From Ruminococcus sp. (GTDB taxonomy: Bacteria > Bacillota > Clostridia > Oscillospirales > Ruminococcaceae), in NCBI GenBank assembly GCA_017441505.1, contig JAFRXL010000022.1:1-64000 (forward strand): a DNA stretch of 64,000 nt. Reading direction: 5' to 3'. Below, piece by piece: positions 1 through 64,000 of this stretch (positions within the stretch are counted from its first letter, which is position 1; each line of letters begins with the position of its first letter). The position numbers and the translations under genes were made by a program. The notes below the pieces were generated by a model. It ran no database searches. It was not told where the DNA came from and saw only the letters and a list, made by a program, of their open reading frames with translations.

Positions 1-7
1 AAATAAA

Positions 8-174
8 AAATTCCGGAACATAGATGTGCAGGCTTGCTGCGGCACACAACACGCACCGCTTAATGCTGCTCGGTCTCCCGCCTGACATGGTTCACGGGGT
101 CTTGTTGCACAGGGCCCACACATCTATATTTCGGAATTTCCATTTGGTCTGTCCGGTTCGAGCAGTCTTGCTCT
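8..174 (-). ncRNA. ffs: Signal recognition particle RNA (short form)
   Basis: Read on the minus strand, this stretch holds the hallmark SRP domain IV: AACCATGTCAGG, a GGAG-type apical loop, then GAGCAGCATTAAGCGG. The 5' and 3' ends pair over a long helix (AAATTCCG near 132-139 with its complement at 8-15, and ATAGATGTG with CACATCTAT), as expected of SRP helix 5. The RNA scaffolds Ffh to target signal-peptide proteins to the membrane. A strong promoter lies just upstream, giving a predicted start near 174, and a T-rich run follows the closing helix. The predicted transcript of about 165 nt leaves little room for the full Alu domain of Bacillus-type SRP RNAs. Exact ends are inferred. Confidence 0.9.
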
Positions 175-180
175 TTTAAC

Positions 181-209
181 ATTATAACATATAGTGGTTG
201 GTTTGTCAA
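181..209 (-). promoter_or_regulatory. Consensus sigma-A promoter of the SRP RNA
   Basis: On the minus strand a perfect TTGACA (204-209) is separated by 17 bases from a perfect TATAAT (181-186). It points at the SRP RNA, as suits a highly transcribed housekeeping RNA. The AT-rich stretch from 210 to 280 shows nothing else I can name. Confidence 0.92.
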
Positions 210-279
210 GGATTTTTTAAATTATTATAATAATATTATTTAGCTGCCTGAATATTTTTCCAAAAATTTTTTAAAAATC

Positions 280-317
280 GTGTTCGCTTTTTGAAAACTG
301 ATACGAATGTTTATTAT
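280..317 (+). repeat. Dispersed 38-base intergenic repeat, copy 1
   Basis: This stretch matches 10883-10920 at about 30 of 38 positions without gaps. Both copies begin GTGTYCGCTTTT and end with the same 16 bases, TACGAATGTTTATTAT. It lies upstream of a lipoprotein gene and includes an upstream in-frame ATG (307), which argues against that ATG being the real start. A TTGA...TATTAT spacing inside it could act as a promoter, but this is weak. Confidence 0.5.
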
Positions 318-396
318 GAAAGCCACAGCAGCGGCATCCATAAAACAATTTTTAAATCAACATAGCCGTCAAACGGCAGAAACGGAGAGGTATATT

Positions 397-1161
397 ATGA
401 AAAAAACAATTACTATTTCTATCATCGCCTGTGCATCACTTTTACTTACAGGCTGCGGAAGCATTGTAAGCAGCTCAGACAATACATTACCAAGCAAATC
501 GGCTGCAACAGCTCTTGAGCACACAGCCGTTACAACAACTGCTGAAACACCCGTTGAAACAACTCAGGTCGTCACAGAACCTGTTGCAGCAGCTGACATT
601 ATCTCACCCGATGACGTTGTCAACGAGCATAAATTCGTTCTCTCTGACGGCTCCGGTGACACTGTTACCTATGCTGACCTTTATGAAAGCGGCTTAGCTA
701 ACGTTTCCGCAGAAGGCACTCCATTCTGCTTAGTGCCTCAGGGAGCAGCTGCCGGTTCAAGGTATTCTCAGCTCTTCATAAGCAACGACGGCGGCAACAC
801 ATGGGAGGAAAAGGACGTTTATCAGGAAAGAAACGGCATCGCCCTCAGCTTTGCAATAGAGGACGGATCACTTGTCACTTTCACATATCAGACTCCAAAC
901 TGCGAAGCTTACCCAGTAGCGTACTCCTACAGACTTTCCGGAGATAAGCTCATCCGCACAGAACAGAATGACGTTTTCAATGACGTGACTTTAGATGACG
1001 GCTCAGCTCTTGACCCGAACGGCAGCTATGATTTCTCAGCAGTCTATGAGGGCGGTTATCAGTTCCATTTTGTACTTGAAGATAAGAATACAGGGGCTAA
1101 AATGGATAAAACAGGTACACTCGATCCCGAAAATCTCTGCCTGACTTCACTCCATGACTAA
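397..1161 (+). CDS. Putative lipoprotein of unknown function
   Basis: Start chosen at 397, where GGAGAGG sits 6 bases upstream and the product begins with a classical lipoprotein signal (MKKTITIS..., lipobox LLTGC with Cys20). The longer frame from 307 would bury this signal. The mature 235-residue protein has a Ser/Thr/Glu-rich linker (about 22-75), then an apparently globular domain with no motif I recognise. It is probably exported and lipid-anchored to the outer face of the membrane. It stands alone, with the SRP RNA diverging on its left and a terminator on its right. Exported lipoprotein is a confident call; no function can be assigned. Confidence 0.75.
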   Translation: MKKTITISIIACASLLLTGCGSIVSSSDNTLPSKSAATALEHTAVTTTAETPVETTQVVTEPVAAADIISPDDVVNEHKFVLSDGSGDTVTYADLYESGLANVSAEGTPFCLVPQGAAAGSRYSQLFISNDGGNTWEEKDVYQERNGIALSFAIEDGSLVTFTYQTPNCEAYPVAYSYRLSGDKLIRTEQNDVFNDVTLDDGSALDPNGSYDFSAVYEGGYQFHFVLEDKNTGAKMDKTGTLDPENLCLTSLHD

Positions 1162-1187
1162 TTCAATATAAATATCACGCTAAAAAA

Positions 1188-1230
1188 CATCCCGAAACGA
1201 GTATTTCACGTTTCGGGATGTGCTTTTTAA
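1188..1230. terminator. Bidirectional intrinsic terminator
   Basis: A perfect 12-bp hairpin (CATCCCGAAACG at 1188-1199, CGTTTCGGGATG at 1209-1220) is followed by TGCTTTTT on the plus strand and preceded by AAAAAA, a T-run on the minus strand. It separates convergent genes ending at 1161 and 1227, so it likely stops transcription both ways. Confidence 0.9.
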
Positions 1231-2183
1231 TAAAATGTAGCCACCTCTTTTTCAGGCGGAGCTGACGGAGTAATATCGATAACGCTGAGTACAGGGCCTT
1301 TTCCCTTATAGAATTTGTGCTTCTGTACTTTTATTTTTGCCTTCATGATAAACCAGCCACGCTGCTGTATTTCGGCAGCTTTTTCCGATTCTACCACAAA
1401 CCAGCAGTACTGGATGTCCTCAACGCAGCAGGTCATTACGTTTCTTCCCATAGCAAAGGTATTTTTCGGGAACTTGGCATTATGAGCTGCCATACCTTTA
1501 AAAGTAATGGTCTTGCCGTCGTATTTAGCAGGTTCTTCCATAATATCACGGTAGAACAGAGCATAGTCCGCATCCTCTATGACTATCTCATCTGCTTCAA
1601 CGTCAAACGGGAGCGGGTCTTCAATGTCGTCATAAGCAACAGCACCGTCAGTATACTCGTAAGCTATCTCAGTGCGGCGGCTCACCCCACGTACTATCTT
1701 GTGGAATTCCTGAGGGTCGAAAGTACGCTCCATGCGGTTGAAGACCACAAGCTCGCACATATTCAGCTTGTCGACCACAAGACTTCTCATATTTGCGTTG
1801 TAATTGAGGAATGTGGAAGCGTCAGCAAAGAACATCACCTGATATATAGCCCAGCCCTCCGGCATAGCGTCGAATAGGTCGTTGAGCAGCCACATACCGT
1901 TATATTCAAGAACAACTCTTTCAGCTTTAGTCTCGCTAACAAGTCTTGCGAGATTAGCTTCATTGAGTTCTTCCTTATCCTCGATAACTCTTATTTCAAC
2001 ATTTTTGGAAGGATATTTTGAAACATCGTACTCCTCTACACCTTCCTCGCAGGTGAGAAGAAGTGTACGCTCGCCGTTATTGAAGCGTTTATCCTCCATA
2101 GTTTCCTGTATGAACTTTGTTTTTCCGGCTTCGAGGAATCCAAGGAACAGATATACCGGAACTTCATTCTGCATTTCAGGCAT
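1227..2183 (-). CDS. CobW/G3E-like GTPase with TIGR03943-like C-terminus
   Basis: The N-terminus carries a P-loop typical of the CobW/UreG/HypB (G3E) GTPases (GFLEAGKTK, residues 15-23), here with Glu where CobW proteins usually have Gly. The CxCC metal motif of ZNG1/CobW proteins is absent. The C-terminal ~110 residues (from about 205) resemble the TIGR03943 domain of YcgQ-type proteins, with a beta-rich pattern ending in a conserved-looking SVIDI...P segment. It follows the His-rich G3E GTPase by 19 bases, so the pair probably acts in metal (zinc or cobalt/nickel) delivery. GGAGGGAGAG supports the start at 2183. Family is fairly sure; metal and client are unknown. Confidence 0.75.
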   Translation of the reverse strand: MPEMQNEVPVYLFLGFLEAGKTKFIQETMEDKRFNNGERTLLLTCEEGVEEYDVSKYPSKNVEIRVIEDKEELNEANLARLVSETKAERVVLEYNGMWLLNDLFDAMPEGWAIYQVMFFADASTFLNYNANMRSLVVDKLNMCELVVFNRMERTFDPQEFHKIVRGVSRRTEIAYEYTDGAVAYDDIEDPLPFDVEADEIVIEDADYALFYRDIMEEPAKYDGKTITFKGMAAHNAKFPKNTFAMGRNVMTCCVEDIQYCWFVVESEKAAEIQQRGWFIMKAKIKVQKHKFYKGKGPVLSVIDITPSAPPEKEVATFY

Positions 2184-2202
2184 TTACAACTCTCCCTCCG
2201 GA

Positions 2203-3378
2203 TCACTTAGAAGCGTGGAATAACTCGGCAATAGCGTCCTCTTTTATCTTGGAGCCGATAACGCAGAGACGACCTATAGTGCCGGCACTGCCTGTACGCA
2301 CATCAGGTACTCCCGGAACATAGTCAAAGTGTATCCACTGACCGTCCTTGCCTGCAACTATACCCTTAGCTCTGAGTATCATGCCGTATTTCTCTTCATT
2401 TCCGAGTGCTTCAAGTGCATTTTTGATCTCCTCAGCAGTATATGCTTCCGGAGTTTCAACTCCCCAGCTGGTGAATACTTCATCAGCGTGGTGGTGATGA
2501 TCGTGATCGTGACAGCCGCAGGTACAGTCCGGACCGTGGTCGTGATGATGATGCTCATGTTCATCATGGTCATGATCGCAGTGATGATGCTCGTGCTCGT
2601 CATGGTCATGATCGCAGTGATGATGCTCGTGCTCATCGTGGTCATGGTCGCAGTGATGATGCTCGTGTTCATCGTGGTCATGGTCACAGTGATGATGCTC
2701 GTGCTCGTCGTGGTCATGGTCGTGGTGATGATGATGCTCGTGCTCAGCTTCTTCAAGAAGTGACTTCAGCTCGTCATCAAGAGTATTCTTCTGGGTCATA
2801 GCGTCAACTATCTGCTTGCCTGTGAGCTGATCCCACTCCGTTGTAACGATAGGAGCTGCCGGATTGAGCTCTTTAAGACGTGCTATAACATCATCTATCT
2901 TCTCAGCAGAAAGACCTGTTGTATGACTGAGTATGATGCAGCTTGCGTAAGTTATCTGGTTATTGAAGAATTCACCGAAATTCTTCTGGTACATCTTGCA
3001 CTTCTTAGCGTCAACAATAGTTGTGAAGCCGTCAAGCTCAACATCGTGTGCATTTATATTCTGTACTGCACGGATAACGTCGCTGAGCTTACCTACGCCG
3101 GATGGCTCGATAAGGATACGGTCCGGAGCGTAGTCAGCAAGCACCTTTTCAAGAGCTTTTCCGAAGTCTCCGACCAGTGAACAGCATATGCATCCGGAGT
3201 TCATTTCTGTTATTTCAACTCCTGCATCCTGAAGGAATCCGCCGTCTATTCCAATATCGCCGAATTCATTCTCGATAAGGACAAGCTTTTCGCCCTTATA
3301 TCCTTCAGCTATGAGTTTTTTGATAAGTGTAGTCTTTCCGGCACCAAGAAATCCGGAAAAAATAGTTATCTTAGTCAT
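2203..3378 (-). CDS. CobW/ZNG1-type metallochaperone GTPase, His-rich
   Basis: A 391-residue G3E GTPase. P-loop GFLGAGKTT is at residues 9-17, and the CxCC motif (GCICC, Cys63, 65, 66) that binds the transferred metal in ZNG1/CobW proteins is intact. A large insertion at about residues 211-296 is made of repeats of the unit HEHHHCDHDHDE followed by a CTCGC cluster, and a short CobW C-terminal domain follows. The insertion is a plausible metal store or buffer. Start set at 3378, since the 33 residues upstream do not look like coding sequence. An inverted repeat over its promoter suggests metal-responsive control. Such proteins typically deliver zinc, cobalt or nickel using GTP; the metal is not decidable here. 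Confidence 0.9.
   Translation of the reverse strand: MTKITIFSGFLGAGKTTLIKKLIAEGYKGEKLVLIENEFGDIGIDGGFLQDAGVEITEMNSGCICCSLVGDFGKALEKVLADYAPDRILIEPSGVGKLSDVIRAVQNINAHDVELDGFTTIVDAKKCKMYQKNFGEFFNNQITYASCIILSHTTGLSAEKIDDVIARLKELNPAAPIVTTEWDQLTGKQIVDAMTQKNTLDDELKSLLEEAEHEHHHHHDHDHDEHEHHHCDHDHDEHEHHHCDHDHDEHEHHHCDHDHDEHEHHHCDHDHDEHEHHHHDHGPDCTCGCHDHDHHHHADEVFTSWGVETPEAYTAEEIKNALEALGNEEKYGMILRAKGIVAGKDGQWIHFDYVPGVPDVRTGSAGTIGRLCVIGSKIKEDAIAELFHASK
2581..2724 (-). repeat. Tandem 36-bp repeat coding the His/Cys-rich segment
   Basis: Four head-to-tail 36-bp units lie at 2581-2616, 2617-2652, 2653-2688 and 2689-2724, flanked by diverged partial units on both sides (2542-2580 and 2725-2747). They differ mainly at third codon positions and encode the 12-residue HEHHHCDHDHDE unit; the last unit on the plus strand changes its Cys codon to His. 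Copy number could vary between strains by slippage. Confidence 0.92.
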
Positions 3379-3423
3379 ATATAACACTTCTTTCTTAATG
3401 ATGTGATTTTTTACGTAACTATT

Positions 3424-3453
3424 ATTATACCACAGTACACTTACAAATGTAAA
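3424..3453 (-). promoter_or_regulatory. Promoter of the GTPase operon with overlapping inverted repeat
   Basis: On the minus strand, TTTACA (3448-3453) and TATAAT (3424-3429) are 18 bases apart. The imperfect palindrome TTACAAATGTAA (3441-3452, arms TTACA/TGTAA) overlaps the -35 box and could be an operator for a metal regulator. It does not match the usual Bacillus Zur box, so the regulator is unknown. Confidence 0.7.
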
Positions 3454-3567
3454 GTCCCATAACGACCATATACGCAAAGTTTTACCAAACTATCACATTT
3501 GTCAAGGTGTTATACACGCAAAAAACTGCCGGAACTCATTTTTATGCAAGTTATAGAATAAAAAATA

Positions 3568-3596
3568 TTGACTGTTCATCTAATAAATGATATAAT
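3568..3596 (+). promoter_or_regulatory. Sigma-A promoter of the 3653 lipoprotein gene
   Basis: TTGACT (3568-3573) and TATAAT (3591-3596) are separated by 17 bases, and the downstream gene starts about 55 bases on. The rest of 3454-3567 shows no gene. Confidence 0.88.
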
Positions 3597-3652
3597 TATT
3601 GTTGGAGTGTAAATATGATGCACTCCTATACATGATATACGGAGGAATAAAA

Positions 3653-4774
3653 ATGAAAAAACTTTTATCAACTTTACTCGCAATGACACTCGTAGCTTCG
3701 CTTGCTTCATGCGGCTCAACTAACGACAGCAGCTCTGAGAAGTCAAGCACATCTTCATCAGCATCTTCCGATAACGGCGATGACAGCGGAGAAGAAACAG
3801 AAGAAACTTCTCTTGGTGCGGAAGAATCAGCAAAGGCTTTCGGGAAGATAGCAGGAACATACTATGTAAACGGCTATGCTACAGAAGGCAAAAAGCCCGA
3901 GAAATTCGAGGATATGAAAGAATACGAGGATAAGGTCAACGAAGAGGGCATAACTATATCCGAGGACGGCATTCTCCGCATCGAGGGCGAAGAGTACCAG
4001 CTTTTAGCTCAGAAAATAGAAGAAAATCCAGACGATGAAACTAAAGGCGATAAACTGATATTCAGCGTTAAAGGCTGCGGTTTCTCGATTGAAAACTATG
4101 AAAAGAAAAAAACTGCCGCTGCAAAAGACTACGACGGCTACGCTGTATTGGAATACACCGAACGTCCTTCCTATGTTGACGATGAAGGTGTAAATGTCAT
4201 AGGATATAACTCATTGTCATTACATTATAGTCCCAAGGGCAAAACATCTGCACCGATCTCAATAAGTCTTGACAGCGATCAGCCTGAGAAGAACTATAAA
4301 GACCCTCTTACTGATGAGAGCAAAGAGGAATTCATTAAAAGGATCGCCGGAAGCTATACTTTAAATTACGGAATGCAGAACAGCTCAAACCATACTATCG
4401 AAAGATATGCCGACCCTTCAAGCGATGAAGTAAAGAAGATATTCGAGGACGATCCGGTGACTATCTCCGAAGACGGTGTTCTCCACTTTGACGGCAAGGA
4501 CTATCAGCTCGAACCTCAGGAATTCGATCCTGAAGAGGGTGAGGGATTTTTAAGCGTTGAGGGCAGCGGATTCTCTTTAAAGGAATACAAGAAAGGCATC
4601 GGTCTGGATGTTGCTGAAAAGGGCTATTCCGGAGCTGCTCTTGTAACTTACAGTGAATCGTCATTTACATTTAATGACCAGAAAACTGTAGTTCCGGACA
4701 TAACTGTGTATCTGACAAACGGTGAATCAGATTCAGCCTGCGTATCATTTAATTTCAGCGGCGAACAAAAATAA
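3653..4774 (+). CDS. Lipoprotein with two homologous domains, unknown function
   Basis: Start at 3653, eight bases after GGAGG. The first 20 residues form a lipoprotein signal (lipobox LASC, Cys20), followed by a Ser/Asp/Glu-rich linker to about residue 60. Two related domains follow. Each opens with (G/R)IAG(T/S)Y, contains an (T)ISEDG(I/V)L(R/H)(I/F)(E/D)G(E/K)(E/D)YQL block, then a G(C/S)GFS(I/L) and a GY(S/A)...Y(T/S)E block, showing an internal duplication. No enzyme motif is visible. It is probably an exported, membrane-anchored binding protein. It is transcribed from its own promoter and ridA follows 16 bases later. Confidence 0.78.
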   Translation: MKKLLSTLLAMTLVASLASCGSTNDSSSEKSSTSSSASSDNGDDSGEETEETSLGAEESAKAFGKIAGTYYVNGYATEGKKPEKFEDMKEYEDKVNEEGITISEDGILRIEGEEYQLLAQKIEENPDDETKGDKLIFSVKGCGFSIENYEKKKTAAAKDYDGYAVLEYTERPSYVDDEGVNVIGYNSLSLHYSPKGKTSAPISISLDSDQPEKNYKDPLTDESKEEFIKRIAGSYTLNYGMQNSSNHTIERYADPSSDEVKKIFEDDPVTISEDGVLHFDGKDYQLEPQEFDPEEGEGFLSVEGSGFSLKEYKKGIGLDVAEKGYSGAALVTYSESSFTFNDQKTVVPDITVYLTNGESDSACVSFNFSGEQK

Positions 4775-4790
4775 AAAGGAGGTATCCTTT

Positions 4791-5168
4791 ATGATAAAGA
4801 TACAAACAGAAAAAGCTCCGGCAGCTGTCGGACCGTATTCACAGGCTATAGTTTCAAACGGCATGGTCTATACAAGCGGACAGATAGCTATCGACCCTGC
4901 TACTAACACCATTGAGGCTAAGACAATAGAGGAACAGACTGAACAGGTAATGAAAAATCTCGGTCATGTGCTCATGACTGCCGGTTCTTCATTTGAAAAA
5001 GCTGTAAAAACTACCTGCTTCCTCGCAGATATGAACGACTTCGCAGCATTCAATGAGGTATATGGCAAGTACTTCACATCACTTCCGGCAAGAAGCTGCG
5101 TAGCAGTAAAGACACTTCCGAAAAATGCACTCGTAGAAGTCGAAGTTATTGCAGAAAGCTCTATCTGA
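4791..5168 (+). CDS. ridA: RidA family reactive enamine/imine deaminase
   Basis: This 125-residue protein has the full RidA/YjgF/YER057c signature: APAAVGPYSQA near the N-terminus, YTSGQIA at about residues 24-30, and a C-terminal PARSCVAVKTLPK...VEVE block that holds the substrate-binding Arg. RidA trimers hydrolyse 2-aminoacrylate and related imines released by PLP enzymes such as serine/threonine dehydratase. The ribosome site AAAGGAGG lies just ahead of the ATG at 4791. It sits between a lipoprotein gene and nadA, all on the plus strand. Confidence 0.95.
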   Translation: MIKIQTEKAPAAVGPYSQAIVSNGMVYTSGQIAIDPATNTIEAKTIEEQTEQVMKNLGHVLMTAGSSFEKAVKTTCFLADMNDFAAFNEVYGKYFTSLPARSCVAVKTLPKNALVEVEVIAESSI

Positions 5169-5186
5169 GCATATAAAATGAAACCT

Positions 5187-5213
5187 TGCAGGGGCGGAGC
5201 TTCCTCCCCTGCA
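5187..5213 (+). other. Stem-loop between ridA and nadA
   Basis: An 8-bp GC-rich stem (TGCAGGGG at 5187-5194, CCCCTGCA at 5206-5213) lies in the 69-base gap, with no T-run after it. It may be a weak terminator or an mRNA-processing/stability structure between the two genes. Confidence 0.5.
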
Positions 5214-5237
5214 TATTCCATATAAAGGAGCAAATTT

Positions 5238-6170
5238 ATGAATGTACGTGAATTGCAGGACGCTGTCCTGAAACTGAAAAAAGAAACAAATACTGCCATT
5301 CTCGCTCACAGCTATCAGGCAAGAGAGATAGTCGAGATCGCTGATTTTACCGGCGACAGCTATAAACTCAGCGTTGATGCTACAAAGACTGATGCTGACA
5401 ATATCCTTTTCTGCGGAGTTCACTTCATGGCAGAAACAGCTAAGATGCTCTCCCCTCAGAAAAGAGTTTACCTTGCAAACAAGAACGCAGGATGTCCTAT
5501 GGCTGAGCAAATGGACGCTGAAATGATCTCTGCTCTCCGTGAAGCTGAACCGGACAGAACTGTAGTCGCTTACATAAATACTACTGCTTCATTGAAGACA
5601 GTCTGCGATGTCTGTGTTACTTCTTCAAGTGCATTGAAGATAGTAAAGGCTCTTGACGCTGAAAAGATACTCTTTATCCCGGACTGCAACCTCGGCGACT
5701 TTGTTAAGAGAAACTGTCCTGATAAGGACATAAAGCTACTTCAGGGCGGATGTCCTACTCACGCAAAGGTGACTGTTGCTGAAGTTGAAAAGATAAAGGC
5801 TGAACATCCGGACGCTCTTTTCCTTGTTCACCCTGAATGTCAGCCAAAGGTAGTTGCTCTTGCTGACTATGTCGGCTCTACATCCGGCATTATGGACTAT
5901 GCAAGAAGATCAGATGCAAGTGAGTTCATAATCGGCACTGAAACTTCCATTTCAGAGCATTTGCAGTATGAATGTCCTGATAAGAAGTTCTATCCGGTAA
6001 CTAAGGACATTATGTGCCACAATATGAAGATAACAACTCTTCCGGACGTTTATGCATCTCTCCTCGGTATCGCCGGCAAGGGCGGAGATGCCTTCGAGAT
6101 ACTCATGGATGATGAACTTATCGTAAAGGCAAGAAAATGCATCGATGAAATGATAAGACTGGGCGGCTGA
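5238..6170 (+). CDS. nadA: Quinolinate synthase NadA
   Basis: NadA condenses iminoaspartate with dihydroxyacetone phosphate to quinolinate in NAD synthesis, using a 4Fe-4S cluster. The 310-residue length fits the family. The three cluster cysteines are visible as NAGCPM (Cys86), GGCPTH (Cys172) and DIMCHNM (Cys260), spaced as in the characterised three-Cys enzymes. The early AHSYQ and GDSYKLS blocks are also typical. AAAGGAGC precedes the ATG. The next gene begins one base after its stop. No nadB or nadC lies in the window, which is unusual because they are often adjacent. Confidence 0.97.
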   Translation: MNVRELQDAVLKLKKETNTAILAHSYQAREIVEIADFTGDSYKLSVDATKTDADNILFCGVHFMAETAKMLSPQKRVYLANKNAGCPMAEQMDAEMISALREAEPDRTVVAYINTTASLKTVCDVCVTSSSALKIVKALDAEKILFIPDCNLGDFVKRNCPDKDIKLLQGGCPTHAKVTVAEVEKIKAEHPDALFLVHPECQPKVVALADYVGSTSGIMDYARRSDASEFIIGTETSISEHLQYECPDKKFYPVTKDIMCHNMKITTLPDVYASLLGIAGKGGDAFEILMDDELIVKARKCIDEMIRLGG

Positions 6171-6171
6171 T

Positions 6172-7221
6172 ATGACTGAGATCGTTGAAAAACTCTACAG
6201 TACCGGCGACCTCTCCGACAGCGAGCTTGAACAGCTCATACTCACTGACGACGAGGAAGCTGCCGAACTTCTGAAAAAATATGCGGACGAAACACGCCGC
6301 AGGTACTACGGTGATAAAGTCTTTCTGCGTGGACTTATCGAAATATCCTCCTACTGCAAAAATGACTGCACTTACTGCGGTATCCGCAGAAGCAACAAGG
6401 ACGCTGACCGATACCGTCTGAGCCGTGAGGAGATATTCGCCTGCTGTGAAAACGGCTACGAGCTTGGTTTCAGGACTTTCGTGATGCAGGGCGGTGAGGA
6501 CTCTTACTTCACGGACGATGTAATGGTCTCCATAATATCAGAGATGCGTGGGAAATACCCGGATTGTGCGATAACTCTGTCTCTCGGCGAGCGTTCCCGT
6601 GAGAGCTATAAAAAAATGAAAGATGCCGGTGCTGACCGCTATCTGCTCAGACACGAGGCTGCCTCTGAGGAACTTTATTCAAAGCTCCACCCAAAGGAAA
6701 TGAGCCTGCAAAACCGCAAAGAGTGCCTTTTTACACTGCGTGAACTCGGCTATCAGGTCGGGGCAGGATTCATGGTCGGAGCTCCCTTTCAGACCGTAAA
6801 AGACCTCATCTGTGACCTCCGCTTCCTACAGGAGCTTCGTCCGCAAATGATAGGAATTGGTCCATTTGTGCCGCATCATAATACTCCTTTTGCTGACGAA
6901 AAAGGCGGTACTCTTGAACTCACGCTCAGACTGCTGGGAATACTAAGACTTCTGTTCCCTAAGGTTCTTCTTCCGGCTACTACAGCTCTCGGAACTATAT
7001 CGCCTATCGGCAGAGAGCTTGGACTGAAAACCGGCTGCAACGTAGTAATGCCGAACCTTTCTCCGGTCAAGGTGAGAAAAAAATACGACCTTTATGATAA
7101 TAAGATCTGCACCGGCGAGGAAGCCGCTGAGTGCCGTGGATGCCTGCAAAGACGCATCGAATCCGCAGGATATACCGTCGCAAATGAGCGTGGCGACCAG
7201 ATAGATTTCAAAATAAAATAA
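6172..7221 (+). CDS. hydE: [FeFe]-hydrogenase maturation radical SAM protein HydE
   Basis: A 349-residue radical SAM enzyme. The SAM-cluster motif CKNDCTYC (Cys62, 66, 69; CxxxCxxC) follows EISSY. The LRHEAA and VGAPFQT blocks and the late NLSPVKVRKKYDLYDNK segment match HydE rather than the related BioB or PylB. HydE takes part in building the organic/CO/CN part of the [FeFe]-hydrogenase H-cluster. Start at 6172 lies one base past the nadA stop, so the two are co-transcribed and probably coupled. HydF, HydG and hydrogenase genes are not in the window. BioB-like alternatives are less likely given the motif set. Confidence 0.92.
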   Translation: MTEIVEKLYSTGDLSDSELEQLILTDDEEAAELLKKYADETRRRYYGDKVFLRGLIEISSYCKNDCTYCGIRRSNKDADRYRLSREEIFACCENGYELGFRTFVMQGGEDSYFTDDVMVSIISEMRGKYPDCAITLSLGERSRESYKKMKDAGADRYLLRHEAASEELYSKLHPKEMSLQNRKECLFTLRELGYQVGAGFMVGAPFQTVKDLICDLRFLQELRPQMIGIGPFVPHHNTPFADEKGGTLELTLRLLGILRLLFPKVLLPATTALGTISPIGRELGLKTGCNVVMPNLSPVKVRKKYDLYDNKICTGEEAAECRGCLQRRIESAGYTVANERGDQIDFKIK

Positions 7222-7371
7222 CGACGAAGTCGGCATTAAGGGATTCCAAAGGGTCCCCGACCCTTTGGCGGATGGGTGTGCGAGGGAAGGCAGAGCCTTC
7301 CCTAAAAAGCAGTAAAACCAGCGAAGCGAAGTTTTACGGACGTTCCGCATCACTCCCCTCGGCTTGACCGA
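7222..7371. repeat. Multi-hairpin palindromic intergenic element
   Basis: The 217-base gap contains a string of hairpins: CGAC/GTCG (7222-7232), a 9-bp stem CCAAAGGGT/ACCCTTTGG (7246-7268), a 9-bp stem AGGGAAGGC/GCCTTCCCT (7283-7303), GTAAAAC/GTTTTAC (7312-7337) and TCGG/CCGA (7360-7371). The GC-rich, modular build resembles a dispersed REP- or MITE-like element. It contains no gene. It may also end transcription after hydE. Confidence 0.6.
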
Positions 7372-7438
7372 CATAAATTTTACCAATATATTATTGCCGA
7401 TTAACAATACCCACATTATTATACAGGAGAGTGACATA

Positions 7439-8377
7439 ATGCGAGTTAGATTTCATCTCCCGGATTTTTCGGGAAATTTCAAGCTTAATTTCATGTTTGC
7501 CGAGATGCTCAGACACCGTCCGGAGTTTTTCCGTGAGGGCGTTGAGATAGCTTCTTTCTACGGAGTTTTTCCGCCATGTCTCTGGAACGGCGGCAGAACT
7601 CAGGGCGGCATGACTGACAAAAATTATATCAAGAACGTTATCAAGGCTTTCAATGAACGTGGAATACCTCTTAGATATACTTTCACCAATATGATGCTGG
7701 AGAAAAAGCATCTCAGCGACGACCGCTGCAATATGATCCTCAATCTTTCCAATAACGGACTCAATGAAGCTATCGTAGCTTCTCCGATACTTGAAGACTA
7801 TCTCAGAAGAAATTATCCAAAGTTCAAGCTGACAAGCTCCACCTGCAAACGCCTTAATACGGAAGAAGCTCTTTTAGCTGAGCTTGAAAAGGATTATCAC
7901 ATAGTCGTTATTGATTATGACCTCAATAACAAATTCGACATTCTCGAAAGACTTCCGAGAAAAAAGGATATAGAGTTCCTTATCAATGCCTGCTGTGAGC
8001 CTGAATGTCCGAGAAGACTTGAACACTATAAGTCAATAGGTCAGCAGCAGATAGCCTATTGCGAGCATATCAAAAAGTACCCTAACCTGCCTTTTGATGT
8101 AGTAAAGAACGATCCGCATAATTTCAGAGACTGCCCTTACTCAAAGCGTGGCATCTTCGAGATTCGTGACCTCCGCACTCATATCAAACCAGACGATATA
8201 TGGGAAAAATACGTTCCTATGGGATTCGAGCAGTTCAAGATAGAGGGACGTACTGCAAGTCCGCTCAATATCCTTGAAACTTATATGTACTATATGGCTA
8301 AGCCGGAGTGCCGTGACGAGGCTCGCTTCACTCTGCTCAAAATGCTCGAAAATTCAAAGGCACTGATATTCAATTAA
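7439..8377 (+). CDS. U32-like TIM-barrel protein, paralogue A
   Basis: Start at 7439, with AGGAGA upstream. The 312-residue product is strongly similar along its length to the next protein. Shared blocks include FHLPDF, REGVEIAS.YG.FPP, TSSTCKR, VVIDYDLNN, NACC.P.C, LRTHI and MGFEQFKIEGR. The KIEGR block and the cysteine pattern (Cys185, 186, 190 and Cys232) resemble peptidase-U32-type proteins, several of which (such as UbiU/UbiV) hold a 4Fe-4S cluster and act as RNA or cofactor hydroxylases rather than peptidases. The family link is by motif only. Substrate is unknown. Confidence 0.65.
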   Translation: MRVRFHLPDFSGNFKLNFMFAEMLRHRPEFFREGVEIASFYGVFPPCLWNGGRTQGGMTDKNYIKNVIKAFNERGIPLRYTFTNMMLEKKHLSDDRCNMILNLSNNGLNEAIVASPILEDYLRRNYPKFKLTSSTCKRLNTEEALLAELEKDYHIVVIDYDLNNKFDILERLPRKKDIEFLINACCEPECPRRLEHYKSIGQQQIAYCEHIKKYPNLPFDVVKNDPHNFRDCPYSKRGIFEIRDLRTHIKPDDIWEKYVPMGFEQFKIEGRTASPLNILETYMYYMAKPECRDEARFTLLKMLENSKALIFN

Positions 8378-8394
8378 AGGAGGACATAAGCACT

Positions 8395-9354
8395 ATGAGA
8401 GCACGTTTTCATCTTCCTGATTTCGCCCAGCACTTTATGTTCAATCTCATTTTTGCCGATATGCTCAAACACCGTCCGGAGCTCTTTCGTGAGGGCGTTG
8501 AAATAGCCTCTGTATACGGAACTTTTCCGCCTGCGATATGGAACGGCGGACGCTTTGCAAGCGGCAAATGCGATAAAGGCTTCATAAAGCAGGTCATAAA
8601 GTCTTTCAACGATATTGGCATACCTCTGAGATTTACTTTCACAAATCCGGTTCTTGAAAAGAAACACGTTCACGATGAATACTGCAATATGATAATGCAC
8701 CTTGCAGACAACGGTATGAACGAGGTCATTGTGGCTTCTCCGATACTCGAAGAATATATCCGCAAGACCTACCCCAATTACAAGATAACAAGCTCTACCT
8801 GCAAGCGTATCACAGAGCCGGAAAAGCTCTATGAAGAGGTCGGTAAGGACTATCATATCGTCGTTATTGACTATGACCTCAATAATCATTTCGATATTCT
8901 CGAAAAAATTCCGGACAAGCAGAAGTGCGAGCTCCTTGTAAATGCCTGCTGTAACCCCGGATGCAAACTGCGTTCCGACCACTACAAAATGATAGGTGCA
9001 GAAACTCTTGCGTATGCAGAGCATATGAAAAAAACAAACGCTCCGACCTTTGATTTCAAATTGTCCTCAAAATATGCAGAGTACATCAAAGACGAGATCA
9101 TCGAATGCAAGTGTATGGACAGGTCTGTATTCCAGATAAAAAATCTGAGAACTCATATAAGTCCGGATGCGATATGGGATAAGTACATCCCTATGGGCTT
9201 CGAGCAGTTCAAGATAGAGGGTCGTACTATCGAGCTCTTCAACCTTGTTGAGCACTATATGTACTACATGATAAAGCCGGAATGCCGTGACGAAGCACGT
9301 CTTTTGTTCCTTACACATCTAAAAAATGAAAACGTTATACAGGCACGATTCTAA
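8395..9354 (+). CDS. U32-like TIM-barrel protein, paralogue B
   Basis: A 319-residue paralogue of the preceding protein, starting 17 bases after its stop behind a clear AAAGGAGG. It keeps all the likely cluster cysteines: NACCNPGC and ECKCM, plus STCKR, which suggests both copies bind the same cofactor. The MGFEQFKIEGR block near the C-terminus matches the U32-type signature. The pair probably forms a heterodimer, by analogy with the UbiU-UbiV pair of U32 proteins; this is inference. Neither copy has a signal peptide, so they should be cytoplasmic. Confidence 0.66.
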   Translation: MRARFHLPDFAQHFMFNLIFADMLKHRPELFREGVEIASVYGTFPPAIWNGGRFASGKCDKGFIKQVIKSFNDIGIPLRFTFTNPVLEKKHVHDEYCNMIMHLADNGMNEVIVASPILEEYIRKTYPNYKITSSTCKRITEPEKLYEEVGKDYHIVVIDYDLNNHFDILEKIPDKQKCELLVNACCNPGCKLRSDHYKMIGAETLAYAEHMKKTNAPTFDFKLSSKYAEYIKDEIIECKCMDRSVFQIKNLRTHISPDAIWDKYIPMGFEQFKIEGRTIELFNLVEHYMYYMIKPECRDEARLLFLTHLKNENVIQARF

Positions 9355-9372
9355 CGAACGGAGTTGAATGTC

Positions 9373-10878
9373 ATGAAAGCTGCTGCTGTTTTCAGCGATA
9401 ATATGGTCCTTCAGAGAAACAGACCGGTGAGGATATTCGGTAACTGCAAGGAAGGTCAGGAGAATATCACAGTAAGTATACCTGAGCTTTCAGTCTCGGC
9501 TAAAGCTCTTGTAAAAGGCAGCAAATGGGAAGCTCTGCTGCCGCCTGTCGATGCCTGTGAGGATTGCACCGTTGAGATAGCCTCCGGAGCTGTAAAGATA
9601 GTTTTCAGAAATGTCGCAATCGGCGAGGTATGGCTTGCCGGCGGACAGTCAAACATGGAGTTCGAGCTGCACAATGAGCTTCACGGAAATGAAGCTCTTG
9701 CGGAATGTTCCAAAGAGAACGTAAGATTCTACTACACGCCGAAGTGTCCGATGAATGACGAAAACTTACTCCGCTCGGAAGCTGAGAGCTGCTGGAGTAT
9801 GCCGTCAGAGCAGAATTCTAAGGCATGGTCGGCAGTTGGATACTACTTTGCAAAAGAGCTCAGCCGAAAGCTTGGAGTTACCGTTGGTATCATCGGCTGC
9901 AACTGGGGCGGAACTTCTGCTTCTGCGTGGATGAGCCGTGAATATCTCGGACAGGACTCCCGTATCCGCTCCTATATCGATGAATACGACGAGGCTGTAA
10001 AGGGAAAGTCCGATGAACAGATGATCGCTGAATACGATGATTACAGCAAGCGTCAGTGGGAATGGGAGCAGCGTAAGGAGAAATGTCTGACCGAAGACCC
10101 TGATATTTCTTGGAGCGACCTTATCAAAAAGTGCGGCGAGAATCTTTATCCGGGTCCGGCAGGTATCAAGAATCCCATGCGGCCGTGCGGTCTTTACGAG
10201 ACTATGATAACACGAGCAGCTCCATATACGCTGAGAGGTGTTATCTACTATCAGGGCGAATCCGATGACCACAGACCCGAATGTTATGAAGTGCTCATGA
10301 AAGCTCTGATAGAACAGTGGCGAAGCGTCTGGAAAGATAACGAGCTGCCGCTGTTAATGGTGCAGCTGCCTATGCATCGCTATAAAGACGATCCGGACTT
10401 CAAAAACTGGGCGATGATACGTCAGGCACAAATGAACGTTTTCCGCACTGTAAAAAATACCGGTATCGCTGTTGCTCTCGACTGCGGAGAATTCAACGAG
10501 ATACATCCTAAGGAAAAAGCAACTGTCGCTCACAGACTTTACCTGCAAGCTCTTTCCGAGGTCTACGGACTTGCAAAGCAGACCGAAACTCTGCCGCCTT
10601 TGTTCAGTTATGCCGTTGCCGAAAATGACCGCATAAGACTGTATTTTGATAATTGCTGCGGATTTGAAGTTCGTGGGGAGCTTAACGGCTTTGAAATTGC
10701 CGGAGCTGACGGCGAGTTTAGTCCGGCAGAAGCCTCCACAGACGGAAATACCATAGTGCTGAAATGTGACTATAAAGCTCCGCTGACCGGAGTAAGATTT
10801 ATGTGGACTAACTATGCAGAAGTGGCTCTTTACGGCAAAAATGGACTTCCGGTACCAACTTTTAAAAAAATTTTCTGA
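9373..10878 (+). CDS. SGNH hydrolase, sialate O-acetylesterase-like
   Basis: A 501-residue protein of the sialate 9-O-acetylesterase family. It opens with an N-terminal beta domain (FSDNMVLQR), followed by the catalytic AGGQSNMEF block with Ser at about 93, the NWGGT block, IYYQGESD, and EIHP near residue 378 supplying the catalytic His. In most relatives the acid before IHP is Asp, and here it is Glu. There is no signal peptide, so it should act inside the cell on acetylated sugars imported from glycans. ATG 9373 is preferred to TTG 9364 because GGAG lies at proper spacing. It may be co-transcribed with the U32-like pair. Confidence 0.88.
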   Translation: MKAAAVFSDNMVLQRNRPVRIFGNCKEGQENITVSIPELSVSAKALVKGSKWEALLPPVDACEDCTVEIASGAVKIVFRNVAIGEVWLAGGQSNMEFELHNELHGNEALAECSKENVRFYYTPKCPMNDENLLRSEAESCWSMPSEQNSKAWSAVGYYFAKELSRKLGVTVGIIGCNWGGTSASAWMSREYLGQDSRIRSYIDEYDEAVKGKSDEQMIAEYDDYSKRQWEWEQRKEKCLTEDPDISWSDLIKKCGENLYPGPAGIKNPMRPCGLYETMITRAAPYTLRGVIYYQGESDDHRPECYEVLMKALIEQWRSVWKDNELPLLMVQLPMHRYKDDPDFKNWAMIRQAQMNVFRTVKNTGIAVALDCGEFNEIHPKEKATVAHRLYLQALSEVYGLAKQTETLPPLFSYAVAENDRIRLYFDNCCGFEVRGELNGFEIAGADGEFSPAEASTDGNTIVLKCDYKAPLTGVRFMWTNYAEVALYGKNGLPVPTFKKIF

Positions 10879-10882
10879 AAAT

Positions 10883-10920
10883 GTGTCCGCTTTTGAGGAG
10901 TTGTTACGAATGTTTATTAT
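10883..10920 (+). repeat. Dispersed 38-base intergenic repeat, copy 2
   Basis: This is the second copy of the 280-317 repeat, with an identical 16-base end TACGAATGTTTATTAT. Here it is followed at once by a small hairpin (GGGAC/GTCCC, 10925-10939) and a TATTTTT run, so the unit could belong to a terminator or to a short RNA. It lies just past the hydrolase stop codon. Confidence 0.5.
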
Positions 10921-11010
10921 AGAGGGGACTTCTTGTCCCTACCTCCTCCTTATTTTTAATAGGTGACAGGCTTGAAATTGTGCCTGCTCATAAAGTTTAT
11001 ATTTATTATT

Positions 11011-11046
11011 TAGGGAATTCTTTTAAAAAGAGTTCCCTATTTTTTT
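11011..11046 (+). terminator. Intrinsic terminator after the plus-strand gene block
   Basis: The arms TAGGGAATTCTTTT (11011-11024) and AAAAGAGTTCCCTA (11026-11039) form a long stem with one G-T pair, followed by a run of seven T residues. It ends the plus-strand transcripts facing the minus-strand polysaccharide operon. Confidence 0.85.
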
Positions 11047-11052
11047 GCAAAC

Positions 11053-11082
11053 AAAAAACTCCTGCAGCAGAAGCTACAGGAG
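11053..11082 (-). terminator. Intrinsic terminator of the polysaccharide operon
   Basis: On the minus strand, CTCCTG-AGC/GCT-CAGGAG (11059-11082) forms a hairpin followed by TTTTTTG. It lies just past the last gene of the operon (stop at 11089). Confidence 0.85.
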
Positions 11083-11088
11083 CATATC

Positions 11089-12024
11089 TCAATTATCATC
11101 AACTTTTTTTCCGGCATATATCTTACCTATTGCAAATGCCGCTACATCTGCAAATACGGACGACAGCCTCATCACAAGCACATAGAGCACTATCTTGTCC
11201 GAGAAGCTGTTTCCGCATACAAAGAGCATAACCCCCTCACGGATGCCGATACCTCCGGGAGCTCCCGGGGTAACGAAACCGATTATCCATGCGAACATAA
11301 AAGCTCCGGTAAGAGTTACAAACTCCTTTGTGGAAGCATCGCTGCCGACAATAAGCATAAGGCAGATAAAGTACATTACCGCAGACACAGAATTCTGGAG
11401 CAGATAGTAGAATATGCCTTTCATCAGCGTCGGACGATTTTCCTTTTCAAAAGCCTTTGAATACCTTGAAATATAGGATGCGAGCTTTTCACGGAATTTA
11501 AAGCGGATGAGAAATATCATTACTATCATCAGCACTATCCCTACAGCACCGACTATCAGCAGATTTCTGCCGTATTTTCCCATAAGCTCCGCTATCTTGC
11601 TTCCGAGAAGGATCACAGAAATAATTCCGGTCCAGAATACGCAGAATAGTATATCAAGGACTGTCGCACAGGCAACGTCAACGTGACTTATGTTCATATC
11701 AGCCGCAAGCTTGTTGCGTCCGACATACTGGAACACATTTCCCGGAAGATACTTGTATATATTCGACTGCGTATATACAGGCATTGCTGCGGAGAAAGGT
11801 ATCTTTCTTCCGGAGAGTGACTGTGTGAATACGAGCCACGGGATGCACGAGAAGATGATTATTACAGTCTGTACGATGCACCCTATTACAAATGAGGATA
11901 TAACACGTCCGGACTTGAACTGTGACGGACTTATATCCATGTCCAGCAGCTTCTTGACCACAAACGCAAGAGCCGCTATCATTATGATATTGCCGGCTGT
12001 CTTTATAATTTTCTTAAAATTCAT
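11089..12024 (-). CDS. LPG-synthase-TM-like (UPF0104) integral membrane protein
   Basis: A 311-residue protein with about eight hydrophobic segments, starting MNFKKIIKTAGN. The pattern, including the SNIYKYLPGNVFQYVGR loop and the TPGAPGGIGIREG loop near residue 260, is that of the lysylphosphatidylglycerol synthase TM region/UPF0104 (AglD, YbhN) family. Members next to glycosyltransferases are thought to flip or handle lipid-linked sugars. There is no aminoacyltransferase domain, so it is not a full MprF. It starts two bases after the stop of the upstream glycosyltransferase gene, so coupling is likely. Last gene of the operon. Confidence 0.85.
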   Translation of the reverse strand: MNFKKIIKTAGNIIMIAALAFVVKKLLDMDISPSQFKSGRVISSFVIGCIVQTVIIIFSCIPWLVFTQSLSGRKIPFSAAMPVYTQSNIYKYLPGNVFQYVGRNKLAADMNISHVDVACATVLDILFCVFWTGIISVILLGSKIAELMGKYGRNLLIVGAVGIVLMIVMIFLIRFKFREKLASYISRYSKAFEKENRPTLMKGIFYYLLQNSVSAVMYFICLMLIVGSDASTKEFVTLTGAFMFAWIIGFVTPGAPGGIGIREGVMLFVCGNSFSDKIVLYVLVMRLSSVFADVAAFAIGKIYAGKKVDDN

Positions 12025-12026
12025 AC

Positions 12027-13109
12027 TTACTTTCTTCCAAGCATTTCTGCAAATAATTTTGTATACTGACGGCAGATAGCTTTCCATGAGTACTTTTCAC
12101 GGGTATATCTGCTGAATTCCTCAGCCTTTTTCTTGTAAGCCTCACGGTTGGCACAGAGGTCTTTTATGCGGTCAGCGTACTGGTCAGAATTTCCGCTCTC
12201 CATGACCCAGCCGTTTTTCTGGTCAATAACAGCGTCACGTATCCCCTCTATACCGGAAGCAAATACTGCAAGACCTGCAAGACTTGCCTCAACAGCAACA
12301 AGTCCGAATCCCTCCATATCGCCCTCAACGTGGATATTAGGCATTATGAAAGCGTCTGCGTGAGTGTAAATAGAGTTGAGCTCCTCAGTCTCTACTCTGC
12401 CGAGCATTTTCACCTTATCGCCAAGACCTTTTTCCTCTATACACTGTGCAATTCTGTCGTGGTCTTCACCGCCGCCGACTATGAGGTACTTTACCTTCTG
12501 GTCTTTCAGCTTAGGCATAACGTTGCGGACAAACCACTCAACGCCCTTTCTCTTGACAAGTCTGCCGACTGTTACAAGCACTACATCGTCATCAGAGATA
12601 TTGTTCTTTCTGCAAATCTCGCTGTAGTCCGCACATTTTCCGCTGAACTGCTCTGTATCTACTCCGCAGTTTATAACGCAGGAGCGTTTGCCGCCTCTTT
12701 TACGGAAAGTATTGTCGGTCTCACGGCTTATCGAGATATACTTATCAAATTTATTATAGAAAAGCTTCAGATAGAACTGATAAAGCGGATTCTTGTAGGT
12801 TATATCGAGTCCGAAAACGTTTACGACTACCTTTTTGCGTGGGTAAAGGAGCTTTGTGAAGAATCCTATGCCGCTCATGAGAGCGTCACCGACGAATATC
12901 ACGTCATATTTTCTTGCCTTTATAAGAGTCTTTATACCGGCATACGGCAGGAACCACACAAGGTGTTTCTGCGACTTTCCAAGAGAGATAATATCCGCAG
13001 AGACCTCATCGGGGTCAAAATTATTATAGAGATTATAGCTGAAATTCTCCATTCCGCCTACAGCCGGCGGATATTTTCTGGTTATATAAAGAAGCTTAAT
13101 TTTTTTCAT
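12027..13109 (-). CDS. GT4 family glycosyltransferase
   Basis: A 360-residue GT-B enzyme. The N-terminal half has RKYPPAVGGMENF, the glycine-rich acceptor-side loop of GT4 proteins. The C-terminal half has VTVGRLVKRKGVEW and the nucleotide-sugar EX7E motif EGFGLVAVE. It probably transfers a hexose or rhamnose from a nucleotide sugar to the growing polymer on the cytoplasmic side. Start at 13109 after AGGAG; it overlaps the end of the GT2 gene by 14 bases. Donor and linkage cannot be read from sequence. Confidence 0.9.
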   Translation of the reverse strand: MKKIKLLYITRKYPPAVGGMENFSYNLYNNFDPDEVSADIISLGKSQKHLVWFLPYAGIKTLIKARKYDVIFVGDALMSGIGFFTKLLYPRKKVVVNVFGLDITYKNPLYQFYLKLFYNKFDKYISISRETDNTFRKRGGKRSCVINCGVDTEQFSGKCADYSEICRKNNISDDDVVLVTVGRLVKRKGVEWFVRNVMPKLKDQKVKYLIVGGGEDHDRIAQCIEEKGLGDKVKMLGRVETEELNSIYTHADAFIMPNIHVEGDMEGFGLVAVEASLAGLAVFASGIEGIRDAVIDQKNGWVMESGNSDQYADRIKDLCANREAYKKKAEEFSRYTREKYSWKAICRQYTKLFAEMLGRK

Positions 13110-14109
13110 TTTTCTTCTCCTGAGCATTATTTTCTGTCGGTACATCTGTTATCAGGTCAGCAAATTTGCCTGATGAGCACTCCATTTTTCTCACTCTGTA
13201 CTGTACGTCTTCAAGGAGCTTTCGGTTTGAAGCGATAGTATCGCCGAGAAGTCCGAGAGTGATTGTCTGGAAGCCCATCATAAGGAGTATAGCTGTGAGG
13301 ATAAGTGACTGTACGTGTCCGTCACCCTCGCCCATGCCGAGGAGTATAAGGAATCTTACACCAAGTATTCCGCCTAATCCCATGAGTATAAGTCCGATAG
13401 TCATAAAGAATTTAAGAGGCTTATACATTACAAAGGAACGTGTTATAACTGTGGATGAACGCTTCATGTATCTCCACATACTTGAAAACAGTCTTGAAGG
13501 ACGTGTCTCAGGGTTTGTTCTTATCGGAACAGAAGTCATGGCAGTCTTATTATTGCCTGCCTGAATTATGGTCTCAAGGGTGTATGTATATTCATTTACA
13601 ACATTAAGGCGGAGTGCGGCTTCTCTTGAATAAGCTCTGAAACCGCTCGGAGCGTCAGGGATGTCAGTACCGGAAGCAACTCTTACTACCCAGCTTCCGA
13701 GGTGCTGGAACTTCTTCTTCTTCCATGAGAAGTGCTCAGTATTGTCTATAGGACGCTCACCGATAACTATATCAGCCTTGCTGTCGATGATAGGACGTAC
13801 TATCTTTTCAATGTCCGCACCGCAGTACTGGTTATCAGCATCAGTGTTTACGATAATATCAGCTCCGAGGTGGAGGCAGGCATCTATACCAGCCATGAAG
13901 CCCTTAGCAAGTCCCTTATTCTGCTTGAAAGATACGATATGGTGGAAGCCAAGCTCCTTTGCACGTTTTACGGTGTTGTCCTTGCTTCCGTCATTGATTA
14001 TGAGGTATTCGATAGTATCGATGCCGTCGATATGCCTTGGAAGATCATTATATGCGAGCTCAAGTGTCTCTTCCTCGTTGTAACAAGGTATCTGGATTAT
14101 AAGTTTCAT
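13096..14109 (-). CDS. GT2 polyprenyl-phosphate glycosyltransferase (DPM1-like)
   Basis: A 337-residue protein with a GT-A domain: IPCYNEEETL at the start, IINDGSKD, and NTDADNQY supplying the DxD metal site. Two C-terminal membrane segments follow (about 235-300), the layout of bactoprenyl- or dolichyl-phosphate mannosyl/glucosyltransferases. These load a sugar onto polyprenyl phosphate for use by GT-C enzymes outside the membrane. The next upstream gene encodes such a GT-C-like protein, so the two may work as donor maker and donor user. The C-terminal tail is short and charged and overlaps the next gene. Confidence 0.9.
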   Translation of the reverse strand: MKLIIQIPCYNEEETLELAYNDLPRHIDGIDTIEYLIINDGSKDNTVKRAKELGFHHIVSFKQNKGLAKGFMAGIDACLHLGADIIVNTDADNQYCGADIEKIVRPIIDSKADIVIGERPIDNTEHFSWKKKKFQHLGSWVVRVASGTDIPDAPSGFRAYSREAALRLNVVNEYTYTLETIIQAGNNKTAMTSVPIRTNPETRPSRLFSSMWRYMKRSSTVITRSFVMYKPLKFFMTIGLILMGLGGILGVRFLILLGMGEGDGHVQSLILTAILLMMGFQTITLGLLGDTIASNRKLLEDVQYRVRKMECSSGKFADLITDVPTENNAQEKKNEKN

Positions 14110-14123
14110 ATCATTATTCCTTT

Positions 14124-16592
14124 CTATTTTACCGGTACGAACTGTACTGAATTTATCGGTATTCCGAGATCTCTGCTGTCATCTGGATTTATAACAGAGG
14201 CATTCCATAGAGGAACTGTTATCTCAAGAATATTTTCAGAATCGTTTACCAATTCTTCGGGTACTTCATAGTGAAGCGGCTGACCGTTATTTTCACGGGT
14301 TATACTGTCTGTTCCGACCTTTTCGCCATTGAGGAAGACCGTTACCTCAACTTCATCTTTGCCCATTTCGGTAAGAGGAAGCATATTTGCAAGGTTGATG
14401 TTGAGGTCATAGGTCGCAGGGAAAAGTGAACATTCAAGTTCAGTTTTCTCGGAATTTGTCCAGCAGAAAGATGTTTCAAGAGCCGAAACTCCGCTGAACA
14501 TAGAGTAGTTCTCCGATGCCGTATAGAGCAGATTGTATTTTCCGTAGGAGTAAAGCCCGATAGTTTCATCGTTTAAATAGAATTTATTGGACATAGGAAC
14601 GAGTTTTCCTGTACTTTGTGTATCATCCTCGCTGTGGTGGAGCTTGTTGGAGTATATCGTAGCATAAGCATCCTCATCAGGATTTTCCTTAGCAATATAG
14701 AGCACTCTGCAATACTTGACGAGAAGGTCTTTGAACTGGTTTTCATCGTCATTTATTTCAGGAAATACTCTTGCTCCTGTTATATTTTTTATCGGCAGCC
14801 ACAGACGATAATCATAGTCTGACGAGATAACAACACAGTCTGTAGGAGCGATATGGTCGCAGAGATCATCTATTATGCTCCATTCCATACGGGTATCATC
14901 AACATTGTTGAGCAGATAGTGGTCGTACTTTGCTTCATAGCACAGACCAACAGCAGTCAGAGGGATCAGCAGTTTAGCTCCGAAGCGGTCAAGCACAGTA
15001 ACGGAGAATATAACTGCGACAGAGATGAACGGTGCGAGGTAGCGTGAGTAATAGTAATAGTACTGGATCTCGTATCTGAGGAATGTCGAGTAGACGAGTA
15101 TACAGTAGAAGAACATCAGGAACAGCACAAGTCGGGAGTGGTCGGCAGCGAGACTTTTTGTGAATATAAAGCCTGCGATAATGCCTGCCGGCAAGAGGAG
15201 TATACCTGCATTTCCGGCAAATCCGACGAGCGTAAGGTTATTTGCCTGATCCCAGTTGCTGTATCTTCTGAATGCTTTCAAAGCAATATACAGAACCGGC
15301 ATAAGTATCATAAGCTTTAAAAGTATGTTGAACCATTTGTTTTCAGCTGCCTTTTTTATAAACTTATTGGGGTTAAAGCCTTTTTTAGTCATCAGCAGCA
15401 GAACAACAGCAAAGATCGCAAGTATAACTGTAGCTATGATCGCAGCAGCAGTTACATATTTGGAAATATTTGAATCCTTTATTCCATGCTTGAATACCGG
15501 ACTGTAGTTATTTATGGTATATACAGGCTGTACATGACGCATCATGTAGAAGCTTGCAAGATAACCGGCAGTTGTCAGCGGCATAAGTATTGCATACTGC
15601 TTTTCACGGGTGAACACGAACATTCCGGCATACACCATGACGAACAGCGGCAGTACTGTATATATGGATACATGGTAGCATCCGAACACCGCTATCGGTA
15701 TTATCGAGAACCATTTCTGCTTTGGATTCTGGTCGTCTGTCATAAAGTAAAGGAACGCCAGAGGCAGAAGTGCGAGGAATATCTCTGTAAGTGCAGACTT
15801 CGCTACCCATATAACTACCGGAGCAAATGCTGCCGCTGCACAGGCACAGAATGAAGACCAGTTTTTTAGCTTCAGGTTCTTACATACGAAATATACAAGG
15901 AAGATAAGGCATATGTAGAAGATAGTCTCAATATCCTGCATATCCTCCATACCGAATATAGTGCCCCATGTTGCGAGGAATGCCGAGTAGGTCGGTATAC
16001 CGTGCATAAGGCCGGCAGTCCTCTTTCCCTTAGTGCCCTCAACTTTCAGCGGAAAATTAGCACTTGGGATGTCATAGCCTCTTAAATGTTCAAAGACTGT
16101 AGCTTTAAAATCGCCTTTCTGATCGTTGGTATCAAGTTCGTAATACTCGTTGAAATCCTTGACCTTTTTGGTATTGCCGTTTATGAACATTATAGCCTGC
16201 GTCTGATATACGCCCTCGTCCTGTCCCATACCAAAGTATTCATTTTTCAGTGATACAAAAGGGACAGCAACAAGTGATACTATAATAGGTATAAGCATAG
16301 GTTTCAGCGAAAGATCACAGCTTATCAGCTTTTTTAACCTGAAAGGCTTAGGTCTTCGCAGGAATACCACAGCCGCAAGTATCAGCAGATCAAGTGCGGC
16401 TGCACCGGCGGCTGTACGGAAAACTGTATATTTATCGAGCACGAAAAGTCCCATGCTCACAAAAACGTGAGAGAACAGCCACATCAATATTCCGAGGACT
16501 ATTTCTTCTATGATATTTTTATTTTTGTACCAGATCACAGTGCTGAGAACGGAGAGAAGAACTCCGCCGAGGCAGGTGAATATGAATAACAT
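14124..16592 (-). CDS. Large polytopic membrane protein, GT-C glycosyltransferase-like
   Basis: The 822-residue protein has about thirteen membrane segments up to residue 560, then a ~250-residue soluble C-terminal domain. The first long extracellular loop after about residue 110 carries GMGQDEGVYQ, which fits the acidic catalytic motif of polyprenyl-phosphate-dependent GT-C enzymes (the ArnT/PMT group). It would then add sugar side-branches to the polymer outside the membrane, taking donor from the neighbouring GT2 product. The C-terminal domain is unfamiliar. The GT-C call rests on layout and one motif; a polymerase is the main alternative. Confidence 0.7.
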   Translation of the reverse strand: MLFIFTCLGGVLLSVLSTVIWYKNKNIIEEIVLGILMWLFSHVFVSMGLFVLDKYTVFRTAAGAAALDLLILAAVVFLRRPKPFRLKKLISCDLSLKPMLIPIIVSLVAVPFVSLKNEYFGMGQDEGVYQTQAIMFINGNTKKVKDFNEYYELDTNDQKGDFKATVFEHLRGYDIPSANFPLKVEGTKGKRTAGLMHGIPTYSAFLATWGTIFGMEDMQDIETIFYICLIFLVYFVCKNLKLKNWSSFCACAAAAFAPVVIWVAKSALTEIFLALLPLAFLYFMTDDQNPKQKWFSIIPIAVFGCYHVSIYTVLPLFVMVYAGMFVFTREKQYAILMPLTTAGYLASFYMMRHVQPVYTINNYSPVFKHGIKDSNISKYVTAAAIIATVILAIFAVVLLLMTKKGFNPNKFIKKAAENKWFNILLKLMILMPVLYIALKAFRRYSNWDQANNLTLVGFAGNAGILLLPAGIIAGFIFTKSLAADHSRLVLFLMFFYCILVYSTFLRYEIQYYYYYSRYLAPFISVAVIFSVTVLDRFGAKLLIPLTAVGLCYEAKYDHYLLNNVDDTRMEWSIIDDLCDHIAPTDCVVISSDYDYRLWLPIKNITGARVFPEINDDENQFKDLLVKYCRVLYIAKENPDEDAYATIYSNKLHHSEDDTQSTGKLVPMSNKFYLNDETIGLYSYGKYNLLYTASENYSMFSGVSALETSFCWTNSEKTELECSLFPATYDLNINLANMLPLTEMGKDEVEVTVFLNGEKVGTDSITRENNGQPLHYEVPEELVNDSENILEITVPLWNASVINPDDSRDLGIPINSVQFVPVK

Positions 16593-16607
16593 TTTATAAC
16601 CTCACTC

Positions 16608-17789
16608 CTAACAAATTCCATTGATAAGTCCGCTGAATTTCTTTATTATAACGTCCCAGCGGTAATTTTTTTCGATATAATCTTTGGCATTTTCACGCAT
16701 TATGCCGTATTCCTTCTCGTGGGAGAAGATATAATCGACTATACCTTCAAATTCAAAGTAATTCATATAGTAAAGTCCGCCGTTGCTTTTCAGACAGTGA
16801 CCTTTGAGTACTTCGCATATGCCGTTTACTATTACCGGTACAGAAAGTGTCATTGCTTCAAGTACCGATATGGACAGACTTTCAAATTTTGACGGGAGAA
16901 CAAGTGCTTTTGCTCCGGAAATACCGCTGAACTTATCCTCTTCGCTGACAAATCCCAGCATAACAATGTCCTCGTGTCTTGGTATCTCGCATACAGGCTT
17001 GCCCATGAGGACTAATTTCAGCTTGCTTTCGGGACGGCGTTTCTTGTACTCCATAAAGTATCTGAACATCATAGGGCAGTCCTTGCCCTCATCGATACGT
17101 CCGACGTAAATGAGGTAATCGCCCTCTATGCCGAATTTCTCACGGAAAGCCTTTTCATCCGGCTCACACGGAATGTCCACACCTGTTCCCATTACCTTGC
17201 ACGGGATATTCTCTGTGTGGAAAAGTCCCTGAACGAGAGCTTTTTCCTCGTCCGTGAGGAAAACGTAAGCCTTTGGCTTGCGGAAAATAGTCTCAAAGCT
17301 CTTGAAATGGATGAATGGTTCTTCGTGAGCAGTCGAGATGAATATGGATTTTTCAGCGACCTCCGGCATACCCATTACAGTAAGGTAGTAGAGGTATGTC
17401 ACGAAGATGAAAGCATCGTAATCGTCCTTGTGCGAGCGGATATAGTCAATAGCGGCAGGGCAGTTCGGTCCCTGCTTTTCAAACCACACCTTTTCATCAG
17501 CTTCGTCAGCCTGACCTGCGGAAAGTTTTGCAAGGTAAGCTCCGTTATATTCATTGAAGTCCTTCGCACGGCAGGTTACTACCGGAAAACGTCTTACGTG
17601 AACTCCGTTTATATCTTCCTCATTAGCCCTGTAATGATTTTCCCATGTTGTATAATCTATGGCTTTTGTGGTGATGACATCCACCTGAAATTCGCCTGTG
17701 AGCCTTTCAGCGATAAGTCTTGTATAATATTCCGAACCGCCGTTCACTTCCAGACCGTAACGCTGATTTACCAATGCTATTCTTTTCAT
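16608..17789 (-). CDS. GT4 family glycosyltransferase
   Basis: A 393-residue GT-B enzyme with GLEVNGGSEYYTR at the N-terminus, YVGRIDEGKDC in the hinge region and the EX7E donor site as ESLSISVLE. It shares overall layout, including the late NGGLYYMNYFEFEG block, with the protein encoded just upstream (NGGLYFGNYFEFEG), so the two arose by duplication. It overlaps that gene by a single base (start at 17789). Likely a cytoplasmic polymer-building transferase of unknown specificity. Confidence 0.9.
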   Translation of the reverse strand: MKRIALVNQRYGLEVNGGSEYYTRLIAERLTGEFQVDVITTKAIDYTTWENHYRANEEDINGVHVRRFPVVTCRAKDFNEYNGAYLAKLSAGQADEADEKVWFEKQGPNCPAAIDYIRSHKDDYDAFIFVTYLYYLTVMGMPEVAEKSIFISTAHEEPFIHFKSFETIFRKPKAYVFLTDEEKALVQGLFHTENIPCKVMGTGVDIPCEPDEKAFREKFGIEGDYLIYVGRIDEGKDCPMMFRYFMEYKKRRPESKLKLVLMGKPVCEIPRHEDIVMLGFVSEEDKFSGISGAKALVLPSKFESLSISVLEAMTLSVPVIVNGICEVLKGHCLKSNGGLYYMNYFEFEGIVDYIFSHEKEYGIMRENAKDYIEKNYRWDVIIKKFSGLINGIC

Positions 17790-18997
17790 TATTCGATCTC
17801 TCCGGAAATATCTTGGAAAAATTTCTTATATTTATCGACGATAATATCCCAGTCGAAATTATCGTTTACGTACTTTTTACCGTTGCTTCCCATAAGCCAA
17901 GCGGTGTCCTTGTGTTCGGTGATGTAGTCGGTACAGCCCTCGAACTCGAAGTAATTGCCGAAATACAGACCTCCGTTGGACTCTGATACAAAGTTGCGTG
18001 TTACGGCACAGTCCTCGTGAACAAGTACAGGTCTGCCGCACAGCCAGCTCTCCATAATGACCAGCGAGAAGCTCTCGTTCTTAGAGGGCTGACAGAGGAA
18101 CTCTGCCGCTCCCTGAGCGTTATACTTATCCTGACGGTCAACGAAACCGAGGTCTAAGATGCGTCCGTTATCGACAAGCTCCTTTGGAAGCTCTATCTCT
18201 CCGCCGCCGATAAGGACAAGTCTGAGGTCGGTATCACGGCGTTTTATATACTCGGAGAAGTACTTAACGAGAGTGTGGACATTCTTGCCCTCGTCCTTGC
18301 GTCCGGCATAGAGTATGAACTGCTCTTTCACGCCGTATTTCTCACGGAAAGCGGTGGGGTCGGGAACAATATCGGTGTCCATACCTATCCCCATTACTAT
18401 AGTCTTTGTGCCGCTTTCGGAGAATCCGTAAAGACGCTCCGCAAGCTCGGCTTCCGGACGTGCATTGAACACCATGCCGGCAGTCTTTGGGAAAAGCTCC
18501 CTGAACCTGCTCATATAAGCGTAAGCCTCATCGTGGAAGCAGGGGATGAGCACTGATTTATGCGGAAGGAGCTTTGCTCCGTTATAGGTAGTTCCGAACA
18601 TATACGGTATGAATACGAACAAGGAGTATTCCTCGCAGTGTTCGCTCATATAGTTATAGAGGTCGGGACTGTTCACCATTTCGCTGAGGAAAACGTCCTC
18701 TTCCTCCGGACTTACCGGAGCTTTGCTCATAAGCTTTGCATTTACAGCATCGAATGCTGCGGTATCTCTTTTTCTGACTTTGAATCGCCTTATGGTGATG
18801 CCGTTAACGGTCTTGTCGAGACCCTCTTTATAGTAATTCTGACTCCAGTCCGCACCGAATTCCTTGACGCAGGTAGTCAGTATCTCAAGAGGTACTCCGG
18901 CACTGTGCAGATGACCGGTAACCTCACGAAGCTCCATTTCCGCACCGCCGGGGATGCCGTCGGCATACCACGGGATAACAAATCCTATTTTCTTCAT
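17789..18997 (-). CDS. GT4 family glycosyltransferase
   Basis: A 402-residue enzyme with PGGAEMELRE at the N-terminus, YAGRKDEGKNVHT in the hinge and an EX7E motif ESFSLVIME. It is a paralogue of the downstream neighbour, sharing the NYFEFEG...DYI block, and the two probably add successive or alternating sugars. Its stop overlaps the neighbour's start. The gene begins at 18997, 20 bases after the upstream GT4 gene. Confidence 0.9.
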   Translation of the reverse strand: MKKIGFVIPWYADGIPGGAEMELREVTGHLHSAGVPLEILTTCVKEFGADWSQNYYKEGLDKTVNGITIRRFKVRKRDTAAFDAVNAKLMSKAPVSPEEEDVFLSEMVNSPDLYNYMSEHCEEYSLFVFIPYMFGTTYNGAKLLPHKSVLIPCFHDEAYAYMSRFRELFPKTAGMVFNARPEAELAERLYGFSESGTKTIVMGIGMDTDIVPDPTAFREKYGVKEQFILYAGRKDEGKNVHTLVKYFSEYIKRRDTDLRLVLIGGGEIELPKELVDNGRILDLGFVDRQDKYNAQGAAEFLCQPSKNESFSLVIMESWLCGRPVLVHEDCAVTRNFVSESNGGLYFGNYFEFEGCTDYITEHKDTAWLMGSNGKKYVNDNFDWDIIVDKYKKFFQDISGEIE

Positions 18998-19017
18998 TTT
19001 ATCCTACTCTTTTCCGT

Positions 19018-20088
19018 TTATCTTCCGATAAACCCTTTAAGCTGTTTCTCAAATATATCTCTTATGCGGTCGTATGAGAAGTCTTCAAGTCTTTTTCGCT
19101 GACCGGCAAGTATCTGCTCTCTGAGCTGTTCGTCTTTCAGCACACGGTCGATAACTCTTGAAACGAATATCGGGTCGTTGTCGTCAAGGAGAACTCCGCA
19201 TCCGCCGAGAGTATCGGAAATAGCACTTGTATCATAGGCTATTATCGGGACATTGAAGAACATCGCCTCAGCAAGAGGAACGCAGAATCCCTCGTGCTCG
19301 CTCATACAGACAAAAGCGTCAGCAAGACTGTACCATGCAAGTATCTCGCTGAACTTTATATGACCTGTAAAGATGACATCGTCGCTCAGTCCGAGGGCGG
19401 CAGTATATTTCACAAGTCTCTGATAGTAGTTTTCCATACCTGTGTATGAGCCTACGAGTATAAGGCGTGAATCCGGATCCAGTCTCTTGTACTGATAAAA
19501 AGCTCTGATAACGTTCTCCTGCTTTTTGTTAGGAGCTATTCTTCCGACAAAAATAAGATTCTTTTTGCCGTCATCGTACTTTTTCATCAAAGCCTTGTCC
19601 GGAGCCTGTTTATAGTCCTCGAACTTTATAAGTATCGGTCTGACATCAATCGGACATTCATAACCCATGCGGACAAGCTCAGCCTTGTTATAGGCAGAGT
19701 CCGCAAGACAGTACTCGACCTTGTCTTTAAGGTAGCTTACCCCCTTATAGCCGTACTCGGTAAGTGATGTAGCGGCAGTACTATAGGGGCGGAAGAACTC
19801 CGGAGGGGTTATGTTATGGTAGACCATTATTTTCCGGCATTTATACTGGTCGAGCTTGAAAGTAAGCTCAGTGCCGGTAGATTTATGGTAAATAAGTATA
19901 TCGTCCGGTTTAAGACCCTTTAGCTTATCTATGTTTTTTGCAGTATCTGCGGGCAGTCTTTTGTCGATATTTTCCGCATATATATCGGTATCATAGCCCA
20001 TTGCGGCGATAGCACCTTTCAGTGCGATAGTGTCATTTCCGATAGCATCGCCGAAAGACATTGTTGGCAGAAGCTGTATTACTCTCAT
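19018..20088 (-). CDS. GT4 family glycosyltransferase
   Basis: A 356-residue GT-B protein. It has LPTMSFGDAIGND near the start, FVGRIAPNKKQENVI in the hinge and EGFCVPLAE as the EX7E donor site. It resembles GT4 enzymes found beside Wzm/Wzt exporters, including mannosyl/rhamnosyl transferases of O-antigen clusters. The start overlaps the stop of the small coiled-coil gene by four bases (ATGA-type coupling), so the two products may be made in fixed ratio and interact. Confidence 0.9.
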   Translation of the reverse strand: MRVIQLLPTMSFGDAIGNDTIALKGAIAAMGYDTDIYAENIDKRLPADTAKNIDKLKGLKPDDILIYHKSTGTELTFKLDQYKCRKIMVYHNITPPEFFRPYSTAATSLTEYGYKGVSYLKDKVEYCLADSAYNKAELVRMGYECPIDVRPILIKFEDYKQAPDKALMKKYDDGKKNLIFVGRIAPNKKQENVIRAFYQYKRLDPDSRLILVGSYTGMENYYQRLVKYTAALGLSDDVIFTGHIKFSEILAWYSLADAFVCMSEHEGFCVPLAEAMFFNVPIIAYDTSAISDTLGGCGVLLDDNDPIFVSRVIDRVLKDEQLREQILAGQRKRLEDFSYDRIRDIFEKQLKGFIGR

Positions 20089-20585
20089 GCTTCGTCCTGC
20101 TTTCCGAGTGCTTCACGGAGAGCTGTATTCTCACGTTCAAGGGCGGAAAGACGGTTCAGAAGCTCCTTCTGAGCGAGTTCAAGAGTCTCGATGCGGTTTT
20201 CAAGCTCGCTGTTATCCTGAGCCTGAGGCTGTGAGCTGATAGAGCCACGGAAGGTATTCAGCACGCTTACTGTATTTGCGTTGAACTCATTCTGCTCGAA
20301 CACAACAGGCTCTACATAGAACTTCATAAGCTTGCGGAGCACCTTTTTGATGAACACCTTTATGGAGCTTCCGGCAAGAGGCTTGTAAGGCTGGATATAG
20401 TAATGTGCGTTCATATGAGCAAGAGCTTCGTCCGCATCGGAAAGTGTAGCATTTCCCTCACGGGTGACCTGTACAGGCTTGCTGTACGGAACATCCTCGA
20501 AGCTGAGCATATCCGGAGTAAGTCCTTTTTCTCTTATGTCACGCTTTATCTGTGCCATTATCTCTTCAATGTTGATATTTTCCAT
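20085..20585 (-). CDS. Small coiled-coil protein of the polysaccharide operon
   Basis: A 166-residue protein with no recognised domain. A short N-terminal helix contains INIEEIMAQIKRDIREKG. The middle (about 85-105) has a basic/hydrophobic patch, KVFIKKVLRKLMKFYV, that could sit on the membrane. Residues 125-160 form a clear heptad coiled coil rich in Leu and Glu. It lies between the methyltransferase and a GT4 gene and overlaps the latter. The methyltransferase next door also has a long N-terminal coiled coil, so the two may assemble. A scaffold or chain-length role is inference only. Confidence 0.7.
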   Translation of the reverse strand: MENINIEEIMAQIKRDIREKGLTPDMLSFEDVPYSKPVQVTREGNATLSDADEALAHMNAHYYIQPYKPLAGSSIKVFIKKVLRKLMKFYVEPVVFEQNEFNANTVSVLNTFRGSISSQPQAQDNSELENRIETLELAQKELLNRLSALERENTALREALGKQDEA

Positions 20586-20602
20586 TTTATTATCCTTTCA
20601 AA

Positions 20603-21733
20603 CTATTTTACGGCAACGACAGCATAATCCTGACTGCCGTAGAGCAGCTCTGAGACCTGTTTCATAGCCTTATTGAATTCTTCCGTATTCTCTCCGCCTG
20701 CGATTTTCAGTTCAGGTATCTCATAAGGCGGACGGCTTGCATCGGTGTAGATTATCTCGATACTGCGGAAACCGGCTTTTTCGAGGTAGTATTTCATAGT
20801 AAGAGGGTGTACCGGTTTTATATGTGAAGGGTCGATATAGAATGCGTTGGTATATATTGCAAGTGAAGTCGGGTTCGGAGTTTCCAAGATTATGCAGCCT
20901 CCGTCTGTGAGCTTCTCATAGGCGGTATTGCAGAGACGTATTATCTCATGCGGCTGGAGGTGCTCCACGACCTGTCCGACGAAAATTCCGTCTACATTTT
21001 CCTGCTTTGCGAGATATTCGGAACCGTCGCCGCAGACTGCTTTAAGTCCCTTCATATTGCAGTAATCGGCATAAGGCTCATAGATGTCCACACCGCAGGC
21101 ATTTATGCCGTTATCCTGCATGAGCGAGAGAAATTCTCCTCTGCCGCAGCCTATATCGATAACATTTTTCTTGTCTTTGAAGTATTTTAAATAGAAAGCC
21201 TGAGCTTTTTTGATGCTGTCTATAGAGCCACGGAAGTGATTTTCAAAATCGAAATAATCTATGCTTTCGTAATCAGAGCCGTTATTTTCAGCCTTCACCG
21301 TTACGGGAGCTGCCGCTGTCTCGGACTGCTGAACTGTCTGCACAGCCGCCGGAGCATTCTTCAGCTTCTTTTCAATGCCCGAAAGCTTCAGTTTCAGGAA
21401 TTCATCGTCTGCCGAGAGCTTTTCCAGAGCCGCATTGTTGTTCCTGAGGTTGACACTTATATTATCAAGTTCATCTTTAAGGAAAGCAACTCCCCTGCGG
21501 TTATCCTCGATGACTGCACCGTGTGTTGCGAAAAGTGCGTTCATCTGGTCGAGCGATGCCTGTATAGCAGAGAGGTCTTTGCAGATATTGTTTATCTGTT
21601 CCTGCTTTTCGTTGAGGTCAGCGTCAACTGCTTCAAAACCGTCGATAACAGCTGAGAACAAACGATTGCGAAGCTTTGCCTTGAATCCGCCGGCTTCTTT
21701 AAGATTATTTATAAAATTTCTGATATTGCTCAT
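20603..21733 (-). CDS. Coiled-coil SAM-dependent methyltransferase
   Basis: A 376-residue protein. The N-terminal ~130 residues are predicted coiled coil, with many Leu/Asn/Glu heptads. From about residue 185 comes a class I methyltransferase fold, with VIDIGCGRGEF as the SAM-binding motif I, followed by a motif II-like GVDIYEPYA and VVEHLQPHE. In ABC-exported O-polysaccharides, WbdD-type enzymes cap the finished chain with methyl groups and use a coiled coil to measure length. Gene order next to Wzt supports a similar capping role. WbdD also has a kinase domain, which is absent here. Confidence 0.88.
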   Translation of the reverse strand: MSNIRNFINNLKEAGGFKAKLRNRLFSAVIDGFEAVDADLNEKQEQINNICKDLSAIQASLDQMNALFATHGAVIEDNRRGVAFLKDELDNISVNLRNNNAALEKLSADDEFLKLKLSGIEKKLKNAPAAVQTVQQSETAAAPVTVKAENNGSDYESIDYFDFENHFRGSIDSIKKAQAFYLKYFKDKKNVIDIGCGRGEFLSLMQDNGINACGVDIYEPYADYCNMKGLKAVCGDGSEYLAKQENVDGIFVGQVVEHLQPHEIIRLCNTAYEKLTDGGCIILETPNPTSLAIYTNAFYIDPSHIKPVHPLTMKYYLEKAGFRSIEIIYTDASRPPYEIPELKIAGGENTEEFNKAMKQVSELLYGSQDYAVVAVK

Positions 21734-21748
21734 TGATATTTCCTTCCG

Positions 21749-23029
21749 TTAAATGCTCCAGTTATGAGTGATACGAGCGATCCCCACATCACCTGCTGCG
21801 GAGATCATTTCTATGGTATATGCTTCACGGTAATAGTCAACAGGGATGCCATCACCGGTCTCTATAGCGAAATCTATGAGGTATTCTCCGGGCAGCAGTC
21901 CGACTTTTTCGAGAGTTATCTCAGCTGTACCGTTTTTGTCAAGACTGAATTCCGGATGCTTGTCTATTCTCGTGTTAGTACCGTAGCACTGAACTCCGTC
22001 ACGGTTGAAAATGCCGATACCGAAAACAGCGTCAGTAACTTTTTCTTTGACCGTATAGTCAAGACGGAATTTTATATCCTCACCTGTACGGAAAATACGC
22101 TGTTCAGCACCGTCGGAAGTGAAAGCTTTTATCCTCTTTATGCGGGCAGCACCGCTTCCCCAGCGTTTTTTCTCCTCGGGAGTTTCTTCCGCTTCGGTAT
22201 TTTCCTCTGCCTCCTGCTCGCTTCCGGACTTTTCTTCCTCTTCCTGCTGATTTTTCTCTTCAAGCTCCTTACGGGTGCTTTCCTGTAATTTCTGTCCCAT
22301 AAAGTCGAGATATTCGAGGTCTATCTCTTTCGGCGGACCTTCCGCACGGATAAGTCCCTCATGTATCCATATAGAGCGGTCACATATCTGCTCTATCTGT
22401 CCGAGAGAGTGTGACACGATAACTATAGTAGTGCCGTGGGACTTTATTTCTTTGAGCTTATTGAAGCACTTAGCCTGAAAGTTCGCATCTCCGACAGCAA
22501 GTATCTCGTCTATGAGGAGTATATCCGCATCAACATTGATCGCTACTGAGAAAGCAAGTCTCATATACATACCGGATGAATAAGTTCTTACCGGATTATC
22601 GATGAATTCTTCGAGTTCAGAGAAGTCGACGATGTCTTTCAGACGTGCGTCTATCTCCTTTTTGGTAAGGCCGAATATAGATGCGTTAGTGTAGATATTT
22701 TCTCGTCCGCTCATATCCGGATGAAAGCCTGCACCAAGCTCGATAAGGCTTGAAACCCGACCGTTCATGGTGATGCTTCCGGTATCGGGGTACATTATTT
22801 TGGTCAGCAGTTTCAGAGTTGTGCTCTTACCGCAGCCGTTGTGTCCGATAAGACCGATAGCCTCGCCTTTTTTGACTTTGAAGCTTATCCCACGAAGCAC
22901 TTTTCTTTCTTCATACCTGCTGCGTTTGCGGAACAGCAGTCTTTCTTTAAGCTGAGAGCCTTTATCAAGGAACACCTTGAAGCTCTTGGTTATATTATTT
23001 ACATCTATTGCGATTTCATTCTGAGCCAT
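21749..23029 (-). CDS. wzt: ABC exporter ATPase with glycan-binding C-terminus (Wzt-like)
   Basis: Residues 1-245 form the ATPase, with Walker A GHNGCGKST (62-70), the signature YSSGM, and Walker B ILLIDEILAVGD, where the usual Glu is present. An acidic, probably unstructured linker (about 250-285, rich in Glu) leads to a C-terminal beta domain of about 135 residues ending in ITHNWSI. This layout is typical of Wzt proteins that recognise a finished, end-modified polysaccharide. With the permease it forms the exporter for the polymer made by this operon. One-base overlap with the permease gene. Confidence 0.95.
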   Translation of the reverse strand: MAQNEIAIDVNNITKSFKVFLDKGSQLKERLLFRKRSRYEERKVLRGISFKVKKGEAIGLIGHNGCGKSTTLKLLTKIMYPDTGSITMNGRVSSLIELGAGFHPDMSGRENIYTNASIFGLTKKEIDARLKDIVDFSELEEFIDNPVRTYSSGMYMRLAFSVAINVDADILLIDEILAVGDANFQAKCFNKLKEIKSHGTTIVIVSHSLGQIEQICDRSIWIHEGLIRAEGPPKEIDLEYLDFMGQKLQESTRKELEEKNQQEEEEKSGSEQEAEENTEAEETPEEKKRWGSGAARIKRIKAFTSDGAEQRIFRTGEDIKFRLDYTVKEKVTDAVFGIGIFNRDGVQCYGTNTRIDKHPEFSLDKNGTAEITLEKVGLLPGEYLIDFAIETGDGIPVDYYREAYTIEMISAAGDVGIARITHNWSI

Positions 23030-23805
23030 TACAGTTCCTCCGCAAAATGCCGCTGGAGCTTATTGAATACCAGACAGCCGATAATAAGAAAAGCTGCTCC
23101 CAGACCTAAGGCAAAAAACAAAGTTGACAGGTCCGGCATCGCCTTGTTATAGAGCACAGTTCTGTAGCACTCGATGACATGGGTCATAGGGTTCAGGTTG
23201 AAGAAAGGCATCAGCCTGTCGGGAACTATGGATTTATCGTACATAATAGGGGTCATATACATCCACATCATCGAGAGTATTCCGAGGATGTGTTCAAGGT
23301 CTCTGAAATAAACAGTTACGGCTGATGTCAGCAGAGCCATACCCAGTGCCATTACGTACTCAACGCCCATGATTATAGGCAGGGTCAGCAGGGCGGCGAA
23401 ATTTATCCCGACTCCCGTGACTATTATTACCGCAAATATAACTATGAAACACAGCAGCATATTCACAAAGCAGCTGGTCACGTATGATATTGGTATGACC
23501 ATACGTGGGAAGTATATCTTCTTTATAAGGTCTTTCTGAGCGACTACAGAAGAAGCTCCCACCGTGATTGACGATGAGAAGAATATCCACGGTATCAGTG
23601 CTACGAAAAGGTAGAGGTAATAGCGGTCGATGTTAGCTTTCAGGATGTATGAGAAAACTACGGTATAGACCACAAGCTGTAAAAGCGGGTTTATGAAAGT
23701 CCAGAGGAATCCCAGGACTGAGCCTTTGTATCTGCCTCGGAGGTCTTTTTTTACGAGGCTGGCAATCATTTGTCTGTATGCATACAATTCTTTTATGGTG
23801 TTCAT
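23029..23805 (-). CDS. wzm: ABC-2 type polysaccharide export permease (Wzm/TagG-like)
   Basis: A 258-residue, six-helix ABC-2 permease. The N-terminal KDLRGRYKGSVLGFLW block and the GAAFL...F-type end are typical of Wzm, RgpC and TagG proteins. It pairs with the ATPase gene that overlaps its stop. The first gene of the operon, with AAGGAGA and a strong promoter upstream. Whether the exported polymer is a teichoic acid, rhamnan or other wall polysaccharide cannot be told; the substrate is not lipopolysaccharide if the host is Gram-positive, as inferred. Confidence 0.95.
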   Translation of the reverse strand: MNTIKELYAYRQMIASLVKKDLRGRYKGSVLGFLWTFINPLLQLVVYTVVFSYILKANIDRYYLYLFVALIPWIFFSSSITVGASSVVAQKDLIKKIYFPRMVIPISYVTSCFVNMLLCFIVIFAVIIVTGVGINFAALLTLPIIMGVEYVMALGMALLTSAVTVYFRDLEHILGILSMMWMYMTPIMYDKSIVPDRLMPFFNLNPMTHVIECYRTVLYNKAMPDLSTLFFALGLGAAFLIIGCLVFNKLQRHFAEEL

Positions 23806-23849
23806 TTATATCTCCTTAAAATAAGCACAATTTTCCATTGTATCTTTTA

Positions 23850-23878
23850 ATTATATCACAGGCAATATACACTGTCAA
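23850..23878 (-). promoter_or_regulatory. Consensus promoter of the polysaccharide operon
   Basis: On the minus strand, TTGACA (23873-23878) is 17 bases from TATAAT (23850-23855), followed by a small ACAAT/ATTGT hairpin (about 23826-23840) and AAGGAG before the permease start. This single promoter probably serves eleven genes down to 11089. No other promoter of equal quality was noticed inside. Confidence 0.92.
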
Positions 23879-23938
23879 GGGTGATAATGCCGAAAAATCA
23901 CGACATTCCGGCGAAAAACTGGTGCTTTGGCTATAACG

Positions 23939-23969
23939 AAAAAAGCCTTGCTGTATAGAATACAGTAAG
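23939..23969 (-). terminator. Intrinsic terminator after rlmH
   Basis: On the minus strand the stem CTTACTGTA/TACAGCAAG (23947-23969, one mismatch) is followed by GCTTTTTT. It ends the cysE-to-rlmH transcript about 20 bases past the rlmH stop, ahead of the exporter promoter. Confidence 0.8.
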
Positions 23970-23987
23970 ACTTTTTGTGGCTCTTCA

Positions 23988-24461
23988 TTATTTATGATAC
24001 TTTCCGCCTGTTGAGATCTGGAACGAGCGGTAGATCTGTTCAAGGAGCATAACTCTTGCGAGCTGGTGAGGAAATGTCATTTTCGACATCGAGAGCCTGA
24101 GAGTTCCCATTGATTTTATCTCCGGATCAAGACCGAAAGAGCTTCCTATTATAAAGGTGACCGTACTTGTCCCCTCAACTCCTGCGGAGCTTATTTTCTC
24201 GGATAATTCCGGACTTGTAAGCTGTTTGCCCTCTATGCACATTGGTATTATCATGCCCTTTGCAAAGCGTTTTATCTGCTCGGCTTCCTTTTTGAGTGCA
24301 GAAGCTATCTCCTTTTCGGACGGAGCATCGCTCAGACGGCACTCATCAAGCTCGTGCAGTTCAAATGTACAGAATCTTGAAAGTCTCTTTATGTACTCTG
24401 CACAGGCATTTCTGAGGTAGTCCTCTTTAAGTTTGCCGATGACTATAAGATTTATGTTCAT
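23988..24461 (-). CDS. rlmH: 23S rRNA pseudouridine-1915 N3-methyltransferase RlmH
   Basis: The 157-residue SPOUT-class protein has the RlmH ends MNINLIVIGKLK and ISTGGKYHK, and the knot segment FIIGSSFGLDPEI, with LSMSKMTFPHQLARVMLLEQIYR next. RlmH methylates pseudouridine 1915 in helix 69 of 23S rRNA on 70S ribosomes. Length is normal. It starts at the last base of the upstream yycJ/walJ stop, which gives direct translational coupling. The linkage of these two genes is common in Firmicutes. Confidence 0.97.
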   Translation of the reverse strand: MNINLIVIGKLKEDYLRNACAEYIKRLSRFCTFELHELDECRLSDAPSEKEIASALKKEAEQIKRFAKGMIIPMCIEGKQLTSPELSEKISSAGVEGTSTVTFIIGSSFGLDPEIKSMGTLRLSMSKMTFPHQLARVMLLEQIYRSFQISTGGKYHK

Positions 24462-25246
24462 CAGAAAATAACAGCTCCTCCCTGAGTTTCCACCGGAGCA
24501 ACTCCGAGCAGGTAGTCCTTGCAGCGAGTGTACTGCGGAAGGCTGTTCTGCACAGTACTGTCTGCGATATTCGGACGGTTGTTGTCCTGACTGAGATGTC
24601 CGAGTATGAAATGAGTAGTTCCACGTTCAATAAGTCTTCCGACCTGCACAGCACAGTCGTCATTCGAGAGATGACCGTTAGGCGACAGTATCCTCTCTTT
24701 AAGGTACAGCGGATAAGGTCCCGTGCGGAGCATATTGTCGTCATAGTTTGCTTCTATGAGCACGAGCCGGCAGCCTGTAAGAGCCATATCGACTTCCGGA
24801 GTAACGTGTCCGAGGTCAGTGCAAACGGCACAGTACTTATCATCAGAAGTATGTATCCTGTATCCGCAGCTCTGTATGGTGTCATGAGGTGTATTGAAGC
24901 AGCTCACCTCGCAGTCCGCACAAGCTATCGACTTGCCTGTCATATCTATCACAGGCGATATGGGAGCTATCTTTCCGGTATCACTGAGCCGCTGGAGAGT
25001 TCGTTTTTGTCCGTATACAGGCAGACCTGTCTTTTTTGTCAGCATAGCGAGACCGGCTATGTGGTCGGAGTGCTCATGGGTTATGAATACAGCCTGAACA
25101 GCCGACAGTGGTATATTGTTCACGTCAAGTGCTGCGGAAAGCCTTTTGAAGCTCACTCCGCAGTCTATGAGTATTCCGCCTTTTTCAGTTCCGATGAAAG
25201 TGGAATTGCCCTTGCTGGAGCTGAAAAGAGGGTATATTCTTGCCAT
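24461..25246 (-). CDS. walJ: MBL-fold exonuclease-like protein WalJ/YycJ
   Basis: A 261-residue metallo-beta-lactamase fold protein. The metal motif HEHSDH spans residues 57-62, and the later HDTIQSCGY, CTDLGHVT and LGHLSQDNN segments give the remaining ligands. This set matches WalJ/YycJ (WalRK-associated), thought to act as a 5'-3' nuclease in DNA repair or cell-cycle coordination. The walRK genes themselves are not adjacent, but rlmH is, as in Bacillus. It starts ATGGCAAGAATA at 25246, 25 bases after the cysS stop. Confidence 0.9.
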   Translation of the reverse strand: MARIYPLFSSSKGNSTFIGTEKGGILIDCGVSFKRLSAALDVNNIPLSAVQAVFITHEHSDHIAGLAMLTKKTGLPVYGQKRTLQRLSDTGKIAPISPVIDMTGKSIACADCEVSCFNTPHDTIQSCGYRIHTSDDKYCAVCTDLGHVTPEVDMALTGCRLVLIEANYDDNMLRTGPYPLYLKERILSPNGHLSNDDCAVQVGRLIERGTTHFILGHLSQDNNRPNIADSTVQNSLPQYTRCKDYLLGVAPVETQGGAVIF

Positions 25247-25271
25247 TTATGATTCTCCGTTTCCGAAACTA

Positions 25272-26693
25272 TCAGCCGATCTTGTTTATCTCAGTACCCT
25301 GACGAGTTTCCTTTACCTCATATCCGAGGGCAGCTATCTTGTCACGGAGTTCATCAGCAAGAGCGAAATTCTTGTCCTTACGTGCAGCCTTACGCTGTTC
25401 AACAAGCTCCATGACCTCAGCAGGGATTTCGGATGAAGCTTCATTTGCGGCATTTGCCTTTTCTGTAGCTTTCTTGATAAGGTCAAGTCCGAGCACCTTG
25501 TCGAATTCAGCGATGAGATTGAGCTTTGTGGAGGCATTTGCCTTTGATTTGAGCACATCGTGTAAAGCAGTTACAGCGAGTGAAGTATTTATGTCGTTGC
25601 CGAGAGCTTCGTCAAATGACTTATAAAGTCTGTCGTACTCAGCTGTGTCTATCTCTGCCGGAGCTTCCTTTGTCAGCGGAGCTATCTTATCTATGAGCTT
25701 ATTGAATGATACAACTGCGTTATCGAGGTTCTCCCAAGAGAATACAAGTGACTTTCTGTAGTGTGAGTTGAGGCAGAAGAAACGATATACCAGCGGATCA
25801 TAGCCTTTTTCTTCAAGGAGAGATACTGTAAGGAACTCGCCCTTGCTCTTGCTCATTTTACCGGAATTTGTATTGAGGTGGTGTACATGGAACCAGTAAT
25901 TGCACCATTCGTGACCGAGATATGCTTCAGACTGAGCTATCTCGTTGGTATGGTGAGGGAATGCGTTGTCGATACCGCCGCAGTGGATGTCGAGGTACTC
26001 GCCGAGGTTCTTCATGCTGATGCATGAGCACTCGATATGCCAGCCCGGGTAACCAACTCCCCACGGACTTTCCCATTTAAGCTCCTGATCGTCGAATTTC
26101 GACTTTGTGAACCAGAGTACAAAGTCAGCTTTATTACGCTTGTTTCCGTCAGCTTCAACACCCTCACGAACGCCTACTTCGAGGTCTTCCTCGTTGAAAT
26201 CTCCGAAAACGTAGTACTTATCGAGCTTTGAGGTGTCAAAGTAGATATTTCCGCCGGCTTCGTAAGCGTAGCCCTTTTCCATGAGTGAGGATATAACACG
26301 GATAAATTCGTCGATATAGGTAGTTGCAGGAACTACTACATCAGGAGTTTTTATATTGAGCTTTTTGCAGTCATTGAAGAAAGCGTCCGTATAGAACTTA
26401 GCTATCTCCATTACTGTCTTATGCTCACGCTTGGCACCCTTGAGCATCTTGTCGTCACCTGTATCGCCGTCGCTTGTAAGGTGACCAACGTCTGTGATGT
26501 TCATAACACGCTTAACATCAAGACCTGTGAATCGGAGATATTTTTCAAGAATGTCCTCCATTATATAGCTTCTGAGGTTTCCGATGTGAGCGTAGTGATA
26601 CACTGTAGGTCCGCAGGTGTACATACTTACCTTGCCTGCTTCTCTTGGGACAAAGTCCTCTTTTTTATGTGAAAGTGAGTTATATAACTGCAT
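25272..26693 (-). CDS. cysS: Cysteinyl-tRNA synthetase
   Basis: A class I synthetase of 473 residues charging tRNA-Cys. The HIGN motif (about 36-39) follows the zinc-binding TCGPTVY block, KMSKS is near residue 278, and the HCGGIDNAFPHH and CSCIS zinc segments are present. Start at 26693 is preferred over 26699 because it gives an 8-base gap to AAGGAG instead of two. The gene lies downstream of cysE and a small hypothetical, so all three are controlled by the cysteine T-box leader. Confidence 0.97.
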   Translation of the reverse strand: MQLYNSLSHKKEDFVPREAGKVSMYTCGPTVYHYAHIGNLRSYIMEDILEKYLRFTGLDVKRVMNITDVGHLTSDGDTGDDKMLKGAKREHKTVMEIAKFYTDAFFNDCKKLNIKTPDVVVPATTYIDEFIRVISSLMEKGYAYEAGGNIYFDTSKLDKYYVFGDFNEEDLEVGVREGVEADGNKRNKADFVLWFTKSKFDDQELKWESPWGVGYPGWHIECSCISMKNLGEYLDIHCGGIDNAFPHHTNEIAQSEAYLGHEWCNYWFHVHHLNTNSGKMSKSKGEFLTVSLLEEKGYDPLVYRFFCLNSHYRKSLVFSWENLDNAVVSFNKLIDKIAPLTKEAPAEIDTAEYDRLYKSFDEALGNDINTSLAVTALHDVLKSKANASTKLNLIAEFDKVLGLDLIKKATEKANAANEASSEIPAEVMELVEQRKAARKDKNFALADELRDKIAALGYEVKETRQGTEINKIG

Positions 26694-26725
26694 TGTCATT
26701 TCTCCTTATAAATGTTGTAAACGCC

Positions 26726-27109
26726 TCAGAAGTCCCAAATATCGGGCGGAGCGTTTTTTATTTTGAGCTTCGAGAAGTACCCGAACATCACAAGAAATTC
26801 CGGTATCATTCTCAGACCGTCATTATAGTATGCGGACATCCGCATTTTTTCATCCGGTATATTTTTATACTTTGGCGGACAGAAAAAATTCCAGTCCGCA
26901 GTATTGCTGTTGAAGTGTATGCGGAAGTAATTTTCCACATTCAGATCCTGCTGACCGCATAGCATCAGAAGTATGCTGTGCTCACCGGCTTCTTCTGCCG
27001 GAGCGACCAGAGCAGTCCCGCCGTCATAGGATACAGCGGCTATAAGCGGAGCATCAGTCCTTACAGCCTCGTTTATTGCATCTGCTGAAGGGTATTTTAT
27101 AATATCCAT
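26726..27109 (-). CDS. Conserved-looking hypothetical protein in the cysteine operon
   Basis: A 127-residue protein beginning MDIIKYPSADAINEAV, behind a GGGGG-type ribosome site. It has no signal peptide or membrane segment and no family I can name. The first 60 residues alternate hydrophobic and polar residues, and the C-terminal half is rich in aromatic residues (NWNFFCPPKY-type, then PPDIWDF). Its place between cysE and cysS under a cysteine T-box suggests a part in sulfur or tRNA metabolism, which is inference from position only. Confidence 0.6.
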   Translation of the reverse strand: MDIIKYPSADAINEAVRTDAPLIAAVSYDGGTALVAPAEEAGEHSILLMLCGQQDLNVENYFRIHFNSNTADWNFFCPPKYKNIPDEKMRMSAYYNDGLRMIPEFLVMFGYFSKLKIKNAPPDIWDF

Positions 27110-27125
27110 AATGTCCCCCTGACCG

Positions 27126-27794
27126 TCAGATGCCTGCACCCTGAGTAAGGTCTGCGAGTTCTTTTTTGAGCTCAGCTATCTCAAGCTGCATACGGCAGAA
27201 CTCAATATCAACAGGGTCGGGAATGTTGACCTGATCGATGTCCTGAGTAACGATATGTTCAGGTGCCTTGCTTGTTTCGGTCTTCTTTACGACCCTTGCC
27301 GGAACTCCCACAGCGGTCGAATTATCCGGCACCGGGTGGAGCACTACTGCATTTGCCGCTATCTTGACATTATTGCCGACTTTAAACGGTCCGAGCACTT
27401 TTGCTCCTGCACCTACAAGAACATTGTTTCCGAGTGTAGGGTGACGCTTGCCCTTGTCCTTACCTGTACCGCCGAGAGTTACTCCCTGATATATAAGGCA
27501 GTTATCGCCGATAACAGTTGTTTCACCTATTACAACACCCATGCCGTGGTCGATGAACAGTCCCTTGCCGATGTGGGCACCGGGATGTATCTCTATACCG
27601 GTCTTTTTTCTGGCTCTCTGAGAAATTATCCTTGCGATAGTATACATCTCATTTTTATAGAACCAATGAGCTATACGGTAACTTCTTATAGCTTTCAGAG
27701 TCGGATAAGTCAATAATATCTCCAGAGCATTTCTTGCAGCAGGGTCACGCTCTTTTATCAGCTTAATATCTCGTCTGATCTGTTTAAAAAGCAT
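27126..27794 (-). CDS. cysE: Serine O-acetyltransferase CysE
   Basis: The 222-residue enzyme makes O-acetylserine for cysteine synthesis. A helical N-terminus (RDPAARNALEILLTYP) precedes the left-handed beta-helix, which shows IHPGAHIG.G..IDHG and GVVIGET, the catalytic His/Asp region, then QGVTLGGTG, the acetyl-CoA site. The tail after about residue 180 is longer than in the shortest forms and holds a hydrophobic coiled-coil-like stretch. First gene after the T-box leader. Confidence 0.96.
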   Translation of the reverse strand: MLFKQIRRDIKLIKERDPAARNALEILLTYPTLKAIRSYRIAHWFYKNEMYTIARIISQRARKKTGIEIHPGAHIGKGLFIDHGMGVVIGETTVIGDNCLIYQGVTLGGTGKDKGKRHPTLGNNVLVGAGAKVLGPFKVGNNVKIAANAVVLHPVPDNSTAVGVPARVVKKTETSKAPEHIVTQDIDQVNIPDPVDIEFCRMQLEIAELKKELADLTQGAGI

Positions 27795-27823
27795 AGGTAT
27801 CTCCTTTCATGTGGGGGAACAAT

Positions 27824-28063
27824 AAAAAACCTCCGGAGCCAAAAAAGCTCCGGAGGTGCAGTTTGCACGGTCCCACTCCGATTTATTACTCATTGACCCG
27901 TAACGAGGGATACGCCGGAGAATACTTGCCGCTGAAAAGCGGTTTCCTCACCGGAGCTGACAGCCGCACTTCACATATCCCGTCTGCACCGTCACACCGC
28001 CCCGATGCTCTCTGAAAGACTGAAGATAAGCTACTCTGACTGCTACGCCTTTAATATAACCTA
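27824..28063 (-). promoter_or_regulatory. Cysteine T-box leader of the cysE operon
   Basis: On the minus strand the 340-base gap holds a full T-box leader. The antiterminator signature GTGGGACCGTGC (27865-27876) precedes a terminator hairpin (CCTCCGGAGC/GCTCCGGAGG, 27830-27856) and a T-run at 27824-27829. Upstream, stem I includes CAGAGAGCAT and GAAGTGCGG (27964-27972), whose TGC reads as a cysteine specifier. Uncharged tRNA-Cys should stabilise the antiterminator and turn on cysE, a hypothetical and cysS. Confidence 0.88.
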
Positions 28064-28069
28064 TAACAT

Positions 28070-28099
28070 ATTATATACCAAAGCTATCGGTTTTGTCAA
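28070..28099 (-). promoter_or_regulatory. Promoter of the T-box/cysE operon
   Basis: On the minus strand, TTGACA (28094-28099) and TATAAT (28070-28075) are 18 bases apart, directly upstream of the T-box leader. Confidence 0.88.
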
Positions 28100-28134
28100 G
28101 AGTCTTGAAGGATTCATTTTTCTGCCGGAAGAAA

Positions 28135-29118
28135 TCATTTTTTCACACGGCAGAGACTTGCCTCTCCGGAGCCGAGATGCCTTATCTCGCCGTCGGGGAG
28201 TTCTATCATAAGGTTCGCATTATTATCTATCCCCAGAGCATTGCCGACCAGAGTTTCTCCGCCGACATTAGCTGTTATGAGTTTGCCGGTAAGGTACTCT
28301 CTGCGGCGGTATTCAAACAGGAATTCGTGACTTTCTATCCTGTCCAGCCAGTATTCAAGCCTGTTGAGCACTTCCGCACAAAGCTCATTGCGGTCGACTG
28401 CGATACCCGTCTCGTCCTCAATGGAAGAAGCTATAGATGAAAGCTCCTCCGGCATCACATCTCTGACACTGCGGACATTTATGCCGATACCTATGACAGC
28501 CATATCCAGTGACTTCATTTCAAGTCCGAGCGACGCTTCTGTCAGAATACCGCATATCTTGCGTTCATTCATGTACAGGTCGTTCACCCACTTTATCTGC
28601 ACTTCTCTGTCGATGAGCTTTTCAACAGCTTCGGCAACTGCTACTGCGGCTGTTGAGGTGATAAATCCTGCGTCCTCCAGATTTATTTCCGGACGTATTA
28701 TTACACTCATATAAAGTCCTGTACCGGAAGGCGAAACGAAGGTCCTGCCAAGTCTGCCTCTGCCCATAGTCTGTTTTTCCGCAATTATAACAGTCCCGTG
28801 AGCAGCTCCGGCTGTTCCCATTTCCTTAGCGGCGGAGTTTGTAGAATCTATCTCGTCATATACCCTTATGCTTTTTCCGAGAGACTTTGCAGTAAGTTTT
28901 GCGGAGATAAACTTCTCCGAAAGACGGTTATTATCAGCCGAAAGGCGATAGCCCTTTGAGGTCACTGATTCTATCGAATATCCGTCGGCTTCAAGCGACT
29001 TTACTGCTTTCCATACTGCATTTCTGCTTACTCCGAGTTTTTCAGCAAGTGCCGCACCGGATGAGTAACTGTCTTTATTTTCTGCGAGAGTCTTTAAAAG
29101 AGCTTCTTTCACACTCAT
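28135..29118 (-). CDS. birA: Biotin operon repressor and biotin-protein ligase BirA
   Basis: A 327-residue bifunctional protein. The N-terminal winged helix (LAEKLGVSRNAVWKAVKSL, about 22-40) binds DNA, and the ligase domain carries the biotinyl-AMP loop GRGRLGR with TGLYMS after it, then KWVNDLY. BirA biotinylates carboxylases and represses biotin genes. Start at 29118 after GGGGG; the upstream extension to 29202 is not supported. It has its own divergent promoter facing the FHA gene. No biotin genes are in the window. Confidence 0.94.
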   Translation of the reverse strand: MSVKEALLKTLAENKDSYSSGAALAEKLGVSRNAVWKAVKSLEADGYSIESVTSKGYRLSADNNRLSEKFISAKLTAKSLGKSIRVYDEIDSTNSAAKEMGTAGAAHGTVIIAEKQTMGRGRLGRTFVSPSGTGLYMSVIIRPEINLEDAGFITSTAAVAVAEAVEKLIDREVQIKWVNDLYMNERKICGILTEASLGLEMKSLDMAVIGIGINVRSVRDVMPEELSSIASSIEDETGIAVDRNELCAEVLNRLEYWLDRIESHEFLFEYRRREYLTGKLITANVGGETLVGNALGIDNNANLMIELPDGEIRHLGSGEASLCRVKK

Positions 29119-29144
29119 ATTTCTGTCCCCCTTTTCACCTGTAT

Positions 29145-29173
29145 ATTCTATCATAAGTATACAAAAAAGGCAA
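29145..29173 (-). promoter_or_regulatory. Promoter of birA
   Basis: On the minus strand TTGCCT (29168-29173) is 17 bases from TAGAAT (29145-29150), about 25 bases before the birA start. It is diverged from consensus but well spaced. Confidence 0.65.
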
Positions 29174-29278
29174 TAGGGAAGTGTACACATTATATTTCTC
29201 ACGTTTTATCAGAGCATAAAACCTGCAAAAAACCGCATACCATTTTTTGTCATTTTGTCCATTTTTTTGCATTTTCTA

Positions 29279-29307
29279 TTGCATATCTGTAAGCTATGTG
29301 TTATAAT
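29279..29307 (+). promoter_or_regulatory. Promoter of the type VII secretion locus
   Basis: TTGCAT (29279-29284) is 17 bases from TATAAT (29302-29307), about 65 bases before the FHA gene. It is the first clear plus-strand promoter in this block and likely starts a long transcript, perhaps down to essC. Confidence 0.75.
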
Positions 29308-29374
29308 TATACTGATTTTATATACTTATTAATTGTATACTTTAAGTCTTATATATTCAGGAGGTCTTTTCTGA

Positions 29375-30883
29375 ATGAATAATCTAAAGAAAATGTTTTC
29401 ATTCAAAACGGTTTATTCCGAAAACAAAACCTTTCTCGTTTTTTCTATCGGAAGAAAAGAAGAGATAAATTATTCACAGGTGCAAATGCTTGAAAGTGAT
29501 ACTTTCCGCAGCTATTTCCTGCCTTTTCAATGCACTAAAACTGCAAGCACTAATAAAATAAGCTTCAATATAAGCGGTCTTACTTCACTCTCAGAATACC
29601 TTAAAACTGAGATGAAACAGGAACAGTATTTTGAAATGATAGCCGGCATCCAGAAGATAATCTCTTTCTGCCAGAAATCCTATCTTTCTTACGATAACCT
29701 GATATGCGACCCTAAATATATGTACTATCACAACACCCTTAAAAGGATACTGATGATATATATACCGCTAAAAAATCCGCACTACGTCTGCGATAATATT
29801 CCCAAATGCCTTAAAAAGCTCCACAACAATGCCAAAAGCGTTATAATCACTGACGGCAACTACATGAATAAATACGAAAACTATCTTGCAAGATTCGCTA
29901 ATTCCGGAAACAAAAAAGGCACGAACTCTTTTTCACCCGATTCACTCCTGCATTTCTTCAACGAAAATGACGTAATAAATAATAATGCTCCTGTCGCTCC
30001 TGTAAACTACGAACCGGAACCGGTAAAGAATGATTTCTCCATAAACAGCCAGATAATACCTGTTATCCCGTCCGGAGAGCTCAATAACGACATCCGCTCA
30101 CAGATGTCCGGTCAGCATGAACGCATCGACTCTGATATAGAGAGAACTTCCAGTGCGACTGTGGTAAGGTCACGCAGAGATGAGGTCTTCCTCACAGACC
30201 AGTCCGGAAATAAATATACAATCCGCAACTTCCCGTTCACTATCGGAAGAAGCCGTGATAAGGACATGGTCATCCCACAGGATACCGTATCCGGAAACCA
30301 TGCAACCATAACCTCTGAAAACGGCAGATATTTCATAAACGACCATTCTTCCAACGGTACATACCTCAACGACGAAAACAACAAAATTTCCTACTGCGAG
30401 ATAAACAACGGCGATAAACTTTTCTTCGACAGCTTCTGCTACCTGTTCACAGTCGTAAAGGCAAACAGCGGCAATGAAGAGGACGATTCTTCAAGAACTG
30501 TAATGGTTTCAAGAAGACGGCAGCCTGAACAGCAGCAGCCTGCTCCGGAAGCTCAGGCAGTCCAGTCTGCTCCGGAAACTAATGAAGCTCCGGCCGTTCA
30601 GGAAGCTCCGGCATCTCAGAAAGCTCTTGCTTACCTAAAACGCATCTATGATGACCGTTTCATACGCATAATGGAGTATCCTTTCAGGGATGACGAGCTC
30701 CCCGGAGTTACCTTCTTTACTGAGGTCGTTAACAACCGTACTGCTATATTCCTTGAAAATGTCTCCTGCGGCACACTTGTATTTGAAAACGCTCTCGTCG
30801 CAAAAGGAACAACAGTCGAGATATTCTCAGGCTGTACATTATTCATAGACTGTGTAAAGTATACTTTCATAATCGAAAACTGA
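29375..30883 (+). CDS. FHA-domain protein with DUF6382-like N-terminus
   Basis: A 502-residue cytoplasmic protein that opens the secretion locus. Residues 1-195 form a helical domain resembling DUF6382; its LSYDNLICDPKYMY block looks like a worn kinase catalytic loop. An FHA phosphothreonine-binding domain lies at about 278-355, with FTIGRSRDKD, GNHA and SSNGTYLN, which are the key Arg, Ser, His and Asn positions. A Pro/Glu/Gln linker follows, with an SSRTVMVSRRR site near Thr374 that may be phosphorylated by the kinase two genes down. The last 80 residues have no clear family. An EssB-like role is possible but unproven. Confidence 0.82.
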   Translation: MNNLKKMFSFKTVYSENKTFLVFSIGRKEEINYSQVQMLESDTFRSYFLPFQCTKTASTNKISFNISGLTSLSEYLKTEMKQEQYFEMIAGIQKIISFCQKSYLSYDNLICDPKYMYYHNTLKRILMIYIPLKNPHYVCDNIPKCLKKLHNNAKSVIITDGNYMNKYENYLARFANSGNKKGTNSFSPDSLLHFFNENDVINNNAPVAPVNYEPEPVKNDFSINSQIIPVIPSGELNNDIRSQMSGQHERIDSDIERTSSATVVRSRRDEVFLTDQSGNKYTIRNFPFTIGRSRDKDMVIPQDTVSGNHATITSENGRYFINDHSSNGTYLNDENNKISYCEINNGDKLFFDSFCYLFTVVKANSGNEEDDSSRTVMVSRRRQPEQQQPAPEAQAVQSAPETNEAPAVQEAPASQKALAYLKRIYDDRFIRIMEYPFRDDELPGVTFFTEVVNNRTAIFLENVSCGTLVFENALVAKGTTVEIFSGCTLFIDCVKYTFIIEN

Positions 30884-30899
30884 TACAGGAGCCAACAGT

Positions 30900-31682
30900 A
30901 TGTTTATTTATTCTTATGTCACTACTGAGGGAATTGTCAAGAAAGTAAATCAGGATGCTCTTATGATAAAAACAGCCCGCCTTCACGGAAAAGAGATACT
31001 GTTCGCCGCTGTCTGCGACGGTATCGGAGGTCTTTCCGGCGGAGAGGATGCAAGCTCCTGCGTGATAAAGGCTGTGTCTGACTGGTTCGAGACAGAGTGT
31101 GCGGAGCTCATAAAAAACGACAGCGATATACTCGAAATAAGAACAAGCCTCGATGAAAGACTTCATAAGATCAATGACGCTATAAACGATGAATGTGCAA
31201 GAGGACGGGAAATGGGTACTACATTCACTTCTCTCCTTATAGATATGATCCACAATTCTGTACTTGTCGCCCATGTCGGTGATACAAGACTGTACAGGAT
31301 ATACGATAAGAAGCTTGAGATCATCACCTCTGACCATTCAATTGTTGCAGAAGAAGTAAGAAGAGGCATCATCTCAGCGGAATCTGCAAGATTCGATAAG
31401 CGTCAGAACCAGATAACCAACTGCATCGGTGCAGGAGAAACCGGCAGAATGTACGATTTTGCCATACAGTCCCCTGAGCAGAACTGCGTTTATATGCTCT
31501 GCTCTGACGGATTCAGAAAAATGGTATCACCGGAGGAACTGCATCAGGCTCTTATGCCTTCGGCAAATCCGGATCAGAACGCTCTGCATTCTTCACTGGA
31601 TCACCTCCTGAGCCTTAATATCGACCGCAAAGAAAGCGATAACATAACCGCTCTTGCAGTAATTCTTAAAGGAGATCGATAA
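30900..31682 (+). CDS. PP2C-type Ser/Thr phosphatase
   Basis: A 260-residue PP2C. The metal-binding acids are in place: VNQDA (Asp19), CDGIGG (Asp40), VGDTR, LCSDG and SDNITA near the C-terminus. It should remove phosphates put on by the kinase encoded three bases downstream, and so reset FHA binding. No membrane segment. In standard Ser/Thr signalling loci the phosphatase sits beside the kinase as here, but those usually lie near the ribosome or cell-wall genes rather than at a secretion locus. Confidence 0.95.
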   Translation: MFIYSYVTTEGIVKKVNQDALMIKTARLHGKEILFAAVCDGIGGLSGGEDASSCVIKAVSDWFETECAELIKNDSDILEIRTSLDERLHKINDAINDECARGREMGTTFTSLLIDMIHNSVLVAHVGDTRLYRIYDKKLEIITSDHSIVAEEVRRGIISAESARFDKRQNQITNCIGAGETGRMYDFAIQSPEQNCVYMLCSDGFRKMVSPEELHQALMPSANPDQNALHSSLDHLLSLNIDRKESDNITALAVILKGDR

Positions 31683-31685
31683 AAG

Positions 31686-33371
31686 ATGAGCACAAAAGCC
31701 AGACTTTTGGCAAATCGCTATGAAATAGAAAAAATTGCTGGTCGTGGCGGTACATCCGTTGTCTATAAAGCATACGATCTTCAGGCTGAAAGAGCCGTAA
31801 GAGCTATCAAAGAGATCAGCAAATCAAAATACGAAGAATACGATATGGCTAAACAGGAATCAGCCCTCATAAAAGAACTCTACGAGGCTGACCAGTCCAA
31901 CGCTTTCTTCCCTAACATAATCCACCGATTTGAAACAGACCACTACTTCTATATCGTTCAGGACTTCCTTGACGGCGAATCTATGGGATATATGCTCGAA
32001 GCAGGTCCTATGCCGTATAAAATGTTCATAGAAGCGGCTAAACAGATATGCTCCTTCATGAAGTTCTTCCACAGCACCGGACGTGTTCACAGTGACATGA
32101 AACCGGAAAATATCATGGTGCTCAAACCCGGAAAAGCCATGCTCGATAACGATGCGAAGATCAAGCTGAAATTCATAGATTTCGGTACAGCTATCCGTAA
32201 CGCTACCGGTGTTACAGGATATACTCCGGAATATGCCGCTCCGGAGCAGTACCGCCAGTCTGAGCTCGATGAACGCACCGATATTTTCAATATGGGTGCG
32301 ACCTTCTTCCACATGATACAGGGAAGAAAGCCGCTTAAAGTCCACGGCGATAACCGTATGCTCACAACTCAGGAAAGATTCAAGTTCGATAAGAATGTGA
32401 GTGCGGATATAAAGAGGATAATCCTCAAATGCGTTGCCGAAGACCCCAATAAACGCTACCGCTCGTGCGATGCTTTATACAGAGACCTATGCCGTGTTGA
32501 AAGACACTCAAATATCCGCTGGCTCTCTCTTTCAGCATCGCTCTGTATACTCTGTTTTGTCGCTGCCGGAATATCATCGCATATGGCAAATAAGCTCGAC
32601 AGGCAGAACATAGCGGAAAAATATGCCTCCAACGTCAACAAAGGCAACTACGCCGAAGCCATAAAGCTCGATCATACCAACAGGGACGATATTTACTCAA
32701 AGCTTATTCAGGACTTCACTCAGGACAGTAAACTCGACCACGATGAGGATAATTTCATAATCAATGAGATAAAAAGTCCGGATTCTATAAAGTCGGGCGA
32801 CAGCAATTACGGTAAATGTATGTACGAGATAGCCAATGCCTACTGGCTTTACTATCTTCCATATGATGACAGTTCAAAGGAATATACCGAGCTTGAACTC
32901 GAAAAAGCAAGAATAAATGCCTCTTATGAATGGTTTGAAAAAGCTGTTTCCAGCAGCGACCTCAAAGAATCTATGCCGGACGCTTATAAACGTGCCCAGA
33001 TATTCCTTAATATAGGCAAATTCTACATAGATATAGACCGCATGGAAAAAGAGGGCACTGACAGCTCTGAATTCTATACCGAGATGTGGAACAATGTCGA
33101 AGAGATGTCAAAATATATTGATGAATCCAATGAAGTGGTCAGCGTGCGTGTGTGCCAGACTCTTATGAGCCTTATTTCAAGGTATTCATCAAAGTTCCAC
33201 CAGAACGGCGTTGATTTCAGAAGTCAGGAAAAAATAATCGATAATATAAACAAAAAAGTCTATCTCAACGGCGAGATCAACTATAACAACGATTACGCAA
33301 GAAGTCTTGCAGAGAGCTTCGACACAGAGGCTGTAAGACTAAAGCTTGAGATGGCTTATGCCGATGAATAG
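31686..33371 (+). CDS. Transmembrane Ser/Thr protein kinase
   Basis: A 561-residue protein. The kinase domain (about 10-270) has the Gly loop GRGGTSVVYKA, the ATP Lys in AIKE (Lys42), HSDMKPEN (His135, Asp137, with Ser where Arg is usual) and IDFG (Asp165), so it should be active. The GVTGYTPEYAAPEQY activation segment is normal for PknB-type kinases. One membrane helix at about 279-300 leads to a ~260-residue outside domain of helical, TPR-like repeats, not PASTA domains, so its signal differs from PrkC/Stk1. Start follows AAAGGAG. Confidence 0.93.
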   Translation: MSTKARLLANRYEIEKIAGRGGTSVVYKAYDLQAERAVRAIKEISKSKYEEYDMAKQESALIKELYEADQSNAFFPNIIHRFETDHYFYIVQDFLDGESMGYMLEAGPMPYKMFIEAAKQICSFMKFFHSTGRVHSDMKPENIMVLKPGKAMLDNDAKIKLKFIDFGTAIRNATGVTGYTPEYAAPEQYRQSELDERTDIFNMGATFFHMIQGRKPLKVHGDNRMLTTQERFKFDKNVSADIKRIILKCVAEDPNKRYRSCDALYRDLCRVERHSNIRWLSLSASLCILCFVAAGISSHMANKLDRQNIAEKYASNVNKGNYAEAIKLDHTNRDDIYSKLIQDFTQDSKLDHDEDNFIINEIKSPDSIKSGDSNYGKCMYEIANAYWLYYLPYDDSSKEYTELELEKARINASYEWFEKAVSSSDLKESMPDAYKRAQIFLNIGKFYIDIDRMEKEGTDSSEFYTEMWNNVEEMSKYIDESNEVVSVRVCQTLMSLISRYSSKFHQNGVDFRSQEKIIDNINKKVYLNGEINYNNDYARSLAESFDTEAVRLKLEMAYADE

Positions 33372-33381
33372 GGAGAGATAA

Positions 33382-33834
33382 ATGGATTCTAATACATGGC
33401 GTGATATATCTCATATACTGCTTATATCCGGTATCGTCTTTCTGATACTGACCATTATTCTGGCTGTAAAATTCCAGCTGTTATCTATGATAAAAGCTGA
33501 ACTCAACCATAAAAAGAAAAAGATAAGTTCGGATAACAGAGATTACTTTGAATATGTTGAAAACAAAAACAGAAACAATATCGAAGCTATCTCCTCCTCT
33601 GAACGTTCAGGCTTCACTGAAAAAACAACAGCCGCAAGAAAAGCTGTTCCGCCGCCGGCAGTTGATGAAACTCCGGCAACGGTAGTCATATCATCAGCAA
33701 AGAAAAATGTGCAGCCTGCTAACATCGACGCTACAGTTTTGACCAGACGAAATAATGAGCAGAATGAAAATGAATTCATAATAACCGAAAATATCATCGT
33801 TATACACGGTGATCCGAATATTGTTTCTGTCTGA
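33382..33834 (+). CDS. Small single-helix membrane protein with candidate phospho-Thr sites
   Basis: A 150-residue protein with one membrane helix at residues 10-33 and a cytoplasmic-looking tail, basic just after the helix. The tail has two related sites, PATVVIS (Thr100) and DATVLTRR (Thr118), that match the RTVMVSRR site in the FHA protein. FHA domains often bind phospho-Thr with a following Val/Ile/Leu. It is therefore a likely kinase substrate and FHA partner. No known family. Starts ten bases after the kinase stop behind GGGAGAG. Confidence 0.7.
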   Translation: MDSNTWRDISHILLISGIVFLILTIILAVKFQLLSMIKAELNHKKKKISSDNRDYFEYVENKNRNNIEAISSSERSGFTEKTTAARKAVPPPAVDETPATVVISSAKKNVQPANIDATVLTRRNNEQNENEFIITENIIVIHGDPNIVSV

Positions 33835-33889
33835 TCTTTTCAGAACAGAAAACCAATGTATATCACTTAAAGGGTGGGTGTATTTATTT

Positions 33890-36800
33890 ATGGAGCCAAA
33901 AAAACATATGCTTAGAAAGACCGCTGCTTTTGCTGCTGCACTTTCTTTCCTGTCTGCAACCAATCTGAACATAATGAATTCAGCTGCTGAATCATCAACT
34001 GTTAAAAAGCAGGCAATAGCTTCAACTGTAAAGGAGCTTAACAATAACGTGTCATCTGCACAGTCAGAGCAGTCCCCAAGTGCAGGCACTGCAAAATCTA
34101 CTACAACGACAACAACTACTACCAGCACAACTACTACAACTACCACTACAACTACTACTGCACCGGTCACAAAATCAACTGAAATTCAGGTAGATATTGA
34201 TGTGAACGGCGATTTCAACACTATGAATAATCTTACAGTTCATTATGCATCAGAACTGCAAAAAGAGCTTACAGGATTATCACCATATATTTCTGTCGGC
34301 ACAAAATGCAGTTATTCCAGATTGTATTATCCGCATAATGTCGTCACCATTACATATCCGGAAAATCTTGAAAGCACAGTTAAGAATAGAATAAACAATT
34401 TAAAGGTCGAAAAAATTGAGAATGAAACATATTATGCATACGGATATAGCATTGAACATGAACAGTGGGAGTGTAAACGCTATTATAAACTGGAAGACTA
34501 TTCTGAATTTGCAAAATTTAATATCCCAAACACTAATTTGAAGAAAAACGGTAATGACTCTTACGTCAGCGAGGACTATGAATTTTCAGACAAATCTTTC
34601 ACTGTTGAAAAAAGAGAATATTATCTTGATGATTTTTCCGGTATAAAACCGACCGGAAAAGTTACACTAAATTACCTGACTATAAAGCTTAACGGAAAAG
34701 ACCATGAAATAAAATCAGCAAAAGTTAATATAACATTGACATTCGATAATTGTTACATTGAAGATGGGAATATAAAGCTGTACAGTAAGGAAATTAATTG
34801 TGAATGGAAGAATTTACAGAATGAAAAAATAACTATAAACTCAAAATCTGCAAACAATTTTATCATAGATAATAAATGGGATGCTCCTATACCTATAGAA
34901 TCTGAAAGTCAGACTATTGATATGGAAACCTTAGTAAAAAAATATACCGATTACTATGCAGACACAAATACCGATCCGCTGCCTAAAAATGGTGATATCA
35001 CCTTTAATATCTATGCATCACCAAGCGAGATAGGTGCTCAGCGTATATTCCAGAATAGTGAAGGTGAAGAAGATACTTCATTAGAAGATACATATTCCTA
35101 CAAGGTCGATCAGGATGACAATATAACTGTTCCATATGTTGTTAACAAAAACGGAAAAAATTACTACTTAGTGAGAGAAAGATCATATATCCTCAAAAAT
35201 ACCGCCCTCCCCGACACCGGTGAAGATTCTCCAAATCGTGAATATCGTTCAGCAAAAACTTTTTCGGCGACAGAAATATGCAGCAATTTATTTTCAAATA
35301 ACAGCCAAAGCTACTGTACTATAGATGCTCACGAAGATATAAACAACTTTTTTGTTGAACTCACATACAGAGAATTTCCGGATACCGAAATAATTGATTC
35401 TGATCCTCTGATAAAACTGTTTGCAAACAGTCTTAACGGAACTATCAAGGATGATGTTATCTTTGCAAAAAGACCAGCTCCGACCGGTGATGATAGTAAA
35501 AGATTAATATCCTTAAATCTCCCAGGATATGCCGGCCATGAAATAATAATAGTGGACGATGACAATAACAGCTCATCTGTAAAGGTAACGGCTGATGCGA
35601 CCGATGCCACTGTCGGAAAAGCTGTATATGAAGTTAAGGACGATACTAAATTCGTAAAAGTTGTCCTCGTAAAGAAGATCGGCAATAAAGACGTGCCTGT
35701 TGATACTCAGCCTTTCTTCGTCTACTTCGATGACCACCAGCCTGAAATTATAATAAAAAACAATCCGAATAAATGGTCAAATACAAATAATTACAAAATT
35801 GAATTTACTGTAAATGATAAAGACGACCTCTCTTCTGTACATCCGCTTTTCTGTGCAGATGCAGAAAAAATAAAGAAGCTTGAAGAGCTGAAAGCTATCA
35901 AATATATCAGCATCCTCGAACAGGAAGGCAGTTCTACTCTTCCGCTGGTAACCTATGAGCATAGATTTAATATCCCTGATACCATCGACGACCCAATAGA
36001 TTCATATACTTTAAAAGCAGATGATCTGTCTCAGGAAGCTGAAAACAAACTCAATGTCACGCTCATAAAGAAGCTCGATGAAAAAGGAAATCCATATTTT
36101 ACTGCCGAATTTTCTATGGCAGACAGTGCAGCTAAAGGTTACAGAGGTTATGTATATATTTATGCTGCCGCTGCTTCCGGAATACCTGCAATCTTTGTGC
36201 CATCGGACAAAGAACCAAGGCATCAGGTGATGATCGATATTGCTGCCCCGACAGTTACAAGCATAACTGCAACAGTTGAAGACAATAACCAGAACATAGA
36301 AAAATATTTAGAAAATGGTAAGAATATCAGGGTCAAAGCAGCAGCGACAGATAAATATGACGACTATCCATGCTGCGGTGTTGGTAAAAAAATCTATCAT
36401 TTTAATGGTCAGACTATTACTAAAGAAAAAGATCAACTTGATGACGATGTGATATTTGAGGTAAGAAGCGATAACTGTAACGACATCATCACGATAACAG
36501 TAGTTGACGGTGTCGGAAATTCTGATGATTTCTATTACTGCAATGATCCGGAAAACGGCAATGTTACAAAATATATATCAAAAGCTGAAAGAATAATCGT
36601 TGATAACATCTCTCCTTCAGAACCGGTATTAACAGCAGGCAAAGCCGATTTCACAGATGATAACAACACTCCTTTCCCACATGATGACAAAAACTGGTAT
36701 AAAAAATATGCTGATATATCGATCAAAGCAGAAGATGAAGGTGAAAGTGAAAACATTTCCGGCATAGCTGAACTGAGATTCATTTTCAATAATACTGAAA

Positions 36801-39800
36801 AGAACATTACTGTAGATACACTTTGTGATCCGGATAATTACGGTTTCCCTTCGGCTGATATACTTGTAAGTGAACTTGCAAAAGATAATGCGTGCTATCT
36901 GTGCTTTGTTCAGGATGAGATAAACAGTTCAAGATACCTGCCGTACCTCAGAGACAAAAATTATCCTTCTGTCAATGTAAAACTCACCGATTCCCCTATC
37001 AGTTTATATAACGACGGAAAATTTGAGTTGAAAATGCAGACTGCGGATAACTCCGGAAACGTAAGCCAACAGACTTCTATAGAAGTCTTCATCGACAATA
37101 ACGCTCCGACTTCCGACGGAATATTTGAAAAGGGAAATGCGGAACACAGCGACAGGACTGATGATTCCATCCATATGTACAAATACGGTACTTTCAGCAA
37201 CCACAGGATACAGATCAAAGTGCCTGTTTCTGACGGTCAGGACACAGTACCTTCATCAGGCTACCGTGATGCCTATCTTACCGTAACTAAAAAGGACGGA
37301 ACTGATGTAACATTCTTCTCAAATAAATTTGATAACGACTATGTTATATTCGAGCTGCCGGATAGTCTTGATGAAAATGAAGTTTTCTCCGGCACTATGA
37401 CAGTGTGCGTATATGATAAAGTCGGAAATAAATCAGAGGTGACCGCTCTTGTATCACCTCAGCCAGACAGCAGTGAAGTCCTGATACTCGAAAGGGTCGC
37501 TCCTGTTATCCCCGATGCTCCGCAGCTGAAAGGCAATGACCGCTATACAGACGGCGAAGGTAAAATATGGTTCAGCAGTGATGTTGCTTTAAGCTATAAT
37601 ATTTCCGATGCCGATTCCGGTCTTGCAAGAGCTCATATAATAAGAACTCACGAGGGCGAAGCTCCGGAAGCTCCTCAGGCCAAAGAATATACCGGCAAAA
37701 ATGTTATCACATCAAGTGATGTGCATACCATATCCACAGCCTCCGGAAAAGACGGAAGATTCGATTTCAACGTCTACGCAGAGGATAACGCAGGCAATCA
37801 TTCAGATAATTCATTCACGGTATATAAGGATACTTCAATACCTTATATCTACTCGTTCAGCTTCTCAGGACTTATAAAGAACAGCGACAGCGAGATATGG
37901 TTCAATAAAGCTCCGGCTAAGTACGGACACTTCCATAACAGCGACTACATCATGACCGTAACTGTAAAAGATGACCTCGGAGCAAGCTCCGGTATAAAGA
38001 ATATATACTGCGAGCTCTATAACGCTGACGGTTCATTGTTCAGGTCTTACGTATTCGATGCCTCATCATTCAGAAGTACGGGCGAGGCTGATACCTATTC
38101 TGCCGACTTCGCCGTACCTGAGGGATTCAAGGGCGATATAAGAGCATGGGCTGTCGATAACGTTGCTCACGAATCACAGAAAGCTTCACCTAACGGATTT
38201 ATATCAGAGAACAGAAATACTCACGATAACGCCTCATACAGCCATGTGACCATAACTCTGCCTTCAACAACAAAACACGATACCAGTGGCAGACCTCTGT
38301 ATAATCAGAACGTTGAAGCTAAGATAGAGATAACTGATATTCATTCCGGTATCGAGCAGATCCGCTGGAGAACTTCCGATACTCAGGACTGGATGGAGCT
38401 GAGAATAAACGCTGACGGAAATATCAGCGGAAACACTGAGGGCTGGGAAATACAGAAAAACGACAGGAATATCATCCAGAGCATTTCTAAAAATATCATC
38501 GTATCAAAAGATGCTAACGACGATTTCATTCAGGTCGCTATGAAGGATAATTCCCAGAATATATCCGAAGCAGAGGCAAGATTCAGCATTGATAAGCATA
38601 AGCCTGTCATAGCAGTTTCCGGAATCGAAAAGTCAGATCAGGTAAAATATTACAACACACATAAAACTGCTCATGTTGTCATATCTGAGCGAAATTTCGA
38701 CTCTCCTTCTGTAAACGGAACTGTTGATACAAGATTTGCTGACGATAACCGTACCGATAAGAACTCAGACCAGTTCAGACATACAAGAGACCTTCCTTTC
38801 AATTCCGACGGACGTTACAATCTGAACATAACTGATACCGACCTCGCCGGAAATGCCTCCGATGCCTATGCATCCGGTACATTCGTTATCGATACTATTG
38901 CTCCGAAAGCATCAGTAACTGTAAGAAAAGACAACGGAGTTACAGTCGCAAACGGAAAGAATACATACATTGAAAGTCCGGCACAGGCAACAGTAGTTGT
39001 CGATGAGATAAACTTCGACCCCCAGCTCGTCAGCATAACCATAAACGGCAAAGCTTTCACACCAAGCGGCTGGAGCGGTACAAATTCTCATTCCGCTTCT
39101 ATACCTGTGAGCTACTTTACAAATGACGGCTCATACACTATCTCTGTATCCGGCAAGGACCTTGCAGGAAATACTCTGAAAACTACTGCCGTTTCGTTTA
39201 CTGTCGATAAAAAAGAGCCTGAAATAAATATCACAGGTGTATCCTCAGCTAATAAGGACACCGTTGCTCCTGTTGTCAATATCAAAGACAGCAACCTTGA
39301 TTCTCAGAACGTAAAGGTATACAGAAATGGTCAGCCGCTGAAGCTCACAACAGAAAATAACGGTCAGACAGCTAAATACGATGTAGACGGCAGCGGCAGC
39401 TTCATCACTGCTAACTGGGTCGAGGAAAACGATAACAGTGACATCAAAAAGAAGCTCGTATTCGATAACTTCCCGACCGACGAGGTTTTCGACGGTTCAT
39501 ACAGGATAGAGGTCGAAACTGCTGATAAAGCTGAAAACACATCCTCTGAAGATCTCGAATTCACTGTAAACAGACACGGTTCTGTATTTGCTGTGCAGAA
39601 TGCGGAGGATATAAACGGAAAATATCTCAATAAAGCTCCTACTATCGTCATAACAGAGCGAAATGTAGACAAGCATAACTCCGACTCTGAAATAATCATA
39701 ATAGTCGACAAGGGCTCAAATACAGTCAAGCTGACAGACAGAGAGTATGAAGTTTCCGAGCCTGTAGCTTTATCGGATAATTCGGGATATGAGTACACCT

Positions 39801-40324
39801 ACACTATCCTTCCGGAAGTATTCGATCAGGACCTTAACTACAATATCTCTATACAGTCAGTCGATGCTGCCGGAAACAAGAACGTAAGCTCCGGAAGAGG
39901 TGCTGAGGTAAGCTTTGACCTCGATACTCAGGAACCTGAATTCAAGTGCGATGACCTCGCAGATAAGGCTGAATTCAGAGAATCCGAAAAGGAATTCAGA
40001 ATTAATGTAAACGAGAAGATAAAGCATATCAAAGTTTCAACAAGCAGCGATGAAGTCCTTCTGGACATTGATCCGGAAGACGGAGAGAACAGCTATGTAT
40101 TCAGGATACCGGCTTCAAACAGCTCCCGTGATATTACGATAGAGATCACAGACCTTGCCGGAAATACCACTGTAAAAACATACAGCGATCTGCTCATAAC
40201 CGAAAATATCGCTCTTTATATGATGCATAAGTCATGGGTAAAGATAACCGGTATATCAGTACTTGCAGGTCTTGGTGCTATAGGCGGACTGCTGTTCGTA
40301 AGAAAAAAGAGAAAGAATAGATGA
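33890..40324 (+). CDS. Giant Ig-repeat surface protein, C-terminally membrane-anchored
   Basis: The 2144-residue protein starts at 33890 after GGGTGGG; its first 33 residues make a secretion signal. A poly-Thr run (residues 71-90) follows. The central ~1700 residues are a row of Ig-like beta domains, marked by repeats of D(T/N/K)..P, AGN.S and SERNFD-type motifs, well kept toward the C-terminus. A membrane helix and basic tail end it, with no LPxTG sortase motif. The N-terminal ~500 residues are less repetitive and unidentified. It sits inside the secretion locus, so it may be the extracellular conduit or an adhesin for the host cell; this is inference. Confidence 0.85.
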   Translation: MEPKKHMLRKTAAFAAALSFLSATNLNIMNSAAESSTVKKQAIASTVKELNNNVSSAQSEQSPSAGTAKSTTTTTTTTSTTTTTTTTTTTAPVTKSTEIQVDIDVNGDFNTMNNLTVHYASELQKELTGLSPYISVGTKCSYSRLYYPHNVVTITYPENLESTVKNRINNLKVEKIENETYYAYGYSIEHEQWECKRYYKLEDYSEFAKFNIPNTNLKKNGNDSYVSEDYEFSDKSFTVEKREYYLDDFSGIKPTGKVTLNYLTIKLNGKDHEIKSAKVNITLTFDNCYIEDGNIKLYSKEINCEWKNLQNEKITINSKSANNFIIDNKWDAPIPIESESQTIDMETLVKKYTDYYADTNTDPLPKNGDITFNIYASPSEIGAQRIFQNSEGEEDTSLEDTYSYKVDQDDNITVPYVVNKNGKNYYLVRERSYILKNTALPDTGEDSPNREYRSAKTFSATEICSNLFSNNSQSYCTIDAHEDINNFFVELTYREFPDTEIIDSDPLIKLFANSLNGTIKDDVIFAKRPAPTGDDSKRLISLNLPGYAGHEIIIVDDDNNSSSVKVTADATDATVGKAVYEVKDDTKFVKVVLVKKIGNKDVPVDTQPFFVYFDDHQPEIIIKNNPNKWSNTNNYKIEFTVNDKDDLSSVHPLFCADAEKIKKLEELKAIKYISILEQEGSSTLPLVTYEHRFNIPDTIDDPIDSYTLKADDLSQEAENKLNVTLIKKLDEKGNPYFTAEFSMADSAAKGYRGYVYIYAAAASGIPAIFVPSDKEPRHQVMIDIAAPTVTSITATVEDNNQNIEKYLENGKNIRVKAAATDKYDDYPCCGVGKKIYHFNGQTITKEKDQLDDDVIFEVRSDNCNDIITITVVDGVGNSDDFYYCNDPENGNVTKYISKAERIIVDNISPSEPVLTAGKADFTDDNNTPFPHDDKNWYKKYADISIKAEDEGESENISGIAELRFIFNNTEKNITVDTLCDPDNYGFPSADILVSELAKDNACYLCFVQDEINSSRYLPYLRDKNYPSVNVKLTDSPISLYNDGKFELKMQTADNSGNVSQQTSIEVFIDNNAPTSDGIFEKGNAEHSDRTDDSIHMYKYGTFSNHRIQIKVPVSDGQDTVPSSGYRDAYLTVTKKDGTDVTFFSNKFDNDYVIFELPDSLDENEVFSGTMTVCVYDKVGNKSEVTALVSPQPDSSEVLILERVAPVIPDAPQLKGNDRYTDGEGKIWFSSDVALSYNISDADSGLARAHIIRTHEGEAPEAPQAKEYTGKNVITSSDVHTISTASGKDGRFDFNVYAEDNAGNHSDNSFTVYKDTSIPYIYSFSFSGLIKNSDSEIWFNKAPAKYGHFHNSDYIMTVTVKDDLGASSGIKNIYCELYNADGSLFRSYVFDASSFRSTGEADTYSADFAVPEGFKGDIRAWAVDNVAHESQKASPNGFISENRNTHDNASYSHVTITLPSTTKHDTSGRPLYNQNVEAKIEITDIHSGIEQIRWRTSDTQDWMELRINADGNISGNTEGWEIQKNDRNIIQSISKNIIVSKDANDDFIQVAMKDNSQNISEAEARFSIDKHKPVIAVSGIEKSDQVKYYNTHKTAHVVISERNFDSPSVNGTVDTRFADDNRTDKNSDQFRHTRDLPFNSDGRYNLNITDTDLAGNASDAYASGTFVIDTIAPKASVTVRKDNGVTVANGKNTYIESPAQATVVVDEINFDPQLVSITINGKAFTPSGWSGTNSHSASIPVSYFTNDGSYTISVSGKDLAGNTLKTTAVSFTVDKKEPEINITGVSSANKDTVAPVVNIKDSNLDSQNVKVYRNGQPLKLTTENNGQTAKYDVDGSGSFITANWVEENDNSDIKKKLVFDNFPTDEVFDGSYRIEVETADKAENTSSEDLEFTVNRHGSVFAVQNAEDINGKYLNKAPTIVITERNVDKHNSDSEIIIIVDKGSNTVKLTDREYEVSEPVALSDNSGYEYTYTILPEVFDQDLNYNISIQSVDAAGNKNVSSGRGAEVSFDLDTQEPEFKCDDLADKAEFRESEKEFRINVNEKIKHIKVSTSSDEVLLDIDPEDGENSYVFRIPASNSSRDITIEITDLAGNTTVKTYSDLLITENIALYMMHKSWVKITGISVLAGLGAIGGLLFVRKKRKNR

Positions 40325-40337
40325 TACAGGTGATAAA

Positions 40338-41270
40338 ATGATAAATTTCAATGAACTGAAAAATAAAGAAATGATTACCGGACATGATGTCGGAAAACTG
40401 ATAATCTGCAATGATATATATTCATATGCCAAACAGTCCGGAGCCGATCAGTACAAGGAATTTACCCCTGTAACTCAGGAAGAGCTGGATATGCTCATAG
40501 AGAAGATAGACACCTATGAAGAGGCGGATATTCTTGAATGCTATGTACAGCTCCAGAACTTTATAAAATACGCTCAGGCTATGTCATATGCTTACAATCA
40601 GCAGGCTCAGAACGGTTTCTGCCGTCTGCTGATGTATATGACTCAGGCACAGCAGGTCGAACACGCAAGACGCATGATAGAGCTGCTGCCGATGATAATG
40701 ACCAATTCTCAGTTCAGCGAAATGAGAAATCCCGGCGAGCTTGCAAGACTAAGGGGAGTAGCTGTCGTTGCGGACAGCTTCCCTTGCCGTCCTAAGTGCC
40801 TTGATGCCCACGATCACTTCATTGAACCAGAAATAGATTGCTTCCAGGAAATGATGAGCCTTGAACATTCTGAAACTATGGAGGATAAGATCGCTTATTT
40901 CCGCAATGACCTCATGCTTAAAGGTCTGGAGTATCAGAATGCCTATAATAAGCTCTTTGAGCTTATCGCCGAAAGGATAGATATACCTGAGTTCACTGTA
41001 TTCTGCACCGATACAAGCGAGATCGTTAAACAGATCGGAGAATTCAACGTTCAGCGAGTTGATATGGAAAACGAGATCGCCGGCGAAGGTGAAGAATATG
41101 AAAATAAAAAAAGAATACTGAAAAAAGTATTCATGCCTATCGACCTGAATGAAATAAGGATAACAGAAGAAGCTGTAAAAGCAGTCAGAGAAAAGCTCGA
41201 CGATATAAGAATATTCCGTACTTCTGTAAACGACCTTGTAAAGCTTCTCCTGCCTGATAGGAGGACATGA
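40338..41270 (+). CDS. Uncharacterised helical protein of the secretion locus
   Basis: A 310-residue protein with no recognised domain, no signal peptide and no membrane segment. Predicted mostly helical, with a Met/Gln-rich stretch at about 90-115 and an acidic stretch at about 250-258. Its stop overlaps the start of the next gene. It lies between the giant surface protein and a replication-initiator-like protein, upstream of yukD and essC, so a structural or chaperone part in the secretion system is possible but not shown. Start at 40338 behind CAGGTGAT. Confidence 0.7.
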   Translation: MINFNELKNKEMITGHDVGKLIICNDIYSYAKQSGADQYKEFTPVTQEELDMLIEKIDTYEEADILECYVQLQNFIKYAQAMSYAYNQQAQNGFCRLLMYMTQAQQVEHARRMIELLPMIMTNSQFSEMRNPGELARLRGVAVVADSFPCRPKCLDAHDHFIEPEIDCFQEMMSLEHSETMEDKIAYFRNDLMLKGLEYQNAYNKLFELIAERIDIPEFTVFCTDTSEIVKQIGEFNVQRVDMENEIAGEGEEYENKKRILKKVFMPIDLNEIRITEEAVKAVREKLDDIRIFRTSVNDLVKLLLPDRRT

Positions 41271-42241
41271 TGGGATACACAAAAGGTATCGACGGAACTT
41301 CATCGACCATCGGACAAGTTCTTGAAACTAATCTACAGGTAAATTCGGTTTCAAGAAATGCCTTCCGTATCATGAAGCAGTCTTCCGCTATGAACAAACT
41401 CTCTACCTTAAAAATAACAAAGAAAATGGCTTCCGGTCCGGAAGATGAAGTTTGCATAGAAAAAGACAATCTGAAAATATCATTTGAAAATCTCGCCGGT
41501 CTTGGAAACGGACTAAAAACTACTACTCACCGGCTCGCAGATGCACTTATGATAAAATTCACGGAACTCGGCTCAAAAGAACAGATAGTAACTCTTTCGC
41601 TTGATGAGTATATGAGACTTTGTGAGCTGAAAAATACAACAGAGATGCGAAAACAGGTCAATGCCGACCTGAAAACGCTCCTCAATATGCGTGTAAGCTT
41701 CCAGAAATCTTCAAACAGAGAACAGAGTATGCAGGACATCAGACTTTGTACCAATGTGAAGATAAAAAACAATATCATCTTCTTTACTTTCAGCGATGAA
41801 TTTTTCATCATAATGAAGACCATGCCGGTAATGCCTTATCCGGAAAAGCTTTTCAGGATAAACCTTAAAAAGAATCCTAACAGCTATTATTTCCTGAAAA
41901 AAATTTCCGAGCATAAGAAGATGAACTATTTCAAGAAAAATGCCGATACTCTCAGCGTTAAGACCCTGCTGAGCTGTACTCCGGAGCTTCCCTCCTACGA
42001 CGAGGTCGTCAATACTGACAGAGCCGTAGGAAGACGCATTATCGAACCGTTTGAAAGAGATATGAACGAGCTTTCAGACCTGCTCAGGTGGGAATACTGT
42101 CATTCAAACGGCACTAAACTAAGCGATGATGAGCTGGTAAACTTCAATTACCATATCTTCTACGGACTGCTCATCAAGATAAAATGGCGTGAATATCCAA
42201 AGCTTGAACGCAAGAAAAACAAAGTATCCAAAAGCAAGTAA
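41270..42241 (+). CDS. Replication-initiator-like protein in the secretion locus
   Basis: A 323-residue cytoplasmic protein. Its central and C-terminal parts recall Rep winged-helix initiators of Clostridia plasmids: FRINLKKNPNSYYFLKK, then LSVKTLL...PSYDEV, and a GRRIIEPFE...L..LLRWEYC block. Basic C-terminus. Two ATGs (41267, 41270) overlap the upstream stop; the second fits GGAGG spacing better. A Rep-like protein is out of place in a secretion operon. It could be a repurposed DNA-binding regulator. Family assignment is by pattern memory and moderate. Confidence 0.65.
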   Translation: MGYTKGIDGTSSTIGQVLETNLQVNSVSRNAFRIMKQSSAMNKLSTLKITKKMASGPEDEVCIEKDNLKISFENLAGLGNGLKTTTHRLADALMIKFTELGSKEQIVTLSLDEYMRLCELKNTTEMRKQVNADLKTLLNMRVSFQKSSNREQSMQDIRLCTNVKIKNNIIFFTFSDEFFIIMKTMPVMPYPEKLFRINLKKNPNSYYFLKKISEHKKMNYFKKNADTLSVKTLLSCTPELPSYDEVVNTDRAVGRRIIEPFERDMNELSDLLRWEYCHSNGTKLSDDELVNFNYHIFYGLLIKIKWREYPKLERKKNKVSKSK

Positions 42242-42250
42242 GCTGTAAAG

Positions 42251-42299
42251 AACCTGTCAGCATGGCGTATCCGAAAGGCTTAGAACCTGCTGACAGGTT
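42251..42299 (+). other. Long stem-loop between Rep-like gene and yukD
   Basis: Perfect 12-base arms AACCTGTCAGCA (42251-42262) and TGCTGACAGGTT (42288-42299) enclose a 25-base loop that holds a second small hairpin (CCGAAAGG). Only weak T-richness follows. It may be an attenuator or processing site that sets yukD/essC levels. Confidence 0.7.
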
Positions 42300-42322
42300 A
42301 ATTTTATGTGAAAGGAGCTTTT

Positions 42323-42574
42323 ATGAATAAAATAATCGTTCAGGTCTATCTTCCTGCTAACGGAAAGACCTATGATATAAGACTTCCCGAGGATATGTAT
42401 GTCCACGATGCTGCGGACATACTCGGCGACCTTTTTGCCGATGCGGCAAAGGGTCTTTACTGCAAGGGCGATGTAAATATACTCTGTTTCCTTGATAAGG
42501 GAGAAAGTCTTCCTCAGGACAAAACTCTTAAAGAACTTAATATCTGCAACCGCACAAAATTAATGTTCGTATGA
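42323..42574 (+). CDS. yukD: YukD/EsaB-like ubiquitin-fold protein
   Basis: An 83-residue protein with the beta-grasp pattern of YukD/EsaB: IIVQVYLPANGKTYDIRLPEDM at the start, LKEL near the end and CNRTKLMFV as the last strand. EsaB-type proteins are small cytoplasmic parts of type VII systems. No C-terminal Gly-Gly, so it is not a conjugated ubiquitin. ATG 42323 lies after AAAGGAGC; the GTG at 42308 is unlikely. It precedes essC by 22 bases, an arrangement seen in other type VII loci. Confidence 0.88.
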   Translation: MNKIIVQVYLPANGKTYDIRLPEDMYVHDAADILGDLFADAAKGLYCKGDVNILCFLDKGESLPQDKTLKELNICNRTKLMFV

Positions 42575-42596
42575 TCCAATATAAAGGGGTGAGATA

Positions 42597-45500
42597 ATGC
42601 TTCTTATTACTTTTTTGCAGAACGAATTTATCAACACTACCGTTCTGCCTGATAAGAAAAAAGGTCACTATAAACTCAATCACGGCATAAGCAGCCTGAC
42701 AGAGGATATAAATATCGACGGTATCGACAATAAATGGATAATATCCGGCGGCAATGAATACAGCATATACCGCTATTCAGATGACGATAATGCCGAGCTC
42801 GTACAGCAGGCTGAGCTGACAAGTGACGATGTGCTTACTATAGATATTGCCGGTACAAGATGCATCCTCATAGTCGAGACTATAAAAGATGAGAAAAACC
42901 GCTTCAACAAAATATGCTTCAATAACCCTTCTTCCCAGAAATTCAGTATCGGTAAGAAAAGCGACAACGATATAGTCCTTGATGATACATATATATCCGG
43001 TTACCACGCTCTTATATCCAAAGAAAACGGAGTATGGAAGGTCACCGACCGTCAGAGCAGAAACGGTACTTACGTAAACAACCGCAGAATAGACGGCGAA
43101 TATGAGCTTAATATCGGTGATGTGGTGTTCATCGTCGGATATAAATTCATAATCTGTGCCGACTTCATAGCCGCTAATATCGATTTCGACAAGAACGTAA
43201 AAGGCAGAGGTCTGAGCAAAGTCATATTCCCTAAATTCGTGCGTCCGGTAAAGAAAAGCGAGAGCTATGATGACTATTTCTACAGGACTGTCGACCTCGG
43301 AGAAAAAGCTCCGGACCTTCCGGAGATAAAACTGCTTCCGCCCGAGCATATGCATAAGGTGGACGAACAGCCTGCTATACTCAGCATGGGCTCTGCAATG
43401 ACAATGAGTACCGCTACCGTCCTTGTAGCCGCTTACTCGGGCCTTGCAGCTTATTACCGTGGTACGAATATATCCTATGTAGTCCCCTCTTTCATCATGG
43501 CAGGAAGTATGGTGCTTTCCTCATTGCTGTGGCCAAATCTCATAAGAAAACGCCGTAAGAAGGATATGAGGATCCGTGAGGCTCAGCGTATAAAGGAATA
43601 TCAGGACTATATCATGGACCTCAGAGCTGCTGTCAATGTAATGCTCGATAACGAGAAAGAGTACCTCTGCAATAAATTCCTGACCGCTGAGCAGTGCATG
43701 ATGAGGGTCATAAACCATGACCGTTTCCTGTGGAGCAAAAGCATCAACGATGAAGATTTTCTCAGTGCGGCTATAGGTACAGGTAAACGTGAGTCTGCTA
43801 TACAGGTAAAGTATACCGAAGATGCCGACACTTTCTTCAAGGACGACCTGCGTTATGATATGATGCAGTTTGCTCATGATGAAAGGATACTCTACGATGT
43901 GCCGATAACTATATCGCTCAATAAAGGCTGCATATGCGGTATCAGCGGAGAAAAAGCTGCCGCTTACGACCTCATCAAAGAGATAGTAGTACAGCTCACA
44001 TCACTTTATTCATATGACGAACTGAAGCTCATCTTCATCTGCGGTGAGGACGAAGACGAAAAGTGGGACTATGTAAAGTGGCTTCCGCATACATGGAACA
44101 GCGAAAACTCTTTCAGATACTTTTCATCCTCCGCAGATGAGCTTAAAGAACTTGCTGCCGAGCTTGAAAAAGAGATCGATAACCGTATGACTCACCCACA
44201 GAATGATTTCCCGAAAATGCTCGTTATCGCCTCTAACAAAAAGTACATGGACAGCCTTGATATTATGTCCGTTATCATGAAGAACAGGGCATCACTGAAT
44301 ATAAGCATACTTACAGCGTTCGGAATGTACAACTATAATAACTCCAACATCATCATAGAAATTTCCGGCGAGGGAGCTAAGGTCTACGACCGCAAAAACA
44401 GTGATGTATCTGAGTTCAGACCATATACAGTGCCCACCGCACTCGATTCACCTGTTATCAACTTTGAAAATTACCTCGATACAATATCAAATATAAAGCT
44501 CGATATAACCAACGAAAAATATCAGCTCCCTAAGATGATAACCTTCCTTGATATGTTCAAGGTATCAAAGGTAGAGCATCTTAACAGCCTTACAAGGTGG
44601 GCTGAGAACAATCCTATAAAGTCGCTGAAGACCGAGATAGGTGCATCACCTTCCGGCGACGTTTTCTTCATCGATATGCACGAAAAGTACCACGGTCCTC
44701 ACGGACTTATAGCCGGTACTACCGGTTCAGGTAAGAGTGAATCTATCATCACTGTGATACTCTCACTTGCTGTAAACTACAGTCCGGAGGAAGTCGCATT
44801 CGTTATCGTCGACTACAAGGGCGGCGGTCTTGCCGACGCTTTCAACGATGTCAAAGAAGAAGTTATAGACGGCAAAACAGTTGAGGTAAGCTATAAGCTG
44901 CCGCACGTTGTGGGAACTGTTACAAACCTCGACGGCTCAACTATCGAAAGAGCCTGCATATCCATTGAGACTGAGATCAAACGCCGTCAGATACTTTTCA
45001 AGAAAGCACGTAAAATATCCAACGAGGGTACTATGGATATTTACAAGTACCAGCAGCTCAGACGTGAAGGTGCTGACCTCGAAGTGCTCCCTCACCTATT
45101 TATAGTGTGCGACGAGTTCGCTGAGCTCAAAGCCGACAGAAGCGACTTCATGGACCTTCTCGTAAGTGCGGCTCGTATCGGACGAAGCCTCGGTGTGCAC
45201 CTCATACTCGCTACACAGAAGCCGGACAGCGTTGTAAGCCCTCAGATATGGAGTAACTCTCGTTTCAAGATATGTCTTAAAGTTCAGGGAAAAGAGGACA
45301 GTAAGGCTGTTATCCAGTGCCCTGACGCTGCCGAAATATCCACAACAGGACGTTTCTTCTTCCAAGTAGGATACAACGAAGTGTTCAGCATGGGACAGTC
45401 TGCATGGTGCGGTGCGGACTATATAGAAGCAGAGGATTTTGTCAAGAGCGATATAGAGTCCGCTGAGGTCATAGGCAATACCGGAAATATCATTTACGAA

Positions 45501-47288
45501 AAAGTTAGAAAACCTGAAATAAAAGTCAACAAGAACAAGCGTACAGTTTCTCAGCTGATAGCTGTAAGAAATTACCTCATAGACATTGCAAAGGATATGG
45601 ATGTAAGACCTCTATGGCTCGACCCTATCCCTGCAAAGCTCTCTCTCAAAGCACTCTACAGCGAGCTTGGAGAGCGTAAATACAGGGACAATTACGTGCC
45701 GCTCGACCCTGTTATCGGTAAGCGTGATGACCTGTACAACCGCATTCAGGAGATAATGACAGTGCCGTTCTCTGAGAAAGGAAATCTCATAGTATACGGA
45801 GCTGCCGGAAGCGGTCTTGATATGTTCTTCATTTCTTTCATCTACTCGCTCATCTATGCCTATAATGCAGATCAGGTGAACATATATGTACTTGATTTTG
45901 ATGCCGGATTCCTTAAAGTATACGAAAAAGCTCCGCAGTTAGGGGACGTTGTTATCGAAGAGGAAGAGGAGGATGTCAAGAACATTATAAGCTCCATAAG
46001 CGATGAGATAAACAGAAGAAGCAAGCTTTTCTCTGAGTACAGAGGTGAATATTCAGAATACTGCAAGTACTCCGGAAGCACTCTCCCTAACATCGTGCTT
46101 ATCCTCAACAACTATACTGCCTTTATGGAAAAATTCAACGAGGGCATAACTTCTCAGCTTATCTACATCGCAAGAGAAGGCGTTAAAAGAGGTGTATATG
46201 TAGTTGTAGGAACTCCTTCCATAAACACCAATTTCCGTCTGAGACAGTATATCCAGCAGACATTTATGCTGAAAATGAACGATGTAAACGATTATGTCGG
46301 AATACTCGGACGTACCGGCGGCATCACTCCTTCCGACTGTGCAGGAAGCGGTATCGTAAAAGAGAACGATATTACATATAAATTCCAGACTGCCGATATT
46401 TTCGACATTATCCCTTCGGAAGATGAAGCAGACGAGATAATCCTCGATTCTGCCAAGGAAATAAGAGACCTCTGCGAGGATATAAACGAAAACTGGAACG
46501 GAAAATCAGCACATTCATTTAAGCATATTGAAATAAATACAGAAAATGTACTTTCCGATGATGTATCATGGAAGAGCATCCCTCTCGGTACAGCAGATGA
46601 TACCGTTTTAACCTATGATATGAGCGATAAATACATAACCTTTGTTTCTTCCGTTTCCGAAGAGCATCTTACCCGTTTTGCCGGATATATCACAAAGGCT
46701 CTTGCAAAGGATGACTCTATCTCTGTAGTCCTCCTCGACAGCTCGGGAGAACTCAGACCGGATGAAGAGGTTAACTATAAATACTACTCAACAGTTGAAG
46801 AATTCGATGAATGGAACAAGTTCTACAAAGCAGATGCCGAAGAAAGATGCAGCAAGCTGATAAAAAATGAACAGGGCGAGATAGTCATGAGCGAAGACGC
46901 AAAACACGTCTATGTCGTTATAAACTCCTTCCAGAAAGCTTCAAAGATAGCCGATCTCAACGTAACTTTCAATAACTTCAAGCTCATTATCAACGAACTT
47001 CCGGAGGTACACTATCACTATGTTATTCTTGATACACAGAATGATATGAACGCCGACAGAGGTGCATATGTCCACATAGTCAAGAACCTTACAGACATCA
47101 CCTCTCTTGATAATTTCGACATTGAAAATAACAGAGAGTGGTTCGATGCTTCGGGTATATGGCTCGGCGGAAGCTTATCCAGAAACGGATTATTTACTAT
47201 CGAGAACACTCCGCCTATGCTCACGGAAAGCGAAGGAATTATCATAAGAAATAAGACCGCTGAGAAGAAATTCCGTTATTTTGTGTGA
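42597..47288 (+). CDS. essC: Type VII secretion ATPase EssC/YukB
   Basis: A 1563-residue motor ATPase. An N-terminal FHA-like domain (about 105-170) has FSIGKKSDND, GYHA and SRNGTYV. Two membrane helices at about 260-310 are followed by a basic stretch, then FtsK/SpoIIIE-type ATPase domains. Domain 1 has Walker A TTGSGKSES (about residue 710) and IVDYKGGGL, with Walker B FIVCDEFAEL. Domain 2 at about 1065 reads AAGSGLD, so the Lys is lost, and domain 3 lacks a P-loop too. Domain 1 thus appears to do the main ATP hydrolysis. It sits just before the WXG100 genes. Confidence 0.96.
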   Translation: MLLITFLQNEFINTTVLPDKKKGHYKLNHGISSLTEDINIDGIDNKWIISGGNEYSIYRYSDDDNAELVQQAELTSDDVLTIDIAGTRCILIVETIKDEKNRFNKICFNNPSSQKFSIGKKSDNDIVLDDTYISGYHALISKENGVWKVTDRQSRNGTYVNNRRIDGEYELNIGDVVFIVGYKFIICADFIAANIDFDKNVKGRGLSKVIFPKFVRPVKKSESYDDYFYRTVDLGEKAPDLPEIKLLPPEHMHKVDEQPAILSMGSAMTMSTATVLVAAYSGLAAYYRGTNISYVVPSFIMAGSMVLSSLLWPNLIRKRRKKDMRIREAQRIKEYQDYIMDLRAAVNVMLDNEKEYLCNKFLTAEQCMMRVINHDRFLWSKSINDEDFLSAAIGTGKRESAIQVKYTEDADTFFKDDLRYDMMQFAHDERILYDVPITISLNKGCICGISGEKAAAYDLIKEIVVQLTSLYSYDELKLIFICGEDEDEKWDYVKWLPHTWNSENSFRYFSSSADELKELAAELEKEIDNRMTHPQNDFPKMLVIASNKKYMDSLDIMSVIMKNRASLNISILTAFGMYNYNNSNIIIEISGEGAKVYDRKNSDVSEFRPYTVPTALDSPVINFENYLDTISNIKLDITNEKYQLPKMITFLDMFKVSKVEHLNSLTRWAENNPIKSLKTEIGASPSGDVFFIDMHEKYHGPHGLIAGTTGSGKSESIITVILSLAVNYSPEEVAFVIVDYKGGGLADAFNDVKEEVIDGKTVEVSYKLPHVVGTVTNLDGSTIERACISIETEIKRRQILFKKARKISNEGTMDIYKYQQLRREGADLEVLPHLFIVCDEFAELKADRSDFMDLLVSAARIGRSLGVHLILATQKPDSVVSPQIWSNSRFKICLKVQGKEDSKAVIQCPDAAEISTTGRFFFQVGYNEVFSMGQSAWCGADYIEAEDFVKSDIESAEVIGNTGNIIYEKVRKPEIKVNKNKRTVSQLIAVRNYLIDIAKDMDVRPLWLDPIPAKLSLKALYSELGERKYRDNYVPLDPVIGKRDDLYNRIQEIMTVPFSEKGNLIVYGAAGSGLDMFFISFIYSLIYAYNADQVNIYVLDFDAGFLKVYEKAPQLGDVVIEEEEEDVKNIISSISDEINRRSKLFSEYRGEYSEYCKYSGSTLPNIVLILNNYTAFMEKFNEGITSQLIYIAREGVKRGVYVVVGTPSINTNFRLRQYIQQTFMLKMNDVNDYVGILGRTGGITPSDCAGSGIVKENDITYKFQTADIFDIIPSEDEADEIILDSAKEIRDLCEDINENWNGKSAHSFKHIEINTENVLSDDVSWKSIPLGTADDTVLTYDMSDKYITFVSSVSEEHLTRFAGYITKALAKDDSISVVLLDSSGELRPDEEVNYKYYSTVEEFDEWNKFYKADAEERCSKLIKNEQGEIVMSEDAKHVYVVINSFQKASKIADLNVTFNNFKLIINELPEVHYHYVILDTQNDMNADRGAYVHIVKNLTDITSLDNFDIENNREWFDASGIWLGGSLSRNGLFTIENTPPMLTESEGIIIRNKTAEKKFRYFV

Positions 47289-47470
47289 AAAAATGGTGGG
47301 TTTTTACAGCAAAAAGAGCGGAAACCTTCAGCAATATAAAGGGTAAAAAACAGCAAAAAAATTTTTTATGGTCAAAATTTGCCGATATTCCGTGACTTAT
47401 TGGACACCCAAAATTTAAAATAACTAAAATTTTAACCCGTGCATTTTTAAAATACCCCAAAATACAAATG

Positions 47471-47479
47471 TGGTATAAT
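47471..47479 (+). promoter_or_regulatory. Extended -10 promoter of the WXG100 genes
   Basis: The 255-base gap after essC holds TGGTATAAT (TGn-TATAAT), about 65 bases before the first WXG100 gene, without a good -35 box. This gives the two small secreted proteins their own, likely strong, transcription. The gap is otherwise AT-rich, without a clear terminator for essC. Confidence 0.7.
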
Positions 47480-47543
47480 ATATTCAACAAAGCAAGAGAT
47501 GCTTTGAAAACGATCAATTATTTATTAATAGGAGGAATTAAAA

Positions 47544-47864
47544 ATGGCAAACAATTCAATTCGTTACAGTGAAGGTACAGATTCCGTTATAAACACTGCT
47601 ACCCAGATCTCTGAACTCGGTGATGAATTCTTCAGAGAATACACACAGCTTTATAATTTAGTTGAAGGCGATATGGCATCTAACTGGAAGGGCGAAGACT
47701 TCGATGCTTTCAAGCAGAGAGTAAATGACGAAAAGCACTTCTTTGAAACAATGAGAGACATTATCACAGAGTATGCTACTTTCCTTCGCAACACAGCTAA
47801 TGCTCATGAAGCTCGTATGGAAGACAGTAAAACTCAGGTTGATTCAAACTGTTCTTTTGATTGA
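47544..47864 (+). CDS. WXG100 family secreted protein
   Basis: A 106-residue helical hairpin protein with the W-x-G turn as NWKGED (about residues 47-52) and no signal peptide. Such proteins dimerise and leave through EssC, usually with a C-terminal targeting signal. Starts behind AGGAGG at 47544. It is 64 bases upstream of a second protein of similar size. Confidence 0.93.
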   Translation: MANNSIRYSEGTDSVINTATQISELGDEFFREYTQLYNLVEGDMASNWKGEDFDAFKQRVNDEKHFFETMRDIITEYATFLRNTANAHEARMEDSKTQVDSNCSFD

Positions 47865-47928
47865 TCTTACCGCAAACACAAGTAATAAACTATAATAAAT
47901 CAATTGTTTTTTTAGGAGGAATTTTATC

Positions 47929-48243
47929 ATGGCTAACAGAGAATTATTTATAAGCCCAGAAGCAATCAGAACTTGTGCTTCTAATATCAATACATATGCT
48001 GATCAGATCAAGGATACTCTTGATAATCTCGTTGTAAAAATGGACAGCACAGAAGCTTTATATCAGGCACAGAGTGCTGTGGATATGAGAGAAAAGTTCA
48101 CAGAACTTAAACCTGAATTCGAGAAGTTCACAGCTTACCTCAGAAAGGTAGCTACATACCTCGTTCAGAACGTTGCAGATCCAGCAGATGTAACAGATCA
48201 GGTTGCATCTCAGAACGTTGCAAACATTAAGAAGCCTCGCTAA
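47929..48243 (+). CDS. WXG100-like partner protein without the WxG motif
   Basis: A 104-residue helical protein, probably the partner of the preceding WXG100 protein, as in EsxA/EsxB-type pairs. The turn reads YQAQSA, where WxG is expected. No signal peptide. Starts MANRELFISPEAIRTCASN behind TAGGAGG. Similar size, helical content and context support the family; the missing motif is odd but is seen in some partner subunits. Confidence 0.83.
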   Translation: MANRELFISPEAIRTCASNINTYADQIKDTLDNLVVKMDSTEALYQAQSAVDMREKFTELKPEFEKFTAYLRKVATYLVQNVADPADVTDQVASQNVANIKKPR

Positions 48244-48263
48244 GTAAACTCATGAAACAGCAC

Positions 48264-48307
48264 GCCGGATACGGTCATTTCTTCCCGACAAAAATGACTG
48301 TTCCGGC
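48264..48307 (+). other. Stem-loop after the WXG100-like pair
   Basis: The stem GCCGGA/TCCGGC (48264-48269 and 48302-48307) with an inner GTCATTT/AAATGAC stem (48274-48280 and 48292-48298) forms a stable hairpin without a T-run. It could protect the 3' end of the WXG100 mRNA or partly terminate before the lipoprotein gene. Confidence 0.6.
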
Positions 48308-48342
48308 ATAATCAACAATTAAATATTTAAAGGTGGTTTAAG

Positions 48343-50373
48343 ATGATATTTAAACGTATAATATCAGCGATGACTGGTGCTGCCTTGCTTACATCCTATA
48401 TGTCCGTTCTTTCCGGATGCAGCTTGAAGGAGTTCTTCAATAATTCAAGCTCAAGCTCAGATACATCTGAGGATAAAGCCGATGACGGAGTTCTCACAAA
48501 CGGTGAGTGGCTGTCAATGGTCAATGATGCATTCGGTATGCAGGTCGACGAAGAAGCAGAAGACGGCGAACTCGATGCAGCAAGGGAATGGGGAGTTATC
48601 GGTGAAAGTGAAGAAATCGACAAGAATGCTCCTGTAGATGATAAATTCGTTACCACTACTCTGATGAGAGCAGCCGGATTTGCTGACGAGAATTCTACTG
48701 ATGAAGAGGTCATAAATGCCGCTATCGAACACGGCGTTCTCAAGGATTCAGAAACTCCTCTTACTGATCCTACAGCAGCTGCTGAAACTCTTATACAGGC
48801 TCAGAACGAATGGGCTAATCAGGAATTTGAAGAGCATCGTAATGTTGATCTCGTAGAAGGCGTTCAGAACTTTGATGAAAAACTGAAAACAACAGACTTT
48901 GAGATCAAAGACGATTTTATCGTACTCCCGACAGAGTACGCTCAGACACTTACCAAAGACAGTGTATTCATCCTTCCAAAAGACGAAGAAACAGGCAAGG
49001 GCGGTGCCTATAAGGTAGTTGCTACTGTTGACAACGGCGACGGCACAACAAATGTTAAGGGAGTTGCTGCTAAGCCGGAGGAAATATATTCAAAACTTGA
49101 TGTTTCCGGTAAGATCGCTCCTGATCTCAGTAAATTTGAACCTTCTTCTGACCCGAGAGTTTCATTCAACGGTACAGAAGCAACCGGAGTCTCTTACGCA
49201 CAGCCAGAAGACTTCACTGTAAGACCTCTCAGCTATACAGGCTATAATGGTGACCAGCCTATTAAGGCTATGGCTTCTGTAGGATTAAATTCAATCGACT
49301 TCTCGATCGATCTCAATGATGATCTTACATTAAGTACAAGTGTTCATGACATTTCATTGAATGCTGATATTGACTGGGATTTCGGAATCTTCTCTGGTCT
49401 TGATGTTAACAGAGTTTACATGGCTATAAAATATAGTTCTGAGATCTCAATAGAATCTACACTGTTTGACCTTGACGATGTTACCAAAAAGAAATTTGAA
49501 CATGAACCTTCTATCGAACTTGGTAAGATACCGGTTTATATATGCCCGGGTCTTTCAGTAAATCTCAGATTTGAACTCTGCCTTGAAGCAAGCGGTAAGA
49601 TCAAGCTTTCATTCACAACAAATAATACAAAGGGCTTTGAAATGAAGGGTTCAAGCTTCCGTGCTATCGATGAATGCTCAAAGAGCGTTGACCTCCTCCT
49701 TACAGGTGAAGCTGGTATTTACTTCAAGATAATACTTGCACTCAGCCTTGATTATGCTATAGGTGAGGTCGATCTTCTCAGCCTTGAACTCAAGTTAGGT
49801 CCAAATGCTAAGGCAGAAGCTAAAGTACATAAAGAGAGCGGCAAGGATCCTCTCGTCTGCCTCGATATAGGTGCTTCGTTTAAGGTGGAACTTAAACTAT
49901 ACCTTATGAAGACGCTAATGGAGATCATAGGTGCCGAAGCCTCGATAACGCTCATAGATTATGATAAGAGTCTCTGGAATCGTCATTTTGAAAACTTCAA
50001 GCAAGTTCCAAAGTGTACAGCTGATGAAGAAGCAACTACCGAAGCAGTTGAAACAACTACTATTCCAACAGGTAACTTCGAGCTTGCTGATGCTTATGTA
50101 TCACTCGAAGCTGGTCAGAGCGGAAGAATCGGCGTTAAATCCCTCCCATCCGGCTACACTGTAAATGACCTCGTATGGTCTTCAAGTGATACCTCTAAGG
50201 TAACTGTAGATCAGAACGGTAATGTAAACGCTATCGCAGGCGGTACTGTCAGCATCACAGTTAAGACCAAGGATGGAAAGAATATAAGAAACTGTGCGGT
50301 TATGGTAAAATCCAAAGTTAACCTCGCAGACAATACAGGACAAAATAATACAGTACAGCTTTTAGCTGCATGA
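48343..50373 (+). CDS. Large lipoprotein with Big_2 Ig-like C-terminus
   Basis: A 676-residue lipoprotein (lipobox LSGC, Cys26). The region of about 45-160 looks like worn S-layer-homology-type repeats, with LTNGEWLSMVNDAFG and similar motifs. A long middle part of alternating strands follows. The C-terminus (about 590-660) has the Big_2 pattern, with VWSSSD and VNAIAGGTVSITVKT. Anchored outside the cell at the secretion locus; it may hold or receive secreted proteins. It stands behind the WXG100 pair and ends at a strong terminator. Confidence 0.75.
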   Translation: MIFKRIISAMTGAALLTSYMSVLSGCSLKEFFNNSSSSSDTSEDKADDGVLTNGEWLSMVNDAFGMQVDEEAEDGELDAAREWGVIGESEEIDKNAPVDDKFVTTTLMRAAGFADENSTDEEVINAAIEHGVLKDSETPLTDPTAAAETLIQAQNEWANQEFEEHRNVDLVEGVQNFDEKLKTTDFEIKDDFIVLPTEYAQTLTKDSVFILPKDEETGKGGAYKVVATVDNGDGTTNVKGVAAKPEEIYSKLDVSGKIAPDLSKFEPSSDPRVSFNGTEATGVSYAQPEDFTVRPLSYTGYNGDQPIKAMASVGLNSIDFSIDLNDDLTLSTSVHDISLNADIDWDFGIFSGLDVNRVYMAIKYSSEISIESTLFDLDDVTKKKFEHEPSIELGKIPVYICPGLSVNLRFELCLEASGKIKLSFTTNNTKGFEMKGSSFRAIDECSKSVDLLLTGEAGIYFKIILALSLDYAIGEVDLLSLELKLGPNAKAEAKVHKESGKDPLVCLDIGASFKVELKLYLMKTLMEIIGAEASITLIDYDKSLWNRHFENFKQVPKCTADEEATTEAVETTTIPTGNFELADAYVSLEAGQSGRIGVKSLPSGYTVNDLVWSSSDTSKVTVDQNGNVNAIAGGTVSITVKTKDGKNIRNCAVMVKSKVNLADNTGQNNTVQLLAA

Positions 50374-50385
50374 TATAGTTTTTGG

Positions 50386-50417
50386 ATCGGAAGCTCGTTT
50401 CGGGCTTCCGATTTTTT
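50386..50417 (+). terminator. Intrinsic terminator of the secretion locus
   Basis: The 9-bp stem ATCGGAAGC/GCTTCCGAT (50386-50394 and 50404-50412) is followed by TTTTTT. It closes the plus-strand locus against the convergent spoIID gene. Confidence 0.9.
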
Positions 50418-51453
50418 ATTGTTTCAGATCGCATCTCTTTATGTCGCAGCCGGAATAATAATGTTCAAGTATCTCACGCCAGTTTTTGCCGTCCTTAGCC
50501 ATAGCGTCCGCACCGTACTGGCTCATGCCGACTCCGTGACCGAAGCCCCTTGTAGTGAACACAGCCTCCTCGCCCTCGAATCTGACATCAAAGCAGGCGG
50601 AGCGTAAGGTGAGTGCCGAGCGTAGTTCGCTTCCCGATACAGTCCTGTCACCGGCAGAAGCTGTGAGGACTGTGCCGGAATCCGAAACATCCCCGACCTT
50701 TATCCACGAGCTTATATCGTCACCAAGCTTTATATCCGGAAAAGCAGTTTCAAGCTTGTTTTCGAGCACTTCCCTTTTATAGCGTATCTCGTCCATATAT
50801 TTCGGAGCAGAACGGTCATAGCTGCTGTCAACGGGGACAAGATAGTCTACAGAAGCTCCCCACGCATTTTCTGCACTCTCCGTCTTGCCGGAGGACATAG
50901 AATGGAATGCAGAGATTATCGGTTCGTCATTATACATTATTATATAGTCGAGCACCTCATCGGCTGCATCTGAGATTTTTTTATAATTCGCCCCGAAATT
51001 TTCACCAAAGTACTGCTTAGCCTGCTCCTCGGTAAAATATCCCTGATATTTCGAGGTATCGTTTGAAAAATCAGCACCTTTCAGCTCAGAAGTCGGAGAA
51101 GCTTTTTCCCGTATACGCTGTCTTTCAGCATATGTATGAGCCGCAACTGCCTGTGCTTTGAGAGCTTCATCGCTGAAAGATGCCGGCATTTCCGCACATA
51201 CAGCTCCTATGACGTATTCTCTCACCGGAACTTCAAGCACTTCTCCGGATGCCATATCAAGGACTTTATAGGGCGTATCAGATACAGTACTTACGCTATT
51301 TTCAGGCTCGTCCGGAGCTTCTGCCGCCTTCGTGACCGCCGTTTTCTCTTCTTCTGACGGTATATCTGCTTTTCCCGAAAAATAGACCGGTATCGCCGGA
51401 AGTACTGCCGCTGCGGCAGAAAGTATAAGAACTGTAGAAAAATACTGTTTCAT
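50416..51453 (-). CDS. spoIID: Stage II sporulation protein D-like (SpoIID)
   Basis: A 345-residue protein with an N-terminal membrane/secretion segment, then the SpoIID domain. The catalytic Glu is in AEMPASF (Glu88), and AVAAHTYAERQR, SFHSMSSGKTE-type and GHGVGMSQYGA blocks are present. SpoIID is a lytic transglycosylase that cuts peptidoglycan during engulfment. Presence suggests a spore former or a degenerate sporulator. SpoIIM and SpoIIP are not in the window. Behind GGAGG at 51453. Confidence 0.93.
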   Translation of the reverse strand: MKQYFSTVLILSAAAAVLPAIPVYFSGKADIPSEEEKTAVTKAAEAPDEPENSVSTVSDTPYKVLDMASGEVLEVPVREYVIGAVCAEMPASFSDEALKAQAVAAHTYAERQRIREKASPTSELKGADFSNDTSKYQGYFTEEQAKQYFGENFGANYKKISDAADEVLDYIIMYNDEPIISAFHSMSSGKTESAENAWGASVDYLVPVDSSYDRSAPKYMDEIRYKREVLENKLETAFPDIKLGDDISSWIKVGDVSDSGTVLTASAGDRTVSGSELRSALTLRSACFDVRFEGEEAVFTTRGFGHGVGMSQYGADAMAKDGKNWREILEHYYSGCDIKRCDLKQ

Positions 51454-51491
51454 TGTTTACCTCCATTAGTCTTTTTTTAACTCGATTTCAT

Positions 51492-51520
51492 TTGACATAG
51501 CACAAAATATGGTGTATAAT
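51492..51520 (+). promoter_or_regulatory. Consensus promoter of the citrate synthase gene
   Basis: TTGACA (51492-51497) and TATAAT (51515-51520), both perfect, are 17 bases apart, 35 bases before the start codon. Strong expression is expected. Confidence 0.95.
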
Positions 51521-51554
51521 TATTAGTGTATATTTTCAGAGGAGAGTGATTGTG

Positions 51555-52913
51555 ATGCCATCATATATTTCAGGTGCCAATATTACAGATTTATGCAGGG
51601 AACTGGCAGAAAATTCCGTTGTCGATCCCACATTGTACGATAAATATCATATAAAAAGAGGTCTCAGAAACAGTGACGGTACAGGCGTAAAAGCCGGTAT
51701 AACCAAAATATGTAACGTTCATGGCTACGTTATCAACGAAGGTGAGGTAGAGCCTATCCCCGGACAGCTGATATACAGAGGCTACAGCATCAATGATCTC
51801 GTTGAAAATGTTGAAAAGGAAGACCGCTATGGCTACGAAGAAACTGCGTTTCTTCTGCTTTTCGGTCATCTCCCTACAGAAGATGAGCTTAAAACCTTTA
51901 CTACTTACATATCATTGAAGAGAGACCTCCCTAACGGTTTCGTCGAGGACATGATACTCAAAGCTCCTTCAAAGAACATAATGAACAAGCTCGCACGTTC
52001 TGTACTCGCACTTTATTCCTACGATGATGAATGTGAGTCAAAAGGACTTGAAAATGAGATGCGTACAGCTATAAGTCTTACCGCAAAACTTCCGGTCATA
52101 ATGGCTAACGCTTATCAGGTAAAAAGACGTGTATTCGATAACGCAAGCATGATAATGCATCCTATAAATTACGAGGAGAATACCGCTCAGTGTATCCTTT
52201 CTCTGCTCCGTCCGGACAGACAGTACACAAAGGACGAAGCTCAGATGCTCGACCGTCTGCTCATGCTTCAGGCTGAACACGGCGGCGGAAATAACTCCAC
52301 ATTTACCTGCCGTGTCCTCACATCTTCCGGTACAGACCCATACTCAGCATATTCATCTGCGATATGCTCATTAAAGGGACCTCGTCACGGCGGTGCAAAT
52401 CATCAGGTAATAAATATGCTCGATAACTTCAAGGCTAACATAAAGCACTGGGAAAATGAGGGCGAGGTTGCCGACTATATGCGTCGTGTGATAAAGAAGG
52501 AAGCTAACGACGGCTCCGGACTTATCTACGGTATGGGTCATGCAGTATATACTATCTCAGACCCTCGTGCAGTTATCCTGAAAAAGAAGGCTTTCGAGCT
52601 CGCTAAGGGCAAGGAGATAGAAGCTGAATTCAGACTTCTCGATACCGTTGAGAGACTTACTCCGGAGATATTCAAGGAAGTCAAGGGAAGCACAAAGACT
52701 ATGTGTGCTAACGTTGATATGTACTCCGGACTTGTATACCGTATGCTCGGTATACCGGATGAACTCTTCACACCGCTCTTTGCTGTTGCACGTATGGCAG
52801 GCTGGGCTGCTCACCGTATGGAAGAGATACTTACAAGCAACAGAATAATCCGTCCTGCTTATAAGGCTATTGCAAAGGAAAAGGACTACGTTAAACTCAG
52901 CGACAGAAAGTAA
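51555..52913 (+). CDS. gltA: Citrate synthase
   Basis: A 452-residue enzyme joining acetyl-CoA and oxaloacetate. The catalytic histidines lie in AEHGGGNNSTF and KGPRHGGANHQ, and an Asp lies after the GMGHAVY block. It is longer at the N-terminus than the ~370-residue bacterial type II forms, a pattern seen in Clostridia. Start at 51555 rather than 51546, since AGGAG lies ten bases upstream. The gene is alone behind a consensus promoter. Confidence 0.95.
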   Translation: MPSYISGANITDLCRELAENSVVDPTLYDKYHIKRGLRNSDGTGVKAGITKICNVHGYVINEGEVEPIPGQLIYRGYSINDLVENVEKEDRYGYEETAFLLLFGHLPTEDELKTFTTYISLKRDLPNGFVEDMILKAPSKNIMNKLARSVLALYSYDDECESKGLENEMRTAISLTAKLPVIMANAYQVKRRVFDNASMIMHPINYEENTAQCILSLLRPDRQYTKDEAQMLDRLLMLQAEHGGGNNSTFTCRVLTSSGTDPYSAYSSAICSLKGPRHGGANHQVINMLDNFKANIKHWENEGEVADYMRRVIKKEANDGSGLIYGMGHAVYTISDPRAVILKKKAFELAKGKEIEAEFRLLDTVERLTPEIFKEVKGSTKTMCANVDMYSGLVYRMLGIPDELFTPLFAVARMAGWAAHRMEEILTSNRIIRPAYKAIAKEKDYVKLSDRK

Positions 52914-52947
52914 TTTCTGATAACGATATTTCTGAACAGGAGGAACG

Positions 52948-54267
52948 ATGCGTTTAAAATATCTATGCCTTTCAGCGGCAGTTACGACTTTTTCACTCAG
53001 CAGCTGTTCCTTCGGTTCTAATATAGACAATCTTATGACTCCGCCGAAGCTGAGTGTCGAACAGGAACAGATATATAAGGCTCTTACAGAAGGAAATAAT
53101 ACCTCTATCAGCCTTAAATACCCTAAATCCGGAAAGTACCTCTCGGCTTTCATCATCGAGGACCTCGACGGTGACGGCGGCAGCGAAGCTATTGTATTCT
53201 ACGAACATAACGGTATCGTTGCCGAGGAAAATTCTCTGCGTCTGAATATCCTCGATCAGGAGAACGGAAAATGGCGTTCTATCGGTGAGACCTCTGTTGC
53301 CGGTACAGAGATCGAAAAGGTCATGATCTCTAAACTTGGAGCAAATAACAGAGTTAACATTATAATAGGAAGCAGTCTCATAAACCGCTCTGAGAAAAAT
53401 GTCACTGTCTATACCTACGACAGCGAAGAGGGTACTATCGACTCCGATTTCTCTCAGGCTTACGCTTTCATAGATGTCACAGACCTCGACAGCGATAACG
53501 AAAATGAATTTCTCCTGCTCACCGGTGCATCTAACAGTGCTCCGGCGACCGCCTCGGTATATGAGCTCGATGAAAACGGCAGGTATATATGCTTCCCTAT
53601 CGAACTAAGCGGAAGCTTCACTGAATTCAACAGCCTTACCTACGGCAATATCGGCGGCGGCAGAAACGGTCTGTGCATAGACGAGCTTTCAGGTACGGGT
53701 GCTATACAGACCGATATGATATATATGAACGATTCTCAGCTTTACAAGGTGTTCAATACTCCGGACGAAGCTGCGGCTACACTGCGTCCGGCAGGCTACA
53801 GCTCGGCTGATATTGATAACGACGGTACTATAGAGATACCGGTCCAGACCATAGCTCCGGGATACGATAACGTGCCGGAAAGCGAACAGATGAGCATAAC
53901 TCAGTGGAAGGTGCTCAACAAGGATAACCGCCTCGTACAGAAATATTCGTCCTATTACAGCGTATCTAACGGATATACTTTCATTTTTCCAGAAAGGTGG
54001 CATAATAATGTCACCGTAAGGCGAGATGCTGTAAACGACGAGATAGTGTTCTGTGAGTACTCCGACGGAGAGGTAGGAGAAGAGCTTATGCGAATATTCT
54101 GTGCGGATGACGCTCCGTCCCGTGAGGACAGACTCTTCAACGGTTATATGCTAATGGGAACTAAAGGCGGCACCTCCTACCTTGCCTATATCCCTCAGCA
54201 TAATAAAAATGACGTGCCTCTTGCTCCGACTGCCGGTGAAGCCGCCGTCGGATTCAAGCTTATATAA
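52948..54267 (+). CDS. Lipoprotein with FG-GAP-like Asp repeats
   Basis: A 439-residue lipoprotein (lipobox LSSC, Cys20). Repeated Asp-rich loops, DLDGDGGSEA, DLDSDNENE and DIDNDGTIE, resemble the calcium-binding FG-GAP/VCBS or EF-hand type. This suggests a beta-propeller-like fold outside the cell. It stands directly before a two-component system with the same strand, so it may sense the same stimulus, which is inference. Start behind AGGAGG. Confidence 0.75.
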   Translation: MRLKYLCLSAAVTTFSLSSCSFGSNIDNLMTPPKLSVEQEQIYKALTEGNNTSISLKYPKSGKYLSAFIIEDLDGDGGSEAIVFYEHNGIVAEENSLRLNILDQENGKWRSIGETSVAGTEIEKVMISKLGANNRVNIIIGSSLINRSEKNVTVYTYDSEEGTIDSDFSQAYAFIDVTDLDSDNENEFLLLTGASNSAPATASVYELDENGRYICFPIELSGSFTEFNSLTYGNIGGGRNGLCIDELSGTGAIQTDMIYMNDSQLYKVFNTPDEAAATLRPAGYSSADIDNDGTIEIPVQTIAPGYDNVPESEQMSITQWKVLNKDNRLVQKYSSYYSVSNGYTFIFPERWHNNVTVRRDAVNDEIVFCEYSDGEVGEELMRIFCADDAPSREDRLFNGYMLMGTKGGTSYLAYIPQHNKNDVPLAPTAGEAAVGFKLI

Positions 54268-54298
54268 ATTTACCTGACCTGAAAAGGAGTGAATGATA

Positions 54299-55000
54299 AT
54301 GAAACGTATACTTATATGCGAGGACGAAGCTACTATCCGTGAATTCGTAGTAATAAACCTCAAAAGAGCCGGCTATGATGTAGTCGATGTAGACTGCGGC
54401 GAGGCTGCCCTCAAAACCTTTGAGGACGAACACGGTAACTTCGACATCGTGCTTCTCGATATAATGATGCCGGGTATCGACGGATTCACGGTATGCAAAA
54501 AAATAAGAGAAAAAAGCTCTACTATCGGAATAATAATGCTCACAGCAAGAACTCAGGAAATGGACAAGGTCAGCGGACTTATGATAGGTGCTGATGACTA
54601 CATCACAAAGCCTTTCTCACCGTCAGAGCTAACAGCCCGTGTCGACGCTATTTACCGCAGAGTCTGCATGAGCTTCATAAAGAACGAAAAGCAGTCCGTT
54701 ATAGAATCCGGACCTTTCGTGCTCAACCTGAAAAGCCGTACCGTTACCAAAAACGGCACTCCTATCGAACTTACTCAGGTTGAATATCAGATACTCGAAT
54801 TCTTCATGAACAACAAAAATACCGCCCTCGACAGAGCAAGTATACTCAATCATATATGGGGCGAAAGCTACTACGGCGACGATAAGATAGTCGACGTTAA
54901 TATCCGAAGGATAAGAATGAAAATTGAAGAAGAGCCTTCAAGCCCTAAATATATCATCACGATATGGGGCTATGGCTATAAATGGAATGACGCTCAGTAA
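54299..55000 (+). CDS. OmpR-type response regulator
   Basis: A 233-residue protein with a receiver domain (Asp54 in VLLDIMMPG, acidic pocket CEDE, Lys in ITKPFSP) and a C-terminal winged helix with the IVDVNIRRIRMKIE recognition region. ATG at 54299 has the best spacing to AAGGAG; 54293 is closer. It overlaps the kinase gene by one base. Target genes are unknown. Confidence 0.94.
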   Translation: MKRILICEDEATIREFVVINLKRAGYDVVDVDCGEAALKTFEDEHGNFDIVLLDIMMPGIDGFTVCKKIREKSSTIGIIMLTARTQEMDKVSGLMIGADDYITKPFSPSELTARVDAIYRRVCMSFIKNEKQSVIESGPFVLNLKSRTVTKNGTPIELTQVEYQILEFFMNNKNTALDRASILNHIWGESYYGDDKIVDVNIRRIRMKIEEEPSSPKYIITIWGYGYKWNDAQ

Positions 55001-56409
55001 TGGCTAAAAAAAGTATAACCAAACGCTGGATAGTGAACAATCTCGGCGTTATCATACTCGCACTCATCGTCATAGAAATGGCGATAATCTATGCGATACA
55101 GACCTATTTCTACAGCTCAGCCAAACAGTACCTTTTCTCTAAGATAAATGCGGTAACAAGCGTGCTTAGTCTCCATTCGCAGGATAATTCAACGAATTTT
55201 TCCGCAGAAATGAGAAATATGCTTGAGACCTTCAACGAAAAGGATAAGATCGAGCTTATGGCTATCAACTCAAAGGGAAGAGTTGTACTTACTTCCTCCG
55301 GATTCTCTCCGGATTCCGATATGCCTATGCCAGATTATGAAGAGGCTATGGCTGAGGGAGAAGGCTCGTATATAGGCAAACTCGACGGCAGCAGCGAAAA
55401 AATACTCGCTGTTTCTGTCCCTATCTCGACCCTCAACAGCGAATACAGCTCTGTAAGAATGGTAATATCGCTGAAAGAGATAGACGATACAATAAAGACA
55501 TATACTCTTATTGTAACGCTCATCTCAGTTGTGATAATAGTCATCATCATCTCTACCGGACTTTATTTCGCAGGCTCTATCGTAAAACCTATACGGCAGA
55601 TAAGCGGTATCGCCCGAAAATTCGCTATGGGTGACTTCTCTGTCCGCATAAAGAACAACAGCAACGATGAGATAGGCGACCTCTGTACCGCTATAAACCA
55701 TATGGCGGACGAGCTTTCCAATGCGGAAGCTATGAAAAATGAATTCATCTCCTCTGTTTCCCACGAGCTGCGAACACCTCTGACCGCTATAAAAGGCTGG
55801 GCAGAAACGCTCATGGTGGACGGCGGCGAAGACCCTGATACCATGAAAAAAGGTGTCGGAGTTATTGTTAACGAGACAGAACGTCTTTCTCAAATGGTAG
55901 AAGAGCTTCTCGACTTCTCACGTATGCAGAGCGGTCATTTCACTCTTCAGGAAGCTAATATGGACATCCTCGCTGAGCTTGGCGACGCTGTGCTCATATA
56001 CAGCGATAAGGCTAAGCGTGAGGAAAAAAGTATCATATACCACGAACCGGAAATGCTGCCTTTCGTTTACGGCGACAAGAACCGTATACGTCAGGTCTTC
56101 ATAAATGTCATAGACAATGCTATAAAATACTCGTCAGCCGGTGATACCATAACCATAGATGCTTATGAAAAGGACGACAAGATAATCGTATCTGTTGCAG
56201 ATACGGGATGCGGCATCAAGGAATCAGACCTCGCTAAAGTTAAAACTAAATTCTATAAAGCAAACCACACCCGCCGTGGTTCAGGTATCGGACTTGCTGT
56301 GGCGGATGAGATAATCGCAATGCACGGCGGAAATATGGACATCGCCAGTGAAGGTGAGGGCAAGGGTACTACCGTGACCATAACCCTTCCGGCTAAAAAA
56401 GATAATTGA
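55000..56409 (+). CDS. Sensor histidine kinase
   Basis: A 469-residue membrane kinase: helix 1 at about 10-35, an outside domain, helix 2 at about 168-190, HAMP, then SVSHELRTPLTAIKG with the phospho-acceptor His255, and a HATPase domain with N, G1 and G2 boxes (VFINVIDNAIKYS, DTGCGIK, GSGIGLAVA). It phosphorylates the response regulator encoded just upstream. The signal is unknown; the outside domain is about 130 residues. Confidence 0.95.
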   Translation: MAKKSITKRWIVNNLGVIILALIVIEMAIIYAIQTYFYSSAKQYLFSKINAVTSVLSLHSQDNSTNFSAEMRNMLETFNEKDKIELMAINSKGRVVLTSSGFSPDSDMPMPDYEEAMAEGEGSYIGKLDGSSEKILAVSVPISTLNSEYSSVRMVISLKEIDDTIKTYTLIVTLISVVIIVIIISTGLYFAGSIVKPIRQISGIARKFAMGDFSVRIKNNSNDEIGDLCTAINHMADELSNAEAMKNEFISSVSHELRTPLTAIKGWAETLMVDGGEDPDTMKKGVGVIVNETERLSQMVEELLDFSRMQSGHFTLQEANMDILAELGDAVLIYSDKAKREEKSIIYHEPEMLPFVYGDKNRIRQVFINVIDNAIKYSSAGDTITIDAYEKDDKIIVSVADTGCGIKESDLAKVKTKFYKANHTRRGSGIGLAVADEIIAMHGGNMDIASEGEGKGTTVTITLPAKKDN

Positions 56410-56460
56410 AAAGCCGTGCAGTACAGTACATAATAAACACAAGCGAAATCAGGAGAAACT

Positions 56461-57498
56461 ATGAGCAAAAACAATAACGATCCACAGTGCTGTGAAAAAT
56501 TCAAATCAAAGATCGGCGGACAGGCTCTTATAGAAGGTATAATGATGCTTGGTCCTAACACCGGAGCTATGGCTTGCCGAATGCCGGACGGCTCTATCGA
56601 CCTCGAAACATGGGAGGAAAACAACGGAAAGAATGCTCCGTGGTATAAAAAGACTCCGCTGATAAGAGGATGCACAAACTTTGTAACATCCCTTGCTAAA
56701 GGCTATAAGTACATGATGAAATCAGCTGACAAACAGCTGGCTGCCGAGCTTAAAGCTCAGGAAGAAGAGGAAAAGAAAAAGCAGTCCGAAAATGCTGAGG
56801 ACGCTTCTGAGGAAAATGCCGCAGAAGAAAAATCCAAAGCTCCGGAAAAAGCCGATAAAAAAGACGAAAAAGAGGGCTCCGGATACGATATATTCATGTA
56901 TATAGGTATCGTTGTGGGAGTTGTCCTCGCTATAGGACTTTTCGTGTTCCTGCCGAAATGGATAGTCGGATTTATTCCGGGAATCAAGGAAAAAAGGATA
57001 CTCCGCTCTGTAGTTGAGGGAGTTGTGAAAATTGCGATATTTGTAGGATATATGGCTCTTGTAAGTCTGGCAAAGGACATAAAGCGTCAGTATATGTATC
57101 ACGGTGCAGAGCACAAGACTATCGCCTGCCACGAAGCTGAACTTCCGCTGACTGTGGAAAATGTCCGCAAACAGACAAGATTCCACAAAAGATGCGGTAC
57201 AAGCTTCATATTCATAGTACTCCTTGTGAGCATATTCGTTATGTGCTTCGTACCATTCACTGTTACATGGCAGAGAATAGTCGCATCACTCATCCTCCTT
57301 CCGCTTGTCGTAGGCATTTCCTATGAATGCATCCGCCTTGCCGGAAATAAGGACAATCTCTTTACAAGAATTCTTTCTGCACCCGGTCTTGCTATGCAGA
57401 GGATAACCACTAAAGAACCGGATGACAGTATGATAGAAATTGCTATCGCAGCCCTTACTCCATGTATCCCTAAGGATAAGGAGGAGGACAAGTGGTAA
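56461..57498 (+). CDS. DUF1385 / YqhQ-like membrane protein
   Basis: A 345-residue protein with GGQALIEGIMM at the start and HGAEHKTIACHE later, the DUF1385 signatures. Three or four membrane segments follow residue 145. An acidic Glu/Lys-rich insertion lies at about 98-140. YqhQ in Bacillus is a membrane protein of the same family; the exact role is unknown. It overlaps prmC by seven bases. Confidence 0.93.
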   Translation: MSKNNNDPQCCEKFKSKIGGQALIEGIMMLGPNTGAMACRMPDGSIDLETWEENNGKNAPWYKKTPLIRGCTNFVTSLAKGYKYMMKSADKQLAAELKAQEEEEKKKQSENAEDASEENAAEEKSKAPEKADKKDEKEGSGYDIFMYIGIVVGVVLAIGLFVFLPKWIVGFIPGIKEKRILRSVVEGVVKIAIFVGYMALVSLAKDIKRQYMYHGAEHKTIACHEAELPLTVENVRKQTRFHKRCGTSFIFIVLLVSIFVMCFVPFTVTWQRIVASLILLPLVVGISYECIRLAGNKDNLFTRILSAPGLAMQRITTKEPDDSMIEIAIAALTPCIPKDKEEDKW

Positions 57499-58385
57499 AC
57501 CGAAGTCAGCTTTTTTCTGAATGCCGTACCGCTCTTGAAAACAGCGGTATAGATACGGCTCATTTTGATACTCTATGTATCTTTCAGGATATGCTGGCAG
57601 ATAAAAATCCGCTTTTCAAGCCGCAGGAAGCAGTTCCGGATGATGCCGAAAAACGCATCCGTGAGCTTATAAAAAAACGCAGCGAAGGCTATCCGCTGCA
57701 ATATCTGCTCGGAGAATGGGAGTTCTACGGATACCCCATAAAAGTCGGTGAGGGAGTGCTGATACCACGCCCCGATACCGAAACTCTCGTAGATCAGGTA
57801 CTGGAGATCTGCCGCAAAAACGGTATGACCTCGCCTAAAATCGCCGACCTGTGCAGCGGAAGCGGATGTATCGCTATCGCATTGAAAAAGCAGCTCCCCT
57901 CTGCTGAGGTGTACTCCGTAGAGCTTTCGGATAAGGCTCTTGGCTACCTCAGAGAGAACATAAAGCTGAACAATGCGGATATAACCGTGATAGAGGGAGA
58001 TGTGCTGAAAAAAGAGACACAGAAGCAGCTCTCCCGCCTCGACATAATCGTGAGCAATCCGCCTTACCTGACCGGTGAGGAAATGCGTGAGCTTCAGACA
58101 GAAGTCTCACATGAACCCGGTCTTGCACTTTACGGCGGAAACGACGGTCTTGGCTTTTACCGTGCTATCACAGAGTTATGGAGAAGATCGCTTAAACTTG
58201 GCGGATATATCGCCTATGAATTTGGTGAAGACCAGCATGATGCAGTTAAAAAGATACTTACTGCAAATTCATTTGATAATATACAGTTCTGCCGTGACGG
58301 CGGAGGGATAATACGAACAGCAGCAGCACAGAAAATAGCAGACGGTATCCCGAGATTTATCGATACCTCGATGCAGTGCAGCTGA
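57492..58385 (+). CDS. prmC: Release factor glutamine methyltransferase PrmC
   Basis: A 297-residue enzyme methylating the GGQ Gln of RF1/RF2. The N-terminal helical domain is followed by IADLCSGSGCIAIAL (SAM site) and VSNPPYL (catalytic NPPY at about residue 188). The GTG start at 57492 follows GAGGAGG and overlaps the upstream stop. prfA is not next to it, as it often is. Confidence 0.95.
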   Translation: MVNRSQLFSECRTALENSGIDTAHFDTLCIFQDMLADKNPLFKPQEAVPDDAEKRIRELIKKRSEGYPLQYLLGEWEFYGYPIKVGEGVLIPRPDTETLVDQVLEICRKNGMTSPKIADLCSGSGCIAIALKKQLPSAEVYSVELSDKALGYLRENIKLNNADITVIEGDVLKKETQKQLSRLDIIVSNPPYLTGEEMRELQTEVSHEPGLALYGGNDGLGFYRAITELWRRSLKLGGYIAYEFGEDQHDAVKKILTANSFDNIQFCRDGGGIIRTAAAQKIADGIPRFIDTSMQCS

Positions 58386-58404
58386 CCATATGGAGGGATA
58401 GTTA

Positions 58405-59592
58405 ATGGCAAAAAAAGAACTTGCTAAAAAAGCTACCGTGGTACGTGTTACCACTAAAGAGGATAAAAAGTCTGCTTTGGACGGTGCTCTGAAACAGATT
58501 GAGAAAAAATACGGTGCAGGAGCTGTAATGCGTCTTGGTCAGACAAAGGCTCTCAACGTTGATGCTATACCTACAGGCTCTATGACACTTGATATGGCTC
58601 TGGGTATAGGCGGTGTTCCGAGAGGACGTATCGTTGAGATATACGGACCTGAAAGCTCCGGTAAGACCACAGTTGCTCTTTCAATAATAGCTCAGGCACA
58701 GAAAATGGACGGCGAAGTCGCTTTTATAGACGTTGAGCACGCTCTTGACCCTGTATATGCCAAAGCTCTTGGAGTAAACATCGACAACCTCCTCGTTTCT
58801 CAGCCGGACAGCGGTGAACAGGCTCTCGAAATTGCTGAGGCACTTATCCGCTCCGGTGCTATCGACGTAATAGTACTCGACTCAATTGCCGCTATGACTA
58901 CCCGTGCTGAAATAGACGGCGAAATGGGCGACCTTCACGTAGGTCAGCTTGCAAGACTTATGTCACAGGCTATGAGAAAGCTCACATCAGCTATCTCAAA
59001 GTCCAACTGCGTAGCTATTTTCATAAATCAGGTACGTGAGAAGATAGGCGTTATGTACGGCAACCCTGAGACTACTCCGGGCGGAAGAGCTTTGAAATTC
59101 TATGCATCTGTCCGTATCGAGGTAAGAAAGGGCGAGGTAATAAAATCCGGCAACGAGATAATCGGTGCTGATACAAAGTGTAAGGTCGTAAAGAACAAGG
59201 TAGCTCCGCCATTCAAGGAGTGCCATTTCGACATGATGTACGGTCAGGGAATCTCCAGAACAGGCGAAGTCCTCGACCTTGCCGTAGAACTCGACATAAT
59301 CAAGAAGGGTGGCTCGTGGTTCAGCTATAAGGACCAGAAACTCGGTCAGGGACGTGATAACGTCAAGGAGCTTCTCAAAAATGACGAGGCTCTCATGAAG
59401 GAGATAGAGGAGCAGATACTCGCTCGCAAGGACGAGATACTCAATGCTCCGCCTAAGAAGGACAAAAAGGCTAAGGATGCCGCTGAAGATAATACTTCCG
59501 GTGAAGAGACCGCTGAAAAGCCTGCATCATCTGACGACATCCTTGCTGATATAGACGAGGATTTTGAGGAGTTTACTCCTGCTGAAGAATAA
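58405..59592 (+). CDS. recA: Recombinase RecA
   Basis: The 395-residue strand-exchange protein has Walker [10 protein letters not shown] (81-89), an intact core with the [19 protein letters not shown] and [14 protein letters not shown] loops, and a long Ala/Asp/Glu-rich tail (about 335-395). It overlaps recX by one base. A LexA box is not obvious upstream. Confidence 0.98.
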
Positions 59593-60218
59593 TGGAGATA
59601 ACTTCTCTTACCAGATACAAAGGCTCTACATTTGAGGTCGAGCTGGACTATCAGCGAAAAATATATCTTCATGCCGATATTATCCACGACCATTCACTGC
59701 GTCAGGGCACTCAGCTTGAACGTGATGAACTTAAAAAGATAATATACGCTTCTAACTTCCGGCGAGCTTATCAGAGGGCTCTGTATCTGCTCGACTACAG
59801 AGATCACTCAAGAAAAGAGATGTACGATAAGCTCATAGGTACCTATAAGAGCGAGGCACTTTGCTCTGCTGTGCTTGATAAGCTGGAAGAGAACCGCTTT
59901 ATCGATGACGAAAGATATGCCGAGAATATGGCGAGAAAGCTTGTCGTTTCAAAGAGATTCGGCAGACGCAGAGCTCTCCGTGAGCTTGTACAGAAAGGTA
60001 TCGGACGCTTTACCGCCGAGGACGCTTTAGCTGAGTATGACGATACTTTCTCTGAAAATCTAAGTGAAATGCTCGAAACAAAGTATTCACGCTATCTCGG
60101 TGACCCTACTGACAGAAAATCAATAGAAAAAGTAAAAAGCTCACTTGTACGGTACGGCTACAGCTTTGATGAAATAAACCGTGCCGTAAAGGGATATTTT
60201 GAAAATATGGAAAGATGA
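59592..60218 (+). CDS. recX: RecA regulator RecX
   Basis: A 208-residue helical repeat protein with the RecX pattern ALYLLDYRDHSRKEM, LEENRFIDDERYAE and LVRYGYSFDEI. RecX binds and limits RecA filaments. Starts on the last base of the recA stop, so the two are coupled; standard recA-recX order. Confidence 0.93.
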   Translation: MEITSLTRYKGSTFEVELDYQRKIYLHADIIHDHSLRQGTQLERDELKKIIYASNFRRAYQRALYLLDYRDHSRKEMYDKLIGTYKSEALCSAVLDKLEENRFIDDERYAENMARKLVVSKRFGRRRALRELVQKGIGRFTAEDALAEYDDTFSENLSEMLETKYSRYLGDPTDRKSIEKVKSSLVRYGYSFDEINRAVKGYFENMER

Positions 60219-60232
60219 TGGAGGAACAACAA

Positions 60233-61561
60233 ATGCCTATAAAGGTTGGAATGGTTTCACTTGGCTGCTCTAAGAATCTTGTGGATTCCGAGAGAATGCT
60301 CTTCAAACTCAAAAGCAGAGGGTATCAGCTGGTAACAGAGCCCGGACTTGCTGATGTTGCAGTAGTCAATACCTGCGGCTTTATAAAGTCGGCTAAAGAA
60401 GAAGCCATAGAAACTATACTTGAACTTGGAAAGCTGAAAGAAGACGGTACTCTCAAAAAAATCATTATCACCGGCTGCCTTGTTGAAAGATACAAGGAAG
60501 AAACTGCCGAGCTTTTTCCGGAGGCTGATGCCGTTATCGGAATAGGCAATAACAAGGACATTATCGACGTTCTCGACCATGTCCTTGCAGGCGAAAAATA
60601 TATAAACTTCGCCCCTAAGCTCGACGCTGAGCTTACCGGCGAGAGAATAATATCAACTCTGCCTTTCTTTACCTATCTTAAAGTAGCGGAGGGATGCAGT
60701 AACTGCTGCACCTACTGTGCTATACCTATGATAAGAGGTAAATTCCGCAGCGTTCCTATGGATGATGTGGTAAAGGAAGCTGAATTCCTTGCAGAGCACG
60801 GTGTTACCGAGCTTGTTGTCATAGCTCAGGATACCTCCCGATACGGTGAGGATATTTACGGCACTTCAAAGCTCCCTGAGCTTCTCAGAAGGCTCTGCAA
60901 AATAGACGGTCTTAAATGGATAAGAACTCTCTACTGCTACCCTGAGCGTATCACTGACGAGCTCCTTGATACTATCGCTTCTGAGGAAAAACTGGTCAAG
61001 TACCTTGAGATCCCTATCCAGCACTGCGACGGCGATATACTCCGGAGGATGAACCGCTGGGGTGACGAAGAACAGCTCGAAGCTCTGTTCAGCCATATCC
61101 GTGAGAAGATACCGGGAGTAGTCCTGCGTACTACCCTTATAACCGGCTTCCCGGGCGAAACTGAGGAGCAGTTCAATAAGCTCGCAGAATTCGTACAGCG
61201 TGTCCGCTTCGACAGGCTCGGCTGCTTTGCTTACTCCCGTGAGGAGGGCACTAAATCTTATGATTTTCCCGACCAGATAGACGAGGAGACTGCTGCTCAC
61301 AGAGCTGATATAATAATGGAACAGCAGATGCTCATAAGTGCTGAAAATAACGAAAAGCTCCTCGGCAAAGAGTTTGAAGCCGTTGTTGAGGGCTTTGATA
61401 AATTCGGAGAGTGCTGGTTCGGAAGAACTGTTCTCGATGCTCCGGATATTGACGGAAAAGTATTCTTCACATCATCTGAACCGCTTGAAATAGGCAGCTA
61501 TGTAAAGATCCGCATAAGCGATACACTTGATTATGATCTGATAGGAGAGGTGATAGAATAA
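60233..61561 (+). CDS. rimO: Ribosomal protein S12 methylthiotransferase RimO
   Basis: A 442-residue radical SAM enzyme that adds a methylthio group to an Asp of S12. Has the N-terminal UPF0004 domain (VSLGCSKNLVDSE, VNTCGFI, TGCLVERY), CSNCCTYC as the SAM cluster motif, and a C-terminal TRAM domain. ATG 60233 lies after GGAGG; the ATGs at 60215 and 60218 overlap the recX stop and are less likely. Overlaps pgsA by one base. Confidence 0.96.
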   Translation: MPIKVGMVSLGCSKNLVDSERMLFKLKSRGYQLVTEPGLADVAVVNTCGFIKSAKEEAIETILELGKLKEDGTLKKIIITGCLVERYKEETAELFPEADAVIGIGNNKDIIDVLDHVLAGEKYINFAPKLDAELTGERIISTLPFFTYLKVAEGCSNCCTYCAIPMIRGKFRSVPMDDVVKEAEFLAEHGVTELVVIAQDTSRYGEDIYGTSKLPELLRRLCKIDGLKWIRTLYCYPERITDELLDTIASEEKLVKYLEIPIQHCDGDILRRMNRWGDEEQLEALFSHIREKIPGVVLRTTLITGFPGETEEQFNKLAEFVQRVRFDRLGCFAYSREEGTKSYDFPDQIDEETAAHRADIIMEQQMLISAENNEKLLGKEFEAVVEGFDKFGECWFGRTVLDAPDIDGKVFFTSSEPLEIGSYVKIRISDTLDYDLIGEVIE

Positions 61562-62145
61562 TGAATCTTCCAAATAAACTTACATTATTAAGAGTGCTTC
61601 TGATACCATTCTTCCTGCTGTTTATGTATATCGGCATCCCGTTCCATTACGGACTTGCTCTGATACTCTTTGCAGCAGCATCTATAACCGATGCACTCGA
61701 CGGAAAAATCGCAAGAAAACACAATCTTGTAACCAATTTCGGCAAATTCCTCGACCCTCTTGCTGATAAGGTGCTGGTAATCTCTGCTCTTACAGTCTTT
61801 GTTGAAAATAAGGACGTTAGTATGAGTGCTATACCGCTGATTATCATAATCGCAAGAGAATTCATGGTATCCGGTCTGAGACTTCTTGCTGCTGACAGCG
61901 GAATAGTCGTTGCAGCCGGTATCTGGGGAAAGCTGAAAACCGCATTCACTATGGTGACTATAGTTGGCATACTCCTCTGGCTCAGTATTTACCACGACTT
62001 TGATCTCGGTATCTCTTGCTCAGTAAAGGACGCTGTAGAAAATATCATCGTACCTGTTCTTATATGGATCTCAACAGCTCTGACTATCATATCAGGTGCT
62101 GTATACCTCAAAGGATATTGGCATCTCATTGATTCAGATAAGTAA
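61561..62145 (+). CDS. pgsA: Phosphatidylglycerophosphate synthase PgsA
   Basis: A 194-residue membrane enzyme making phosphatidylglycerophosphate from CDP-diacylglycerol and glycerol-3-phosphate. The CDP-alcohol phosphotransferase motif D-G-x2-A-R-x8-G-x3-D-x3-D is complete (about 43-67). About five membrane helices. The rimO-pgsA link recurs in Clostridia. Confidence 0.95.
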   Translation: MNLPNKLTLLRVLLIPFFLLFMYIGIPFHYGLALILFAAASITDALDGKIARKHNLVTNFGKFLDPLADKVLVISALTVFVENKDVSMSAIPLIIIIAREFMVSGLRLLAADSGIVVAAGIWGKLKTAFTMVTIVGILLWLSIYHDFDLGISCSVKDAVENIIVPVLIWISTALTIISGAVYLKGYWHLIDSDK

Positions 62146-62175
62146 GGATTCCCCGACCTTTGAAGGAGGTTAAAA

Positions 62176-62559
62176 ATGAAACACTGTGCCGGACAGATAA
62201 AATATCTGGTTGCTATCAAAGAACTCATGGATGTGGACGAATATGTCCGCTGTGTAAACATCTCAAGACATCTTGGAGTCTCAAGACCAAGCGTCAGCAA
62301 AATGCTCCGCTGCCTTGCCAATTCCGGACTTGTTTATGAGGATTTCTGCAACAGCGTTGTCCTTACACCAGAAGGCGAAAAAGCCGTAAAGGATATATTC
62401 TCATCCTATAAAGAAGTTTACACCTTCTTCCATAACTTCCTGAAGCTTCCGGAACATGAAGCTCACGAACAGGCTGTAAAGTTCATCACGGATTTCCCAA
62501 AAGAGACCTGTGAACGTCTTAAAGTTCTTGTAAAAAGAACTCTTAAAAAGAAAGTATAA
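62176..62559 (+). CDS. DtxR/MarR-like winged-helix regulator
   Basis: A 127-residue protein with a winged helix (NISRHLGVSRPSVSKMLRCLANSGLV) and a helical dimer domain like the MntR/DtxR family. The EH pair that binds metal in MntR near the end is replaced by ITDFPKE-type sequence, so metal response is doubtful. Start behind AAGGAGG. A strong terminator follows. Target unknown. Confidence 0.8.
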   Translation: MKHCAGQIKYLVAIKELMDVDEYVRCVNISRHLGVSRPSVSKMLRCLANSGLVYEDFCNSVVLTPEGEKAVKDIFSSYKEVYTFFHNFLKLPEHEAHEQAVKFITDFPKETCERLKVLVKRTLKKKV

Positions 62560-62602
62560 GAAAAACTCTCCTTTCAGTTGATTTGAAAGGAGAGTTTTTC
62601 TT
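62558..62602. terminator. Bidirectional intrinsic terminator
   Basis: A perfect 16-bp stem AAAAACTCTCCTTTCA/TGAAAGGAGAGTTTTT flanked by A- and T-runs on both sides separates convergent genes ending at 62559 and 62601. Confidence 0.92.
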
Positions 62603-63518
62603 AGTATTTATATCCATATGCATCATATAATATAGAGCTTATAGCAGCATCTATCTGCATTTGGTCAGACTGCAATGCAAGAAGAAGCTCACGAGAGTTT
62701 CCTGATTTATCCTTGAACCTTTGTCTGTTCCCGTTTCTGTCAGTAATATCGAGTATTCCGAACTGGTCATAAAGCTCATATTCCATGAAAGTACCGTCCT
62801 TATAGTATACTCTTAATATGAATCCACCGCCTTCAAATCCGATTTCTTCGTATTCATCTGAAAGCTCAAATCTGTTTACCATGTCAAGATTTCTGTCGGA
62901 CTGTTCTTTATCACAGTTTATCCAGAAGGAAAAACGCTCTTTTAAAAACGCATTACCATATTTTACACAGGCTATATCCGGATCACCGGCATAAGAATAA
63001 TCTTTAAGAACCTGAAACAATCCATCCTCTAAACTATAATAGTATTCAAACGGCAAAACAGTTTCATCAGGATATGTTTGATCTGTCACCGTTTGTTCAG
63101 TCTCGTCTGTTTCAGTTGTGGTGACTATTACCGATGAAGTAGTTTCAGTTAAAACAGCAGGAGCTGTTGAAGCCTTAGTGGTCGTGATATTTTTGCTGCT
63201 GGCAGTAGTTTCAACTACTTTATCATTTTTTCTGTTCTCATAGGTTATTGACGTGCTTACTATTGCAGCTTCATTCATCTGAGTAGTAGTCTCAGGCGGA
63301 ACTATCAAATTATCATCTCCACCATTATTGTTGTTTTTTTCGTTATAGAAGTGAATAAGCATAGCCGCAGTTATCACCGTTGCCGCAGCTGCACCTATAA
63401 CAGCTGTCCGTATAAGACGTATCTTCGCTTTATAGCTTATTACAGACACTGTTGCAGCTTCATTAATAAGCTCGTCATCAATATTTTCAAGTCCCTTATC
63501 AAGCAATTCTTTTTTCAT
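62601..63518 (-). CDS. Thr-rich single-pass membrane protein, probable sigma-factor partner
   Basis: A 305-residue protein with a cytoplasmic N-terminal helix region (ENIDDELINEAATV), one membrane helix at about 38-58, a Thr/Ser/Glu-rich outside linker (about 75-160) and a C-terminal domain of no known family. It starts one base after the ECF sigma stop, so it is translated with it. That position and topology fit an anti-sigma or sensor protein; the usual zinc anti-sigma motif is missing. Start 63518 is preferred to 63539. Confidence 0.75.
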   Translation of the reverse strand: MKKELLDKGLENIDDELINEAATVSVISYKAKIRLIRTAVIGAAAATVITAAMLIHFYNEKNNNNGGDDNLIVPPETTTQMNEAAIVSTSITYENRKNDKVVETTASSKNITTTKASTAPAVLTETTSSVIVTTTETDETEQTVTDQTYPDETVLPFEYYYSLEDGLFQVLKDYSYAGDPDIACVKYGNAFLKERFSFWINCDKEQSDRNLDMVNRFELSDEYEEIGFEGGGFILRVYYKDGTFMEYELYDQFGILDITDRNGNRQRFKDKSGNSRELLLALQSDQMQIDAAISSILYDAYGYKY

Positions 63519-63519
63519 A

Positions 63520-64000
63520 TCATAAACTCTCCTTTTCAAGAAATTTCCGCAACTTTCCTCTCATACGGAATAATATCTGCTTTACAGAGCTTTCGCTCAA
63601 CAGATATTTCTCAGAGATTTCATGCACTGAATCATAGTACCAATATCTGCGTATAAACACTATCCTGTCACGTTGCTTCTGAGTACGGAGAAAACGGGAT
63701 ATTATTTCTCCAAGCTCTTTTGCGTCACATATATCCTCAACATTCTCGTCAGAAGAGATACAATCTGCAAGCTCATCCAAAGAAACAAGAACCTCAGGAT
63801 TTCTCTTCTGTGCGTTGTTATACTCATACTTTTTTAAAGCAAGGTTACGCATTATTCGGCAAATAAATGCAGGGAAATATTTAGGCTTATGCGAAGGCAT
63901 AGAATTCCATGCCGCAAGGTAGGTATCATTAAGACATTCCTCTGAATCAGAATGATCTTTAAGTATGTTATCCGCAATATGCAAACATAGAGACTTATAT
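63520..64000 (-). CDS. ECF-type RNA polymerase sigma factor (5' end beyond window)
   Basis: The reading frame stays open to the right edge of the window, so the gene is cut at its N-terminus. What is seen includes region 2 (ILKDHSDSEECLNDTYLAAWN, FPAFICRIMRNLALKKY) and region 4 with a helix-turn-helix (EISEKYLLSESSVKQILFRMRGKLRKFL). It is typical of sigma-70 ECF factors that respond to outside signals through a membrane partner. The partner gene follows one base after the stop. The in-window TTG (63984) is not a real start. Confidence 0.9.
   Translation of the reverse strand, partial: YKSLCLHIADNILKDHSDSEECLNDTYLAAWNSMPSHKPKYFPAFICRIMRNLALKKYEYNNAQKRNPEVLVSLDELADCISSDENVEDICDAKELGEIISRFLRTQKQRDRIVFIRRYWYYDSVHEISEKYLLSESSVKQILFRMRGKLRKFLEKESL

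Follow-up and report, generated by a model that had tools for sequence, protein, structure and literature searches.

Gene content and organisation of the locus

The window (the whole stretch analysed, 64,000 nucleotides from a rumen Ruminococcus sp.) carries a type VII secretion (T7SS) locus at positions 29375-50373. All twelve open reading frames of this segment were confirmed (Table 1), and the gene set, the single coding strand and the tight spacing described in an earlier sequence-only reading hold. Between 29375 and 47288 the genes are separated by 3 to 81 nt, with one 4-nt overlap. The gaps 3' of essC measure 255, 64 and 99 nt. The perfect inverted repeat following P0007 is a possible attenuator or operator. 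Of 10 relatives examined, 5 have a hairpin-like counterpart, as judged by eye, and the X2-yukD spacer is nearly nil in G303, G232, G135, G201 and G427.

Table 1. Genes and other features of the T7SS locus; single letters in the text follow the component names given here
Feature	Assignment	Coordinates	Strand	Evidence or remark
P0001	TseJ-like DUF6382 + FHA protein, 502 aa	29375..30883	+	Pfam DUF6382 42.7 bits, FHA 57 bits, both over cut-off
P0002	TseF-like PP2C phosphatase, 260 aa	30900..31682	+	PP2C_2 over cut-off
P0003	TseD-like transmembrane Ser/Thr kinase, 561 aa	31686..33371	+	Pkinase 2e-34
P0004	TseK/H-like small membrane protein, 150 aa	33382..33834	+	Hydrophobic helix ~13-35, then basic stretch (by eye)
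Giant	TseI-like giant Ig-repeat protein, 2144 aa, N-terminal signal, C-terminal TM	33890..40324	+	Big_13 (over cut-off) and Big_3_2; signal and TM by eye
P0006	X1, helical partner of plasmid initiator, 310 aa	40338..41270	+	X1 HMM; AF2 pLDDT 83.4
P0007	X2, Rep3/RepB-type initiator-like winged-helix protein, 324 aa	41267..42241	+	Rep3_N 22.5 bits, marginally over the 22.4 cut-off; 4-nt overlap with X1
Inverted repeat	Perfect 12-nt arms	42251..42299	.	Between X2 and yukD
P0008	TseB, YukD/EsaB ubiquitin-like	42323..42574	+	PF08817 E 0.013, sub-threshold; adjoins essC
P0009	TseC, EssC ATPase with N-terminal FHA, 1563 aa	42597..47288	+	TIGR03928 829 bits (cut-off 778); FHA 64.8 bits
P0010	TseA-like WXG100, WKG motif	47544..47864	+	21.3 bits, below cut-off
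P0011	TseA2-like WXG100-fold, no WXG motif	47929..48243	+	30.4 bits, over cut-off
P0012	Lipoprotein with C-terminal Big_2, 676 aa, last gene	48343..50373	+	Big_2 domain
Hairpin	Terminator-like, closes unit	50384..50414	+	14-pair stem with T tail; resemblance to consensus only

P0008, with its sub-threshold score, was accepted as YukD-like on the basis of position and conservation. The giant gene has its ATG at 33890 and an alternative open GTG start at 33809. Homologues of the terminal lipoprotein P0012 lie downstream of A1-A2 in many relatives. Neither an LXG effector nor an additional WXG100 protein scored over cut-off in the genome of origin, which is 79.55% complete, so that absences from this genome alone are weak. 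Of the twelve relatives searched, 10 are at least 90% complete and 9 of those also show at most 5% contamination. EssB gave zero matches in the own genome and none over cut-off in the 12 relatives, four of which contain sub-threshold matches (7.8-13.1 bits). The EsaA N-terminus was likewise not found in the own genome nor over cut-off in the relatives, where a single sub-threshold match of 8.9 bits occurs. EssA, searched in the own genome alone, produced only a sub-threshold match (10.1 bits, 56770-56958). The lack of recognisable EsaA, EssA and EssB noted from the window holds, and for EsaA and EssB no match over cut-off occurs in the 12 relatives either.

Kinase, phosphatase and FHA proteins

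The kinase P0003 has complete motifs (K, HSD, KPEN and DFG are visible) and the kinase half of its AF2 model (pLDDT 81.8) resembles PknB (Foldseek 1.3e-12). Its C-terminal part is helical in the model and has profile matches to OGT chains only, which are weak (best E 0.1). The phosphatase P0002 matches the Stp1/IreP model at 2.1e-45, under the equivalog cut-off. In P0001, the GR, S, H and N residues of the FHA domain that bind phosphothreonine are retained in 15 aligned homologues including that of the window, the sole exception being an X in G232. The EssC FHA domain is less uniform. S and H are present in 17 of 17 aligned sequences and NGT in 16, while the GR position reads GR in 3, GK in 9 (the window among them), GQ in 4 and GT in 1. 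Since the arginine is found in just 3 of 17, docking of EssC itself is doubtful.

The linkage of a kinase, phosphatase and FHA cassette to the T7SS, as read from the window, is borne out by gene content, and the gene-order survey finds the cassette in synteny with essC in relatives as well. The kinase is kept at 17 of the 18 clade loci with a readable upstream side (window counted). The exception, R. flavefaciens 007c (G207), has no P0004 and no giant gene at the locus either. Loci of G249, G314, G303, G304 and G490 end at contig ends and are uninformative on this point. The suggestion that the FHA protein fills a missing membrane role, by contrast, finds no support: no TM helix was seen by eye in P0001 nor detected by hydropathy scan in its G288 homologue.

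The giant protein is not universal, as none was labelled at the G207 locus or past P0004 within the stretches examined of G362 and L134. Among the 15 loci with a readable P0004-giant junction (own locus included), 12 carry a gene for a membrane-anchored cohesin-like protein, which is absent from the locus of the window.

A motif array in the tail of P0004

P0004 has a single TM segment and its tail, taken as cytoplasmic, bears TVVI and TVLT. Motifs of the form [AGN]-T-V-[VLI] recur in the tails of P0004 homologues, with tandem runs of up to six in relatives. Over 17 tails, 44 TV[VLIF] motifs were observed against 3.64 expected and, with a looser pattern, 47 T-motifs against 4 S-motifs in tails containing 202 T and 213 S residues; these counts take in tandem duplicates and related sequences, which inflates the statistics. 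The number of strict copies per tail varies from 0 to 6. That of G198 has none, just ATMVV. In the T7SS loci of G191 and G842, the gene directly 3' of the kinase gene encodes a zinc-ribbon membrane protein in which TVLL is repeated seven times. The tail of P0004 resembles a row of phosphate docking sites, and such an array speaks for a putative phosphorylation control of secretion. That a similar TVLL array recurs in a differently arranged T7SS locus points to a more general rule.

A plasmid-type initiator pair within the operon

The two proteins listed as unknown in the sequence-only reading are both present, and are identifiable as a plasmid replication pair. In addition to the marginal Rep3_N match, P0007 retrieves nine plasmids by tblastn, with E down to 2e-36 and 5e-29 for the top annotated RepB initiator, and its plasmid homologue also has Rep3_N. 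The X1 HMM scores 54 bits (E 1.5e-15, small database) against the gene directly upstream of repB in the Streptococcus plasmid p29887, a gene that matched no Pfam family. Frames occupying the same position, just upstream of initiator homologues, in L140, L141 and the plasmid stretch L185 are not among the 15 P0006-profile matches listed. A weak match of this profile (18.5 bits) was also noted to a 139-aa frame of G842.

P0006 lies upstream at all 19 close P0007 loci found, where the P0007 frame is open throughout, and yukD or essC lies downstream of P0007 at 18 of the 18 loci whose contig continues. Nine of 12 relatives have P0007 as the most conserved protein of the locus, and among the four most distant ones its identity is 62-67% against 46-48% for EssC. 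In tree comparisons, 11-13 of 14 splits are shared with EssC. In G362, L134 and L132, J-F-D-K diverges from X1-X2-C-B, with a separation of 233 and 252 nt in the first two and ~2.2 kb in the third. G288 and G304 have a T7SS without the pair, which is therefore not essential. Conversely, C. methylpentosum (G131, also L138) has X1-X2 without T7SS within the stretch examined, ~8 kb downstream of a recombinase-like frame recognised by eye.

A direct-repeat scan of four stretches of the window found no iteron array, and no shared operator or iteron was seen by eye in the upstream regions of relatives. The direct repeat at 29240-29275 (19-nt spacing) was considered as an iteron or operator and rejected, being AT-rich and not evidently common to relatives. 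The P0006-P0007 pair would now most probably serve as the DNA-binding transcriptional regulator of the cassette. An initiator pair fixed in a secretion operon and evolving more slowly than the ATPase would be an unusual reuse of replication genes.

Chromosomal context

EssC proteins of this clade (at least 46% identity) have a patchy distribution, in 14 of 125 genomes of the genus. The cassette occupies differing chromosomal sites among relatives, and the SpoIID-BirA junction is empty at 5 of 28 other loci of the genus. The whole unit appears to have moved between chromosomal sites. Housekeeping genes (BirA, SpoIID, citrate synthase) surround it in the window, and none of the twelve proteins of 29375-50373 matched a recombinase, relaxase or partition family.

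Proposed mechanism and alternatives

Kinase, phosphatase, FHA reader and FHA-EssC are co-encoded and, as judged from gene order, conserved together. Phosphorylation of P0004, FHA docking and a regulatory role of the Rep pair are inferred. The best explanation, to which we assign a probability of roughly 0.45, is that of a moving T7SSe-type cassette whose kinase would phosphorylate P0004 to draw in FHA readers and in which the Rep pair is probably a regulator. P0003, receiving input through its helical part outside the cytoplasm, would phosphorylate the P0004 tail on the cytoplasmic face of the membrane. Several pT-V-x-x sites would then gather P0001, and perhaps the FHA domains of EssC, at the membrane, where the gathered readers would toggle the EssC ring in its assembly or its activity, with P0002 resetting the state. 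The giant Ig protein may span the wall, as proposed for TsdI/TseI. P0006-P0007 would have joined the cassette as a plasmid initiator pair and stayed with EssC through the sampled divergence. A stronger version, in which T7SS assembly is set by the variable-length, multivalent pThr tail of P0004, with an FHA adaptor and perhaps also the EssC ring as readers, and expression is run by the captured initiator pair, now co-inherited with the moving cassette, is doubtful; if true, it would describe a secretion system that borrows its control from a replicon and has a phospho-docking platform whose sites can be counted.

The locus might instead be a plain T7SSe, X1-X2 being the leftover of a former plasmid or integrative carrier and the TV motifs low-complexity drift. 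Gene content fits, as do the differing chromosomal sites with some empty junctions, the pair without T7SS near a recombinase-like frame in G131 and the systems of G288 and G304 that manage without the pair. However, P0007 is among the slowest-evolving proteins and its frame is open at all 19 close loci, which points to constraint rather than to a relic, and the bias for T over S together with the expansion of tandem copies opposes drift. We consider this reading unlikely. It is less likely still that X1-X2 remains a replication initiator and that the cassette belongs to a mobile unit which replicates or excises: relatedness to RepB-type initiators and to the partner gene upstream of them, the patchy EssC clade and the varying insertion sites would agree with it, but the absence of recombinase, relaxase and partition matches in the twelve proteins, of an iteron array in the four stretches examined and the housekeeping nature of the neighbours would not.

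The least probable of the readings gives the P0004 array another function. It would be a decoy or buffer for the kinase instead of a platform for docking, FHA domains reading other phosphosites, for instance those beside the FHA domain of P0001. GarA and OdhI provide a precedent for an intramolecular FHA switch, and TVV/TVM motifs do flank the P0001 FHA domain. Nevertheless, motifs are fewer in the 15 P0001 homologues examined, with none in G362 and L134 and just one, at residue 11, in L132.

Comparison with known systems

FHA-EssC, YukD and WXG100 proteins are shared with T7SSb (Ess/Yuk), from which the locus differs in that a kinase with complete motifs replaces the pseudokinase EssB and that EsaA, EssA and EssB were not found. 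The analogy in topology between kinase and EssB was drawn for TscD in PMC11217815. By gene content, the locus is a T7SSe-type (T7SSe/j) cassette of the Ruminococcus flavefaciens group. T7SSe was published in 2024 by Garrett, Higginson and Palmer, with T7SSj as its sister type (PMC11217815). The combination of kinase, PP2C, DUF6382-FHA, giant Ig protein, YukD and FHA-EssC, in the absence of EsaA, EssA and EssB, is that of the published T7SSe/T7SSj type and is not new; its authors had already raised control by phosphorylation and the idea that the giant Ig protein spans the envelope in the manner of EsaA.

T7SSe as described there has TsxA, A2, B, an FHA-bearing C, the kinase D, the PP2C F, the giant I, the DUF6382-FHA protein J and a single-TM protein with a short cytoplasmic tail, and lacks EsaA, EssA and EssB. 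It includes two small TM proteins (H and K), whereas the present operon has one, P0004, compared with them by description. X1-X2 between I and B, the terminal lipoprotein, the TV[VLI] array, which finds no mention in the parts of PMC11217815 consulted, and the cohesin-like gene at most relatives' loci are further differences; the pair, the array and the cohesin-like gene go beyond the T7SSe components published in that article. The pThr-binding consensus is reported as well conserved in the TseC FHA; of the 17 EssC FHA domains aligned here, all keep S and H, 16 keep NGT and 3 keep GR. The kinase target and the FHA ligands of T7SSe are left open in PMC11217815, and the P0004 array provides a concrete candidate answer. 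X1-X2 also bears on the question, raised in the same article, of plasmids as vehicles for T7SS variants other than T7SSa. T7SSj (A, B, C, D, F, I, J and K without H) is compatible in composition if P0004 corresponds to K. However, it is reported just in a small Clostridium subset, and the second WXG100 and X1-X2 are extras here. The T7SSj kinase carries TPR in its C-terminal part; that of P0003 is helical in the AF2 model, with profile matches to OGT chains only (best E 0.1).

P0007 shares 27% identity over 94% of the query with Rep3/RepB initiators from plasmids of Streptococcus (p29887 for example), where the homologue of P0006 is the gene overlapping repB on its upstream side. Unlike those initiators, X1-X2 is chromosomal, lies in a secretion operon, has no iteron seen near it and evolves slowly. 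Finally, the proposed action of a kinase and an FHA reader on a membrane protein of a secretion system recalls the PpkA-PppA-Fha switch of T6SS (PMC3953482; PMC11217815). That machine is unrelated, and the multi-copy motif array distinguishes the present locus from it.

Gene content and chromosomal site

The twelve genes that the sequence-only reading had placed on a single strand are all real. Family searches support a DUF6382-FHA protein (P0001), a PP2C phosphatase (P0002), a one-TM Ser/Thr kinase (P0003), a giant Ig-repeat protein, an FHA-bearing EssC (P0009) and a Big_2-containing lipoprotein (P0012). The YukD-like protein (P0008) falls below cut-off, as does one of the two WXG100-fold proteins (P0010 and P0011). 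The host genome is an assembly of 2.24 Mb in 57 contigs with a completeness of 79.55%. P0009 is matched at E<=1e-100 in 22 of 125 genomes of the genus: 14 belong to this clade (46% identity or more) and 8 show 31-38% identity. Among named relatives, the closest one found is a Ruminococcus MAG from sheep rumen (L119; 99% identity for P0007). The locus is also present in R. flavefaciens FD-1 (L136) and 007c (L121), the latter without the kinase, P0004 (small TM protein) and giant genes. Strain 007c carries in addition a second P0010-P0011-lipoprotein set (Table).

The cassette occupies the gap between the genes for BirA and SpoIID. The direct SpoIID-BirA junction, with the two genes within about 80 nt, was observed in 5 of 28 other loci of the genus and corresponds to the empty insertion site; in the other 23, BirA was not seen within the 1.5 kb or less examined past SpoIID. 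This survey covered loci from 30 of 119 matching genomes, the window and G260 being two of the 30. Among loci whose flanks were compared, several with short flanks (down to one frame), those of the window are common to G260 only, and G288 and G304 have flanks in common. The remaining matches are limited to a single gene or a pair, and lipoproteins of the P0012 type account for several of them.

Coordinates of the cassette, its borders and related features
Feature	Location	Remark
Cassette, twelve genes	window 29375-50373	+ strand
BirA	window 28135-29202	borders cassette
SpoIID	window 50416-51453	borders cassette
Inverted repeat	window 42251-42299	perfect, 12 nt; separates P0007 and yukD
Extra gene at P0004-giant junction	L126:1720-2715 and 11 further loci	cohesin-like profile match
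Second P0010-P0011-lipoprotein set, R. flavefaciens 007c	L121:2876-5602	upstream of T7SS; without its own EssC
Stretch with P0006 homologue, Streptococcus plasmid p29887	L186:3482-6020	upstream of repB and overlapping it; without any Pfam family
Stretch with P0006-P0007-like pair, C. methylpentosum	L138:1-10864	no T7SS genes in stretch examined

A cohesin-like gene in relatives

An extra gene lies between P0004 and the giant gene in 12 of the 15 loci where both are readable; the window, G260 and G288 are the three without it. For G362 and L134, the stretch examined past P0004 has no label for this gene or for a giant. By eye, its product opens with a signal peptide and closes with a C-terminal TM segment, with a folded domain and a Thr-rich linker between them. 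The hits of a profile built from 10 of these proteins include a solved cohesin domain (5.4e-8), an "autonomous cohesin" (0.0026) and, at only 0.16, a ScaE scaffoldin chain. The presence of a cohesin-like gene at a secretion locus of cellulosome-forming ruminococci raises the question of dockerin partners.

A replication-type gene pair

P0007 matches the Rep3_N profile marginally (22.5 bits for a cut-off of 22.4). Tblastn searches matched it to 9 plasmid records, six across at least 80% of its length; of the nine matched features, four bear the annotation RepB family plasmid replication initiator. The P0006 profile recognizes the gene overlapping repB on p29887 at 54 bits (E 1.5e-15, small database); its score for the C. 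methylpentosum partner gene is 45 bits. By sequence, the two genes are thus relatives of a replication module. Going by Pfam, the p29887 homologue is a hitherto undescribed companion of initiators of this type. Some 8 kb upstream of the C. methylpentosum pair lies a frame that resembles a recombinase by eye.

A profile scan of GTDB genomes for P0007 gave 26 loci. P0006 is directly upstream in all 19 with 62% identity or more, and yukD or essC directly downstream in all 18 of these whose contig continues (that of L120 stops 233 nt past P0007). In the remaining 7 loci (at most 43% identical), no T7SS gene was found in the stretches examined. In 18 other stretches (17 with a more distant EssC, and G288), the best profile scores were 6.8 bits for P0007 and 18.5 bits for P0006, so that within the sampling the pair is confined to this clade. 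Two members of the genus, G288 and G304, possess the T7SS without it.

In 9 of the 12 relatives that carry P0007, no other protein of the locus is as well conserved. It ties with YukD at 99% identity in G260, and YukD exceeds it by 3 points in G250 and 1 point in G427. In the four most distant relatives (G282, G198, G362 and G490), identity is 62-67% for P0007 versus 46-48% for EssC; the kinase, found in three of them, shows 34-38%. With such conservation the pair does not look like a relic. The EssC tree (17 loci) shares 13 of 14 splits with that of P0006 and 11 of 14 with that of P0007; label shuffles of P0007 against EssC gave a mean of 0.29 shared splits and at most 4. In G362 (L135), L134 and L132, the P0001-P0004 genes are oriented away from P0006, P0007, essC and yukD, with P0006 starting 233 nt, 252 nt and about 2.2 kb, respectively, from P0001. 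We infer that regulation is the likeliest present role of the pair. Sequence resembling a hairpin, as between P0007 and yukD in the window (Table), was seen by eye in 5 of the 10 relatives compared.

Threonine motifs and FHA domains

At its N-terminus P0004 has a single hydrophobic helix; basic residues and then a tail come after it. Over 17 homologues, window included, the tails contain 44 TV[VLIF] motifs versus 3.64 expected from shuffles; 16 carry at least one and 14 at least two, with six copies in G427, five in G201 and, by the strict pattern, none in G198. FHA domains generally bind phosphothreonine and are not known for binding phosphoserine. With a looser pattern, 47 motifs contain T versus 4 with S, for 202 T and 213 S residues in the tails (Fisher p 5e-12, a value inflated by the relatedness of copies and species). 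A conserved block of approximately F-V-I-x-E-N-I-I-V-I-H-G-D-P occupies the last 20 or so residues, outside the motif array. Motifs of the TV kind also flank the P0001 FHA domain in some homologues, not all. In G191 (L039/L040) and G842 (L172/L173), whose T7SS loci have a different gene order (C-B-..-J-..-D), the gene directly after the kinase encodes a one-TM zinc-ribbon protein with seven tandem TVLL repeats.

The phosphate-binding residues of the P0001 FHA domain are kept in the 15 aligned sequences, except for one unread residue. In the EssC FHA domain, S and H are kept in 17/17, and the arginine of GR in only 3/17 (otherwise GK in 9, GQ in 4 and GT in 1), so that this domain may or may not bind. 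The FHA consensus of TseC is described as well conserved in the published work (PMC11217815).

The kinase P0003 has complete catalytic motifs, and the kinase half of its model (pLDDT 81.8) resembles PknB. Its helical C-terminal half could sense the outside, and the kinase would then phosphorylate the P0004 tail, where several phosphorylated sites might collect P0001 and perhaps EssC; P0002 would remove the marks. We give the full model, regulation by the gene pair included, slightly less than even odds (about 0.45), a rating lowered by the seldom conserved EssC arginine.

Comparison with published T7SS types

The sequence-only reading had also recognised no EsaA, EssA or classic EssB. The EssB and EsaA models give nothing over cut-off in this genome or in the 12 relatives examined that carry the locus (completeness 90% or higher in 10); the EssA model, applied to this genome only, gives just a sub-threshold match. 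According to the 2024 work by Garrett, Higginson and Palmer describing T7SSe, the absence of EsaA, EssA and EssB is a trait of the type itself (PMC11217815). This was, by title, the only work on T7SSe found in the literature search; that for R. flavefaciens and type VII secretion gave, by title, only general adhesion and biofilm work. As listed there, T7SSe comprises A, A2, B and C; the kinase D; the PPM phosphatase F; H and K, each with one TM segment and a short portion in the cytoplasm; the giant Ig-like protein I, which in the T7SSd case has a signal peptide and ends in a TM segment; and J, which combines DUF6382 with FHA. T7SSj is made up of A to D, F and I to K, H being absent (PMC11217815). 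A wall-spanning conduit role for the giant is proposed there for TsdI (PMC11217815). The window locus agrees with the T7SSe set, except that it has a single small TM protein. The core finding belongs to an already published type, of which this locus is a variant set apart by its clade-specific module and its motif array.
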